Below are positions 1 through 64,000 of a stretch of DNA of 64,000 nucleotides, piece by piece. The notes below the pieces were generated by a model that worked only from the letters and a program-made list of their open reading frames with translations, was not told where the DNA came from and searched no databases. Position 1 is the first letter of the stretch; each line of letters begins with the position of its first letter. The position numbers and the translations under genes are program-made. The stretch comes from Odontesthes bonariensis (Eukaryota; Chordata; Actinopteri; Atheriniformes; Atherinopsidae), in NCBI RefSeq assembly GCF_027942865.1, contig NC_134527.1, positions 664,248-728,247 of the forward strand. Reading direction: 5' to 3'.

Positions 1-3000
1 CTCTCACTCTGCCGTCTCACTCTGCCCTCTCACTCTGCTGTCTCACTCTGCCCTCTCACTCTGCCGTCTCACTCTGCCCTCTCACTCTGCCGTCTCACTC
101 TGCTGTCTCACTCTGCCGTCTCACTCTGCCCTCTCGCTCTGCCCTCTCACTCTGCCCTCTCGCTCTGCCCTCTCACTCTTCTGTCTCACTCTGCCCTCTC
201 GCTCTGCCCTCTCGCTCTGCCCTCTCGCTCTGCCGTCTCACTCTGCCCTCTCACTCTGCCCTCTCGCTCTGCCCTCTCGCTCTGCCCTCTCACTCTGCCC
301 TCTCGCTCTGCCCTCTCGCTCTGCCCTCTCGCTCTGCCCTCTCGCTCTGCCGTCTCACTCTGCCGTCTCACTCTTCTCTCTCACTCTTCTCTCTCACTCT
401 GCCCTCTCACTCTGCCGTCTCACTCTGCCCTCTCACTCTGCCCTCTCGCTCTGCCCTCTCACTCTGCCCTCTCGCTCTGCCCTCTCGCTCTGCCGTCTCA
501 CTCTGCCGTCTCACTCTTCTCTCTCACTCTTCTCTCTCACTCTGCCCTCTCACTCTGCCGTCTCGCTCTGCCCTCTCGCTCTGCCCTCTCGCTCTGCCGT
601 CTCACTCTGCCGTCTCACTCTGCCCTCTCACTCTGCCCTCTCACTCTGCCCTCTCACTCTGCCGTCTCACTCTGCCCTCTCACTCTGCTGTCTCACTCTG
701 CCGTCTCACTCTGCTGTCTCACTCTGCCGTCTCACTCTGCCGTCTCGCTCTGCCGTCTCACTCTGCCCTCTCACTCTTCTCTCTCACTCTTCTCTCTCAC
801 TCTGCCCTCTCACTCTGCCGTCTCACTCTGCCCTCTCACTCTGCCCTCTCGCTCTGCCCTCTCACTCTGCCCTCTCACTCTGCCCTCTCGCTCTGCCCTC
901 TCGCTCTGCCGTCTCACTCTTCTCTCTCACTCTTCTCTCTCACTCTGCCCTCTCACTCTGCTGTCTCACTCTGCCGTCTCACTCTGCCGTCTCACTCTGC
1001 CGTCTCACTCTGCCGTCTCGCTCTGCCGTCTCGCTCTGCCGTCTCGCTCTGCCGTCTCACTCTGCCGTCTCACTCTGCCGTCTCACTCTGCCGTCTCACT
1101 CTGCCCTCTCACTCTGCCGTCTCACTCTGCCGTCTCGCTCTGCCCTCTCGCTCTGCCGTCTCACTTTGCCGTCTCACTCTGCCCTCTCACTCTGCCGTCT
1201 CGCTCTGCCCTCTCACTTTGCCGTCTCACTCTGCCCTCTCACTCTGCCGTCTCGCTCTGCCCTCTCACTCTGCCGTCTCGCTCTGCCCTCTCGCTCTGCC
1301 CTCTCGCTCTGCCCTCTCGCTCTGCCCTCTCGCTCTGCCCTCTCGCTCTGCCCTCTCGCTCTGCCCTCTCGCTCTGCCCTCTCGCTCTGCCCTCTCGCTC
1401 TGCCCTCTCACTCTGCCGTCTCACTCTGCCCTCTCACTCTGCCCTCTCGCTCTGCCCTCTCACTCTGCCGTCTCACTCTGCCGTCTCACTCTGCCCTCTC
1501 ACTCTGCCCTCTCGCTCTGCCCTCTCGCTCTGCCGTCTCACTCTGCCCTCTCGCTCTGCCCTCTCGCTCTGCCCTCTCGCTCTGCCCTCTCACTCTTCTC
1601 TCTCACTCTTCTCTCTCACTCTGCCCTCTCACTCTGCCGTCTCACTCTGCCCTCTCACTCTGCCCTCTCGCTCTGCCCTCTCACTCTGCCCTCTCACTCT
1701 GCCCTCTCGCTCTGCCCTCTCGCTCTGCCGTCTCACTCTTCTCTCTCACTCTTCTCTCTCACTCTGCCCTCTCACTCTGCTGTCTCACTCTGCCGTCTCA
1801 CTCTGCCGTCTCACTCTGCCGTCTCACTCTGCCGTCTCGCTCTGCCGTCTCGCTCTGCCGTCTCGCTCTGCCGTCTCACTCTGCCGTCTCACTCTGCCGT
1901 CTCACTCTGCCGTCTCACTCTGCCCTCTCACTCTGCCGTCTCACTCTGCCGTCTCGCTCTGCCCTCTCGCTCTGCCGTCTCACTTTGCCGTCTCACTCTG
2001 CCCTCTCACTCTGCCGTCTCGCTCTGCCCTCTCACTTTGCCGTCTCACTCTGCCCTCTCACTCTGCCGTCTCGCTCTGCCCTCTCACTCTGCCGTCTCGC
2101 TCTGCCCTCTCGCTCTGCCCTCTCGCTCTGCCCTCTCGCTCTGCCCTCTCGCTCTGCCCTCTCGCTCTGCCCTCTCGCTCTGCCCTCTCGCTCTGCCCTC
2201 TCGCTCTGCCCTCTCACTCTGCCGTCTCACTCTGCCCTCTCACTCTGCCCTCTCGCTCTGCCCTCTCACTCTGCCGTCTCACTCTGCCGTCTCACTCTGC
2301 CCTCTCACTCTGCCCTCTCGCTCTGCCCTCTCGCTCTGCCGTCTCACTCTGCCCTCTCGCTCTGCCCTCTCGCTCTGCCCTCTCGCTCTGCCCTCTCACT
2401 CTGCCGTCTCACTCTGCCCTCTCACTCTGCCCTCTCACTCTGCCGTCTCACTCTGCCCTCTCACTCTGCCGTCTCACTCTGCCGTCTCACTCTGCCGTCT
2501 CACTCTGCCGTCTCACTCTGCCCTCTCACTCTGCCGTCTCACTCTGCCGTCTCACTCTGCCCTCTCACTCTGCCCTCTCACTCTGCCGTCTCACTCTGCC
2601 CTCTCACTCTGCCGTCTCACTCTGCCGTCTCACTCTGCCGTCTCACTCTGCCGTCTCACTCTGCCCTCTCACTCTGCCGTCTCACTCTGCCGTCTCACTC
2701 TGCCCTCTCACTCTGCCCTCTCACTCTGCCGTCTCACTCTGCCCTCTCACTCTGCCCTCTCGCTCTGCCCTCTCGCTCTGCCCTCTCACTCTGCCGTCTC
2801 ACTCTTCTCTCTCACTCTTCTCTCTCACTCTGCCCTCTCACTCTGCCGTCTCACTCTGCCCTCTCACTCTGCCCTCTCGCTCTTCCCTCTCGCTCTGCCG
2901 TCTCACTCTGCCGTCTCACTCTGCCCTCTCACTCTGCCCTCTCACTCTGCCCTCTCGCTCTGCCCTCTCGCTCCGCCCTCTCGCTCTGCCGTCTCACTCT

Positions 3001-5119
3001 TCTCTCTCACTCTTCTCTCTCACTCTGCCCTCTCACTCTGCTGTCTCACTCTGCCGTCTCACTCTGCCGTCTCACTCTGCCGTCTCACTCTGCCGTCTCG
3101 CTCTGCCGTCTCACTCTGCCCTCTCACTCTGCCCTCTCACTCTGCCCTCTCGCTCTGCCGTCTCGCTCTGCCCTCTCACTCTGCCCTCTCACTCTGCCCT
3201 CTCACTCTGCCCTCTCACTCTGCCCTCTCACTCTGCCGTCTCGCTCTGCCCTCTCACTCTGCCCTCTCACTCTGCCCTCTCACTCTGCCGTCTCCCTCTG
3301 CCCTCTCCCTCTGCCCTCTCCCTCTGCCCTCTCGCTCTGCCCTCTCCCTCTGCCGTCTCACTCTGCCCTCTCACTCTGCCGTCTCACTCTGCCCTCTCGC
3401 TCTGCCCTCTCGCTCTGCCCTCTCACTCTGCCGTCTCACTCTGCCCTCTCACTCTGCCGTCTCACTCTTCTCTCTCACTCTGCCCTCTCACTCTGCCCTC
3501 TCACTCTTCTCTCTCACTCTGCCCTCTCACTCTGCCCTCTCACTCTGCCCTCTCACTCTGCCCTCTCGCTCTGCCCTCTCGCTCTGCCCTCTCGCTCTGC
3601 CCTCTCGCTCTGCCCTCTCACTCTGCCCTCTCACTCTGCCCTCTCGCTCTGCCCTCTCACTCTGCTCTCTCACTCTGCCCTCTCACTCTGCTCTCTCACT
3701 CTGCCCTCTCGCTCTGCCCTCTCACTCTGCTCTCTCACTCTGCCCTCTCACTCTGCCCTCTCACTCTGCCCTCTCACTCTGCCGTCTCACTCTGCCGTCT
3801 CACTCTTCTCTCTCACTCTGCCCTCTCACTCTGCCCTCTCACTCTGCCGTCTCACTCTTCTCTCTCACTCTGCCCTCTCGCTCTGCCCTCTCACTCTGCT
3901 CTCTCACTCTGCCCTCTCACTCTGCCCTCTCGCTCTGCCCTCTCACTCTGCCGTCTCCCTCTGCCCTCTCCCTCTGCCCTCTCCCTCTGCCCTCTCGCTC
4001 TGCCCTCTCCCTCTGCCGTCTCACTCTGCCCTCTCACTCTGCCGTCTCACTCTTCCCTCTCGCTCTGCCCTCTCGCTCTGCCCTCTCACTCTGCCGTCTC
4101 ACTCTGCCCTCTCACTCTGCCGTCTCACTCTTCTCTCTCACTCTGCCCTCTCACTCTGCCCTCTCACTCTTCTCTCTCACTCTGCCCTCTCACTCTGCCC
4201 TCTCACTCTGCCCTCTCACTCTGCCCTCTCACTCTGCCCTCTCGCTCTGCCCTCTCGCTCTGCCCTCTCGCTCTGCCCTCTCACTCTGCCCTCTCACTCT
4301 GCCCTCTCGCTCTGCCCTCTCACTCTGCTCTCTCACTCTGCCCTCTCACTCTGCTCTCTCACTCTGCCCTCTCGCTCTGCCCTCTCACTCTGCTCTCTCA
4401 CTCTGCCCTCTCACTCTGCCCTCTCACTCTGCCGTCTCACTCTGCCGTCTCACTCTTCTCTCTCACTCTGCCCTCTCACTCTGCCCTCTCACTCTGCCCT
4501 CTCACTCTGCCGTCTCACTCTTCTCTCTCACTCTGCCCTCTCGCTCTGCCCTCTCACTCTGCTCTCTCACTCTGCCCTCTCACTCTGCCCTCTCGCTCTG
4601 CCCTCTCACTCTGCCGTCTCCCTCTGCCCTCTCCCTCTGCCCTCTCCCTCTGCCCTCTCGCTCTGCCCTCTCCCTCTGCCGTCTCACTCTGCCCTCTCAC
4701 TCTGCCGTCTCACTCTTCCCTCTCGCTCTGCCCTCTCGCTCTGCCCTCTCACTCTGCCGTCTCACTCTGCCCTCTCACTCTGCCGTCTCACTCTTCTCTC
4801 TCACTCTGCCCTCTCACTCTGCCCTCTCACTCTGCCCTCTCACTCTGCCGTCTCACTCTGCCGTCTCACTCTTCTCTCTCACTCTGCCCTCTCACTCTGC
4901 CCTCTCACTCTGCCCTCTCACTCTGCCCTCTCACTCTGCCGTCTCACTCTTCTCTCTCACTCTGCCGTCTCACTCTGCCCTCTCACTCTGCCATCTCACT
5001 CTGCCCTCTCACTCTGCCGTCTCACTCTGCCGTCTCACTCTGCCGTCTCACTCTGCCCTCTCACTCTGCCCTCTCACTCTTCTCTCTCACTGCCCTCTCA
5101 CTCTGCCGTCTCACTCTGC
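1..5119. repeat. 13-bp minisatellite (CTCACTCTGCCST-type), about 5.1 kb, in DNase II-like intron 2
   Basis: The unit is ctcactctgccct/ctcactctgccgt, with variants ctgctgt, cttctct, ctcgctctg and ctccctctg. Because 13 is not a multiple of 3 and the unit has no stop, three units give a 13-codon period and the whole array reads open in several frames, so the very long 'proteins' here are artefacts. The array continues past the left edge. Larger blocks repeat inside it: the rare ctttgcc variant recurs about 820 bp apart (near 1163/1215 and 1983/2035), and the ctccctctg cluster recurs about every 660 bp (near 3291, 3953 and 4616). It lies just downstream of exon 2 of the minus-strand gene, so it is probably intronic. 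Confidence 0.95.
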
Positions 5120-5190
5120 TTTCAGTGTGAGTAAAGTTTCAGAGTTTTTAGATGTACATCATTTCTCTGGAGTGTGACAGTGAGACTCAC

Positions 5191-5531
5191 CATTGTTCTG
5201 ATAGATCTAAAGAGGGGCTTCAGAGTGTTTGCCAGGGCGCCGTTAGGATTATTGATCCGCGTCAACTTTGTGACTTTTGCTTTTGGATCAATGTAGAGAT
5301 AATTCAGACCAGCGGGGCCCTTGTATAAGATGTACCTGAGGATGGAGAGGGGGGGGGTAACCACACTGAACAAACTGTATTCATGCCTTACAAAGGATTC
5401 ACTGAGAGGCGCCGGTACTTCAAAGTGTGGCCTCACCAGTCCACTGCTTGATTGCTTTCATCTTTGCAGGTCACGGCGGTGCCGTCACAGGCCCAGCTGA
5501 GCAGACCGACGGTCAGGATGAACCTCCACAT
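5191..5531 (-). CDS. dnase2: Deoxyribonuclease II family gene, exons 1 and 2 (5' part only)
   Basis: Exon 1 is 5437-5531 and starts with a signal peptide (MWRFILTVGLLSWACDG), then CKDESNQAVDW. Exon 2 is 5191-5335 and reads YILYKGPAGLNYLYIDPKAK followed by GALANTLKPLFR. The junctions are canonical: donor GTGAGG below 5437, acceptor ending CCTCAG above 5335, donor GTGAGT below 5191. The two exons join in phase through a split Trp codon to give exactly 80 codons. The order signal peptide, C-x(7)-VDW-x(3)-YK, YLYID and GALxxTLxPLFR is that of the N-terminus of DNase II, a lysosomal acid endonuclease that degrades DNA from engulfed cells. The two catalytic HxK motifs would lie in exons beyond the left edge. 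The paralogue (dnase2 or dnase2b) is unresolved; the loop after YK is shorter than in the human alpha form. Confidence 0.8.
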
Positions 5532-5535
5532 CGTT

Positions 5536-6983
5536 CCCTGAAACAGACGGAAACGCTGCAGCACCATAACTGGGTTCACGCAGAAGTTAACCCTTTAACC
5601 CTTTGTGCGGTCTTAACATTGTGTTTACTCCCCTTGTCCTACGGGTCAGAAATGCCCCGCCCTACCAAAGCCCCAAAATAAAGCAACTTAATTGAATTTT
5701 AAATCTAAAATCTCTTTTGCATGATGAAACCACCTGTTATTTATCTATTCAACTCAATTCAATACATTTTTTATCATGTATGTTATGTTACACAATACAA
5801 AAAGACAATCAGCAGTTTTCAGGATAACACTTTTTTTTTTTTTTGGTCAGTTGGACCAACAGTTTTCTTATTTTCTCAGTTTTCTTTTACATAATAAAGG
5901 TTTATTATTGCTATTATATAAATATGAAGTAATTACTTCTGAATTAATTATATTGAAAGGGAAAAAAACAGTGAACTTTTTTCTGCTGTTTAAATGTTTT
6001 TGTAATTCACGGGTCAGAAATGACCCATAAGACGTGGGTCAGATACCAGCATCTGACCCACGTCTGAGGTACCAGAGGTACCAGAGGGATGTTTTATCCT
6101 CACACATAGCATCAGGCTCACATCCATTACGACCAGATTTACATTTAATGACGAGGGCTTTGCTGCGAGACTGTGCCAGAACCAGAGGAACCGGCTGCCC
6201 TGCACTGGGCTGCTTTACAGAACCAAGCCTCTATTTGAATAACAAATCAGAAGGAATATCTCGGTAGTTTATTCTTTAACATTATTTATTAGTAAATCAA
6301 ACATAGACTTTGCTAAAGCTCTTCACTGCTTTTATAATTGCTATAACATTTGATTTTAGTAAAGAAATTCAAGCATTTTATTATGAACAAAAGTGAAGTG
6401 AATGAATTTTTTCACGTTGTAGAGCAGAGATATATGTGGACCTGAGCCACTGTTTCACTGCATTATTTCATCATTCAGCCCTCAATAAGATCAGACTTTA
6501 ACCTCAGTCTGTGGTCAGAGAGGTGCTCTGCAGAGGAGTGGAACAACTCTTATTTATGGATTCAACATGTTGAATTTTAAACACTTTTAAACTATTTAAA
6601 ACACTTTTAAACCATTTTAAACTCTTTTAAACACTTTTAAACACTTTGAAACGAATCACACACAGATGCACTACTTACTTTGCTGAAGGAATCAGACGGC
6701 GTCCTCAGCTCCAAACGTTTCTGCACCAGCTCTGGGACTTTATGGCCCCCCGTCTGCTCGGCCTTCCTTCCACTCGCAGTCATTTACGGGAAGAAAGCTG
6801 AAAACATGTTTGCTTTTCTCTTTGGAAACAGGGAACTTCGACCCCAAATCGTGATGAAACAAACTGAACCAAAGTCAACTTCTATTTCTCTGGAAATGAA
6901 CCGATTTTTACACTTTCAGCTCCAGTTCCAGCTGGACTGGTCCCTGTGAGTCCTGATCACATGACCTCGGGCTCTGATCTGAT
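5536..6983. other. AT-rich upstream/intergenic region of the DNase II-like gene
   Basis: No convincing coding exon is visible. The stretch 5590-6065 carries two copies of a gggtcagaaatg motif (near 5643 and 6010) and a short palindrome of gacccacgtc/gacgtgggtc around 6033-6065, which suggests a degenerate dispersed element. A short imperfect repeat of aaacacttttaaac lies at 6575-6650. The minus-strand promoter should be just above 5531; no clear TATA box was seen. Confidence 0.4.
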
Positions 6984-7311
6984 CTGTTGCTCACAGGCTT
7001 TTATTTTGTAAAAGTCTGCTGCTCACAGGCTTTTATTTTGTAAAAGTCTGCTGCTCACAGGCTTTTATTTTGTAAAAGTCTGTTTCTCACATGCTTTTAT
7101 TTTGTAAAAGTCTGTTGCTCACAGGCTTTTATTTTGTAAAAGTCTGCTGCTCACAGGCTTTTATTTTGTAAAAGTCTGCTGCTCACAGGCTTTTATTTTG
7201 TAAAAGTCTGTTGCTCACAGGCTTTTATTTTGTAAAAGTCTGTTGCTCACAGGCTTTTATTTTGTAAAAGTCTGCTGCTCACAGGCTTTTATTCTGTAAA
7301 AGTCTGCTGCT
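6984..7311. repeat. 32-bp minisatellite, about 10 copies
   Basis: The unit is about tgctcacaggcttttatt followed by ttgtaaaagtctg. Successive tcacagg starts are exactly 32 bp apart (6991, 7023 and onward). Copies differ at only a few bases, so the array is young or homogenised. Confidence 0.95.
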
Positions 7312-7351
7312 GTGGAACAGGAAAAGAAAGTAATCGGCGGATCCACCAAAC

Positions 7352-7790
7352 ATGGAGAAGGGTACGGAACTTTTACTCGGCCATTTTCATGTTAAAGTTC
7401 TTCCAGACGGCGGAGTCGACAGAACCAAAGTCATCTGTAAACACTGCCAAGTTGAATTGTCTTCTCAGCGTAGTAGTTCCAGTCTAAAATATCACTTAAA
7501 GGCAAAGCACACAACTGATAGCAGCAAGTCATTCAAGGAAACAGACAGTGGAGCGAGGCTTCTACATAAAAACTACAGAAAGATGCTGATGTTAAAAGTG
7601 TGTTTGCACAACAAATGTTATGGCACTTTCATTCATATGGCAGCACATTTAAAATAAAGCTAAATGCTAAAAGCTATACGCTACTTTTGGATTCATTTTT
7701 GGATTCTGCGTACAAATGCGATTAATCGTGATTAATCAGGGAAATCATGTGAATAATTAGATTAAACATTTTAATCGTTGCCCAGCCCTG
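7352..7790 (+). mobile_element. hAT transposon remnant with BED-type zinc finger
   Basis: A 101-codon frame (7352-7657) starts MEKGTELLLGHFHVKVLPDG and contains ICKHC, then about 20 residues, then LKYHLKAKH. That is the C-x2-C and H-x4-H spacing of a BED finger, typical of the N-terminus of hAT transposases (ZBED-like). No transposase core follows, so the element is internally deleted. About 20 bp beyond the frame the sequence becomes ATTAATCG/GATTAAT-rich and ends cgttgcccagccctg at 7790, a typical hAT terminus. I could not place the left terminus, and no target duplication was seen. Confidence 0.6.
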
Positions 7791-7796
7791 GTTTAA

Positions 7797-8377
7797 AGCT
7801 GCAGTCTGCAGGATTTGTTGTTGTCATACGTAAAGTCCTACTTTTTGGCATTTTAAGAGTTTACATGATCTATCAGAACGCTTGAAGTTGAAAACGGTGA
7901 CCTCCGTAGTCGCGAAATGCAAGAAATGCTTATTTTTTAACTGAAAAATAAAAAGTTATTCAACTTCCTGTCCCGCCCCTTCAAAACACATGAGAACTCG
8001 TGCACGTAGACGTGCACGCCAGATGCGCCTACACGACTCCTCATTCATCAACTCACCTGTCATTTGCGATCATGGAAGACACAGTAAGTAGACTAGCCCG
8101 TAATGAAGTTCAATAGTCCAGATAAATAAGCGTGGGGACGAGCCTACCTTGTATCGCGCGTGCACAATCGGTGATTGACAGGCAGCAGAGCCCAGCTCGT
8201 AACCTGATTGGTTACCTTTTACCGGTCCAGTCTGCAGTTTTGTAAACAAACCTGCTGGCTTTGGAGGGACCTAGCGGGACAAATAGGGGATCTAGAGAAC
8301 TCATTTTTTTTTTGTATTGGGGTATTTAATGTACTAGTTCCAGGCATTATGCTTAAAAAGAGTTGCAGACTGCAGCT
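7797..8377. mobile_element. TTAA-flanked MITE with AGCTGCAGTCTGCA inverted termini
   Basis: The left end (after TTAA at 7793-7796) is AGCTGCAGTCTGCA and the right end is TGCAGACTGCAGCT followed by TTAA at 8378-8381, a perfect 14-bp inverted repeat around 581 bp. TTAA target duplications are characteristic of piggyBac and Kolobok superfamilies; which applies here is not known. It contains no transposase. A diverged, reverse-oriented relative appears to start near 21653. Confidence 0.75.
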
Positions 8378-8597
8378 TTAAAAGCTTTAGATTGTGGTTC
8401 AGGGCAGCATTTTATTACCCCAGAACTCTGCTGAACAGAGTCTGAGTTACAGAAAAACTGAAGATGACATCAGAGACACGTGTTTAGTGGTGAAGTTTCC
8501 AGATTTAAACACACATATATGAGTCGTAGTTTCCTGTGTGGCTGCTGCTTCATGCACCTGACACACAAAGAGTCTGAACCAGGAAACACAGAAACAG

Positions 8598-8980
8598 ACC
8601 TGAACCTGAGACCTGATCCTGAGACCTGAACCTGAACCTGAACCTGAACCTGAGACCTGAACCTGAGACCTGAACCCGAGACCTGAAACCGAGACCTGAA
8701 CCTGAGACCTGAAACCGAGACCTGAACCCGAGACCTGAACCTGAACCTGAGACCTGATCCTGAGACCTGAACCTGAACCTGAACCTGAACCTGAGACCCG
8801 AGACCTGAACCTGAGACCTGAACCTGAGACCTGAACCTGAGACCTGAACCTGAACCCGAGACCTGAACCTGAGACCTGAAACCGAGACCTGAACCCGAGA
8901 CCTAAACCTGAGACCTGAACCTGAACCCGAGACCTGAACCTGAGACCTGAAACCGAGACCTGAACCCGAGACCTGAACCT
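8598..8980. repeat. 6/12-bp minisatellite (CCTGAA / GAGACCTGAACC)
   Basis: A variable array of cctgaa and gagacctgaacc units without a clear single period. It is open in several frames purely because the 6-mers lack stop codons; no gene is called. Confidence 0.9.
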
Positions 8981-9036
8981 GGACTGAACGCAAAAACAAA
9001 ACCTAAAACATGAAACTAAAAACGAGAGTCCATGGG

Positions 9037-10568
9037 CGTGACAGAGCCCCCCCCCTCAAGGGGTGGATCCCAGACTACCCTTAAAAGACTGAGGGTGGGA
9101 GGGAGGGGCTCGAAGCCGGTCAGGCGGGGGACCAGAAACAGGCATGTGGCTGTGGTATCGGCTTCGGGCAGCAGGAGGTGGTGGTCTGGCGGACGTCCAG
9201 ACCGCAGACGGCGTGGCAGGAACAGGCGGTGGTCTGGCAGGCGCCCAGACCGCAGACGGCGTGGCAGGAACAGGCGGTGGTCTGGCGGACGTCCAGACCG
9301 CAGACGGCGTGGCAGGAACAGGCGGTGGTCTGGCGGACGTCCAGACCGCAGACGGCGTGGCAGGAACAGGCGGTGGTCTGGCGGACGTCCAGACCGCAGA
9401 CGGCGTGGCAGGAACAGGCGGTGGTCTGGCGGACGTCCAGACCGCAGACGGCGTGGCAGGAACAGGCGGTGGTCTGGTCGGCACCCAGACCTCCGTCGAC
9501 GTGGCAGGAGGAGGAGCCGGGAACCGTCCGACGGTCGGCCGGACGTCCGGCGGGGGGGGAGCCCCCCCTTTAAGGGATGGATCCCAGACATCCCCAATGT
9601 CTGGGGGTGGGAGGGAGGGGCTCGAAGTGGTGAGTCCATGGGCCGGGCCCCATGGGCTCTGAGGCTTTGTCGGGCCCTGTAGCCTCTTTGTCAGGCCCCG
9701 TGGGTTCTTGGTCGGGTTCTTGGTCGGGTTCTTAGTCGGGTTTCTGATCGGGTTCCTGGTCGGGATCCTGGTTGGGTTCCTGGTCGGTTTCTGGGACAGG
9801 CTCGTGGTCAGGTTCGAGGTCAAGTTCGTGACAGAGCCCCCCCCCTCAAGGGGTGGATCCCAGACTACCCTTAAAAGACTGAGGGTGGGAGGGAGGGGCT
9901 CGAAGCCGGTCAGGCGGGGGACCAGAAACAGGCATGTGGCTGTGGTATCGGCTTCGGGCAGCAGGAGGTGGTGGTCTGGCAGGCGCCCAGACCGCAGACG
10001 GCGTGGCAGGAACAGGCGGTGGTCTGGCGGACGTCCAGACCGCAGACGGCGTGGCAGGAACAGGCGGTGGTCTGGCGGACGTCCAGACCGCAGACGGCGT
10101 GGCAGGAACAGGCGGTGGTCTGGCGGACGTCCAGACCGCAGACGGCGTGGCAGGAACAGGCGGTGGTCTGGCGGACGTCCAGACCGCAGACGGCGTGGCA
10201 GGAACAGGCGGTGGTCTGGTCGGCACCCAGACCTCCGTCGACGTGGCAGGAGGAGGAGCCGGGAACCGTCCGACGGTCGGCCGGACGTCCGGCGGGGGGG
10301 GAGCCCCCCCTTTAAGGGATGGATCCCAGACATCCCCAATGTCTGGGGGTGGGAGGGAGGGGCTCGAAGTGGTGAGTCCATGGGCCGGGCCCCATGGGCT
10401 CTGAGGCTTTGTCGGGCCCTGTAGCCTCTTTGTCAGGCCCCGTGGGTTCTTGGTCGGGTTCTTGGTCGGGTTCTTAGTCGGGTTTCTGATCGGGTTCCTG
10501 GTCGGGATCCTGGTTGGGTTCCTGGTCGGTTTCTGGGACAGGCTCGTGGTCAGGTTCGAGGTCAAGTT
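9037..10568. repeat. Tandem duplication (790 bp + 742 bp), each copy holding a 48-bp GC-rich minisatellite
   Basis: Copy 1 (9037-9826) and copy 2 (9827-10568) are near-identical from cgtgacagagccccc through to ggtcaagttcg. Inside each lies an array of a 48-bp unit beginning ggtctggcggacgtccag (16-residue periods in any frame): six units before the divergent tctggtcggcacccag unit in copy 1 and five in copy 2. The 48-bp length difference equals one unit. All frames stay open here, which explains overlapping ORFs on both strands. Confidence 0.9.
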
Positions 10569-11029
10569 CGAGGTCAGGCTCGTGGTCGGGTTCTGGGTCG
10601 GGTTCTGGGACAGGCTCGTGGTCAGGTTCTGTGGTCCCGTGGTCAGGCCCTGTGGCCTCTTGGTCAGGTTCGTGGTCCGGCCCTGTGGCCTCGTGGTCAG
10701 GCTCGTGGTCAGACCCTGTGGCCTCGTGGTCAGGCTCTGGGGCCTCGTGGTCAGGCCCTGTGGCCTCTTGGTCAGGTTCGTGGTCAGGCCCTATGGCCTC
10801 GTGGTCAGGCTCTGGGGCCTCGTGGTCAGGCCCTATGGCATCTTGGTCAGGTTCGTGGTCAGGCCCTATGATCTCTTGGTCAGGTTAGTGGTCAGGCCCT
10901 GTGGCCTCTTGGTCAGGTTAGTGGTCAGGCCCTATGGCCTCGTGGTCAGGCCCTGTGGCCTCTTGTTCAGGCCCTGTGGCCTCTTGGTCAGGCTCAGGGT
11001 CAGAGGCTGAGGCCTCTGTGGCTGGGGCA
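10569..11029. repeat. Degenerate GTGGTCAGGCCCTGTGGCCT minisatellite
   Basis: An irregular repeat of about 16-36 bp built from gtggtcagg and ccctgtggcctc(g/t)tg. It is a continuation and divergence of the ggttcttggtcggg repeats that end each copy of the preceding duplication. Confidence 0.85.
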
Positions 11030-11826
11030 AGCTCTTGGAGGGCTGGGGCCAGCTCTTGGACGGCTGGGGCCAGCTCTGGGACGGCTGGGGCCAGGTCTGG
11101 GATGGCTGGGACCAGGTCTGGGACGGCTGGGGCCAGCTCTGGGACGGCTGGGGCCAGCTCTGGGACGGCGAGGCCCAGCTCTGGGACAGCTGGGGCCAGC
11201 TCTGGGACGGCTGGGGCCAGCTCTGGGACTGCTGGGGCCAGCTCTGGGACGGCTGGGGCCAGCTCTGGGACGGCGAGCTCTGGGACGGCTGGGGCCAGCT
11301 CTGGGACGGCTGGGGCCAGCTCTGGGACGGCGAGGCCCAGCTCTGGGACGGCTGGGGCCAGCTCTGGGACGGCGAGCTCTGGGACGGCTGGGGCCAGCTC
11401 TGGGACGGCAGGGCCCAGCTCTGGGACGGCGAGGCCCAGCTCTGGGACGGCGAGGCCCAGCTCTGGGACGGCTGGGGCCAGCTCTGGGACGGCGAGGCCC
11501 AGCTCTGGGACGGCTGGGGCCAGCTCTGGGACGGCTGGGGCCAGGTCTGGGACAGCTGGAGCCAGCTCTGGGACTGCTGGGCCCAGCTCTGGGACGGCTG
11601 GGGCCAGCTCTGGGACGGCTGGGGCCAGCTCTGGGACGGCGAGGCCCAGCTCTGGGACGGCTGGGGCCAGGTCTGGGACGGCTGGGGCCAGGTCTGGGAC
11701 GGCTGGAGCCAGCTCTGGGACGGCTGGGGCCAGGTCTGGGACGGCTGGAGCCAGCTCTGGGACTGCTTGGGCCAGCTCTGGGACGGCTGGGGCCAGCTCT
11801 GGGACGCCTGGGGCCAGCTCTGGGAC
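11030..11826. repeat. 21-bp minisatellite (GGCTGGGGCCAGCTCTGGGAC)
   Basis: About 38 copies of a 21-bp unit (7-codon period, apparent LWDGWGQ repeats). Variants gcgaggcccag and ggctggagcc are interspersed. It is G-rich on the plus strand. It abuts the 16-bp array at 11827 with almost no spacer. Confidence 0.95.
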
Positions 11827-12309
11827 GGCACATCCCAACGTACGAACATCCCAACGTACGAACATCCCAACGTACGCACATCCCAACGTCCGCACATCGC
11901 AACGTACGCACATCCCAACGTACGCACATCCCAACGTACGCACATCCCAACGTACTCACATCCCAACGTACGAACATCCCAACGTACGCACATCCCAACG
12001 TACTCACATCCCAACGTACGCACATCCCAACGTACGCGCATCCCAACGTACGCACATCCAACGTACGCACATCCAACGTACGCACATCCAACGTACGCAC
12101 ATCCAACGTACGCACATCCAACGTACGCACATCCCAACGTACGCACATCCAACGTACGCACATCCCAACGTACGCACATCCCACCGTACGCACATCCCAA
12201 CGTACGCACATCCCAACGTACGCGCATCCCAACGTACGCACATCCAACGTACGCACATCCAACGTACGCACATCCCAACGTACGCACATCCCAACGTACG
12301 CACATCTCG
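11827..12309. repeat. 16/15-bp minisatellite (ACATCCCAACGTACGC), left array
   Basis: About 30 units of acatcccaacgtacgc (16 bp) mixed with acatccaacgtacgc (15 bp). It ends in cacatctcggtccc at 12301-12314. Both the unit and this 14-bp edge are the exact reverse complement of the large array that begins at 15362. Confidence 0.95.
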
Positions 12310-12314
12310 GTCCC

Positions 12315-13056
12315 TTTCTAGTAGCTTTCTAGTTATCATTTTGCAAATGCAGTAGCCAGAGGTCCAGGTCTGTTGCTTATTACTCCACAGACATTAAAAA
12401 TAGATTGAATAGATTTTAATCTATTTTCAGTTTTTACAGTCTAAGATGGACTCCCACACGACCCATCTGGCACAGCAATGACTTGCTCAGTTGCAAAAAA
12501 ATGTGATAACAATTGCCACATCAAAGAAGCAGAGCATTTTGCAGCCCTGTTTTGTAGCCATTAACAACAGGAAACATGAGATCATAAAGTGGTTTTGTGT
12601 CCCAGAGACGGTTGTGATATATGATGAGTTGGCTGATCAGCCCTCACTGAAACATCTCAACATTGATCAATATCACAAATTTTATGAAGCAGTCTCATAA
12701 ATGTATGGCTATAAAATTAGTGAGAAATGAGATGTTGAACATTGTATATTCACAGTGGCATCCATATGTCTGAGCAGCCAAATCTGCTTTCTTCTTCTAT
12801 TTTTTCTTATTTTTATATAAACACATTTATTGTCTCTATCCTTGCTTAACATCATCAGCCAAGCACAATGAGTTGCACACAAAGTGAAACTGAATGTGAA
12901 GTGAAACAAGAAAAACCTGTTTCCTTCAAGGAAAACTAAAGGCATTTTTACAAGGAAGAGTAAGACAAAGGTAATTTTCTGGAGAAACCAATCTGTCTTA
13001 TTGTTTCTCGTCAGTCTCCTCCTACAAGCATCCATGAGGGTGGGCAGGTTCCACTT
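12315..13056. other. Upstream region of the GLIPR2-like gene
   Basis: A 69-codon open frame at 12491-12700 (MQKNVITIATSKKQSILQPC... ending YEAVS) has ordinary amino-acid composition but matches no family I recognise. It has no Kozak context and no clear splice sites, so I treat it as a possible fossil coding piece. The rest looks like plain AT-rich intergenic sequence. Confidence 0.35.
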
Positions 13057-13118
13057 CTGTACATAAGTATCAGCTTCAAAACAGAAGCTTTATCTAGACC
13101 TTCAGCCTCCTGAATCAG
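13057..13118 (+). promoter_or_regulatory. Possible core promoter and 5' UTR exon of the GLIPR2-like gene
   Basis: A TATA-like tacataagtat lies near 13060-13070. About 50 bp downstream, gaatcag|gtaaacac at 13118/13119 would serve as a splice donor into the exon that carries the ATG. The matching acceptor is ttctattcaattttag ending at 13306. This is inferred from signals alone. Confidence 0.35.
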
Positions 13119-13326
13119 GTAAACACTACAGACAACTGCACTGTGAGGAGAATATTTTCATTTAAATCTTTAAAATTTGATAAATCAATGGTTTCTGAAT
13201 AGATTAAATTATTGTAACTGTGTACAAGAATGATGCTCTGGCAATTTATTAGCATTTACTGGATTTTTGTTGATTGATTGTTAACTTTGTTTCTATTCAA
13301 TTTTAGTTTCTGTATCCACACAAACA

Positions 13327-14474
13327 ATGGCAGGTAAGTGCATTCTCTTTCTTAAGAAGTCTTACCCACAGCATCATCGTTAAGAACATTTACATTCTGA
13401 CTAATCCAGTCTACATCTATACCTAAATCTTGTCTGCTTCAACAGTAGACATGTTTCCTGTAAAAAATAAAAGCTCTTTAGTTATTCATAGTTGTTTTGC
13501 AGATGAAAGCTTTCAGAAGGAGTTCCTGGAGACCCACAACACCTACAGGGCGATGCACCAAGCGCCGCCACTGACCCTCAACAGCGATCTGACTGCAGCA
13601 GCCCAGAAATGGGCTGATGTGATGCTTGCAAAAAAACGCCTGGGTCACAGTCACACTAAAGATGGCGAGAATGTCTATTCCATGTCAAGCAGTAGAGTTA
13701 TCAGACCAACAGGTGGACTATGTTTTATGTATTTTTCATTTGATTGTCAAATGTACTTTCACAATCATATCAGATTCTATTCAAGTTTAATTCAAATATG
13801 TGTGTAACCTTAAAATTGAGAAATTCCAGAGCGATCACTTTAAATTGAGACTACTGTAACACTCTGTTATGGTTCTGAAGCTAGCGAACTACAAACTCCA
13901 ATATTCATGTGAGGTTTTTTGCTTGATCCATCTCATGTTTCAGGGAAAGAAGCTGTCGATTCATGGTACAGTGAGATCAAGGATTACGACTTCAGCAAGC
14001 CAGGATTTCACAGCAATACTGGTAAGAAAGAAAATAAATAAATAAATCACACACCTGAGGACCTCCTCTGAAATATAAAATATATATAATGAAATGTGTA
14101 AAAAAAATATGCATGTTTCCATCACTGTGAGATCAAACCATAAGAATGGAAATAAAAGTCAGGGTTATTTATTCTGTAATGTTTATAATGTGGGAGAAAT
14201 GAACCTAATGTTAAAAATGTACCTTCCACTGACCTAATGTTTTAGTTTCTCTGAATATAATTTAATTTTCACACTCTCTTACTCTTGCTGTGCTGCTGTG
14301 TTTCTTCATGAAGGACATTTCACTCAGGTGGTATGGAAGAACAGCAAAGAACTGGGTGTGGGCATGGCCACAAGTGGCAACATGGTCTTTGTGGTTGGGC
14401 AGTACCGCCCAGCTGGCAACTTTACTAATGAGGGCTACTTTCAGAGCAATGTCCTCCCAAAAGGTAACAAATGA
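13327..14474 (+). CDS. glipr2: Golgi-associated plant pathogenesis-related protein 1-like (GLIPR2/GAPR-1, CAP superfamily), 4 coding exons
   Basis: Exons are 13327-13333 (ATGGCAG), 13503-13712, 13944-14021 and 14314-14474, all GT-AG and all joined in phase 1, giving 151 aa (human GLIPR2 is 154). The CAP fold is clear: ETHNTYR in helix 1, [11 protein letters not shown] with the CAP His and Glu, [15 protein letters not shown], the signature [17 protein letters not shown], then [13 protein letters not shown] and NVLP. The family binds acidic membranes at the Golgi and has been linked to autophagy control. Unlike human GAPR-1, the protein starts MADES and lacks Gly2, so N-myristoylation is not possible. 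The last exon reads to a TGA after LPKGNK; an internal GT at 14464 joined to an acceptor ending at 14750 would give LPKE and stop instead. Confidence 0.88.
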
Positions 14475-15361
14475 CCTCAGTTTGCATATTGTATTCTTAG
14501 TTACACATGTGTTTTAAACTTTGAGGACTTATTCACTCAGTAAACATAAAAAAATGCAGCAAGAACTAAGCGCCCAAGAAGTTTCAGGATGTGCTTTTGC
14601 ACAGAACAAAAAATGAGCTATGGTTTGATACGAGTTGGTTCTGTGTTGCACATGCAGATACAGAGCATTTGAGCTACACAGCAGTTCCATCTTGAAAACA
14701 TATTACTTTTACATAATATATTTTAAATGATATTCAATGTCACCTTCCAGAATAAAAGCTGTAGCTTTACAGCCAGCAGAGAGGCAGCAGCAGCAGACCA
14801 AACCTCCGATGAGAGGAAGAAGGAAGAGGAGAAGCTGCACGCTGCTGTAGATGATGAAGACCCTCGCTAACATCACGTGTACCTTTGACACAAAATTCAA
14901 TATGTAAAACAGAAAAAATAAACAGTGTGTTACAAAGTTGTGGAGTGCAACATAATTTGTAAGCTGAATTTCAGTTTATCTTAGTGATAAAATAAGAGTA
15001 AGAAATCTTAACTGTTGCATAAATGAGTGAGTATTTAAGACATAAAGTAGTTCTGAGACTCTAGAATTGTTTTTTTAATGACATGGTGTGTCATGAAAAT
15101 GAAACAAATTAATGAGGATATGCAATTTCTACATTTCATGCATGTACGGTTTAATTTGAACTATTAAAAGATGTTAAAGCTCACTGTTGAGTTTTACCCT
15201 GCACAAATATATATACATTTTACACATGAGTATGAAAAAATGCCCTTTTATATATTTTATGTTGTCCGTTCATGGTACAATTACGCAATATGACGATAAT
15301 GAAAAATAGATTCACCATTGAACTTCCACCATTAATTAGAAAGCTGCAAAAAGCTGTAGGT
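14475..15361. other. 3' region of the GLIPR2-like gene
   Basis: A possible 3' exon starts at 14751 right after caccttccag. It contains an aataaa at its start, another near 14920, and a charged reading frame (TSDERKKEEEKLHAAVDDED) that cannot be joined in phase to exon 4 with the junctions seen. The remainder is AT-rich with no other feature recognised. Confidence 0.35.
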
Positions 15362-18300
15362 GGGACCGAGATGTGGGTACGTTGGGATGTGCGTACGTTG
15401 GGATGTGGGTACGTTGGGATGTGCGTACGTTGGGATGTGCGTACGTTGGGATGTGAGTGCGTTGGGATGTGCGTACGTTGGGATGTGCGTACGTTGGGAT
15501 GTGCGTACGTTGGGATGTGCGTACGTTGGGATGTGCGTACGTTGGATGTGCGTACGTTGGGATGTGCGTACGTTGGATGTGTGTACGTTGGGATGTGCGT
15601 ACGTTGGGATGCGCGTACGTTGGGATGTGCGTACGTTGGATGTGCGTACGTTGGATGTGTGTACGTTGGGATGGGAGTACGTTGGGATGTGCGTACGTTG
15701 GGATGCGCGCACGTTGGGATGTGCGTACGTTGGGATGTGCGTACGTTGGGATGTGCGTACGTTGGGATGCGCGTACGTTCGATGCGCGTACGTTGGGATG
15801 TGCGTACGTTGGGATGTGAGTGCGTTGGGATGTGCGTACGTTGGGATGTGCGTACGTTGGGATGTGCGTACGTTGGATGTGTGTACGTTGGGATGGGAGT
15901 ACGTTGGGATGGGAGTACGTTGGGATGGGAGTACGTTGGATGTGCGTACGTTGGATGTGCGTACGTTGGGATGTGCGTACGTTGGATGTGCGTACGTTGG
16001 GATGTGGGTACGTTGGGATGTGGGTACGTTGGGATGTGGGTACGTTGGGATGTGCGTACGTTGGGATGTGAGTGCGTTGGGATGTGCGTACGTTGGGATG
16101 TGCGTACGTTGGGATGTGCGTACGTTGGGATGTGCGTACGTTGGGATGTGCGTACGTTGGATGTGCGTACGTTGGGATGTGCGTACGTTGGATGCGCGTA
16201 CGTTGGGATGTGCGTACGTTGGGATGTGAGTGCGTTGGGATGTGCGTACGTTGGGATGTGCGTACGTTGGGATGTGCGTACGTTGGATGTGTGTACGTTG
16301 GGATGGGAGTACGTTGGGATGGGAGTACGTTGGGATGGGAGTACGTTGGATGTGCGTACGTTGGATGTGCGTACGTTGGGATGTGCGTACGTTGGATGTG
16401 CGTACGTTGGGATGTGGGTACGTTGGGATGTGCGTACGTTGGGATGTGAGTGCGTTGGGATGTGCGTACGTTGGGATGTGCGTACGTTGGGATGTGCGTA
16501 CGTTGGATGTGTGTACGTTGGGATGGGAGTACGTTGGGATGGGAGTACGTTGGATGTGCGTACGTTGGATGTGCGTACGTTGGGATGTGCGTACGTTGGA
16601 TGTGCGTACGTTGGGATGTGCGTACGTTGGGATGTGCGTACGTTCGATGCGCGTACGTTGGGATGTGCGTACGTTGGGATGTGCGTACGTTCGATGCGTG
16701 TACGTTGAGATGTGGGTACGTTGGGATGTGCGTACGTTGGGATGTGGGTACGTTGGGATGTGCGTACGTTGGGATGTGCGTACGTTGGGATGTGAGTGCG
16801 TTGGGATGTGCGTACGTTGGGATGTGCGTACGTTGGGATGTGCGTACGTTGGGATGTGCGTACGTTGGGATGTGCGTACGTTGGATGTGCGTACGTTGGG
16901 ATGTGCGTACGTTGGATGTGTGTACGTTGGGATGTGCGTACGTTGGGATGCGCGTACGTTGGGATGTGCGTACGTTGGATGTGCGTACGTTGGATGTGTG
17001 TACGTTGGGATGGGAGTACGTTGGGATGTGCGTACGTTGGGATGCGCGCACGTTGGGATGTGCGTACGTTGGGATGTGCGTACGTTGGGATGTGCGTACG
17101 TTGGGATGCGCGTACGTTCGATGCGCGTACGTTGGGATGTGCGTACGTTGGGATGTGAGTGCGTTGGGATGTGCGTACGTTGGGATGTGCGTACGTTGGG
17201 ATGTGCGTACGTTGGATGTGCGTACGTTGGATGTGTGTACGTTGGGATGGGAGTACGTTGGGATGGGAGTACGTTGGGATGGGAGTACGTTGGATGTGCG
17301 TACGTTGGATGTGCGTACGTTGGGATGTGCGTACGTTGGATGTGCGTACGTTGGGATGTGGGTACGTTGGGATGTGGGTACGTTGGGATGTGGGTACGTT
17401 GGGATGTGCGTACGTTGGGATGTGAGTGCGTTGGGATGTGCGTACGTTGGGATGTGCGTACGTTGGGATGTGCGTACGTTGGGATGTGCGTACGTTGGGA
17501 TGTGCGTACGTTGGATGTGCGTACGTTGGGATGTGCGTACGTTGGATGCGCGTACGTTGGGATGTGCGTACGTTGGGATGTGAGTGCGTTGGGATGTGCG
17601 TACGTTGGGATGTGCGTACGTTGGGATGTGCGTACGTTGGATGTGTGTACGTTGGGATGGGAGTACGTTGGGATGGGAGTACGTTGGGATGGGAGTACGT
17701 TGGATGTGCGTACGTTGGATGTGCGTACGTTGGGATGTGCGTACGTTGGATGTGCGTACGTTGGGATGTGGGTACGTTGGGATGTGCGTACGTTGGGATG
17801 TGAGTGCGTTGGGATGTGCGTACGTTGGGATGTGCGTACGTTGGGATGTGCGTACGTTGGATGTGTGTACGTTGGGATGGGAGTACGTTGGGATGGGAGT
17901 ACGTTGGATGTGCGTACGTTGGATGTGCGTACGTTGGGATGTGCGTACGTTGGATGTGCGTACGTTGGGATGTGCGTACGTTGGGATGTGCGTACGTTCG
18001 ATGCGCGTACGTTGGGATGTGCGTACGTTGGGATGTGCGTACGTTCGATGCGTGTACGTTGGGATGTGCGTACGTTGGGATGTGCGTACGTTCGATGTGC
18101 GTACGTTGGGATGTGCGTACGTTGGGATGTGCGTACGTTCGATGCGTGTACGTTGGGATGGGAGTACGTTGGGATGTGCGTACGTTGGGATGTGGGTACG
18201 TTGGGATGTGCGTACGTTGGGATGTGTGTACGTTGGATGTGCGTACGTTGGGATGTGCGTACGTTCGATGTGCGTACGTTGGGATGTGCGTACGTTCGAT

Positions 18301-19276
18301 GTGCGTACGTTGGGATGTGCGTACGTTCGATGCGTGTACGTTGGGATGTGCGTACGTTGGGATGTGAGTGCGTTGGGATGTGCGTACGTTGGGATGTGCG
18401 TACGTTGGGATGTGCGTATGTTGGGATGTGCGTACGTTGGATGTGCGTACGTTGGGATGTGCGTACGTTGGGCTGTGCGTACGTTGGGCTGTGCGTACGT
18501 TGGGATGTGCGTACGTTGGGATGTGCGTACGTTGGGATGTGCGTACGTTGGGATGTGCGTACGTTGGGATGTGCGTACGTTGGGATGTGCGTACGTTGGG
18601 ATGTGCGTACGTTGGGATGTGCGTACGTTGGATGTGCGTACGTTGGGATGTGCGTACGTTGGGATGTGCGTACGTTGGGATGTGCGTACGTTGGATGTGC
18701 GTATGTTGGGATGTGCGTACGTTGGGATGTGCGTACGTTGGATGTGCGTATGTTGGGATGTGCGTACGTTGGATGTGCGTACGTTGGGATGTGCGTACGT
18801 TGGGATGTGGGTACGTTGGGATGTGAGTACGTTGGGATGCGGGTACGTTGGGATGTGAGTACGTTGGGATGTGCGTATGTTGGGATGTGCGTACGTTGGG
18901 ATGTGCGTACGTTGGATGTGCGTATGTTGGGATGTGAGTACGTTGGGATGTGCGTACGTTGGGATGTGCGTACGTTGGGATGTGCGTACGTTGGATGTGC
19001 GTATGTTGGGATGTGCGTACGTTGGGATGTGCGTACGTTGGATGTGCGTATGTTGGGATGTGCGTACGTTGGATGTGCGTACGTTGGGATGTGCGTACGT
19101 TGGGATGTGCGTATGTTGGATGTGCGTACGTTGGGATGTGGGTACGTTGGGATGTGAGTACGTTGGGATGCGGGTACGTTGGGATGCGGGTACGTTGGGA
19201 TGCGCGTACGTTGGGATGTGCGTACGTTGGGATGCGCGTACGTTGGGATGCGCGTACGTTGGGATGTGCGTACGTT
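15362..19276. repeat. 16/15-bp minisatellite (GTACGTTGGGATGTGC), right array, 3.9 kb
   Basis: About 245 units of gtacgttgggatgtgc and the 15-bp gtacgttggatgtgc, with point variants (ttcgatgcgc, gggagt, gtgagtgc). It starts with gggaccgagatgtg. A higher-order block of about 1.34-1.35 kb is duplicated: the pattern of variants starting at 15436 recurs from 16775, with identical stretches of more than 350 bp. Period 16 with no stop codon yields very long false frames on both strands. Confidence 0.97.
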
Positions 19277-19671
19277 ATACTTTTAATTAATTGGTTGCAA
19301 TGGGGCTGTGAAGAGTGTTGCAAGCAATATGTAAAAAAATGCTCCAGAAAAAGAACCCCTACCCCACCTTTAATGAACACTGCCTAGTTGATGTGTCAGG
19401 CGAAAAAATTAACTGGAAGAAAATAAATGAAAACCTCTTTTTTCCCACTGGTGCCTCGCTATATGTTTTAGTGTTTTGTTGCCAACTGGGACTCATAAAC
19501 ATGTGGAACAGTTTGAGCTGTGGGCTGCTCTCGGCCGTGTTGACGCTGTTCTTGTGCCGTTGTTGGTCCTTTAGCTTTGCCCTGCTGTGGTCAAAGTTCT
19601 GCTTTGTGATGGAATGCTCACCCACCAATTGAAAAATTCTCATTTTTACTCCATAGAGGCATTAAATAGAC
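19277..19671. other. Unassigned spacer right of the 16-bp array
   Basis: No repeats and no exon-like frame with splice sites. It could contain decayed transposon sequence; nothing could be assigned. Confidence 0.3.
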
Positions 19672-19808
19672 CAGGGGTCCGCAAACCTTTAACACTCAAA
19701 GAGCCATTTGGACCCGGTTTCCACGGAAAAGAAAACACGGCAGGTGTGTTGGACCCACCCACTGAGCAAACTCCTGTCAGCCAGATAGGGCCAACTGTCA
19801 GTCTGCAG
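19672..19808 (+). mobile_element. hAT terminus fragment (CAGGGGTCCGCAAACC)
   Basis: The sequence caggggtccgcaaacc followed by cactcaaagagccatttgg is a familiar hAT/Charlie-like terminus. It is cut off at 19809 by the start of another element, and no partner terminus is present. Confidence 0.5.
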
Positions 19809-20300
19809 CAGTGATGGGAAGTTCGGCTCTTTCTTTTGGATCTTTTGTAGCCTATGTTTTACCTAAACTTTGCAACAAAAAAAAATTCATGGTTTATGTG
19901 TTGAAAACCCTTTTGCTTTCAGTGTTTTTATGAGAGATAAGGTCATAATTGCCTAATTCTTTGCATTCATTCTGTGACAAAACCACTTTTACATTTGTTT
20001 ATTTCAATTCAACTTTTTCATGGCACAAATGAACAATAAACATCAAACAAATCCAAAGAACAGAACCAAACTCAAGCTAACACTAATAATGTCCTCAATT
20101 AAACTTACTTATTGGACAAATGAACAAAAAACATCCTGCCCCGCCCCCTCTCTGTATATTTTTTCTTATGCCTGGCCCTAATACTCTTCCGTAGTTTAAT
20201 TCTCACGTGATTGCCGCATGCTGGCCAATCATAACACGGCTCTGTGTAATCAGAGCTGGGCCTGAGCACTGAAAGTGAAAACTGAGAGCCGGATCTTCTG

Positions 20301-21160
20301 ATTCACAACAAAGAGCCGGCGCTTGTGCGCATGCGCCCTCACTGTTCCGCAGCAGCGCCCCGCAGAGAGGAGCAGAGAGCAGGGAAGAGGCTGATAGTTT
20401 CACCTTTAATCGCTGCTGGTTGCACTTAACCACAGAAAGATCAGGACGGGTTTCCCGGCGGAGGAGATGGGGAAAGGGACCGTAAACTGTTTGGGGAAGT
20501 ATTTTTAATCTTAATAAAGAGCATGCAGAACTCTCAGGCTGCCGGCAGATGGTTCCATAAAATCTGATCAAAATAAATCTATGAGGCAGTTAAAAATGAA
20601 TAAAGTTCAACACATTAGCTGCTGAACAGGAACTTCTGGCAGCACCTAACAGCCGATGGAGGGTTTTCATCTTAAATTAATAAATAAATGTTTTTGCATC
20701 GATCTGCTCATTTCTGGGGCCGAAAATCACAAAGTTTAACAGAAAATACAAGAAGAGCAAAAGTCCCAAATCTATCCACTTACAATAAGTTCAGTAAAAC
20801 ATATTAAAGTAATTAATGAAGTTAATTCATAAAATGAAGCTGTTTCCTTTTATTAGAAACTTATGAAAGTCGGTTTTCGCCATCATGGGAAAGAAACACT
20901 GAATCAAAATAATGTGGTCGGGTCTGAAAGTTGTGAGCTACTTCCACCTCTGTGGGAACAGTCCTCATGTCTGCACCATGCCGCTCATTTTGAAAGCTTA
21001 ATCTTTTCTTATTGTTGTGTGTGAGTTTTATGGTGATGTGAGGAATCCCACAGAGGGAATTCTGACTGACTTTTAGTCATCAGGGAAACAGAGTGGATAG
21101 TTTGCTATATGAATACCTTGAGAAAGTAGCATGGAGCAGTTCATTACAGCTGTTACACCG
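20301..21160. other. Interior of composite element, unassigned
   Basis: 20300-20340 (ttgtgcgcatgcgcc) again pairs with 22510-22530 in inverted orientation. The rest, to 21160, has no frame or repeat I can assign. Confidence 0.35.
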
Positions 21161-21612
21161 AGGCAAATAAATGTATACATTACACCAATCAATCTTTAGC
21201 TTATGGCCTATGGATATATACATTTTTATATAATGAAAAAATAAAATAAAATAATAAAAAAGAGAAAGATAAATAACATGAGCATGGGGACTTTACATTC
21301 CATTTCAATAGGTACATCTAGAAAATGTTAGTATAATGAGAAGAAAAAGGGAAAAAGACAGAGGATAAAACAAAATAACACCTTCAGCTAACAAAAATCC
21401 TCTCTTATACATGCAATATACTCAGTCCACTTGGTCCAAATTCTAATTTTTCAATCTGGATTCTTAGTATGTCATTTTTTCCATCACATATATGTCATGA
21501 ATGACATCTAACCAGTCAGTTAGTTTAGGAGGATCTGGTTTCAGCCATCTTCCAGTAATAGCCTTTTTACTTGCAACTAAAAGCATCAGTAGTAGTCTTT
21601 TATCATTGTTAC
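21160..21612 (-). mobile_element. L1/Tx1-type LINE, ORF2 C-terminus and 3' UTR fragment
   Basis: On the minus strand 21612 to about 21465 reads DKRLLLMLLVASKKAITGRW followed by LKPDPPKLTDWLDVIHDIYV and MEKMTY then a stop, the typical C-terminal tail of fish L1-type ORF2. Downstream (lower coordinates) is an AT-rich 3' UTR ending near an A-rich tail seen as tttattttatttt on the minus strand at 21235-21260. It is heavily 5' truncated. Confidence 0.7.
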
Positions 21613-21652
21613 GCCGTCTCATCACCGTCCGAGCACAGCTGTTCCAGCTGTA

Positions 21653-22500
21653 AAGCTGCCGTCTGCAACTTTTCTTTAGTCATATCAGCTTGAACTGTCA
21701 TGGGATTCTGGAAGTAGAATATTAAATAGGCTGTTTAGGAAAAATCCCGAAATCTGTAGCTCCCTCTGAAGCCTGTAATCGTGCTTACAAAAACCGAGCG
21801 CTCCCGGCGGTTTTTAACCAATCAGGTTAGGGGGGAGGAATCCTACCTGTCAATCACAGCTTGTGCACACGCTGCTATCGAGCCCCGACTGATCCTCTAC
21901 CTCTACCCGCCTGGGATCTGCCTGTGGTCGGGGGGATATATTCGTCTTCTGCAGCTGTGCTACCGTCTCAGAACTCTATTCACATCAGGTCAAAAAAGAG
22001 ATAGAAAATGCAAACTGGCGAGTTACATTACAAAGAATTAGCTAGGTAGCTAGGCTATTTCTGGCTGTAAACGTACTGCACACATCGCAAACTTACTTTC
22101 CACATCACAACGTACAACTGTACGATAGCTGTATCATTGAACTGTGTCGACAGTATAGCATTATGTAAATATATGTTTATTATTTATCTGTCATCTGAGC
22201 AGAACATCACCAACCATGCTGAGCGTGAGTCTGCCCCAGCTTGTGTGCGCGCACACTGCTTATTATTATTATTATTATTAAGCTACGTCTGATTAAAACA
22301 GAGAAATCTCTGCCAGACAGAACCTGTGGCTTTAATTTTTCCCGTTTAGACGCTCCACTGTTCTGGGTTTGTTTTCCTGGCTTTGCACTCAGTCAAAGGG
22401 CGAGTGTGACTGCACTCTGCACTCGGATAACAGCAGAGAAACCAGATGTTGTCTTTCTTCTTTCAGCAGGGTGGAGCAGCCCTTGTTGATTAAGGACGTC
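21653..22500 (-). mobile_element. Diverged relative of the TTAA MITE at 7797-8377
   Basis: Its edge taaagctgccgtctgcaactttt matches the reverse complement of the right end of the 7797-8377 element. Internal blocks aaccaatcaggtta, cctgtcaatcac and ttgtgcac occur in the same order in that element. The far terminus was not found, so the end coordinate is approximate. Confidence 0.45.
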
Positions 22501-23099
22501 CAGTAGTGATGGGTCATGCGCACAAGCATCGGCTCTGAGAGCCGGCTCTTTGTAGTGAATCAGAAGAGCCGCCCCAAGTTTTTTTTCTATTCGCTGCTTA
22601 GGTTTCATTTTTTTATTTATTTATTATTATTTTATTTTTTTTATCTTTTTTATTTTTATTGCAATTAAAGAACAATGACAGAGACATGGTATGACAATAA
22701 GGCAAAACAAGGATAAAACAATGTACAGGACAATTTAGATTAGGTTAGGCTACATTAAACAGCTAAAAGAAAAAAAAACAATAAACAAAAATAGAGGAAT
22801 ACATTAAAGAACATTCACAAGTCTTTCATTTTTCTTATTATTTACAAACTTAAGAGACTTGAAAAGAGCGGACATTTCTAACATAAAAACATTAAAGAAA
22901 GGCTGATTTTTCTGTTGATGAATAAAAAACTTAGCTTGCAAAATATAAAAGTTGCTCAGGTTTCACTTCCAGCGCTCAGTCCCAGCTCTGGTTACACAGA
23001 GCTGTGTTATGATTGGCCAGCATGGGACCAGCATGCGGTATTCACGTGAGAATTAAGGAGTTTGGTTCTGTTCTGTGAATTTGTTTGAAGTTTATTGTT

Positions 23100-23940
23100 A
23101 ATTTCAATCAATCAATCAATCAATTATACTTTATTAATCCCCGAGGGGAAATTCCAGTTTGGGTCAAGACAGACAACACAGAAACAGACAGGGGAGAGAG
23201 AGTGTGACCAGGCATCGCAGCCCGCTGTGCAGGCGCCGCCAGATAAGAAGGAAGGGGAACAACATTGGGTGAGGGGAGGGAAAAAAATCATACTTCACAC
23301 TGTACCCTTATCAGGATACGGTCTGAGATCTCAAAAAACCTCAGCACAGAAAAGCAACAGATACACAAAACAACACCTTAAGCAATGGGACAGTGAAGAG
23401 GTGAGGAATTGCATGTGTTATAAATGAGCATGTATGTGTATGCGTGAGTGTTTGTTCAATAAGTCTGCACAGAAAGTTGGATCAGGCAATTGTCCTTGAC
23501 AAGTTGGAATATGTCAGCCAGTTCCACAACAAATCTCACAGGAGTGCAGGAAGGGAGGGGAGCACATGGGAGAGAGCATCATGTTATCATTACAAGCGTG
23601 GAGAATGATTATGGTGCTGGCTACAAGGCCAGTATGGGGCACCAGATTGGAATAACAATTAATTTAGGTCAGACAGACAACTGATTGCGCTCTCTGTCTT
23701 TCTGTCCATTGCTGGTATCTCATGGCGAAGTCCCGAATTCAGCCGAATTGTGGGATGTGGACCCTTTCCGCCCGGTCCAAGTGATCAATCAACCATTCTC
23801 CCAGGTCAATCCACTTCTCTTCTGAGTCCAGGAATCTCAGCCAGCCTGCGAACCTGCGCAAGGATCGCATCCAGCTTCCGACTCTGCTCACGTAGCATCT
23901 CAGTCTGAGCGTTGATTGCTCTTGTGATTTGTGCAATAAA
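23100..23940 (-). mobile_element. 5'-truncated LINE inserted in the right arm of the composite element
   Basis: On the minus strand the 3' end reads ...aatttcccctcggggatta, aataaagtata, then attg repeats (23100-23150), the standard tail of a widespread teleost LINE. It interrupts sequence that is continuous in the left arm (around 20010-20050). No intact reverse transcriptase domain is visible. Confidence 0.5.
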
Positions 23941-24224
23941 AAAGTTTAATTGAAAAAAACAAATGTAAAAGTGGTTTTATCACAGAATAAATGCAAAGAA
24001 TTAGGCAATTATAAGGTCTCTCATAAAAACACTGAAAGCAAAGGGGTTTTCAACACATAAACCAGGATTTTTTTTTTCAAAGTTAAGGTAAAATATAGGC
24101 TACAAAAGATCCTAAATAAAGAGCCGAACTTCCCATCACTAACGTCCATGGCAACAACGAGGCCTGAGCCAGCCTTGGTGTCCGTGCTCGGGGGTTCCAG
24201 CTCTGCATCTGTCAAGCTGGAAGC

Positions 24225-25203
24225 TGGCAGAGGTGGGCAGAGCAGCCAAAAAATGTACTCAAGTAAAAGTACCATTACTTCAGAATAATGTGACTCAAGT
24301 AAAAGTAAAAAGTAGTCATCCAAATAATTACTTCAGTAAGAGAAAAAAGTGCTCGGTGAAAAAACTCCTCGAGTACTGAGTAACTGTTGAGTAACGTCTG
24401 ATTTTTTTGTTAACACAAGCATTCAATCAGACAGACAAACATACTAAATAATCATCTTTAGGCCAATTAGAGTTCATCCAATTGATAAAATAAATTAAAA
24501 TGAATGAATTAATTACAAAATAGCTTAAATTAAAATAATCCAGGTAAATTCAAGAACTTCAATAAAAAATAAAAGAGACTTAGGAAATGTTTAAAACATA
24601 TGTAACCCATATGTAACCTAAAAAACAAACATTCACCTATCCATGGGGGAAAAACGAGTTTAGGAAACTTAGCGCTACATGTTTCCTCAAGTTAGCTGTT
24701 GAGTTTCTGCTGAAATGTGCGTTTGTTTTGGTTGACACAGAAGACACATAATGTAGCTGCTGTTTCTCACTCTTTGTAAGGTAAACATGCTTTCAGTATG
24801 AGGCCTCGTCTGCGTCTTCATTTCCCACCGTTGGTTCTGACATTTTTCATCTGTTTCTTTGTTTGCTACGACTGCTAATGCTAAAGCTAACCCGTCCCGC
24901 CGCTGAGATTGAGTATGGTATTGGTGGAACACAGTCAGGTGGTAGAGCCTTTGGTGGAAGTCTCTCTCTCTGTCAGAATAAAACATTAAAATGAGGCGTA
25001 GAATACCAAAGAGGTAAGAAGGAAAGTAACCAGCTCATTGTAGCCTAATGTAGCGGAGTAAGAGTACAGCTTCTGCTGCACAAATCTACTCAAGGAAAAG
25101 TAAAAAGTATGGAGATTTAAAACTACTCCTGGAAGTATAATGTTTTCTGAAACTTACTCAAGTAAATATAACTAAAAGCTGAATACAGTGTTTGATTTTG
25201 ACC
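24225..25203. mobile_element. hAT-like MITE (ACTCAAGTAAAAGTA family)
   Basis: It begins cagaggtgggcagag followed by tactcaagtaaaagtaccat, and has inverted counterpart motifs near 25085-25170 (ctactcaaggaaaagtaaaa, cttactcaagtaaat). This is a common fish hAT MITE pattern. Ends are approximate. Confidence 0.5.
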
Positions 25204-25303
25204 GAATTGTTTTTACCTCATATTCAGTTCTGCTTTTCATAAAACAGCCCAGTTCTGGGTTTAATGGGGGTGCTCCACCATCCGGGGGGAGGGGCTCCAC
25301 CAT

Positions 25304-27297
25304 CAGTGTTGGTCAAGTTACTTTAAAAAAGTAATTAGTTACAGTTACTAGTTACTGCTCCCAAAAAGTAATTGAGTTAGTAACTCAGTTACCACATTGT
25401 AAAAGTAATTAGTTACTCAGCAAAGTAACTGTGGCGTTATTTTTTATGTTCTATAACGCTGTTACGTTCTATAACATCTTTAACATCAAATATGTTTATA
25501 TTAACTGATTGAAGAATAAAAACACTATATACAGTCATTTTGAACATGCAGTATTTATTTGAACTCAACAGATTTCAGCCTGCCATATGATGCATAGAAA
25601 TAAAAACATAAATATTGAATATAAAATGGTGATGGTGGTCACCTGTTTCTGAGCCGAAAAACCGAGTGTTGTTTGTTTTCGAGTGGCTCCGTCTCCTTCG
25701 CTGGAGCTCACGCTAGCTGCATTTGGGCCTGGTGTTGGGTTAGCTAGCTGCATTTGGGCCTGGGGTTGGGTTAGCAGCTGCATTTGGGCCTGGGGTTGAG
25801 TTAGCTAGCTGCATTTGGGCTTGGGGGTTGGGTTAGCTAGCTGCATTTGGGCCTGGGGTTGGGTTAGCAGCTGCATTTGGGCTTGGGGGTTGGGTTAGCT
25901 AGCTGCATTTGGGCTTGGGGGTTGGGTTAGCTAGCTGCATTTGGGCCTGGGGGTTGGGTTAGCAGCTGCATTTGGGCCTGGGGTTGGGTTAGCTAGCTGC
26001 ATTTGGGCTTGGGGGTTGGGTTAGCTAGCTGCATTTGGGCCTGGGGTTGGGTTAGCTAGCTGCATTTGGGCCTGGGGTTAGGTTAGCTAGCTGCATTTGG
26101 GCCTGGGGTTGGGTTAGCTAGCTGCATTTGGGCCTGGGGTTGGGTTAGCTAGCTGCATTTGGGCCTGGGGTTGGATTAGCAGCTGCATTTGGGCTTGGGG
26201 GTTGGGTTAGCTAGCTGCCTTTGGGCTTGGGGGTTGGGTTAGCTAGCTGCATTTGGGCCTGGGGGTTGGGTTAGCAGCTGCATTTGGGCCTGGGGTTGGG
26301 TTAGCAGCTGCATTTGGGCTTGGGGGTTGGGTTAGCTAGCTGCATTTGGGCTTGGGGGTTGGGTTAGCTAGCTGCATTTGGGCCTGGGGGTTGGGTTAGC
26401 AGCTGCATTTGGGCCTGGGGTTGGGTTAGCAGCTGCATTTGGGCTTGGGGGTTGGGTTAGCTAGCTGCCTTTGGGCTTGGGGGTTGGGTTAGCTAGCTGC
26501 CTTTGGGCTTGGGGGTTGGGTTAGCTAGCTGCATTTGGGCCTGGGGGTTGGGTTAGCAGCTGCATTTGGGCCTGGGGTTGGGTTAGCAGCTGCATTTGGG
26601 CTTGGGGGTTGGGTTAGCTAGCTGCATTTGGGCTTGGGGGTTGGGTTAGCTAGCTGCATTTGGGCCTGGGGGTTGGGTTAGCAGCTGCATTTGGGCCTGG
26701 GGTTGGGTTAGCAGCTGCATTTGGGCTTGGGGGTTGGGTTAGCTAGCTGCCTTTGGGCTTGGGGTTGGGTTAGCTAGCTGCATTTGGGCCTGGGGTTGGG
26801 TTAGCTAGCTGCATTTGGGCTTGGGGGTTGGATTAGCTCGCTGCATTTGGGTCTGGGGTTGGGTTAGCTAGCTTCATTTGGGCCTGGGGTTGGGTTAGCT
26901 AGCTGCATTTGGATGTGCATGTGTTTTGAAGTTTGCAGCGGGTATGCTCCGGTCGTTTTTGTGATTGCCGCATTTTTCTCTTGCTGCGTTTTACTGTTGG
27001 ATTTGTTTTTCCGTTTGCGGCGCGTTTGCACGTGTTGGCCACCGTATCTGCCCACCCAGCCAATCATCATCGCATTTGCAACGGTGTCATCATCCCCACC
27101 CCTGCTCTCTCCAGGCAGCGTGCAGCTGATGTGTAGCCGAAAGCCTACAACCAAATTGTAGTAACGCGCCACTTTATATTCTCAGTAACGATAACGGCGT
27201 TGTAACGGTAAAAGTAATTAATTAGATTACTCCGTTACTGGAAAAATAACACCTTTAGTAACGCCGTTATACTTAAACGCCGTTACTCCCAAAACTG
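25304..27297. mobile_element. hAT element, complete, with 8-bp target duplication TCCACCAT
   Basis: Target duplications are 25296-25303 and 27298-27305, both tccaccat. The termini are CAGTGTTGGTCAAGTTACTT on the left and, reverse-complemented, CAGTTTTGGGAGTAACGGCG on the right. Subterminal sequence is rich in GTAATTAGTTAC. The interior (about 1.2 kb) has been taken over by a minisatellite, and no transposase frame remains. It sits inside a short ctccaccatcc-gggggaggggctc repeat upstream of the gasdermin gene. Confidence 0.85.
25713..26911. repeat. Minisatellite CTAGCTGCATTTGGGCCTGGGGTTGGGTTAG inside the hAT element
   Basis: About 38 units of 29-34 bp with variants tagcagctgc versus tagctagctgc and gcttgggggttgg versus gcctggggttgg. 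Sub-blocks of several units recur (for example around 26160-26460 and 26460-26760). It is flanked on both sides by ordinary hAT sequence. Confidence 0.95.
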
Positions 27298-27478
27298 TCC
27301 ACCATCCAAGGGGAGGGGTTCCAAAATCCGGAGGGAGGAGCTCCAGCTCCATATTTAGCTGACAGTGATCCCACCAAACACAACATAATTGGTCTAAATG
27401 TGACCAAACCTACATGGTATGAAGGGAAAACTCTAAAGTTCCAGTATTTGTTTTCCTCGCTCTTTGTGTCCTCAGAAG

Positions 27479-30400
27479 ATGTTTGCCGCTGAAACCAAAG
27501 CACTTGTTAAAAATGTGGGAGCTCAGAGGAATCTCATCCCCAACGACGACTTGAATAAAAAATTGGACCTTCTGACTCTGGTCAAAGTCAGAGAGGGAAG
27601 ATTCTGGCAGCTTCCAAAGTACAAGACCATGATGTGCACGCTGCCCGAGCTCATGGAGGAGGATTTCTCCCCAGGTGAGTAACCTGCCTGCCCCCCAGGT
27701 GAGTAACCTGCCCCCCAGGTGCAGCGGCGGTTCCTTCATAGGGGCGATTTGTGCGACGCACTACCAAACAAGGAGGTTTTTTTTGTTTGTTTTATTTCAA
27801 ATCTAGTTGCTAAGGCGGGACTGATCTACTGTAGGCCAGTGGTTTTCAAAGTGGGGGCCGCGGGGGGGCCTCAGAAAATTGGAGTGAAGATAAGAAAAAA
27901 AATGCAAAAATAAAAAAATAGAATTCAATTTTTTTTAACATCATTATAAAAAATTGTCACATTTTTTTTAAATCAGTATTGTAAAATACAATTTATAATA
28001 ATATATCATATCGAAGTGTTATTTGCCATGCTTGTCTTTCTGATTGGCTGCCAGTCAAAACATGGTAGACCTGGCGGTTTGCGCCTGTTCTGAAGCTGCT
28101 CTGCTCCTCAAGCTAGCGTGTAGCTAGCTTTGCCAAAATGGACAGATTTTTGACTACGAAGAGACTGAAATAACTGGCCGACTAAAATCAGAAAGTACGA
28201 GGCAGCTTTAATTAAGTTTGGCTTTACAGCGTCCTCTGTCTGGAGACCCTCTCAAATGAGTGTTCAAAACCTTCGAAACTTCAGCGTCACTCGACACAAA
28301 AACATTCGTCAGAGTCCGAAAAAACGGTCGACTTCTTCAGACGTAAAGAAGAGCATTTAGTCAGGCTGCATTCACACAGCGAGCTGCTGTCCGTGAAGAA
28401 AAGAAAGAAAATACCTTCTAAAAGTTGATGTTTCTTTACATATTTTGTAGCATTGTCTGTGGTTTGCAAAGGGGGCCAGAAGCTGATACTGTTTGGGGGG
28501 CCTTGGCATGGAAAAGTTTGGGAACCCCTGCTGTAGGCAAACTGGTTGTATATGTCATTGTCCAATCAGATTAAGGTCGCGCCTGGTGTTGCCACACCCA
28601 TTTGGGGCGATTTCTGTCAGGGTCGAATTTGCACCAGGAAGCTCCCATTGACTAGCCTGACTATGTCATACTCACGATTCTAGTCAGAATGTGAGTCTGA
28701 TACTCAATAGAGTTTTGAGTATGGGGCGTGTTTCAACCGAACCAGGAGAAAAAATGCCTCTTCGCTCAATTGGATAGACCTACAACCAATCAGAGCAACG
28801 TAGTATGTGACGTAGATTAAGCGACACACACTTGTTGTAGGAAGGACGGCAAAAACATCTTTTCTATCGATAAAAGCCTTTATCGCGTTCCTCTGTTCGT
28901 CTTTCAAAATGAATGCAATGTAGAGATCCTGTAGAACAGACTCGATGGCAGAATCTACACACCCTAGCTCTCCAGCGGCAGCCATGTTTGTTTCAAACGA
29001 ATTCAAACCAAGCGCTCTGTAGTGACGTAGTCGATAATGTCCCTGTTGATCATCTGTCCATCATCGTATAAAGCCCGCCCTGGCAATCTGATTGGGTCGA
29101 CTGTTTTGATGTCGAGCATAGAGATTTCCCAACTGAGCAGAGCCAGACCCAACTTCCCGACCAAAAATTTTATGACCGGGGCTAAGTCCGGCTGGCACCC
29201 AGGCTACCCATTGACATGAATGGTACGTCAGTTTTTTTCCAAAAATCATGCTCCCAATACATTTTCTATTCGGGTTTATGTGCTCGCACAAACGACACAC
29301 AACGTGCTTTCGTCCTATGTCTGCTAGGGCTGAACGATATGTTCAAAATTTCATATCTCGATATTCATGCCAGATATCTCGATATCGATACGATATGACT
29401 ACGGGTTCGGTGAAAACCAAGCATTTTTCAGAAAAATAAAAACATCATAAAACAAAAGAGTGCAGTTTTATTGATTAATTTTCGCCAAGCACGACCTGCA
29501 CAACACCTCGCTCTGGTCGACATCATCCTTTCTAAATCCAAAATACCTCCAAATAATGGAGGATGATTTATGTTGTGGCACAAAATTAGATTCTGCACTG
29601 CCACCGGCCAAAGAGTCATTTTTCTTCCGTTTCTTTCGTTTTGATCTCCCCGTGACTGTGTGGCTGTGTGCGTCTCAGTCTACTTCTCCCTCACTCCCAC
29701 CCTCCTATGTTTGTCATTGGTTGGCTTCAGCTGTCGATCCACAGCAAGCGTGAAATAAGCTTTGTGGTTGGCTGGCGGTGGGGTGCGTTCAAGCGCAATC
29801 TTAAAAGTAATGTTTATGGTGACTGCCGGAGCTGGATAAGCAGGGCGAGCGCGGGGGAAATATATCGTTTATATCGTTGCTTTTTCGAAATTACTTTCTT
29901 GAATGTTCATATCTCGATATAGATACGATAATGATATATCGTTCAGCCCTAATTTCTGCTGCGCGGGACCATGAACATTCTACGAAGAAGATGGCGAATG
30001 TCGAGTGCAACAATACGGTAGTGTCTCTGAAAGAAGTACCCTTTAGTCGTCGTACTAATGCGGAGAAGGAAGTTTGGAAGGATTTTGCGGGATTTTCGAG
30101 CTAGCCTTGCGAGGCAAAGATGAAACCCAGGGCTCCACCAACCCTGCTATTTTTCCAGGTCGTATTTGATGTAGCTAAATAACTTACCCTTTTGTGCTCA
30201 GTCATTGACTTGTAATGATTGAAATCTTTTAAATAATGTTGACAATAATAGCAGAATGTATAATGACACATTCATTGTTAATGGTGCAGTATTATATTTA
30301 AAAAAGAGAGAAATCTCACATAAGTAAGCTGCACTTAACCATGTTTGACAACTGGTTATGCTTTTCTAAGTCATATTTTCCAAAACTTCAATAAACACTT

Positions 30401-33400
30401 GACTTGAATTTATATGCTGTCATTTTAATGACATTCTTTAGAATGAAAATTTAATGAATCTTATCATTAAGAGCTTATGTGTTTACTTATTTCATAGAAT
30501 CCTGGAACAATATGAGGAAAATAAATAAATAATGGTTAAGGTGTAATATTAACTGATTGGCAAAATATGCAAAAAATAACAAAAAATGTTTCACAATGTA
30601 ACTTCCCTAGTTTGACACTTTTAACTAGTTCAGTGTTGCCATCTGGTGGACAAAAGAGATATTGCCTAAAATTGATATCTGAAATCTGAATTTATAGGCA
30701 CAAACAAGTTAGGGAAATGGTCTCGCTACCAAGACAAATATACCTCAGTCCTGTGGACTTTTATGGTACTTATGGACATAAAGGGGGGAAATTGCACTAC
30801 CTAAAAAAAACGTCAGGAGCCGCCACTGGACCTGACCCCAACAGCAGTTTCACTGAGGCTCCGCCCCCTGTCACTGAGGCTCCGCCCCCTGTCACTGAGG
30901 CTCCGCCCCCTGTCACTGAGGCTCCGCCCCCCTGTCAGACTTTCAGGAGGAGGATCTGGTGAAGGATTTCGTGACTTCTGTGGAAACCAGCGGCAGCGTG
31001 GTGGGAGGACAGCAGCTGGTGGGAGAAGCTCAAATCTCAGCCAGCTCTGACACTGTGGACGGCCTGGCTCTGCCTGTCAGCATCAAGAAGAAGACGGCCG
31101 TCATTACAAACCTGAGGAACAGGTACAGTTCATCCATGTGGATTTACTGCTGACCCACAGTAACTGACTTGTTGCTGCTCCTGACCCACAGTAACTGACT
31201 TGTTGCTGCTCCTGACCCACAGTAACTGACTTGTTGCTGCTCCTGACCCACAGTAACTGACTTGTTGCTGCTCCTGACCCGCAGTAACTGACTTGTTGCT
31301 GCTCCTGACCCACAGTCACTGACTTGTTGCTGCTCCTGACCCACAGTAACTGACTTGTTGCTGTTCCTGACCCACAGTAACTGACTTGTTGCTGTTCCTG
31401 ACCCACAGTCACTGACTTGTTGCTGTTCCTGACCCACAGTCACTGACTTGTTGCTGTTCCTGACCCACAGTAACTGACTTGTTGCTGCTCCTGACCCACA
31501 GTAACTGACTTGTTGCTGCTCCTGACCTACAGTAACTGACTTGTTGCTGCTCCTGACCCACAGTAACTGACTTGTTGCTGTTCCTGACCCACAGTAACTG
31601 ACTTGTTGCTGTTCCTGACCCACAGTAACTGACTTGTTGCTTCTCCTGACCCACAGTAACTGACTTGTTGCTACTCCTGACCCACAGTAACTGACTTGTT
31701 GCTGTTCCTGACCCACAGTAACTGACTTGTTGCTACTCCAGACCTACAGTAACTGACTTGTTGCTGTTCCTTACCCACAGTAACTGACTTGTTGCTGTTC
31801 CTTACCCACAGTAACTGACTTGTTGCTGCTCCTGACCCACAGTAACTGACTTGTTGCTGCTCCTGACCCACAGTAACTGACTTGTTGCTGTTCCTGACCC
31901 ACAGTAACTGACTTGTTGCTGCTCCTGACCCACAGTAACTGACTTGTTGCTACTCCTGACCCACAGTAACTGACTTGTTGCTGTTCCTGACCCACAGTAA
32001 CTGACTTGTTGCTACTCCAGACCTACAGTAACTGACTTGTTGCTGTTCCTTACCCACAGTAACTGACTTGTTGCTGCTCCTGACCCACAGTAACTGACTT
32101 GTTGCTGTTCCTGACCCACAGTAACTGACTTGTTGCTACTCCTGACCCACAGTAACTGACTTGTTGCTACTCCTGACCCACAGTAACTAACTTGTTGCTG
32201 CTCTTGACCCACAGTAACTGACTTGTTGCTGTTCCTGACCCACAGTAACTGACTTGTTGCTGCTCTTGACCCGCAGTAACTGACTTGTTGCTGTTCCTGA
32301 CCCACAGTAACTGACTTGTTGCTGTTCCTGACCCACAGTAACTGACTTGTTGCTGCTCCTGACCCACAGTAACTGACTTGTTGCTGCTCCTGACCCACAG
32401 TAACTGACTTGTTGCTGTTCCTGACCCACAGTAACTGACTTGTTGCTGCTCCTGACCCACAGTAACTGACTTGTTGCTGTTCCTGACCCACAGTAACTGA
32501 CTTGTTGCTGCTCCTGACCCACAGTAACTGACTTGTTGCTGCTCCTGACCCACAGTAACTGACTTGTTGCTGTTCCTGACCCACAGTAACTGACTTGTTG
32601 CTGCTCCTGACCCACAGTCACTGACTTGTTGCTGTTCCTGACCCACAGTAACTGACTTGTTGCTGTTCCTGACCCACAGTAACTGACTTGTTGCTGTTCC
32701 TGACCCACAGTAACTGACTTGTTGCTGCTCCTGACCCACAGTAACTGACTTGTTGCTGTTCCTGACCCACAGTAACTGACTTGTTGCTGTTCCTGACCCA
32801 CAGTAACTGACTTGTTGCTGCTCCTGACCCACAGTAACTGACTTGTTGCTGCTCCTGACCCACAGTAACTGACTTGTTGCTGTTCCTGACCCACAGTAAC
32901 TGACTTGTTGCTGCTCCTGACCCACAGTAACTGACTTGTTGCTGTTCCTGACCCACAGTAACTGACTTGTTGCTGTTCCTGACCCACAGTAACTGACTTG
33001 TTGCTGTTCCTGACCCACAGTAACTGACTTGTTGCTGTTCCTGACCCACAGTAACTGACTTGTTGCTGACAGTAACTGTTCTGTCTGTCTTTCAGGGCGT
33101 TTAAACAGGCCAAGGTAGCTGAGCTTGGGCTGAAGGAGAATGACAAACTCACCTTTGTCCACCAGACAGTTTACAACACCAGACCGGTCAAAGTGACCCG
33201 AAAGGCTAAGAGGGACGGCTCCATCTCAGCATCCTGTCAGAAAACGATGAGTCTGCGTGTGAAGGCGAGTGAGCCTGCAGAAATACTGCCATGTGGGCAC
33301 GGATCTGAGACCCAAAGAAGGAGGGCGTGGATACAAGCGGCTGAAATTAGTTTCCTTCAGAGGGGGCGGGGCTTAGAAATAGAGGGAGTGGCTCCACCAT

Positions 33401-36400
33401 CCAGGGGGAGGAGCTCCACCATCCAGGAGGAGGAGCTCCACAATCCAGGGGGAGGGGCTCCACAATCCAGTGGGAGGAGCTCCACAATCCAGGGGGAGGG
33501 GCTCCACAATCCAGTGGGAGGAGCTCCACAATCCAGGGGGAGGGCCTCCACAATCCAGGGGGAGGAGCTCCACAATCCAGGGGGAGGGCCTCCACAATCC
33601 AGGGGGAGGCGCTCCACAATCTGAGGGAGCTGGGAGTGCAGCTGCTGCTCCTCCTCACAGAAAGGAGTCAGCTGAGGTGGTTCTTCTGTCAGGATTTCTC
33701 CTGTCAGGAGGCCCCGGGTCAGAACCAGAACCCTCTGGAGGGATTATACATCCCATCTGACCTGGGAACACCTCGGGTGTAGTTATAGAGTCTGTTACTA
33801 CGGTAACTGACCGAGAGCTTAAGACCTCGGAACCAGCTCATGGAGCCGTGTGCTGACCCGATTGATCTCCACTGATCGATCTACACTGATTGATCTCCAC
33901 TGATCGATCTCCATTGATCGATCTCCACTGATCGATCTCCACTGATCGATCTCCATTGATCGATCTCCACTGATCGATCTCCACTGATCGATCTCTGACT
34001 TGTTCCATCAGGGCAGCCGTAAGGAGGAGACGAGCTTCACGGTGCTGGAAGAATCCATGTTTGCTTACGGCCTCGTCGAGATCAAGTTCAAGGATAAGAA
34101 GCTGGGTAGGTTAAACACACTGTTCAATCTGTTTGTGTTTCAGTGGGTTGAGTGGGCTTTGGAGTCATTTCTCTCTTTTTGGGTTTTTCAGATATCTCAT
34201 TTGAACCCTGGACTCACAAACAAAGTAGGTTGTTGCATGCTTTGTCTCTTTGTTAATTCTGTTCTGGGAATCAAACATTCTGATGGACCTTTAAGCTTCG
34301 ACTGATGAGCACGTACAGCATCTTTGGTCTGATCAGGAATCTGATGCAGAAGCTGGGTTAAGACAAGGTTTTTTGGCTTGAATTAGAGGAAGAACCAGAA
34401 GGAATCAAGTTTCCTTTAAAATGAGCACTTTGTAGAGCATCTGTCCCGAGAAGTGGACCGTTTTTATTTTACTTCCTCTTACATCTTAAGGTGTCTACAT
34501 GCACTTAATAACTCAGTCTGATTGTGATTGAGCCAATAATCCGATCCTTTCGGTGCCATGTGACCCCACTGAGTCAGATCCATGCGGTCTCTGCTCTGAA
34601 GAACGATGGCGAGGAAATCAAGAAGAACCTGAAAAGTTTAAATTGGTAAAAAAAAGTTCTCACAGAGGTCTGACCTTCATGAAGCGCATCATGAACACAG
34701 ATCACATGGATAAAGGACTCTTTGAACAGTTAAATGTGTGGCCGGTTCCGTTCGGATCTGATCCTCTTCGGTTGTGTTCTCAGGCCGGCTCAGCTGTGAC
34801 AGCTCAGACTCTGAGGTGCTACCACAAGTCAGAGAAGGTGGGTGTGACTTTCAGAGTGACTTTCAGAGTGTGCTGGGCCCGTTCCAGCCTTCAGAGGTTC
34901 TGATCCGGTTCTTCCTGCAGAGATCCAGATGAAGGAGGGACTCCTGCGGCCGCTGGTCGAGCTGCCCGAGTCCAGCCGCCGGGATCTGCTGAACAAACTC
35001 AGAGAGGTGGTGGAGGACGGAGAGGCTCTGACTCTGCTGGAGGAAACGGTACGAGGAGCGTTTAAAGTGTTTAAATGAAACCTGGGGAGTATCAGCTGTC
35101 CAATGAGCATGGACCTGTCTCCTCTCAGCTGTCCAATGAGCATGGACCTGTCTCCTCTCAGCTGTCCAATGAGCATGGACCTGTCTCCTCTCAGCTGTCC
35201 AATGAGCATGGACCTGTCTCCTGTCTCCTCTCAGCTGCACCAGCCCAACACAGGAGCGAGCGCCCGGCCTCCGCCTGCGGCCGTCTCCTCCTTCCTGGAT
35301 CTTCTGGATGTCTCCGGCGTCTCCTCAGCTGCCAGGGACGCCGTTCACCTGCTGGTGAGCGCCATGGACAGTGAGTCAGCCCATCTGTGGTCGCATCCAG
35401 CGAGCGGTGGATGTTAGGAGCTCGTTTTTAACGCCTCGCTTTCTGTGCAGACCTTCCCGAGGGAATGCCGCCGCTTCTGACCTCCTGCGATCCTGAAACG
35501 ATGAGAGTCCTCCGACAGCTGGTGGGTGGATTCACTGTCCGACACGTTTAAGTATGAGCCCACCAAGTAAAGCTAGCCGCAGTGAGCAACGCACTTCCGG
35601 TTATTTTTACAAAATAAAATACCCGTTGCCTTTTATCATAGGGAAAGCCATTACCATACAATTGGTGCTTTTGTTTTGAAAACAGGAAGTGAACCTACCC
35701 TCGTTGTAGCTAGCTTGAAACTGCCGTTTTGACAGGAAATGACGATCGGCGACGTCACGTTACGTTGCATCTTGGGTAGTTTGAGTATGAGTAGTAACCT
35801 CATGATGCATACCCAACATTTAGAGAATCTAGTATGCATCCGGGAACTTCTGGTTGACTCAAACTCGCATACTAACTCAGAAAGTTAGTATGAGAAGTAG
35901 GAGAAGTAGGAGTAGTATGAGTAGTAGGAGTAGTAGGAGTAGTAGGAGAAGTAGGAGTAGTACGAGAAGTATGAGTAGTAGGAGAAGTATGAGTAGTAGG
36001 AGTAGTAGAAGTAGGAGAAGTATGAGTAGTATGAGAAGTAGGAGTAGTATGAGTAGTAGGAGTAGTAGGAGAAGTAGGAGTAGTAGGAGAAGTAGGAGAA
36101 GTAGGAGTAGTATGACTAGTAGGAGTAATACGAGAAGTATGAGTAGTAGGAGAAGTAGGAGAAGTATGAGTAGTATGAGAAGTATGAGTAGTATGAGTAG
36201 TAGGAGTAGTAGGAGAAGTAGGAGTAGTAGGAGAAGTAGGAGAAGTATGAGTAGTATGAGTAGTAGGAGGAGTAGTAGGAGAAGTAGGAATAGTAGGAGA
36301 AGTAGGAGTAGTAGGAGAAGTAGGAAAAGTAGGAGAAGTAGAAGTAGGAGTAGTAGGAGTAGTAGGAGAAGTATGAGTAGTAGGAGAAGTAGGAGTAGTA

Positions 36401-37948
36401 GGAGAAGTAGGAATAGTAGGAGAAGTAGGAGTAGTAGGAGAAGTAGAAGTAGGAGTAGTAGGAGAAGTAGGAGTAGTAGGAGTAGTATGAGTAGTAGGAG
36501 TAGTAGGAGTAGTAGGAGTAGTAGGAGAAGTAGGAGTAGTAGGAGTAGTATGCAGTTTGGAACGCAGCCTAAATGCTGTAAACTGGAGGAGAGATGGATT
36601 ACTGATACTGAGCGATAACCTGAGCTGAAGTTGCCATCTCATGGTTACATTACATTGTTCTCCAGGTTTAAGTTGTTTCCACACAGAAGTTTAAACTCTG
36701 GATGTGGCTGAGAACATTTAATCACATGAGATCACATTTTATAACCCGAAAACAAACGTGTCGTTAGTTGAAGTTCAGATAAATGGAACCACTGCGCCCC
36801 CTGCTGCTGTAAATCAGAACCTGCGCTGTTCCTTTCCCACAAAGGTAGAAAGTGTGAGAACATCCCAGTGAGTTCAGCTTGTAGATTTACTTAAAAAACC
36901 CTTTGTAAGTATTTGCACTCAGATGATTTAAGTAATATTTAAAGTTTAAATTTTACTCACCATAAAACATAACAGTTTTGAAGATATTAAGTAACATTTA
37001 CTTAATTACATCTAAGTTTTAAGTTATATTTAGTGAAACAAATGAAGTAAAGTCTACTTGTTTTTCATAGGCAGGAACATCATTTTACTCAAAATTTTAA
37101 GTAAATTTGATATATCTGCAGTATTTGCTGTTATGTTAGTAGATTTTAACTTTCAGAGTAAAGTTTAGGTCGTATTTCTAGGTTTATGTACATGCAACTA
37201 TTAAACATTTAAATTGTATGAGGAAACCTGAGTAAAACTTACTCTTCCCCCATAATTCATGTATTACGTTAATAAAATGTTTAATTTCACTTAAGAAACT
37301 CGAGTTCTTACTGAATCTAGAGATTATGACAGTTACTCTAACAGAGTTTACTTCACCAAAAAGTCACTTTTTTCAGTGCATCCATTAAAGGCACAAAAGC
37401 CCCCCAAAAATGTTGTTTTATTTTTATTTTTTTAATTAAAAATAAATAAATAAATAAAAACCTGCGTTAATGCGCGATAAAATATTTTTTTATCGCGACA
37501 AAATTTTAAGTAAATTTTATATATCTGTAGTATTTGCTGTTATGAAGTAACTTAGTAGATTTTAACGATACACTTTCAGAGTAACGTTTATGTAGTATTT
37601 CTAGGTTTATGTACATACAACTATTAAACATTTAAATTGTATGCAGCTGAATGTGACAGAGAGGGTTCTGCCTGCCCGGCTGGAGGCATCAGAACCAGAG
37701 ATCTAAGGTGGGCTTCATTCTGCCTGCAGGTGGACGCTCTGCAGCAGGACGGCCGGGCCACGCTCCCAGAGTCGCCGCCCGCCCCCCTGCAGGAGGACGG
37801 GGGGCTCCGCTGGGTGGCCGACCTCCTCTGTTCCACCGAGCAGACGCTGGCAGAGCTGAGCGACGCCTGGAACCGGCCGGCCCCGGTTCTGCTGGAGGTT
37901 CTGGCCCTCAGTGTGCTGGGACTCAGCCTGATGCAGCCCAGAGCTTAA
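27479..37948 (+). CDS. gsdme-like: Gasdermin family pore-forming protein (gasdermin-E-like), 10 coding exons, about 427 aa
   Basis: Exons: 27479-27674, 30939-31122, 33096-33264, 34012-34105, 34192-34224, 34784-34837, 34921-35048, 35235-35370, 35451-35521, 37730-37948; the summed 1284 nt stay in phase to TAA. The N-terminus MFAAETKALVKNVG then LIPNDDL, TLVKVREGRFWQLPKYK matches gasdermin N-domains. FTVLEESMFAYGLVEIKFKD (exon 4) is the conserved end of that domain. Exons 5-7 form a linker with the acidic motif CDSSDSEVLP, and exons 7-10 form the Leu-rich autoinhibitory C-domain ending VLGLSLMQPRA; that domain excludes pejvakin. Gasdermins are cleaved in the linker and then perforate membranes (pyroptosis). 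Intron 3 uses a GC donor (AAG|GCGAGT). The ATG exon begins after an acceptor (ctcag at 27471-27475), so a non-coding first exon lies upstream. The exact paralogue is uncertain. Confidence 0.85.
27675..27720 (+). repeat. Tandemly duplicated splice donor after gasdermin exon 1
   Basis: CCCCAG|GTGAGTAACCTG occurs at the exon 1 donor and again 24 bp downstream (GT at 27699), with a third ccccccag|gtgcag at 27719. Use of the second donor would add GGT GAG TAA, an immediate stop, so only the first supports the full protein. Confidence 0.7.
27837..28530 (+). mobile_element. hAT element with target duplication CTGTAGGC and BED-finger fossil
   Basis: Target duplications ctgtaggc are at 27829-27836 and 28531-28538. 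The termini are CAGTGGTTTTCAAAG and, reverse-complemented, CAGGGGTTCCCAAACTTTTC. Inside, one frame reads VLCLETLSNECSKPSKLQRH followed by TQKH and a charged stretch. This matches the finger of ZBED-type hAT transposases, including Cys and His spacing. Stops precede it, so it is dead. Confidence 0.85.
28653..29206. mobile_element. 554-bp MITE with TAGCCTG/CAGGCTA ends and 9-bp target duplication
   Basis: It is flanked by cccattgac at 28644-28652 and 29207-29215. Terminal repeats are very short (tagcctg, caggcta). A 9-bp duplication with short termini is unusual among fish MITEs; superfamily not assigned. Confidence 0.7.
29325..29951. mobile_element. hAT MITE (TAGGGCTGAACGATAT ends)
   Basis: Left end tagggctgaacgatat and right end atatcgttcagccccta-like (atatcgttcagcccta) are inverted repeats. 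Flanking 8-mers atgtctgc and atttctgc match at 7 of 8, consistent with an older hAT target duplication. The subterminal region is rich in atctcgatat. Confidence 0.75.
30847..30938. repeat. 21-bp repeat running into gasdermin exon 2 acceptor
   Basis: About four copies of cactgaggctccgccccctgt. The last copy is altered to ccccctgtcag, and that AG is the exon 2 acceptor at 30937-30938, so the repeat supplies the pyrimidine tract. Confidence 0.85.
31143..33075. repeat. 31-bp minisatellite with splice-acceptor-like unit, gasdermin intron 2
   Basis: About 62 copies of a 31-bp unit, gacccacagtaactgacttg plus ttgctgctcct (starts at 31151, 31182 and so on). Each unit carries taac/ctgac branch-like motifs, a pyrimidine-leaning ttgctgctcctgaccc and a cacag. 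It begins about 20 bp after the exon 2 donor and ends about 20 bp before the true acceptor tctgtctttcag. Long minus-strand frames here are artefacts. Confidence 0.95.
33385..33625. repeat. 22-bp minisatellite (ATCCAGGGGGAGGAGCTCCACA), gasdermin intron 3
   Basis: About 11 units. A close relative of the same motif (ctccaccatccgggggaggggctcc) occurs at 25272-25303 and 27298-27345, upstream of the gene on both sides of the hAT insertion. Confidence 0.9.
33858..33995. repeat. 14-bp repeat (GATCGATCTCCACT), gasdermin intron 3
   Basis: About nine copies of gatcgatctccact with ccatt and acact variants, ending some 15 bp before the exon 4 acceptor. Confidence 0.9.
35094..35234. repeat. 33-bp repeat containing CTCTCAG acceptors before gasdermin exon 8
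   Basis: Four copies of a 33-bp unit (agctgtccaatgagcatgga followed by cctgtctcctctc). Each unit boundary reads cctctcag|ctgtcc; the real exon 8 acceptor (35231-35234) is the final, identical ctcctctcag followed by ctgcaccag. The gene therefore has several competing 3' splice sites in a row. Confidence 0.85.
35565..36570 (+). mobile_element. MITE family M, copy A (gasdermin intron 9), with array at right terminus
   Basis: The body 35565-35850 (agctagccgcagtgagcaac, gaaaacaggaagtgaaccta, ggcgacgtcacgttacg) is near-identical to 53985-54268 and, reverse-complemented, to 61330-61610. The right end is cagtttggaacgcagcct. The left terminus is missing. Between body and right end lies a 670-bp repeat. 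Confidence 0.8.
35888..36555. repeat. Degenerate AGTAGGAGAAGTAGGAGTAGT array
   Basis: A purine-rich repeat in a 3-bp register (agt-agg-aga-agt), including agtatg variants like those at the MITE end. The Ser-Arg and Thr-Pro frames seen here are by-products of the repeat. Confidence 0.9.
37085..37645. repeat. Pair of about 140-bp direct repeats, gasdermin intron 9
   Basis: 37088-37225 and 37498-37645 share caaaattttaagtaaattt, gtatttgctgttatg, gtatttctaggtttatgtac and ctattaaacatttaaattgt, with a few small indels. The copies are about 410 bp apart. The second copy ends about 85 bp before the exon 10 acceptor. Confidence 0.75.
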
Positions 37949-38689
37949 AGCTCCTCCGGTATGTGGCAGTCAGCGTACCATACAAGACATGAAACAGGTT
38001 CCTGTATGGAAACTACATTAGTTACACTGCTCAGATCTGGATGGAATTATTCTAAAGAGGCTGTAGATTCATTAAAACCTTGTTTGGGATTTGTGAAACC
38101 TTTATTATATTTGTGAAAATGCAATAGACACGTTTCACACTATTTTGAGTATATAGACCACATTAGACCAGGTCCAGATCAAAAACCACTGTACCTAGAA
38201 ACCTTATTGAAAATAAAGGGACAAAAAACGGGTTCCATTCTTTGAATATCTTTTATTTCTCTCCATCTCATTTCTAATGGACATGAAAATGTCTTCTTTC
38301 TCAGTCTACAAAACAGTAAAAAAGTAAAAAGCTTATGTTTATCTCTTGAGAAACGTTAAACACATCTTCATTGATTGTTCAGTTGGGAAACAATCCTCTA
38401 AAAGTCCTGATTTGCACTTCCCTTTGTTCCATCTGGCCATGCTCCACCTCTTCCACGGCCTTTATTGTTGCCTGTGTTGGAACCACTTTTGCTGTTAGTG
38501 CTATTATTTATCATTTGAACAATACAATTACAGTAATTATCACAATTATGAACACCTGATTGATTAAAATAGTTTGCTGGCTTTACTAACATCTGCCATC
38601 ATTTCAGACGCTGCTCTTGTTCTCCCGGCCACCGAGAGTTTGTGTTCCTCCCTTTCTTCATCATCTGACCACCCACCTGAAGACATGAT
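37949..38689. other. 3' flank of the gasdermin gene
   Basis: No second gene is evident. Several aataaa-like signals (for example gaaaataaag near 38210) could serve as poly(A) sites. The stretch 38595-38690 is a mixed-sequence lead-in to the following 6-bp array. Confidence 0.3.
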
Positions 38690-39695
38690 CCTGATCCTGA
38701 CCCTGATCCTGACCCTGACCCTGATCCTGATCCTGATCCTGACCCTGATCCTGACCCTGACCCTGATCCTGACCCTGATCCTGACCCTGACCCTGACCCT
38801 GACCCTGACCCTGACCCTGACCCTGACCCTGATCCTGACCCTGACCCTGATCCTGACCCTGACCCTGACCCTGTTCCTGACCCCGACCCCGACCCTGATC
38901 CTGATCCTGACCCTGACCCTGACCCTGATCCTGATCCTGACCCTGACCCTGATCCTGACCCTGACCCTGACCCTGACCCTGACCCTGACCCTGATCCTGA
39001 CCCTGACCCTGACCCTGTTCCTGACCCTGACCCTGACCCTGATCCTGATCCTGACCCTGACCCTGACCCTGATCCTGATCCTGATCCTGACCCTGACCCT
39101 GACCCTGACCCTGACCCTGACCCTGATCCTGATCCTGATCCTGACCCTGACCCTGATCCTGATCCTGATCCTGACCCTGACCCTGACCCTGACCCTGATC
39201 CTGACCCTGACCCTGACCCTGTTCCTGACCCTGACCCTGACCCTGACCCTGACCCTGATCCTGATCCTGATCCTGACCCTGACCCTGATCCTGACCCTGA
39301 TCCTGACCCTGACCCTGACCCTGACCCTGACCCTGACCCTGATCCTGATCCTGACCCTGACCCTGACCCTGACCCTGACCCTGACCCTGATCCTGATCCT
39401 GACCCTGACCCTGATCCTGATCCTGATCCTGACCCTGACCCTGACCCTGATCCTGATCCTGACCCTGACCCTGACCCTGACCCTGACCCTGACCCTGATC
39501 CTGACCCTGATCCTGACCCTGACCCTGATCCTGATCCTGATCCTGATCCTGATCCTGATCCTGACCCTGATCCTGATCCTGACCCTGACCCTGACCCTGA
39601 TCCTGACCCTGATCCTGATCCTGTTCCTGATCCTGACCCTGACCCTGACCCTGATCCTGGTCCTGACCCTGATCCTGATCCTGATCCTGATCCTG
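38690..39695. repeat. 6-bp repeat CCTGAY, about 1.0 kb
   Basis: About 168 units of cctgac and cctgat with rare cctgtt and cccgac. It is open in all frames (Leu-Thr/Ile, Gly-Ser, Gln-Asp strings), so no protein is called. Confidence 0.97.
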
Positions 39696-40059
39696 TCCAG
39701 AGTTTATAAATATTAATATTGTCCTGCTTATCATGTGTCACAGAGTATATTGTATCTCCAACAGACATTACAAAAAATGGAGCTAATTCAGGTGTTATAT
39801 TTGTTTACTATTAATTATTGAGCTGTGCTATAAGTCCATCCATTGCATCCCAGAATAAATGTATTTTTGCCTTCCTGCGATGAGTCTTACCTCCTTTTTT
39901 TAAAGCTCTTTCCTGCTCGACCCTTTAGTTCTTCAGCTTGTTGGTGTCCTGTACAATAACTGCCAACAAATTAAACCTGTGTCCCTAAATCCTCCGTTTT
40001 CCTGAGTTTCTGATTCATCTTTTCTGTTCAAAGCAACATTTCAACTTTTCCTTTATCTT

Positions 40060-40262
40060 AATGTCACATCACATATTTATCTGGACTGTTGCTGGTTTTT
40101 AAATTCATTTAAATGATTATATTTGTTTCTCTTTATATTCTTTTATGTATTTTAATGCTTCTTCCACTCCCTGCTGCAATGCTTTTATTTTATGTGAAGC
40201 ACTTTGAACTGTTTTGTACATGAAATGTGCTATATAAATAAATTTGATTGATTGATTGATTT
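40060..40262 (+). mobile_element. L2-like LINE/SINE 3' tail
   Basis: The sequence gtgaagcactttgaactg, atgtgctatataaataaa and trailing (attg)n repeats are the conserved 3' end of fish L2-like LINEs or SINEs that borrow it. Everything upstream is truncated or decayed. Confidence 0.6.
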
Positions 40263-40404
40263 AAGTGGTTCTCTCACTTGTCTTTTTTCCCTTTGCTCAT
40301 TTTACTATTCCCCTTCTATTTAATCTTTCCTTTTGTTAAATTATTATTAAGGCACCCTTACAGATATTATCTTAGAGAAAAATGTGTTTACAATAATAAT
40401 AACT

Positions 40405-40640
40405 CACTTTGTGCAGCTTATCTACTCACTACTCAGCCCAAAGTAACTACCGCTGAAGTAATCTATTACTCACTACTCAGCCCAAAGTAACTACCGCTGA
40501 AGTAATCTATTACTCACTACTCAGCCCAAAGTAACTACCTGTGAAGTAAACTATTACTCACTACTCAGCCCAAAGTAACTACCTGTGAAGTAAACTATTA
40601 CTCACTACTCAGCCCAAAGTAACTACCTGTGAAGTAATCT
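40405..40640. repeat. 44-bp repeat, about 5 copies
   Basis: The unit begins actcactactcagcccaaag and continues taactacc(g/t)gtgaagtaa-ctatt. Copies are very similar. Confidence 0.9.
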
Positions 40641-40810
40641 AAAATGTATGGCACTATACGGTTAAGTAGAAGGTTAAAGATTGACAGAAATATTCGATCT
40701 TCATAGAACAGAAAAGCACACTCCTTCTCAAATCTTTACTACCAAATCTTCTCTTAATTGTGTCATTCATGTATATAACTTGATAAATTGAAGTGAAACA
40801 GCTGTCCAAC

Positions 40811-40956
40811 CTGTGACAGCATCACATTCAGGATGTGTTTGATCCTGTCAGCAGACACCATGCTGCAGACTTCTGGAGAGACGGGGAACTCTGACGGCTG
40901 CTTTACAGTCCTGTCCAGCTGCATATCATCATGGAAGATGAATGGGACCCACCGGT
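40811..40956 (-). CDS. Probable internal coding exon of an unidentified minus-strand gene
   Basis: On the minus strand a 146-bp stretch is bounded by ttttacag (acceptor) and CAG|GTTGGA (donor). It reads RWVPFIFHDDMQLDRTVKQP, then SEFPVSPEVCSMVSADRIKH and ILNVMLSQ, entering in phase 1 and leaving in phase 0. Amino-acid composition, phase and both splice signals fit a genuine exon. I do not recognise the protein. A possible first exon lies at 42279-42350 on the same strand. Confidence 0.5.
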
Positions 40957-40959
40957 CTG

Positions 40960-41425
40960 TAAAAGAAATTTTGAATTTTGAATTCATTACGAAAGTAATT
41001 AAACATGAACATTTAAAAAGGTTCAGTTCATTTGTATCTGCTCACACACAGTGGTGCTGTTAGGCATCGCTGTGTCTCAGCCTATTTCATTAGTTCCATT
41101 CACAGCAAGAGGACAGAAGAGCCCAAATAGTGGCTTTCCTTCCACAGTGGACATACAATGTGTGTCTTTAAATCTCTGCAGTGAAACTTGCTTTACTTAC
41201 ACAAGCAGTTACAGATGTTTCTTCACTGAACCAAACTGAATCTTTTGCTTCTGCCTCAACAAAACTCTTGTTCTGATTGAGCTCCTGTCACTGTGCCATA
41301 CCGTGTACAGCCACTTGTTTTTTTTGGACATTCTTCTCCTTGAATATTTTAGCTGCCAACGTTTTCCGTATGGGGCTATTCCAACTTATTTTTCTATTTA
41401 GATGTTCAAAGGTTGACAGTTCTCT
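40960..41425. other. Intron or intergenic sequence, unassigned
   Basis: No exon with matching splice signals and no repeat. If the exons at 40811 and 42279 belong to one gene, this is intron. Confidence 0.3.
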
Positions 41426-41429
41426 CACT

Positions 41430-42268
41430 ATGTGTCAAACTCATGGCCCGCGGGCCAAATGTGGCCCGCCACGTCATCTTATGTGGCCCGCGAGAGCTTA
41501 AGAGGTCTGATTGTCTAAAAACAAACAAGTCAAACACGTGCAGTGACCAAAAACTACATTTCCCACAATGCATGCAGATTATGTTACGCGCGAAGTGACG
41601 GCATCCCGCCACTGGACTGCAGTGTTTCCAAATCGATGCGATTTTCCCAACAAGTGGAATTAAGAAATACAAATAATGATCCCAAAATGTCCCGGAAGAG
41701 AAAAACTGATGCAGATGCCCTTCCATCTGCGTCAGTTTTTCTGTTTCCTGGAAAGATCGGAAGGCGAATAACACTTTTGTGTTATGAGGCGGTGGCGGTT
41801 GTCAAAGAGTACGATCTGCATCCGCATTCTGAGACTGAGTGTGCCGACATCAGGCATCAATAAAAACAACAAACTGCCCAAGAATTAAAAGCAGAATGTG
41901 TTCGCTAAAGCCACAACCGGAAACAATGCGGCAGCAAAAGCTAGCTTTGATATTTCAGGTTTGGAACAAACTAAATGTCATTACCTTTTTTTCTTTATTC
42001 ACTTGAATAGTTTGATCGTTGGTTGATGGAGTTGATGTGGGTTTCATAACCTGACAAATTCAAAGGATTTATGATATAATAACAGAGCAACAAGCAAACA
42101 TTTTTTTACATCTATGCAAATATATATATGTAATATTTGTAACTTGAATAAGTAATAAATCCAGAGTTATTTAACATTAAGGAGTAGTTACATTGATAAG
42201 TTGCATCTGGCCCTTTGAGGGCAGCGATTCTGCTGATGGGGCCCTGATGTGAAAATGAGTTTGACCCC
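41430..42268 (+). mobile_element. hAT remnant (GTGTCAAACTCATGGCCCGC end) with degenerate BED finger
   Basis: The left end tgtgtcaaactcatggcccg and right end ctgatgtgaaaatgagtttgac followed by cccctg are inverted hAT termini. At 41690-41840 a frame reads MSRKRKTDADALPSAS, then LLCYEAVAVVKEYDLHPHSE. That is an eroded BED/ZBED finger that has lost its first Cys, followed by a stop. No 8-bp duplication is clear. Confidence 0.6.
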
Positions 42269-42278
42269 CCTGCTCTAC

Positions 42279-42350
42279 CCTGTCGTCTCCTCCCGACTCC
42301 GTCCATAAATCTGGAAAGCCACGTCTCTGACCTCTTCTCAGTTTCTCCAT
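42279..42350 (-). CDS. Possible first coding exon, minus strand
   Basis: On the minus strand ATG at 42350 opens MEKLRRGQRRGFPDLWTESG followed by GDDR and a potential donor AGG|GTAGAG. The hAT remnant begins only about 10 bp further on. It would be divergent from cfap53 and share its promoter region. The phase at the donor (0) does not match the acceptor of the exon at 40956 (needs 1), so another exon would be required. Weakly supported. Confidence 0.25.
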
Positions 42351-42633
42351 TTTAAAGCCTAAGAAAAGAAAAACACTCATTTATAAATGAATACTTGAAG
42401 TAGAAAAACCATGCTCAAATGCTAAAAAATTTATGGTTTAGAGATAAATCTCTAAACCATAAATTCTTGTAAATATCCCACTTTTCCTTATTGCTTGAGT
42501 TAATTTCCTTGATTTCCAAAATTATTATTTTCCATAGTAAGTATGAGTGGTCGCTGTCAACTGCGGCGGAGTATTTGGTTATAAACGGAAGAGAAGGAGA
42601 CGGAACTGGAACTTTACCCTCCGGCTGACTCAC

Positions 42634-42647
42634 AAACCCGGAGCGAC
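42634..42647. repeat. L1 target-site duplication, left copy (AAACCCGGAGCGAC)
   Basis: Identical to 45618-45631 at the far side of the L1. The flanks would rejoin as ...ctcacaaacccggagcgac|gaggtgacg, so the insertion split the sequence immediately upstream of the cfap53 promoter. Confidence 0.85.
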
Positions 42648-45617
42648 ACAAAAAAATATATGTGACCAGAATATATCTTTGAATGAAATTAAGAAAAGTA
42701 TTAGTCAACTTAAAAACAATAAATCCCCTGGTAATGATGGTATTACAGGTGAATTTTACAAAGCATTACAAGATAACATTGCTGAATTTCTGTTGCAAGT
42801 ATTTAAAGAAGCTATAGAGATAGGGAAACTCCCTACATCAGAGGTCTTCAACAGGGGGTCCGCGGAGGTACTGCAGGGGGGTCGCGAAATCTTTGGTTGA
42901 TTAGACGATTTTTAACATTTAAAAACAGTTTTTTCTCACAAATTGTGTGCAAACGTGTGCCATCCACAGATGCTTTGAGGATTCATTGTCCCATCTACAT
43001 GCATGTTTAAAGTTAAAATCTGTGGATTATTTGAACAGCTCAGTGTTGTATGCAAGATGTTTGTTTATAAATGGCAGTGGCACGGCCACCCTGTACCTTG
43101 CGCATGTTTAAAATAAAAACATGAATATATTAACCTGTGTATTATTTGAATAGCTTAGTATTGAATGTACAATAACAGAGTAGCTATGTTTATACACGGC
43201 ATTAGGCCCTGTTAAATATAAAACACAATTGTATATCATATAAATAGTAGGGGGGTCCCTGCTCCAACTCTCCATCAGTTTGGGGGTCCCTGGTCGGAAA
43301 AACGTTGAAGACCCCTGCCCTACATCTATGTGCCAAGGTCTAATTACTCTGATACCTAAGCCTAATAAAGATTGCTTATTGATTGAAAACTGGAGGCCAA
43401 TCACTTTAATTAACAATGATGCAAAAATATTTGCACATATTTTTGCACAACGTCTTAAGCTTTGTCTTCCTTCAATTATAGATGAATGCCAATCTGGGTT
43501 TATGAAAGGTAGACATATTAGTAATAATATTAGATTAATTTTGGATTTAATTGATTATCGAGAACTTTTGACTGACAACAGTTTTATTTTATTTATTGCT
43601 ATATATAAAGCTTTTGATACAGTAAGACATAACACGTTATTTGATGTTTTAGATTTGTCAGGGTTTGGTCATTTCTTTAAGAAGGCTATCAAAACTTTAT
43701 ATAGTAATTGTAATAGCTCGGTGAAACTCCCAGGTGGTACCACTCACAGATTCAGCATATCTAGAGGTATGAAGCAAGGTGACCCTGCTGCACCATTTTT
43801 ATTTATTTTAGTAATGGAAATGTTGACCATGCATTTATTTAACAACCCTTTTTAGGGCATTAATATCTCTGGTAAAGAAATAAAATGTTGCCAATTAGCT
43901 GATGACACAGCTATTTTCCTCAAGGATGAAATGCAGATAAAAAAGGTCATTAATTGTATCAAGGAATTTTCAAATATATCTGGACTGCACCTAAATCTTA
44001 AAAAATGTGCTCTCTTCCCACTAAAAGACAATTATACTGTTACTGAACTTGAAGGCATTCCCGTATCAGATAAGGTCACCTATCTGGGTATTAACATCTG
44101 TAAAGATCAGACAGAAAGAGTTAACTGCAATTTTCATCCTCTCATCCCTAAAATTAAAAACCGGTTTAAGTTATGGTTAATGAGAGACCTTTCTATTAAA
44201 GGACGCATATTACTTTCTAAAACGGAAGGTCTGTCTCGATTAGTTTATCCTGCTAGGGTTCTCGATACCCCAAAATCTTTTGTCAAAGAAGTAGACTCAT
44301 CCTTATTTAACTTTATCTGGAAAAATAAACCACATTATCTAAACAGACAAATACTAAGTAACCCTTATGATCGTGGTGGACTAAATGCACTAGATTTTAA
44401 CTCCTCTAATATAATGTTCAAAGTAAATTGGATCAAAGACTATATCAAAAACAAGAACAAGATATGGTACCTTATTCCAAACCTGGTCTTCCAAAAAGTT
44501 GGTGGTTTAGAATTCCTTCTTCACTGTAATTTCCAGGTCAATAAGCTCCCCATAAAGTTGTCTAATTTTCACAAACAAGTCCTCCTCTGTTGGCTTTTGA
44601 CCTACACACACAACTTCTCACCTCACAAACAGATTATCTGGAACAATCATCTCATTACTTTTAAAAAGAAATCTATTTTTTTTGAAAATTGGATTAGTAA
44701 TGACATCTTGTTTATTTCTCAGTTAATTAACAATCAAGGTTTGTTCCTTACATATTCAGAATTTTTAAATAAATTTGCTGTCCCAATTCAGCCTAGAGAG
44801 TACAGTATTGTATTTGATGCTATTCCTAATGGTTTTATGAGAATACTATCTCAAGCTCCCTGCGAGCAGTCTAATCCACACATCTACAGTAATCTATTTC
44901 TTAATGGTGTAAACATTAGAGATAGAAAATGTAATAATAAATGGTTAAGACAGATGATACAAATACCTGTTACTCCAAGGTGTAAAAGTTATTGGAATGG
45001 CTTGTTTGCCTATGTTGATTGGGATAAAATTTGGCCTGGCCTTAATAAATATGTACTAAATAATAAAGTCAAGGAAGTTTCATTTAAAATATTACATTTA
45101 ATTTACCCCACAAACACACTTTTACAAAGATTCAAAATTGATCTGCCAGATTTATGTGTTTTCTGTGGTATTACGTCTGAATCTATTTGTCATTTATTTT
45201 ACGAATGTTTTTACTCAAGATTTTTTTGGATTGAGGTTGAGCGTCTGTGTTGTGAGGTATGGTCTTGTCATGTTTCTTTAAGTATGAAAGATATTTTACT
45301 TTTCTTTGAAAGAGATGATTTTTGTGTACCGTATATCTTTATTTTAAATCTTTTTATAATCTTGGGAAAATACCATATTCATAAATGTAAATGGGGAGGA
45401 AGGAAACCATCTTTTGTTGCTTTCAAAAACGAACTCAAATTTTATTTGAACTCTTTAGAAGGACTGAACAGCCGAAATGCCGAAAGGACTATTGATTTAA
45501 TGGCAACTTATATTTTTTTTCCTCTTTGAATTAGTTATTACACTGTACCCCGCCTTTACAATGTTTGTTTTTGATGTGTTGTTACAATAAAAAAAATAAA
45601 TAAATAAAAAAATAAAA
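42648..45617 (+). mobile_element. 5'-truncated L1/Tx1-type LINE, ORF2 reverse transcriptase to poly(A), inactive
   Basis: ORF2 is entered just before the RT domain (SISQLKNNKSPGNDGITGEF, 42690-42760), resumes after a nested MITE (LITLIPKPNKD, ENWRPITLINNDAKIF, SGFMKGRHISNNIR, GMKQGDPAAPFLF) and continues past an in-frame TAG at 43853-43855 (QLADDTAIFL, 43893-43922) to a C-terminal zf-RVT zinc knuckle (CVFCGITSESICHLFYEC) and a stop at 45529. A run of a/taaa follows to 45617. In motif A the expected Asp is Ala (FIAIYKAFD), so the copy is catalytically dead as well as interrupted. 14-bp target duplications flank it. There are no 5' UTR or endonuclease sequences. Confidence 0.9.
42839..43317. 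mobile_element. 479-bp hAT MITE nested in the L1, target duplication CCCTACAT
   Basis: The target duplications are 42831-42838 and 43318-43325 (ccctacat). The termini are CAGAGGTCTTCAAC and GTTGAAGACCCCTG. The L1 reading frame rejoins exactly when the element and one duplication are removed, so the MITE arrived after the L1. Confidence 0.92.
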
Positions 45618-45689
45618 AAACCCGGAGCGACGAGGTGACGTAGGACGCACGGAGCGTTTCCCCCGTCACGTGACCAACGTGTGTTTGTC

Positions 45690-45703
45690 GCTGCCATGGC
45701 AAC
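45690..45703 (+). promoter_or_regulatory. RFX X-box (GCTGCCATGGCAAC) in the cfap53 promoter
   Basis: It is a near-perfect palindrome: the RFX consensus GTTGCCATGGCAAC with one mismatch in the left half-site. It lies 190 bp upstream of the cfap53 ATG in a short CpG-rich stretch. RFX factors together with FOXJ1 drive motile cilium genes through such sites, which fits CFAP53. A palindromic E-box gtcacgtgac lies at 45665-45674. Confidence 0.7.
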
Positions 45704-45774
45704 CGGGACGCTTTCCGCAGCAGAGACGATTTGAAGCGATCTGAGTCCGATTCAAGGATCCGAAATCAGACCTG

Positions 45775-45885
45775 AAGAGAAGAAGAGAAGAAGACAAGAA
45801 GACAAGAAGACAAGAAGACAAGAAGACAAGAAGACAAGAAGACAAGAAGAGAAGAAGAGAAGGGAGAAGAAGAGAAGAAGAGAAG
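45775..45885. repeat. 8-bp GAAGACAA repeat in the cfap53 5' UTR
   Basis: About 13 purine-only or nearly purine-only units (gaagacaa, gaagagaa). It ends 8 bp before the ATG at 45894, so it would be part of the 5' leader. Confidence 0.85.
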
Positions 45886-45893
45886 CTGAGGAT

Positions 45894-48800
45894 ATGCTGC
45901 TCAGCGAGAAGGGACGGAAATGTCGCGAGATCAGCGGCCCGACGCCGAATTCAGTGGCTGTGGTGAGAAACAGGAAGTACAAGTACCACAGTGAGAGTAC
46001 AGAGTACTGCGTTACAGCGGGAATATCTGTGTATGAGTACCAAGTACTGCGTTACAGCAGGAATATCTGTGTACAAGTACCACAGCGAGAGTACCGAGTA
46101 CTGCGTTACAGCAGGAATATCTGTGTACAAGTACCACAGTGAGAGTACAGAGTACTGTATTACAGCGGGAATATCTGTGTACAAGTACCACAGTGAGAGT
46201 ACAGAGTACTGCGTTACAGCAGGAATATCTGTGTACAAGTACCAAAGCGAGAGTACCGAGTACTGTGTTACAGCGGGAATATCTGTGTACAAGTACCACA
46301 GCGAGAGTACCGAGTACTGCGTTACAGCAGGAATATCTGTGTACAAGTACCACAGTGAGAGTACCGAGTACTGTGTTACAGCAGGAATATCTGTGTACAA
46401 GTACCACAGTGAGAGTACATTAAAGTACTTTAATGTACTTTAATGTGCTTTAAAGTACTTTAATTTACTTTGATGTACTTTGATGTACTTTAAAGTACTT
46501 TAAAGCCTCTGTCCTTTCTGTGGAACAGAGGGCCAGGCCCCCCCCGGCGAGGCCCGCGGACCACCTGGTTCTGCAGACCCAGAGACGGGAGGCGGCCCGA
46601 GACCAGGTCCTGGAGTCGAGCGGAGACCGGCGGAGCTGCGACATCAAGGCTTCGTGGCTGCAGAGCGGCGAGCGGCGCTTCCTGAGAGGAGACGTCCAGA
46701 GACGAGCGCGAGCTGCGCTGGAGCAGCACGAGTCCGACCTCCAGGAGCGGAGACGCAGGTTCCCCCCCGCCCGAGTCGCTCCGTCACCAGGGATGGGAAT
46801 TGATAAGATTTTTACAATTCCATTTTCGATTCTGCTTAACGATTCGGTTCTTTGTCGGTTCCCTTATCGATTCTCATTTGGAGAAAAAGGACAACAAACC
46901 GTTCGATTAGCATCAACTTTGTTTAGTTTAGAAGTAACACGAGTCATGACCTCACAAACCCAACAACGGTGAGGTCCACATTGGTCTATCCTGGCCTGGG
47001 TAATTTAACTCTTCCCTGCTCTGGTGAAAGGAGAAGCTGGAGGTAGAGGTGAACTGGGGGTAGCACCACCAGCCTCTGGCTCTGAGCCAGTCAGGCTCTG
47101 TCTCTCATGATTTCATCTAAATGTAATGCCTGAGAAGGCATTCATTTAACCTTAACCGTTACTAACAGCAGCTTTTACAATCAGGCAAATGGTGCTAACA
47201 TGATAGGCAGTGTTAGTTAGTTAGTTAGTTACCTGCAGTGTTACCCGAGGACATGCTAACGTTGCTAACGCTGCTAACGTTGCTGGGTTCAGATTCCCCA
47301 ACGTTAGTCCGGAGCAGATCGAAAAACGCGACATTCATTCATAGTTATTGCATGTTGGTAGTATTTCCTCCCTTTGGTGAAATATTCACTTTGCAAGTTG
47401 CCCTGTTGTCGTCTTTTTTAGGGATGTGGAACCAAACTTTCGAGCGTTTGTACCGCTTGGGCGCCATGTTTACTGTTGGCTGCTGGCTGCGCTGGACTCG
47501 CCACGCAACGCTGCGTGGTGACGTCATTCGCGCCCACTGGAATCGATAAGGGAATCGTTTGCAAAAATCGCCAAACGATTCCATGGAATTGAAACACTGG
47601 GAACCGGTTCTGGATTCCCATCCCTATCTGTCTCTGTTCTGTAGCGGTTCTGCCTGTAAAGCGCGTCCTGTGGTCCTCTGATTCTGGTTCTGCTGCAGCT
47701 GTGGCGTCTCCTTCTGTTTCAGGCTCGGGCGGCTGCTGGAGGAGGAGGAGCGGCGGCTCCTGCAGGAGATGGAGGAGAAGAAGGAGACGCCGGAGGGGAG
47801 ACGAGCAGAGATGAAGGAGAGACTCAAAGTCCTGCGGGAGAGAAGAGAGACGGAGAGGCAGCAGCTGGTGTCAGAGCAGCTGGAGCGGCTGTTCAGGTCC
47901 AAACTGTTCGGACTCTGGGACCGTGTTAAACAATGGTTACACTCTGGTTACACACTGGTTACACACTGGTTACACACTGGTTACCCACTGGTTAAACACT
48001 GGTCATTGCTGTTTATCACTGATTAACACTGGTTACCATTGGTTACCACTGGTTAAACACTGATTACCCCTGGCTACCACTGGTTAACACTGGTTACCAT
48101 TGGTTAAACACTGGTTACCACCGGTTCCACTTGTTACATCTGGTTACAACTGGTTAAACACTGGTTACCACTGGCTACCACTGGTTACCATTGGTTAAAC
48201 ACTGGTTATCACTGTTTAACACTGGTTACCATTTGTTAAACACTGGTTACCACTGGTTAAACACTGATTACCCCTGGCTACCACTGGTTAACACTGGTTA
48301 CCATTGGTTAAACACTGGTTACCACTGGTTCCACTTGTTACATCTGGTTACCACTGGTTAAACACTGGTGACCTCTGGTTAAACACTAGTTACCACTGGT
48401 TACCTCTGGTTACCTCTGCTTAAACACTGGTTTCCTATGGTTACCACTGGTTACCTCTGGTTAAACACTGGTTATCACTGTTTAACACTGGTTACCATTT
48501 GTTAAACACTGGTTACACACTGGTTACCCCTGGCTACCACTGGTTAAACACTGGTTACCACTGGTTCCACTTGTTACATCTGGTTACCACTGGTTAAACA
48601 CTGGTTACCTATGGTTGAACACTCGTTACCACTGGTTATCATTGGTTAAACACTGGTTACCACTGGTTCCACTTGTTACATCTGGTTACCACTGGTTAAA
48701 CACTGGTTACCTCTAGTTACCTCTGGTTAAACACTGGTTACCTCTGGTTACCAGTGGTTAAACACTGGTTACCTATGGTTAAACACTGGTTACCTCTGGT

Positions 48801-51681
48801 TACCTCTGGTTAAACACTGGTTACCTCTGGTTAAACACTGGTTTCCTATGGTTACCTCTGGTTACCATTGGTTAAACACTAGTTACGCCAGTTAAACATC
48901 CGTCAGAGCAGGCTGAAAGTTAAAGGACTGAAGTTATCTTCAGTCTGAACTGAACAAAGCTCCACTTTGTGTCGGGGCAGAGCCCATCTGATCAGCTCTG
49001 AAGGTTTCTGTCCTTCACCACTTCCTCTGAACAGTCGCAGTCGGTTTAAGCGTGACTCTAAAGCTCTAAATAAAAAAAATGTTGAACCTGCTTCAGATGG
49101 TGGGTTAGGGTTAGCATGGGTAAAGGCTCTAACATAGTTGCCGCGTCTGCTAGCGCGAGCGGTGTTGATGACGTCACGATTTCGTGCCCGCTATGTATAG
49201 TGGCGCAAGTCGATGCGCCAGTAGTTGCAATTTTCTCCGTCACAGAGGTGGCGCTGCTACGTCAAGGTTACCGCTACTCTACAACCACGAAAGTGGAGAA
49301 GAAAACAATGCCGGTGTCAAGAGCAGGAACACTGCCATTAATGCTGCTGCTGCAGTATTCGGATCATTTTATTTTTTTAATTCAGTTAAAAGAGGTGAAG
49401 GTCTGAAGCCCCCGGCATCAACAGAGTCTCTGCCCTCTTCTTTGCCTTCACGTATCTGTCCCGTAGCTTCTTCCACACATTCTTACAGAACTCTCCCTCT
49501 TTCCCCAAAGTTCTGCCCATCTCTGTGCACCAGTTTGGGGAGTTTACGTGCTCCCTGTGCTGTTTCACTGCAGTTTCATACAGCTGCCTGTACAAACGCA
49601 CCTCCTGACTGAGCCCGGTCTCACATCGGTCCATCCGGTCTGTTGTTGTTGGCGCCGCCAAGTTACAAAAGTCGACTGGTGCACGACAACGCGCTGCGCC
49701 GTCTTTTCAAGGGAAGCGCCATGCCTGAAACGTCATTATGACGTCACGGTCCGCCACCGCCGTGACAGACGCGTCAACCATGCTAGCGCCTTAACTCCGG
49801 CTTAAGTGTCCGTTTAAGATCTCCTACGTGGGTGAAAACAGGAGCGAGCAGAAACATGTGGGTGGCAGACGGCCTGAGAACAGGACGCTGGAACTGAAAG
49901 GCTCGGTGCTGTTTTCAGGCAGCAGTGTGAGGAGCTGCGCAGCGTCCAGAGCAGACGCAACGAGCGGCAGGTGTGTCTGGAGCGAGCCGCTCAGGTGAGG
50001 AGCAACCAGGCGCAGCGGCAGCAGCTGCAGCAGGAGGAGCGGCTGTTCCAGCAGCTGTGGGAGGCCGACCGCCGAGCCAAAGAGGAGCAGGAGAGTCTGC
50101 GCCTCCAGAGGCGGCGGCAGGGAGACGGCGAGCAGCTGCGCGTCCTGAGGAGTCAGACGGAGGAGGCCGAGCGGCGGAGGCAGCAGGAGGCGGAGCTGAG
50201 AGAGGAGGAGGCCCGGCTTCTGGTCTGCTCCTCACTCTGCAGCTAAAACACACTCAGACAGGAAGCTGGCACACTCAGGAAGCCTCTCTGTTTCTACCCT
50301 TATCAAATAGATTTGTCTTATTAATGCTTCACTAGGAGGAAAACTTGGTCATATTCAAATGGTCTATGAAGACCTATTACCACTGTATCAGCCTTAATAT
50401 GTCCTCTCAGATGAAAGTTTTTTATCCAAGTTAAATAATAGACTTTAAAATACTCCCATTAAATTTATAGACCGAACAGCTTAGTACTTAGTATAGAAAA
50501 GATTTGTTATCATTCATTATATCAACCGTTCTATTGTTAGCTATATTTTTTAAATGCCTCCTTTTAGAGGAAAGTTTATCCATATTTGTTAGCTTTTGTT
50601 AGTTTACTCAAATCACCTGTTATAGTTATACCAATCCTACTATTAGCTAAATTTACTTTTGCTCGTTATAGTTATACCAATCCTACTATTAGCTAAATTT
50701 ACTTTTGCTCTGTTATAGTTATACCAATCCTACTATTAGCTAAATTTACTTTTGCTCTGTTATAGTTATACCAATCCTACTGTTAGCTAAATTTACTTTT
50801 GCTCTGTTATAGTTATACCAATCTTACTATTAGCTAAATTTACTTTTGCTCTGTTATAGTTATACCAATCTTACTATTAGCTATATTTACTTTTGCTCTG
50901 TTATAGTTATACCAATCTTACTATTAGCTATATTTACTTTTGCTCTGTTATAGTTATACCAATCTTACTGTTAGCTAAAAATTACCTGATTGATGTTTTG
51001 TATCTGTATTTCTGTTTGATTTTTTGACGTTTTTATTTCTGTATTTCTGTACTGTGTTGTGGATCGCCTTGTTGCTGAAAGGTGCTATATAAATAAATTT
51101 CTCTTCACTCTCTGTGGCAGCGGCAGCAGCAGCAGACGCAGCTCCTGCAGCAGCAGCGGCAGCAGCAGCTGAAGCTGCAGCAGCAGCAGAACCGGCGCCG
51201 GCAGCTGGACCGAGGCCTCCGGCTGAAGATGAAGCGAGTGGCCCGAGAGCAGCAGGAGGAGCTGCAGCTGGACCTGAGCATCCTGGAGCAGCTGCTCCAG
51301 CAGGAGACGGACCAGAGGCAGGAGGCCGCCCAGAGGAAGGTAAACGCAGCCCACAGGCTCCCTCTGAGTCAGGATCCAGAGATCCACCTCAGCTCCTGGT
51401 CCTCTGAGTCCAGATCCAGAGATCCACCTCAGCTCCTGGTCCTCTGAGTCCAGATCCAGAGATCCACCTCGGCTCCTGGTCCTCTGAGTCCAGATCCAGA
51501 GATCCACCTCAGCTCCTGGTCCTCTGAGTCCAGATCCAGAGATCCACCTCGGCTCCTGGTTCTCAGTTAAACTGATGAATCATCATACTAAATACTGCAT
51601 ACTACATACTGCATACTACATACAACATACTGCATACTACATACTGCATATTACATACTACATACTGCATACTGCATACTA

Positions 51682-51713
<32 letters not shown>

Positions 51714-51863
51714 TTACATACTACATACTGCATACTGCATACTGCATGCTACATACTACATACTGCATACTGCATACTGCATACTGTATACTGCATACCG
51801 CATACTGCATACTGCATATTACATACTACATACTGCATACTGCATACTACATATTACATACTA

Positions 51864-51895
<32 letters not shown>

Positions 51896-52948
51896 TTACA
51901 TACTACATACTGCATACTACATACTGCATACTGCATACCGCATACTGCATACTGCATACTGCATATTACATACTACATACTGCATACTGCATACTGCATG
52001 CTACATACTACATACTGCATACTGCATACTGCATACTGTATACTGCATACCGCATACTGCATACTGCATATTACATACTACATACTGCATACTGCATACT
52101 ACATACTGCATACTACATACTGCATACTGCATACTGCATATTACATACTACATACTGCATACTGCATACTACATACTGCATACTACATACTGCATACTGC
52201 ATACTGCATATTACATACTACATACTGCATACTGCATACTGCATGCTACATACTACATACTGCATACTACATACTGCATACTGCATACCGCATACTGCAT
52301 ACTGCATATTACATACTACATACTGCATACTACATACTGCATATTACATACTACATACTGCATACTGCATACTGCATGCTACATACTACATACTGCATAC
52401 TACATACTGCATACTGCATACCGCATACTGCATACTGCATATTACATACTACATACTGCATACTGCATACTGCATGCTACATACTACATACTGCATACTA
52501 CATACTGCATACTGCATACCGCATACTGCATACTGCATATTACATACTACATACTGCATACTACATACTGCATACTGCATACCGCATACTGCATACTGCA
52601 TATTACATACTACATACTGCATACTACATACTGCATATTACATACTACATACTGCATACTGCATACTGCATGCTACATACTACATACTGCATGCTACATA
52701 CTACATACTGCATACTACATACTGCATACTGCATACCGCATACTGCATACTGCATATTACATACTACATACTGCATACTACATACTGCATACAGCATACC
52801 GCATACTGTATACTGCATACTGCATACTACATACTACATACTGCATACTACATACAACATACTGCATACTGCATACTGTATACTGCATACTGCATACTAC
52901 ATACTACATACTGCATACTACATACTACATACTGCATACTACATACAA

Positions 52949-52980
<32 letters not shown>

Positions 52981-54834
52981 TTACATACTACATACTGCAT
53001 ACTGCATACTGTATACTGCATACTGCATATTACATACTGCATACTGCATACTACATACTACATACTGCATACTGCATACTGCATACTACATACTGCATAC
53101 TGAATACTGCATACTGCATACTTCCATACTTCCATACTACATACTACATACTGCATACTACATACTACATACTACATACTACATATTGAATACTACATAC
53201 TACATACTGCATACTGCATATTACATACTACATACTGCATACTACATACTACATACTGCATACTACATACTACATACTGCATACTGCATACTGCACACTA
53301 CATACTGCATACTGTATACTGCATACTGCATACTTCCATACTTCCATACTTCCATGCTACATACTACATACTGCATACTACATACTACATACTACATACT
53401 ACATACTACATACAACATACTGCATACTGCATACTGCATATTACATACTACATACTGCATACTGCATACTGTATACTGCATACTGCATACTGCATACTAC
53501 ATACTGCATACTACATACTGCATATTACATACTACATACTGCAAACTGCATACTGCATACTGCATATTACATACTACATACTGCATACTACATACTACAT
53601 ACTGCATACTGCATACTACATACTGCACACTGTATACTGCATACTTCCATACTTCCATACTTCCATACTACATACTACATACTGCATACTACATACTACA
53701 TACTACATACTGCATACTACATACTGCATACTACATACTACATACTACATACTACATACTGATCGATCAGACAGTATGCAGAGCGTTTACCCACAATGCA
53801 TCTCGCTCCTGCCCGAGCCGAAATCAGCCGGCATGAAGCTGATTTCTCTTAAGCTCTAAACTCTGTAAACTTTAGCAACATTTGAAACATTTTCAGGTGA
53901 GAAAGTAGTCGTTTAGATCCCCAACGTGTTGAAAACCTGACAAAATACCGGCTGTTTACAATTTTGTTCCCACGAATTCGGCGCTACTAAAGCTAGCCGC
54001 AGTGAGCAACGCACTTCCTGTTATTTTCACAAAATAAAATACCTGTTGCCTTTTATCATAGGGAAAGTCATTACCATACAATTGGTGCTTTTGTTTTGAA
54101 AACAGGAAGTGAACCTACCCTCGTTGTAGCTAGCTTGAAACTGACGTTTTGACAGGAAATGACGATCGGCGACGTCACGTTACGTTGCATCTTGGGTAGT
54201 TTGAGTATGAGAAGTAACCTCATGATGCATACCCAACATTTAGGAGAATCTAGTATGCATCCGGGAAAAAAGTCAGTATGAGTATTTTGGTTTGGAACAC
54301 AGCCATGGTGACAAAAACTGCAGGAAGAATACTGTTTTCTTCAGGAAACAGAAGCAGAAAGAACCGGATTGTTTCTCCGGTTCCAGCCGGTGAGGAAAGG
54401 TTTTCAGGAGTGTGGCTCTGTGTTCAGGTGGAGCTGCGGGAGGAGCAGAGCAGGTACCGGCACCACCTGTCCCAGGAGCTGCAGAGGCAGCGGGCGGAGG
54501 AGCAGGAGGCGGAGCTACTGATGGAGGCGGAGCTGAAGGAGGCCTGGATGAAGCGCGAGCAGCAGAACCGCCTGCGGACAGAGGCCAGAACCCGCCTGAT
54601 GGAGCAAGTGATGGAGGCCCGGCGCCTGCAGGTCCAGAACCAGCGTAAGAGAACCCAGTTCCTGTGTGTGTCCATGTGGGCGGAGCCTCTGGTGTGTGTC
54701 CATGTGGGCGGAGCCTCTGGCTGAGTGCTAGAAAGAGGAGCTTCATCACAATCTGTTCCAGCTCGGTCACCCCTTCATTCCTCAGATGGACCAGTCCTGA
54801 ACTCTATGTGTGTGTTTGTGTGTGTGTGTGTGTC

Positions 54835-54900
<66 letters not shown>

Positions 54901-57900
54901 CAGTGGATGTAAACCTGCAGAAACAGGCTGAGCTGCAGAAGGAGAGGGAGGAGCTGAGTGGAGCCGCCGAGGAGGTGAAGCTGAAGGACGAAGAGGAGAG
55001 AAGACGGTACGTCAGCCGCAGGACATGTTGGTGTTGTTTCCTGCTGTTGCTGTTTCTTGTTGTTGTTGTTGTTATTTCCTGTTGCTGTTTCCTGTTATTA
55101 TTGTTGTTGTTGTTGTTGTTTCCTGTTGCTGTTGTTATGTCCTGTGGTTGTTTCCTGTTGTTGTTGTTGTAATTTCCTGTTATTGTTTCCTGCTGCTGTT
55201 GTTGTTGTTGTTTCCTGTTGTTTTTGTTGTTTCCTGTTATTGTTGTTCTTGTTGTTGTTTCCTGTTGCTGTTGTTGTTTCCTGTTATTGTTTCCTGTTGC
55301 TGTTTCCTGTTGTTGTTTCCTGCTATTGTTTCCTGCTATTGTTTCCTGTTGTTGTTGTTGTTTCCTGTTGTTCTTTCCTACTGTTGTTGTTGCCTGTTGC
55401 TTTTATTGTTTCCTTTTATTGTTTCCTGTTGTTGTTGTTGTTGTTATTTCCTGTGGTTGTTATTTCCTGTTGCTGTTTCCTGTTATTGTTATTGTTGTTG
55501 TTGTTGTTGTTTCCTGTTGCTGTTGTTGTTTGTTGTTGTTGTTGTTGTTGTTGTTATTTCCTGTGGTTGTTTCCTGTTGTTGTTGTTGTTATTTCCTGTT
55601 ATTGTTTCCTGCTGCTGTTGTGGTTGTTGTTTCCTGTTGTTTTTGTTGTTGTTGTTTCCTTTTGCTGTTGTTGTTTCCTGTTATTGTTTCCTGTTGCTGT
55701 TTCCTGTTGTTGTTTCCTGCTGTTGTTTCCTGCTGTTGTTGTTGCCTGTTGCTTTTATTGTTTCCTGTTGTTGTTTCCTGCTGTTGTTGTTGCCTGTTGC
55801 TTTTATTGTTTCCTGTTGTTGTTGTTGCCTGTTGCTTCTATTGTTTCCTGTTGTTGTTGTTTCCTGCTGTTGTTTCCCGTTGTTTCCTTTTGTTGTTGTC
55901 GCCTGTTGCTTTTATTGTATCCTGCAGTTGTTGTTGTTTCCTATTGTTGTTTTTGTTTCCTGTCATTGTTTCCTGTTGTTGTTTCCTGTTGTTGTTGTTG
56001 TTTCATGTTATTGTTTCCTGTTGTTGTTTCCTGCTGTGTGACATCACTCTCCCTGCAGCCATAGACAGGCAGCGGCGGCGTACAGGGCTGACCTGTTGTT
56101 GTTTCCTGTTGTTGTCTCCTGTTGTTTCCTGTTGTTGTTTCCCGCTGTTGTTGTTATTGTTTCCTGTTGTTGTTTCCTGTTGTTGTTTCCTGCTTTTGTT
56201 TCCTGTTGTTGTTGTTGCCTGTTGCTTTTATTGTTTCCTGTTGTTGTTGTTGTTTCCTGCTGTTGTTTCCCGTTGTTTCCTTTTGTTGTTGTTGTTGTTT
56301 CCTATTGTTGTTTTTGTTTCCTGTCATTGTTTCCTGTTGTTGTTCCTGTTGTTGTTGTTGTTTCATGTTATCGTTTCCTGTTGTTGTTTCCTGCTGTTGT
56401 TTCCTGCTGTTGTTTCCTGCTATTGTTTCCTGTTGTTGTTTCCTGCTGTTGTTGTTGCCTGTTGCTTTTATTGTTTCCTGTTGTTGTTGTTGTTGTTATT
56501 TCCTGTGGTTGTTGTTATTTCCTGTTGCTGTTTCCTGTTATTGTTGTTGTTTCCTGTTGCTGTTTCCTGTTGTTGTTTCCTGCTGTTGTTTCCTGCTGTT
56601 GTTGTTGCCTGTTGCTTTTATTGTTTCCTGTTGATGTTGTTGTTTCCTGTTGTTGTTTCCTGCTGTTGTTGTTGCCTGTTGCTTTTATTGTTTCCTGTTG
56701 TTGTTGTTGCCTGTTGCTTCTTTTGTTTCCTGTTGTTGTTGTTGTTGTTTCCTGCTGTTGTTTCCCGTTGTTTCCTTTTGTTGTTGTTGCCTGTTGCTTT
56801 TATTGTTTCCTGCAGTTGTTGTTGTTTCCTATTGTTGTTTTTGTTTCATGTCATTGTTTCCTGTTGTTGTTGTTGTTTCATGTTATTGTTTCCTGTTGTT
56901 GTTTCCTGCTGTGTGACATCACTCTCCCTGCAGCCATAGACAGGCAGCGGCGGCGTACAGGGCTGACCTGTCGTTGTTTCCCGCTGTTATTGTTATTGTT
57001 TCCTGTTGTTGTTTCCTGTTGTTGTTTCCTGCTTTTGTTTCCTGTTGTTGTTGTTGCCTGTTGCTTTTATTGTTTCCTGTTGTTGTTTCCTGCTGTTGTT
57101 TCCCGTTGTTTCCTTTTGTTGTTGTTGCCTGTTGCTTTTATTGTATCCTGCAGTTGTTGTTGTTGTTTCCTATTGTTGTTTTTGTTTCCTGTCATTGTTT
57201 CCTGTTGTTGTTCCTGTTGTTGTTGTTGTTTCATGTTATCGTTTCCTGTTGTTGTTACCTGCTGTGGGACATTATCTCCCTGCAGCCACAGACAGGCGGC
57301 GGCAGCGTACGGGGCTGACCTGTTGTTGTTTCCTGTTGTTGTCTCCTGTTGTTGTTTCATGTTGTTGTTTGCTGTTGTTGTTTCCTGCTGTTGTTGTTTC
57401 CTGTTGTTGTCTCCTGTTGTTTCCTGTTGTTGTTTCCCGCTGTTGTTGTTTTTGTTTCCCGTTGTTGTTCCTGTTGTTGTTTCCTGTTGTTGTTGTTTCC
57501 TGTTGTTGTCTCCTGTTGTTTCCTGTTGTTGTTTCCCGCTGTTGTTGTTTTTGTTTCCCGTTGTTGTTCCTGTTGTTGTTCCTGTTGTTGTTTCATGTTG
57601 TTGTTTGCTGTTGTTGTTTCCTGCTGTTGTTGTTGTTTCCTGTTGTTGTTTCCTGTTGTTGTTGTTGTTTTTGTTTCCTGTTGTTGTTCCTGTTGTTGTT
57701 TCCCGTTGTTGTTTCCTGTTGTTGTTTCCTGCTGTTGTTGTTTCCTTTTGTTGTTGTTGTTCCTGTTGTTGTTTCCCGCTGTGTGACATCACTCTCCCTG
57801 CAGCCACAGACAGGCGGCGGCGGCGTACGGCGCTGACCTGCAGGCTCAGATGAAGCAGCAGCAGCAGCTTGGCAGCGAGCAGAGAGCTCAGGCTCTCAGG

Positions 57901-58035
57901 GAGCATCAGCAGGGGCTGATCCTGGAGCAGCTCTACAATCACAAGAAAGACCAGATCCTGTCCACACCTGAGAGTCACTCCACCAACCCCCATCCTTTCA
58001 GGAGGGCTGAGAGATCCAGGTTAGGGTTACCCTAA
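45894..58035 (+). CDS. cfap53: Cilia- and flagella-associated protein 53 (CFAP53/CCDC11), 8 exons, 515 aa
   Basis: Exons: 45894-45962, 46529-46758, 47723-47896, 49919-50222, 51121-51339, 54428-54644, 54904-55006, 57804-58035; all GT-AG, total 1548 nt in phase (human CFAP53 is 514 aa). Exon 1 carries EISGPTPNSVAVV, like GPTPKVVIV in human. Exon 3 has EEKKETPEGRRAEMKERLKV; exon 4 has LFQQLWEADRRAKEE; exon 6 has RTRLMEQVMEARRLQVQNQ; exon 8 has the RQAAAAYGADLQAQM and STNPHPFRRAE tail. The protein is almost wholly coiled coil (TPH-like). It is a microtubule inner protein of ciliary doublets and is also found at centriolar satellites; its loss causes laterality defects. Every intron longer than 500 bp contains an array or transposon. 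The stop lies inside ttagggttaccctaacccc. Confidence 0.93.
45970..46410. repeat. 54-bp minisatellite, cfap53 intron 1
   Basis: About eight copies of a 54-bp unit (tacaagtaccacagtgagag then tac-gagtactgcgttacag and cgggaatatctgtg). It begins within about 10 bp of the exon 1 donor. A short gtactttaatgtacttta repeat (46415-46505) continues to the exon 2 acceptor. Confidence 0.92.
46789..47625. mobile_element. hAT MITE (AGGGATGGGAATTGATAAG ends), cfap53 intron 2
   Basis: The left end agggatgggaattgataag and right end ttctggattcccatccct are inverted termini of a common fish hAT family. Internal gaatcgataagggaatcg and the reversed ttcccttatcgattctc form a subterminal inverted repeat. It fills most of intron 2. 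Confidence 0.7.
47930..48890. repeat. ACTGGTTAMM minisatellite, cfap53 intron 3
   Basis: Units of 10-12 bp (cactggttac, cactggttaaa, tctggttacc) beginning about 30 bp after the exon 3 donor. The same core reappears in the same orientation downstream of the gene at 58124-59925. Confidence 0.93.
49105..49812 (-). mobile_element. PIF/Harbinger-type remnant with MADF-domain frame, cfap53 intron 3
   Basis: A minus-strand frame (49661-49386) reads MDRCETGLSQEVRLYRQLYE, then SPNWCTEMGRTLGKEG and CKNVWKKLRDRYVKAKKR. That is a MADF (Myb/SANT-like) domain as encoded by the second gene of PIF/Harbinger transposons. Near both ends are related inverted motifs (ttagcatgggta; gaccatgctagcgc-like ccatgctagcgcc) and gatgacgtcacg. 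The transposase gene is absent. Confidence 0.5.
50270..50590. other. cfap53 intron 4, unique part
   Basis: AT-rich sequence with no recognisable element; it leads into a 47-bp array. Confidence 0.3.
50590..50985. repeat. 47-bp repeat, about 7 copies, cfap53 intron 4
   Basis: The unit begins accaatcctactattagcta and continues aatttacttttgctctgtta-tagttat. Copies differ at few positions. Confidence 0.9.
50990..51106 (+). mobile_element. L2-like LINE/SINE tail directly before cfap53 exon 5
   Basis: gctgaaaggtgctatataaa followed by taaattt is a conserved fish LINE tail. It ends only about 15 bp before the exon 5 acceptor (ctctgtggcag), so the insertion sits at the edge of the splice site. Confidence 0.5.
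51350..51560. repeat. 40-bp repeat starting at the cfap53 exon 5 donor
   Basis: Five copies of ctcctggtcctctgagtcca followed by gatccagagatccacctcag. It starts about 10 bp past the donor GTAAACGC. Confidence 0.92.
51584..53757. repeat. 7-bp repeat CATACTG/CATACTA, about 2.2 kb
   Basis: About 310 units of catactg, catacta, catatta, catgcta and cataccg, with occasional catacttc. Blocks of variants recur (for example gcatgctacatactacatac). The period of 7 gives 7-codon repeats in open frames; no protein. Confidence 0.97.
51584..54304 (+). mobile_element. MITE family M, copy B (cfap53 intron 5), with 2.2-kb array at left terminus
   Basis: The body 53760-54268 contains agcgtttacccacaatgcat, ccccaacgtgttgaaaacct, ttgttcccacgaattcggcg and then the block shared with copies A and C. 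The right end is ttggtttggaacacagcc at 54304. The left terminus has been replaced by the 7-bp array. Confidence 0.8.
54813..54899. repeat. (TG)n microsatellite abutting cfap53 exon 7 acceptor
   Basis: A nearly pure tg run ends gtgtgtgttcag, and the final cag is the exon 7 acceptor. The usual pyrimidine tract is thus replaced by alternating TG. Confidence 0.92.
56035..56095 (+). pseudogene. Partial copy 1 of cfap53 exon 8 start (acceptor plus 37 bp)
   Basis: gtgacatcactctccctgcag followed by the first 37 bases of exon 8 with three differences (atagacaggcagcgg, tacaggg), then directly back into ttgttgtttcc repeats. The acceptor is intact at 56057-56058. Confidence 0.85.
56913..56970 (+). pseudogene. 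Partial copy 2 of cfap53 exon 8 start
   Basis: Identical to copy 1 through gctgacctg, with acceptor AG at 56932-56933. It shares the same differences from the true exon, so copies 1 and 2 come from one another. Confidence 0.85.
57265..57322 (+). pseudogene. Partial copy 3 of cfap53 exon 8 start
   Basis: gggacattatctccctgcag followed by ccacagacaggcggcggcag and gtacggggctgacctg, then repeats. It is closer to the true exon (cacagacaggcggcgg) than copies 1 and 2 but has a shortened pyrimidine tract. Confidence 0.85.
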
Positions 58036-58123
58036 CCCCAAGTCTGCAGAGGCAGACCGAGAGAAACTTTATCAATAAACACAGAGAGAAGCTTTGATCT
58101 GCAGGTTTTACTGACTGATGAAA

Positions 58124-59925
58124 CACTGGTTACACACTGGTTACACACTGGTTAAACACTGGTTACACACTGGTTAAACACTGGTTAAACACTGGTTACA
58201 CACTGGTTACACACTGGTTACACACTGGTTAAACACTGGTTACACACTGGTTACACAATGGTTAAACACTGGTTACACACTGGTTACACACTGGTTACAC
58301 ACTGGTAAAAAACTGGTTACACACTGGTTAAACACTGGTTACACACTGGTTAAACAGTGGTTACACAATGGTTAAACACTGGTTAAACACTGGTTACACA
58401 CTGGTTAAACACTGGTTAAACACTGGTTAAACACTGGTTACACATTGGTTAAACACTGGTTACACAATGGTTAAACACTGGTTACACACTGGTTACACAC
58501 TGGTTAAACACTTGTTACACACTGGTTAAACACTGGTTACACATTGGTTACACACTGGTTAAACACTGGTTAAACACTGGTTACACATTGGTTAAACACT
58601 GGTTACACACTGGTTAAACACTGGTTACACACTGGTTAAACACTGGTTAAACACTGGTTACACACTGGTTAAACACTGGTTACACACTTTTTAAACACTG
58701 GTTAAACACTGGTTAAACACTGGTTAAACACTGGTTACACACTGGTTAAACACTGGTTAAACACTGGTTACACACTGGTTAAACACTGGTTAAACACTGG
58801 TTACACACTGGTTAAACACTGGTTACACACTGGTTAAACACTTGTTACACACTGGTTAAACACTGGTTACACACTGGTTAAACACTGGTTACACACTGGT
58901 TAAACACTGGTTAAACACTGGTTACACACTGGTTACACACTGGTTAAACACTGGTTACACACTTTTTAAACACTGGTTAAACACTGGTTACACACTGGTT
59001 AAACACTGGTTACACACTGGTTAAACACTGGTTACACACTGGTTAAACACTGGTTAAACACTGGTTACACACTGGTTAAACACTGGTTAAACACTGGTTA
59101 CACACTGGTTAAACACTGGTTACACACTGGTTAAACACTGGTTAAACACTGGTTACACACTGGTTAAACACTGGTTACACACTGGTTAAACACTGGTTAA
59201 ACACTGGTTACACACTGGTTAAACACTGGTTACACACTGGTTAAACACTGGTTAAACACTGGTTACACACTGGTTAAACACTGGTTAAACACTGGTTACA
59301 CACTGGTTACACACTGGTTAAACACTGGTTACACACTGGTTAAACACTGGTTACACACTGGTTAAACACTGGTTAAACACTGGTTACACACTGGTTAAAC
59401 ACTGGTTACACACTGGTTAAACACTGGTTAAACACTGGTTACACACTGGTTAAACACTGGTTAAACACTGGTTACACACTGGTTAAACACTGGTTACACA
59501 CTGGTTACACACTGGTTACACACTGGTTAAACACTGGTTAAACACTGGTTACACACTGGTTACACACTGGTTAAATGCTGGTTAAACACTGGTTAAACAC
59601 TGGTTACACACTGGTTACACACTGGTTACACACTGGTTAAATGTTGGTTAAACACTGGTTACACACTGGTTAAATGCTGGTTAAACACTGGTTAAAGACT
59701 AGTTAAGCAATAGTTAAACACTGGTTAACACTGGTTAAACAATGGTTACACACTGGTTAAACACTGGTTAAACACTGGTTAAACATTGGCTAAAGATTAG
59801 TTACACTCATTAAACATTGGTTAAAGACTAGTTAAAGATTAGTTAAAGATTTGGTAGAGACTAGTTAAGCACTGGTTAAACATTGGCTAAAGACTAGTTA
59901 CACTTATTAAACACTGGTTAAATGC
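58124..59925. repeat. 11-bp minisatellite ACACTGGTTAM downstream of cfap53
   Basis: About 160 units of acactggttac and acactggttaa, degenerating after 59690 (gactagttaaag). It starts about 90 bp after the cfap53 stop, so it may lie within the 3' UTR. Confidence 0.96.
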
Positions 59926-59929
59926 TGGT

Positions 59930-60455
59930 TTAGAGGGAGTTAACTGGTGACAGACCAGAACCCTCTAACAGACATGCTTCAGACCCGTTCAGCTGCCTGT
60001 TGGAGCTGATCCAACCCGCCCTTCTTCTTCTTCTTCTCTGGACAGTGAAGGATAAAACACAGAGTGAGTGAAACACACTGACTCAGAGTGTGTGTGACCA
60101 GGTGAGTTACCTGCAGGATGGTTGGGTAATGTTTACAGAGGGAGATCCAGGCTGAGCCTTCTGTTGGGAAAGAACAGCTGAGTCACTGGTCCTGAACATC
60201 CCATCAGCAGATGTTCCAGATGTTTTCAGCTCTGCTGATGAACAGCTGCCCGCTGCAGAGCTCATTCTTTTCTTTGCTCTGTAAAAGTCCCGCGGTTAGT
60301 TTGAGTGGAGCAATGATAACGAGCGCTGTGGAAACATGTCTGCTGCCCCGGAGCGTTCAGCTCATGGAAGAAGCCGGATCAGACTCAACATGTTCTGCTG
60401 TTGGGAAACACTCTGACGCCTGGCGACGGGCGGACGCCACGACAAACAAATCAAC
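59930..60455. other. Spacer after the 11-bp array
   Basis: Contains an 84-codon open stretch from 60211 (MFQMFSALLMNSCPLQSSFF) with no recognised domain. It runs into the LINE-derived array and may be part of the LINE 3' coding region or neighbouring unique DNA. Confidence 0.3.
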
Positions 60456-60461
60456 AACAAA

Positions 60462-61100
60462 ACAAGCCTTCAGTTATCAGGCCCCTCTCTGTGGAACCAG
60501 CTGCCAGTTTGGGAGGCAGAGCCTTCAGTTATCAGGCCCCTCTCTGTGGAACCAGCTGCCAGTTAGGGAGGCAGAGCCTTCAGTTATCAGGCCCCTCTCT
60601 GAGGAACCAGCTGCCAGTTTGGGAGGCAGAGCCTTCAGTTATCAGGCCCCTCTCTGTGGAACCAGCTGCCAGTTTGGGAGGCAGAGCCTTCAGTTATCAG
60701 GCCCCTCTCTGAGGAACCAGCTGCCAGTTTGGGAGGCAGAGCCTTCAGTTATCAGGCCCCTCTCTGTGGAATCAGCTGCCAGTTTGGGAGGCAGAGCCTT
60801 CAGTTATCAGGCCCCTCTCTGTGGAACCAGCTGCCAGTTTGGGAGGCAGAGCCTTCAGTTATCAGGCTCCTCTCTGTGGAACCAGCTGCCAGTTTGGGAG
60901 GCAGAGCCTTCAGTTATCAGGCCCCTCTCTGTGGAACCAGCTGCCAGTTTGGGAGGCAGAGCCTTCAGTTATCAGGCCCCTCTCTGTGAAACCAGCTGCC
61001 AGTTTGGGAGGCAGAGCCTTCAGTTATCAGGCCCCTCTCTCTGTGGAACCAGCTGCCAGTTTGGGAGGCAGAGCCTTCAGTTATCAGGCCCCTCTCTACC
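60462..61100. repeat. 55-bp minisatellite made from the LINE WNQLP coding segment
   Basis: About 11 copies of a 55-bp unit (ccttcagttatcaggcccct, ctctgtggaaccagctgcca, gtttgggaggcagag). The last copy continues into normal LINE sequence (tctctacctttaagaccagg). Confidence 0.95.
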
Positions 61101-61277
61101 TTTAAGACCAGGCTTAAAACTTTCCTTTCTGATAAAGCTGATAGTTAGTGATGGCTCAGGTGATCCTGAAACATCCCATAGTTAAGCTGCTATAGGCCCA
61201 GCCTGCTGGGGGAGCTCCCATGATGCACCTCTCCATGTACGTGTGACATCATTGTTGTCATTAACTTGTGTTTCTCG

Positions 61278-62369
61278 GGCTGTGTTCGAAACCGCCTACT
61301 TCTCCTACTACCTTTAACTTTTTTTAAGTTCCCGGATGCATACTAGATTCTCCTAAATGTTGGGTATGCATCATGAGGTTACTACTCATACTCAAACTAC
61401 CCAAGATGCAACGTAACGTGACGTCGCCGATCGCCATTTCCTGTCAAAACGTCAGTTTCAAGCTAGCTACAACGAGGGTAGGTTCACTCCCTGTTTTCAA
61501 AACAAAAGCACCAATTGTATGGTAATGGCTTTCCCTATGATAAAAGGCAACGGGTATTTTATTTTGTGAAAATAACCGGAAGTGCGTTAGCTCACTGCGG
61601 CTAGCTTTAGTAGCGCCGAATTCGTGGGAACAAAATGGTAAACAGCCGGTATTTTGTCAGGTTTTCAACACGTTGGGGATCTAAACGACTACTTTCTCAC
61701 CTGAAAATGTTTCAAATGTTGCTAAAGTTTACAGAGTTTAGAGCTTAAGGGAAATCAGCTTCAGGCCGGCTGATTTCAGCTCGGGCAGGAGCGAGATGCA
61801 TTGTGGGTAAACGCTCTGCATACTGTCTGATCAATGAGTATATAGTATGGAAGTATGTAGTATGTAGTGTGTAGTATGTATTATGTAGTATGCAGTATGT
61901 AGTATGCAGTATGGAAGTATGTAGTATGTAGCATGTAGTATGTAGTATGTAGTATGGAAGTATGTAGTATGCAGTATGTAGTATGGAAGTATGTATGTAG
62001 CATGTAGTATGTAGTATGTGGTATGTTGTATGGAAGTATGTAGTATGTAGCATGTAGTATGTAGTATGTAGTATGCAGTATGTAGTATGAAGTATGGAAG
62101 TATGGAAGTATGTAGTATGTAGCATGTAGCATGTAGTATGTAGTATGTAGTATGCAGTATGTTGTATGTAGTATGTAGTATGTAGTATGTAGTATGGAAG
62201 TATGCAGTATGTAGCATGTAGTATGTAGTATGTAGTATGTAGTATGTAGCATGCAGTATACAGTATGTAGTATGTAGTATGTAGTATGTAGTATGCAGTA
62301 TGCAGTATACAGTATGTAGTATGCAGTATGTAGTATGTCGTATGCAGTAGGCGGTTTCGAACACAGCCT
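61278..62369 (-). mobile_element. MITE family M, copy C, with 520-bp array at one terminus
   Basis: Both ends are present: left GGCTGTGTTCGAAACCGCCT and right, reverse-complemented, the same 20 bases. The body 61330-61800 is the reverse complement of copy B. The 7-bp array (61826-62345) lies just inside the right terminus, the same end that is expanded in copy B. A target duplication could not be defined. Confidence 0.85.
61826..62345. repeat. 7-bp repeat GTAGTAT/GCAGTAT
   Basis: About 74 units, the reverse complement of the catacta/catactg units at 51584-53757, with gaagtat and tagcatg variants. It ends in gcagtaggcggtttcg of the MITE terminus. Confidence 0.95.
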
Positions 62370-62665
62370 CCCTCTCAGCAGGTATCTCTGGCCTGGTGTT
62401 ACAGTGTTTGTTGTCCTCTCTTTCCTGTCCTCTCATTCATCAGCTGGTCCAGGCAATGGTTCCTGGTTCTGGTTCTGATGGAGGTTTCAAGTTTCAAACC
62501 TGTTTTTTAAACTGTTTCTGTATGAATTGGACTAATTGGGAGCTTAATAAACTGGATTATGACAGTGTTACAGTGAATCAGACTCTAATTGGCTTGAATT
62601 GTTATCTCTGGAGCTCCTGAGATGACATTTGTTGTGATTTGGGGCTTTATAAATAGACCTGAGTG

Positions 62666-62898
62666 GGAGTTCCCAGGGTTCCTTTGTGCCCTGAGCAGGC
62701 TGTGAGATAAAGCCTGTGGGTGGAGCGGCGGGTGAACGGCTCATACCTGCAGCAGGAGTGGTGGGGAGTGGACTCATTATCTGCTGTGGGAATAACGCTG
62801 AGCTCAGAATTACGCCGAGCTCAGACAGGTCTGGGACCTGCTGCCTCCCGCTCTCTGGATCTGGAGCTTCTCCCACCGAGGACCGACCGGCCAGCAGG
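62666..62898 (+). promoter_or_regulatory. Putative promoter and 5' UTR of a downstream gene
   Basis: Mixed sequence directly after the LINE tail, with no repeats, leading to a start codon in the context gccagcaggATGG. The aataac/agctcagaattacg stretches give no clear TATA box. Confidence 0.3.
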
Positions 62899-62928
62899 AT
62901 GGCCGCTGATTATTACCCCTACAGCAAG
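62899..62928 (+). CDS. Possible first coding exon (MAADYYPYSK) of an unidentified gene
   Basis: ATGG in good Kozak context (cagcaggATGG) opens ten codons, MAADYYPYSK, followed by a strong donor AAG|GTGAGG in phase 0. The remainder would lie beyond the right edge. Ten residues are too few to name a family. Confidence 0.4.
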
Positions 62929-63095
62929 GTGAGGTCCTGGGGGGGGCATATCTGAGGGGTCAGGGAGGAGGGCAGCTCTGCGGGTCAATGTTCACACACA
63001 TCAGCCAGCATTACATCACACTCTGATAACACTCGGCTCGATTTAAAACACGCAGTTCAGACGCCGGCTCGGATTTTTCAATCGTTCCCTTTTAA

Positions 63096-63987
63096 GGCGA
63101 GACAAAAACAGGGATTTTTCATGCAGTGGTCAATTTTTAGATTTTGGGCCAGTCTACCACCTTCATTTATTTCAAAACATAAATTAAAATGTTTATTTCA
63201 TCACATTATCTTTAATGGCGGCAGTACGTTTTGCACAAATTTACCAAAATGAATTCTCCTATTTAAATCTTTAAATGCCGTTTTCTCAAAATCAGTTTTT
63301 GGTATTTTTCCAGTATCAATATCTCAGCCTATGGAGCACCTACTAACACCAAACTTTCCAGTTATACACTTAGCAGTATTCTGAAGATATTTACAGAAGG
63401 ATTTGTTGATAAATCATTCCTGGCCTGATTTATGAGACAGTAAAATCAGAAAATATGGCGAAAATCAATGTTTTTTAGGCTATGGACAGTATCAATATCT
63501 CAGCCTATGGAGCACCTACTAACACCAAACTCTCCAGTTATACACTTAGCAGTATTCTGAAGATATTTACAGAAGGATTTGTTGATAAATCATTCCTGGA
63601 CTGATTTATTTGACATTATAATAAAAAAATATGGCAAAAATTGATGTTTTTTAGGCTATGGACACTATTTTTTGATTTCCTAAGAAAGGAAAGCAGATAT
63701 CCTGAATATCTGCAATATCTGTAATTTTCTTTTCATTTTGTGTGTAAACAAAATGAAAAAAGAATTTTGCACCTGGCTTTATCATATGTTCAGATCTATC
63801 TTCCGGAAATATCTGCAAATGTGCGCATATTTAATGAGATAATGACTAATTTGCATAATTAAACATACAAATTTCTAAAACTTATAATACATTTTTTTTC
63901 ATACTTGTATAAGTAATAAACTGAGGAAGTTTCATGGTGATATCTATTATTTTAAAATATTACCCTATTCACCTGTAGTGTCTCGCC
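63096..63987. mobile_element. 892-bp TTAA-flanked MITE (GGCGAGACA ends) with internal duplication
   Basis: GGCGAGACA follows TTAA at 63092-63095, and TGTCTCGCC precedes TTAA at 63988-63991. Inside, a block of about 177 bp starting at agtatcaatatctcagccta occurs twice (63311 and 63488). The interior is AT-rich and non-coding. Confidence 0.75.
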
Positions 63988-64000
63988 TTAAAATCGGCCG

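Follow-up and report, generated by a model that had tools for sequence, protein, structure and literature searches.

Results

Element copies in the window

The window, by which we mean the whole 64,000-nucleotide stretch of Odontesthes bonariensis DNA analysed, lies 0.7 Mb from a contig end and holds three copies (A, B and C) of one family of MITE, with the following features.

35568 to 35849, plus strand: body of copy A, which has lost the half towards end 1 by truncation near 35565; 97.5–97.9% identity to B and C by BLAST
35886 to 36550, plus strand: expanded 9-bp array of copy A (AGTAGGAGT/AGTATGAGT), subterminal to end 2; 74.6 units by TRF
36554 to 36569, plus strand: end-2 inverted repeat of copy A (AGTTTGGAACGCAGCC), outside the array; read, its position matching that in other copies
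51584 to 53761, plus strand: expanded 7-bp array of copy B (CATACTG/CATACTA) at end 1, ∼310 units; TRF and unit-by-unit reading
53762 to 53990, plus strand: end-1 block of copy B adjoining the array, with the junction at about GATCGATCAGACAGTATGCAG, where the array also stops in the other array-bearing copies read
53995 to 54280, plus strand: body of copy B, the probe of the genome-wide body search
54289 to 54304, plus strand: end-2 inverted repeat of copy B (GGTTTGGAACACAGCC), read directly
61278 to 61300, minus strand: end-2 inverted repeat of copy C, which is inverted (GGCTGTGTTCGAAACCGCCTACT); 23/23 identical to 62346–62368
61326 to 61836, minus strand: body and end-1 block of copy C; 97.6% identity to B over 507 bp
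61837 to 62349, minus strand: expanded 7-bp array of copy C at end 1, ∼72 units by TRF, with the variant CATGCT making up 9.7% of units
62346 to 62368, minus strand: end-1 inverted repeat of copy C, outside the array; identical to 61278–61300

The initial annotation assigned a common body to the three copies, and BLAST bears this out (97.6% identity over 507 bp between B and C, 97.5% over 280 bp between B and A); TRF likewise recovers an array in each, with the self-match of the copy A array best at 18 and next best at 9. The arrays had been placed on the right of A and on the left of B, as they are, and also on the left of C; copy C has the opposite orientation to A and B, which puts its array on the right in plus-strand coordinates and, as in B, at end 1 of the element. 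The arrays do not form the tips of the element, as had been proposed, but are subterminal: A and C keep inverted repeats outside them, and an array at the tip is ruled out by the inverted repeat found outside the array in C, L008, L011, L021 and L029. No outer end-1 inverted repeat was seen in the sequence read to the left of the copy B array. The ATG following end 2 of copy B and another at 51575–51577 are possibly a target duplication, uncertain at three letters.

The element family

The family to which A, B and C belong is that of a young, high-copy, non-autonomous DNA transposon. Its inverted-repeat tag has 8,676 matches genome-wide (at most one mismatch) and its body tag 6,053 (at most two mismatches), some of the latter belonging to a related family that lacks the A/B/C inverted repeat; in the search with the copy B body, the best 40 of 1467 candidates were scored. 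Native copies are ∼0.5–0.7 kb long, with facing inverted repeats ∼490–670 bp apart in most paired copies. Both the copy number and the terminal inverted repeats of copy C, identical at all 23 positions, are those of a MITE, and the long, internally repeated inverted repeats of a foldback element were not found at the two ends, where the repeat is ∼23 bp and the unit differs from one end to the other. The inverted repeat (GGCTGTGTTCGAAACC) ends in GCATACT, the heptamer being part of the repeat itself. Among the copies that we read, end 1 in its native state typically has 2–6 imperfect heptamers just inside the inverted repeat, and end 2 has ∼1–4 nine-base units in the corresponding place. The array units, whose resemblance to native terminal sequence had been pointed out, are both carried by native copies and do not reflect new growth at the tip.

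The MITE is probably PIF/Harbinger-like. An exact 3-bp target-site duplication flanks 14 of the 40 copies with both ends, where cross-pairs would give 1.3; a single duplicated insertion accounts for two of these 14, and none of the 40 has a longer exact duplication. PIF/Harbinger elements usually prefer TWA as a target, and this preference was not seen among the same 40 copies. The zebrafish Harbinger prefers a palindromic target, and here the target consensus is palindromic (∼AAAGWC-NNN-GWCTTT, with C at −4 in 26/40 and G at +4 in 36/40). PF13359 (DDE_Tnp_4) is abundant in the genome, to judge from the best 150 of 3,145 candidates, which were scored. An autonomous, transposase-bearing relative was not found among 30 inverted-repeat loci on contig C1, of which 29 contain the MITE body or end-1 block and one an end-2 remnant.

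Frequency and size of expanded arrays

In a sample of body-tag copies taken in list order on contig C1 and chosen regardless of arrays, 23 were assessable; at end 1 the run measures 80 bp or more in three of them and 18–60 bp in the other 20. Expansion in all three copies, offered initially as characteristic of the family, is thus not general, and the results do not support growth as the normal outcome for a copy. The initial annotation had also held that finding most genomic copies without arrays would count against it, and in this sample most copies are indeed short.

Genome-wide, exact patterns for an end-1 array of ∼95 bp or more find 679 copies (control, 0), and an array-plus-junction pattern of ∼425 bp or more has 485 matches against 0 for the reversed control, which excludes chance; since the latter pattern names the junction, its count does not test other sites. 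On copies in hand every match was a true array (3/3 at ∼425 bp and 7/7 at ∼95 bp), yet the patterns recover only 3 of the 12 arrays known to reach 425 bp and 7 of the 15 known to reach 95 bp. Runs at end 1 are enlarged in many insertions, to ∼0.1–2 kb. The array of L012 is ∼821 bp; those of L027 and L002 reach the locus edge, so that their lengths are lower bounds, and that of L087 is at least 1,559 bp, a further 301 bp to its left being all array. Two candidates with long end-1 intervals, L022 (451 bp) and L105 (393 bp), were dropped because what fills the interval is other sequence and not an array. Expansion at end 2 is rare, with two exact-pattern matches genome-wide and, missed by the pattern, copy A. 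Of the independent growth at termini envisaged initially, recurrence in many copies very probably stands, but expansion in B and C is at a single shared site, and A represents the rare one at end 2.

Array units and the relationships of copies

Several arrays have amplified unit variants of their own: CACACT makes up 32.8% of units in L027 (at most 1.4% in the other 11 arrays), CAGACT 37.0% in L020 (0 in the others), TATACT 18.5% in L029 (at most 4.2%) and CATGCT, in copy C, reaches at most 2.6% elsewhere. L003 and L004 are one insertion within an inverted 1,059-bp duplication, having the same flanks and the same AAC target duplication, and their arrays measure 75 and 47 bp, a difference of four units. 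On a tree of the copies the long/short label needs 13 changes, against 14.0 for shuffled labels (156 of 500 shuffles were as low), although the tree is weak, its two well-supported branches forcing at most two changes. Taken together, private variants, the four-unit difference and the lack of clustering on this weak tree indicate that growth probably recurs after insertion, and they lead us to reject, for the most part, transposition of ready-made arrays. L011 and L021 have almost no private unit variant, and some arrays contain k-mers that recur widely in others; part of the arrays may therefore owe their sequence to exchange or to a common ancestor. Subfamily may also affect array length: at least 80 bp was found in 11 of 29 assessable B-like copies versus 3 of 23 in the C1 sample (p = 0.06, or 0.12 on inclusion of three damaged copies that are visibly short).

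Position along chromosomes

Chromosomal position, which the initial annotation left out, matters. On contigs C1–C3, the 2 Mb next to the array-rich contig end hold 25 of 56 long copies but only 3 of 100 short ones (p = 1.5×10−10; the short class needed 13 exact inverted-repeat letters and the long class did not, a possible bias if ends decay faster there), and within 5 Mb the figures are 49/56 and 34/100. The effect is strong on C2 and C3; the copy-rich interior of C2 at 20–35 Mb has 17 short copies, three of at least 95 bp and none of at least 425 bp. On C1 it is weak (one-sided Mann-Whitney p = 0.025) and not monotone, with 17 short copies and one long 2–4 Mb from the end. The rich end carries telomere repeats on C3 and C6; on C1, C2 and C4 an exact search found none at that end, with no match anywhere on C1 and C4 and matches on C2 only at the other end. 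Because C3 in turn has telomere repeats at both ends, yet all of its 25 long arrays at one, nearness to a telomere is not enough on its own. Tandem repeats other than those of the MITE occupy 37.9% of the window, compared with 0–3.1% around four sets of other loci. Given this content and the concentration of long arrays near the contig end, expansion of all three copies in the window probably reflects their neighbourhood.

Discussion

Our results support the initial proposals that the element end holds a seed and that the transposon disperses such seeds. Scattered seeds and position-dependent growth together would mean that the element gives the seed and the neighbourhood gives the growth, and the best explanation, which we consider likely, is that the MITE supplies a short heptamer run that its chromosomal surroundings enlarge after insertion. 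Transposition would scatter a ready-made short tandem repeat, whose heptamers may originally have served as extra transposase-binding sites; once inserted, the run could lengthen by slippage and, when breaks are repaired, by unequal exchange or gene conversion. Such growth would proceed quickly where meiotic breaks are common, close to the rich chromosome end, and would seldom occur in the interior. Breaks and crossovers at meiosis in zebrafish spermatocytes are described as occurring mainly near telomeres (PMC8033029).

One could instead envision a few founder copies that already had long arrays and transposed with them. The somewhat greater frequency of long arrays among copies close to B (11/29 vs 3/23, p = 0.06), the many k-mers common to some arrays and the want of private variants in L011 and L021 would fit such array-bearing lineages, but they leave the amplified private variants of several arrays unaccounted for, and the change in length between L003 and L004 followed duplication; with the long/short label unclustered as well, albeit on a tree with few supported branches, we regard this origin as unlikely. 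The neighbourhood might also act alone, any short tandem repeat growing near this chromosome end with the transposon as a bystander, as the abundance of other tandem repeats in the window and the strong influence of position on C2 and C3 would allow. Against this, hundreds of copies are expanded beside one junction, albeit one that the pattern itself names, and MITE-type arrays make up 9.5% of the sequence around L002–L030 versus 3.1% for other tandem repeats, at loci that were chosen around the MITE. We therefore think it quite improbable that place alone suffices, though the difference from seed plus place is one of emphasis more than contradiction.

Selection on the element itself would be a further alternative: if extra heptamers bind transposase, copies with longer runs might spread better, an idea in keeping with the heptamer being part of the inverted repeat and with the precedent of Tetris and Galileo (as described in PMC4079207). 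This seems very improbable, since 20 of 23 sampled copies are short and long arrays are bound to position; moreover, among the copies with both ends, an exact target duplication accompanies none of seven with at least 80 bp as compared to 14 of 32 shorter ones (p = 0.04; 0/7 vs 13/31 and p = 0.07 with the duplicated insertion counted once). Returning to seeds enlarged by their surroundings, we tentatively suggest an extended version, in which the heptamer seeds of a single burst, nearly identical and numbering thousands, might act as a reporter of tandem-repeat birthplaces, array length being a record of how fast breaks are repaired locally by unequal exchange. Growth would be turned on close to one end of every chromosome and would run away past ∼100 bp, and grown arrays may recombine together, leaving mismatched target duplications.

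The seeding of arrays by MITEs is already known; what looks new is the scale and the dependence on position. The nearest likeness is Tetris of Drosophila virilis, a non-autonomous element in which a piece of the inverted repeat has been duplicated into an internal tandem repeat, TIR-220, with arrays of kilobases; its genomic environment is said to favour growth, and two allelic copies are one unit apart (PMC4079207). Like the present element, Tetris is a non-autonomous DNA element with an environment-favoured internal array derived from its inverted repeat, but it is described there as a foldback with ∼220-bp units in beta-heterochromatin, whereas the present MITE has 7-bp units, grows mostly at one end and is expanded in hundreds of copies. 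The Xenopus MITE that bears Xstir repeats (Hikosaka and Kawahara 2004) likewise gave rise to tandem repeats, with MITE, array and composite forms, the repeats coming from the inverted repeat according to one review's table and from internal MITE sequence according to another (PMC9659126, PMC12628747); the stem-loop mechanism that the second account reports acts between neighbouring copies, in contrast to an array that stays subterminal within one MITE. In miDNA4, a Xenopus Tc1/mariner MITE (Scalvenzi and Pollet 2014), the number of internal units varies and longer arrays come from the same seed, but by these reviews' account it captured a pre-existing repeat (PMC9659126, PMC12628747), whereas the unit here corresponds to the inner portion of the inverted repeat. 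A short tandem repeat, of a different unit, is also carried by lepidopteran MITEs, as hitchhiking (GTCY)n microsatellites (Coates et al. 2011), and the MITE BrickBuilt has an internal 23-bp minisatellite (PMC4596501); the latter is bacterial, with 19 copies in one strain, and its abstract mentions no position-dependent growth.

In the origin of minisatellites, the contributions of sequence and place are hard to separate, because one repeat differs from another in both respects. In this case a single sequence lies at thousands of places, with hundreds of copies grown and hundreds ungrown, so that the position effect is directly readable and can later be set against a recombination map. A transposon may thus be able to supply a genome with seeds that grow out in certain regions only.

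Results

Copies A, B and C of the MITE in the window (contig C27, 664248-728247; assembly of 945 Mb in 187 contigs, nearest contig end ~0.7 Mb away) share their body at 97.5-97.9% BLAST identity, as the initial annotation had it. Copy C, which is inverted, is a complete element with two identical 23-bp inverted repeats:

61278-61300, copy C (inverted orientation), inverted repeat GGCTGTGTTCGAAACCGCCTACT
62346-62368, copy C (inverted orientation), inverted repeat, identical to the first

Its 7-bp array sits between the body and the repeat of end 1, the element end that bears heptamers in B and C. The 2.2-kb array of copy B occupies the same element end, and its outer end-1 repeat was not seen in the sequence in view; in copy A, whose end-1 half is missing, the array lies inside end 2 and has a 9-bp unit. 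No clear target duplications flank A, B or C. The arrays had been placed at the element termini, which holds for B and C in that both lie at one element end, but copy C keeps an inverted repeat outside its array.

In 20 of 23 assessable copies sampled on contig C1, the inverted repeat of native end 1 is followed by a run of imperfect heptamers (ACATACT, GCATACT, TCCATACT) only 18-60 bp long, and this by CATCGATCAGACAGTATGCAG or a near form, so that the presence of arrays in all three copies of the window does not generalize; native end 2 has units such as AGTAGTAGGAG followed by GTATGCGGTTTCGAACACAGCC. The inner part of the inverted repeat itself reads GCATACT, so the heptamer arrays consist of reiterations of that very stretch, and the likeness of the units to terminal sequence is confirmed. 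The C1 sample comprised 41 consecutive places, giving 40 loci (13 of a related family, 4 without the junction at which the heptamer array stops, 23 scored), and end 1 reached at least 80 bp in three: L087 (at least 1,559 bp), L097 (110 bp) and L093 (86 bp). The B-like sample had 40 scored places, one being copy B; of the other 39, 29 copies were scored and 10 were not (8 without junction or end-1 repeat, among them the visibly short L005, L016 and L017, and 2 in which end 1 is taken up by other sequence). End 1 was at least 80 bp in 11/29 of these versus 3/23 on C1 (p=0.06; 0.12 with the three short copies added).

Allowing up to one mismatch, an inverted-repeat tag matched the genome 8,676 times; a 30-base tag from the body, allowed up to two, matched 6,053 times, and reversed controls were at 0 for both. 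The body figure is too high for the MITE proper, because the body tag also matches the related family, which has a partial body without such an inverted repeat in 13/40 loci from the first places of the C1 body list. These 13 (L063-L065, L067-L069, L071-L075, L077 and L078; C1, 3-30 Mb) match the MITE across body positions 1-170 and a portion of the end-1 block and differ in the right half; within the C1 sample they sit in the contig interior, and the GGCTGTGTTCGAAACC repeat was not found in them. The MITE is concentrated toward one end of C1: among the inverted-repeat loci listed there, which run to 45.2 Mb, 81 of 89 are located at or past 40 Mb. An extra cluster inside C2 (26.7-31.9 Mb) could be an old chromosome end.

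Target sites were compared for 40 copies that retain both inverted repeats: an exact 3-bp duplication flanks 14 (expected 1.3; L003 and L004, one duplicated insertion, are both counted) and a one-mismatch duplication 15 (expected 7.6). The target is palindromic, about AAAGWC-NNN-GWCTTT, and together with the 3-bp duplications makes the element a candidate PIF/Harbinger MITE. Exact duplications occur in 0/7 copies with long arrays (here 80 bp or more) versus 14/32 shorter copies (p=0.04), or 13/31 when the duplicated insertion is counted once (p=0.07). One-mismatch duplications are at twice expectation though terminal branches are ~1%, and target half-sites are often still visible in both flanks; exchange between copies is a possible cause.

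Exact patterns (reversed controls 0) found 679 arrays of about 95 bp or more and 485 of about 425 bp or more at the junction genome-wide, 551 copies with a gap of 0-30 from inverted repeat to junction (short), 41 with a gap of 70-100, and 2 with end 2 grown by about 100 bp or more; the classes are no partition, as the inverted-repeat patterns require 13 more exact letters. Tried on known sequences, the 425-bp pattern recovered 3 of 12 arrays that long or longer (B itself being missed) and the 95-bp pattern 7 of 15; every match was a true array, and no junction was matched twice. The genome-wide totals of 485 and 679 thus probably fall well short of reality, and the ratio between them (0.71) is no clean estimate of the share of arrays that run on.

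Positions were taken from the first 100 of the 485 long matches (C1 to part of C7, complete for C1-C3) and the first 100 of the 551 short ones (C1, C2, and C3 to 9.46 Mb). Long arrays listed lie in one end region per contig: C1 40.4-48.4 of 48.5 Mb, C2 0.7-2.1, C3 0.7-5.0, C4 0.7-3.4, C6 36.6-41.8 of 42.2 and C7 0.3 to at least 5.4; none of those listed is on C5. Treating copies as mutually independent, 25/56 long versus 3/100 short copies listed on C1-C3 lay within 2 Mb of this rich end (p=1.5e-10), and 49/56 versus 34/100 within 5 Mb (p=5e-11). Growth depends on position on C2 and C3 (one-sided Mann-Whitney p=2.5e-6 and 8.6e-8) and weakly on C1 (p=0.025), where 60/21 exact inverted-repeat loci versus 5/7 long ones lie below/above 43 Mb (p=0.04). 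Arrays of at least 95 bp are positioned similarly. Between 20 and 35 Mb on C2, an interior stretch rich in copies, 17 short copies were counted alongside 3 that reach 95 bp; none reaches 425 bp. Telomere repeats occur at both ends of C3 and C6 and at 46.85 Mb on C2, and exact ones were not found on C1, C4, C5 or C7; of the rich ends, those of C3 and C6 are telomeric and those of C1, C2, C4 and C7 only putatively so, and the second telomeric end of C3 has no long array.

Discussion

The claim that arrays grew independently is supported but not proven. Among 12 long arrays compared, several have private unit variants that are rare or absent in the others (CACACT, 32.8% of units in L027; CAGACT, 37.0% in L020; TATACT, 18.5% in L029; CATGCT, 9.7% in copy C; CGTACT and CTTACT, 4.4% and 2.8% in L007), but L011 and L021 have almost none of their own. 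Plain CATACTA/CATACTG strings are widespread (as much as 65% of one array recurs in others at k=35), so k-mer sharing alone cannot separate arrays. In the tree of element bodies, which has the shape of a star, terminal branches measure ~1% and only two branches are well supported; the long/short labels require 13 changes on it versus 14.0 in shuffles. Length has also changed after an insertion was duplicated: L003 and L004 stem from one insertion, now present in both halves of an inverted duplication (33 gap positions over 1,059 aligned bp) with identical flanks, and their end-1 runs measure 75 and 47 bp. The best self-match of 5/12 heptamer arrays falls at unit multiples (70, 98, 147, 294 and 308 bp) above 7 bp, the pattern expected from block exchange; in the other 7, B and C included, it is at 7 bp.

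MITEs are named in reviews as elements from which satellite and microsatellite arrays arise (PMC9659126, PMC12628747), and the closest system is Tetris, in which part of the inverted repeat gave rise to an internal array whose growth depends on its environment (PMC4079207). Neither this family nor any mapping by position of arrays grown from a single MITE seed turned up in the titles and abstract openings searched, a coverage mostly outside subscription papers.

On the favoured explanation, the MITE supplies a seed at one expansion site, both observed here, and growth depends on position. Slippage would enlarge a run from few units, after which unequal exchange or conversion may act as breaks near the chromosome end are repaired. 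Meiotic breaks and crossovers in zebrafish spermatocytes are reported mostly near telomeres (PMC8033029), a distribution that would apply to the present species by analogy. We consider this explanation likely overall. Two results count slightly against it: no telomere repeats were found where long arrays abound on C1, C2 and C4, and the target-duplication contrast weakens once the duplicated insertion is counted once.

The window has many unrelated minisatellites (1-5119, 8596-12306, 15370-19276, 31150-33068 and 54800-59930), the 16-bp unit at 11828-12306 being the reverse complement of that at 15370-19276; open stretches at 42547-45526 resemble, by eye, LINE reverse transcriptase. Non-MITE tandem repeats (at least 100 bp, period at least 5) make up 37.9% of the window versus 3.1% around the B-like loci (L002-L030), 0% at L031-L060 (C1), 2.2% at L061-L079 and 0% at L080-L100. 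The expansion of all three copies therefore probably reflects place, a trait of a site where short repeats grow rather than of the element everywhere.
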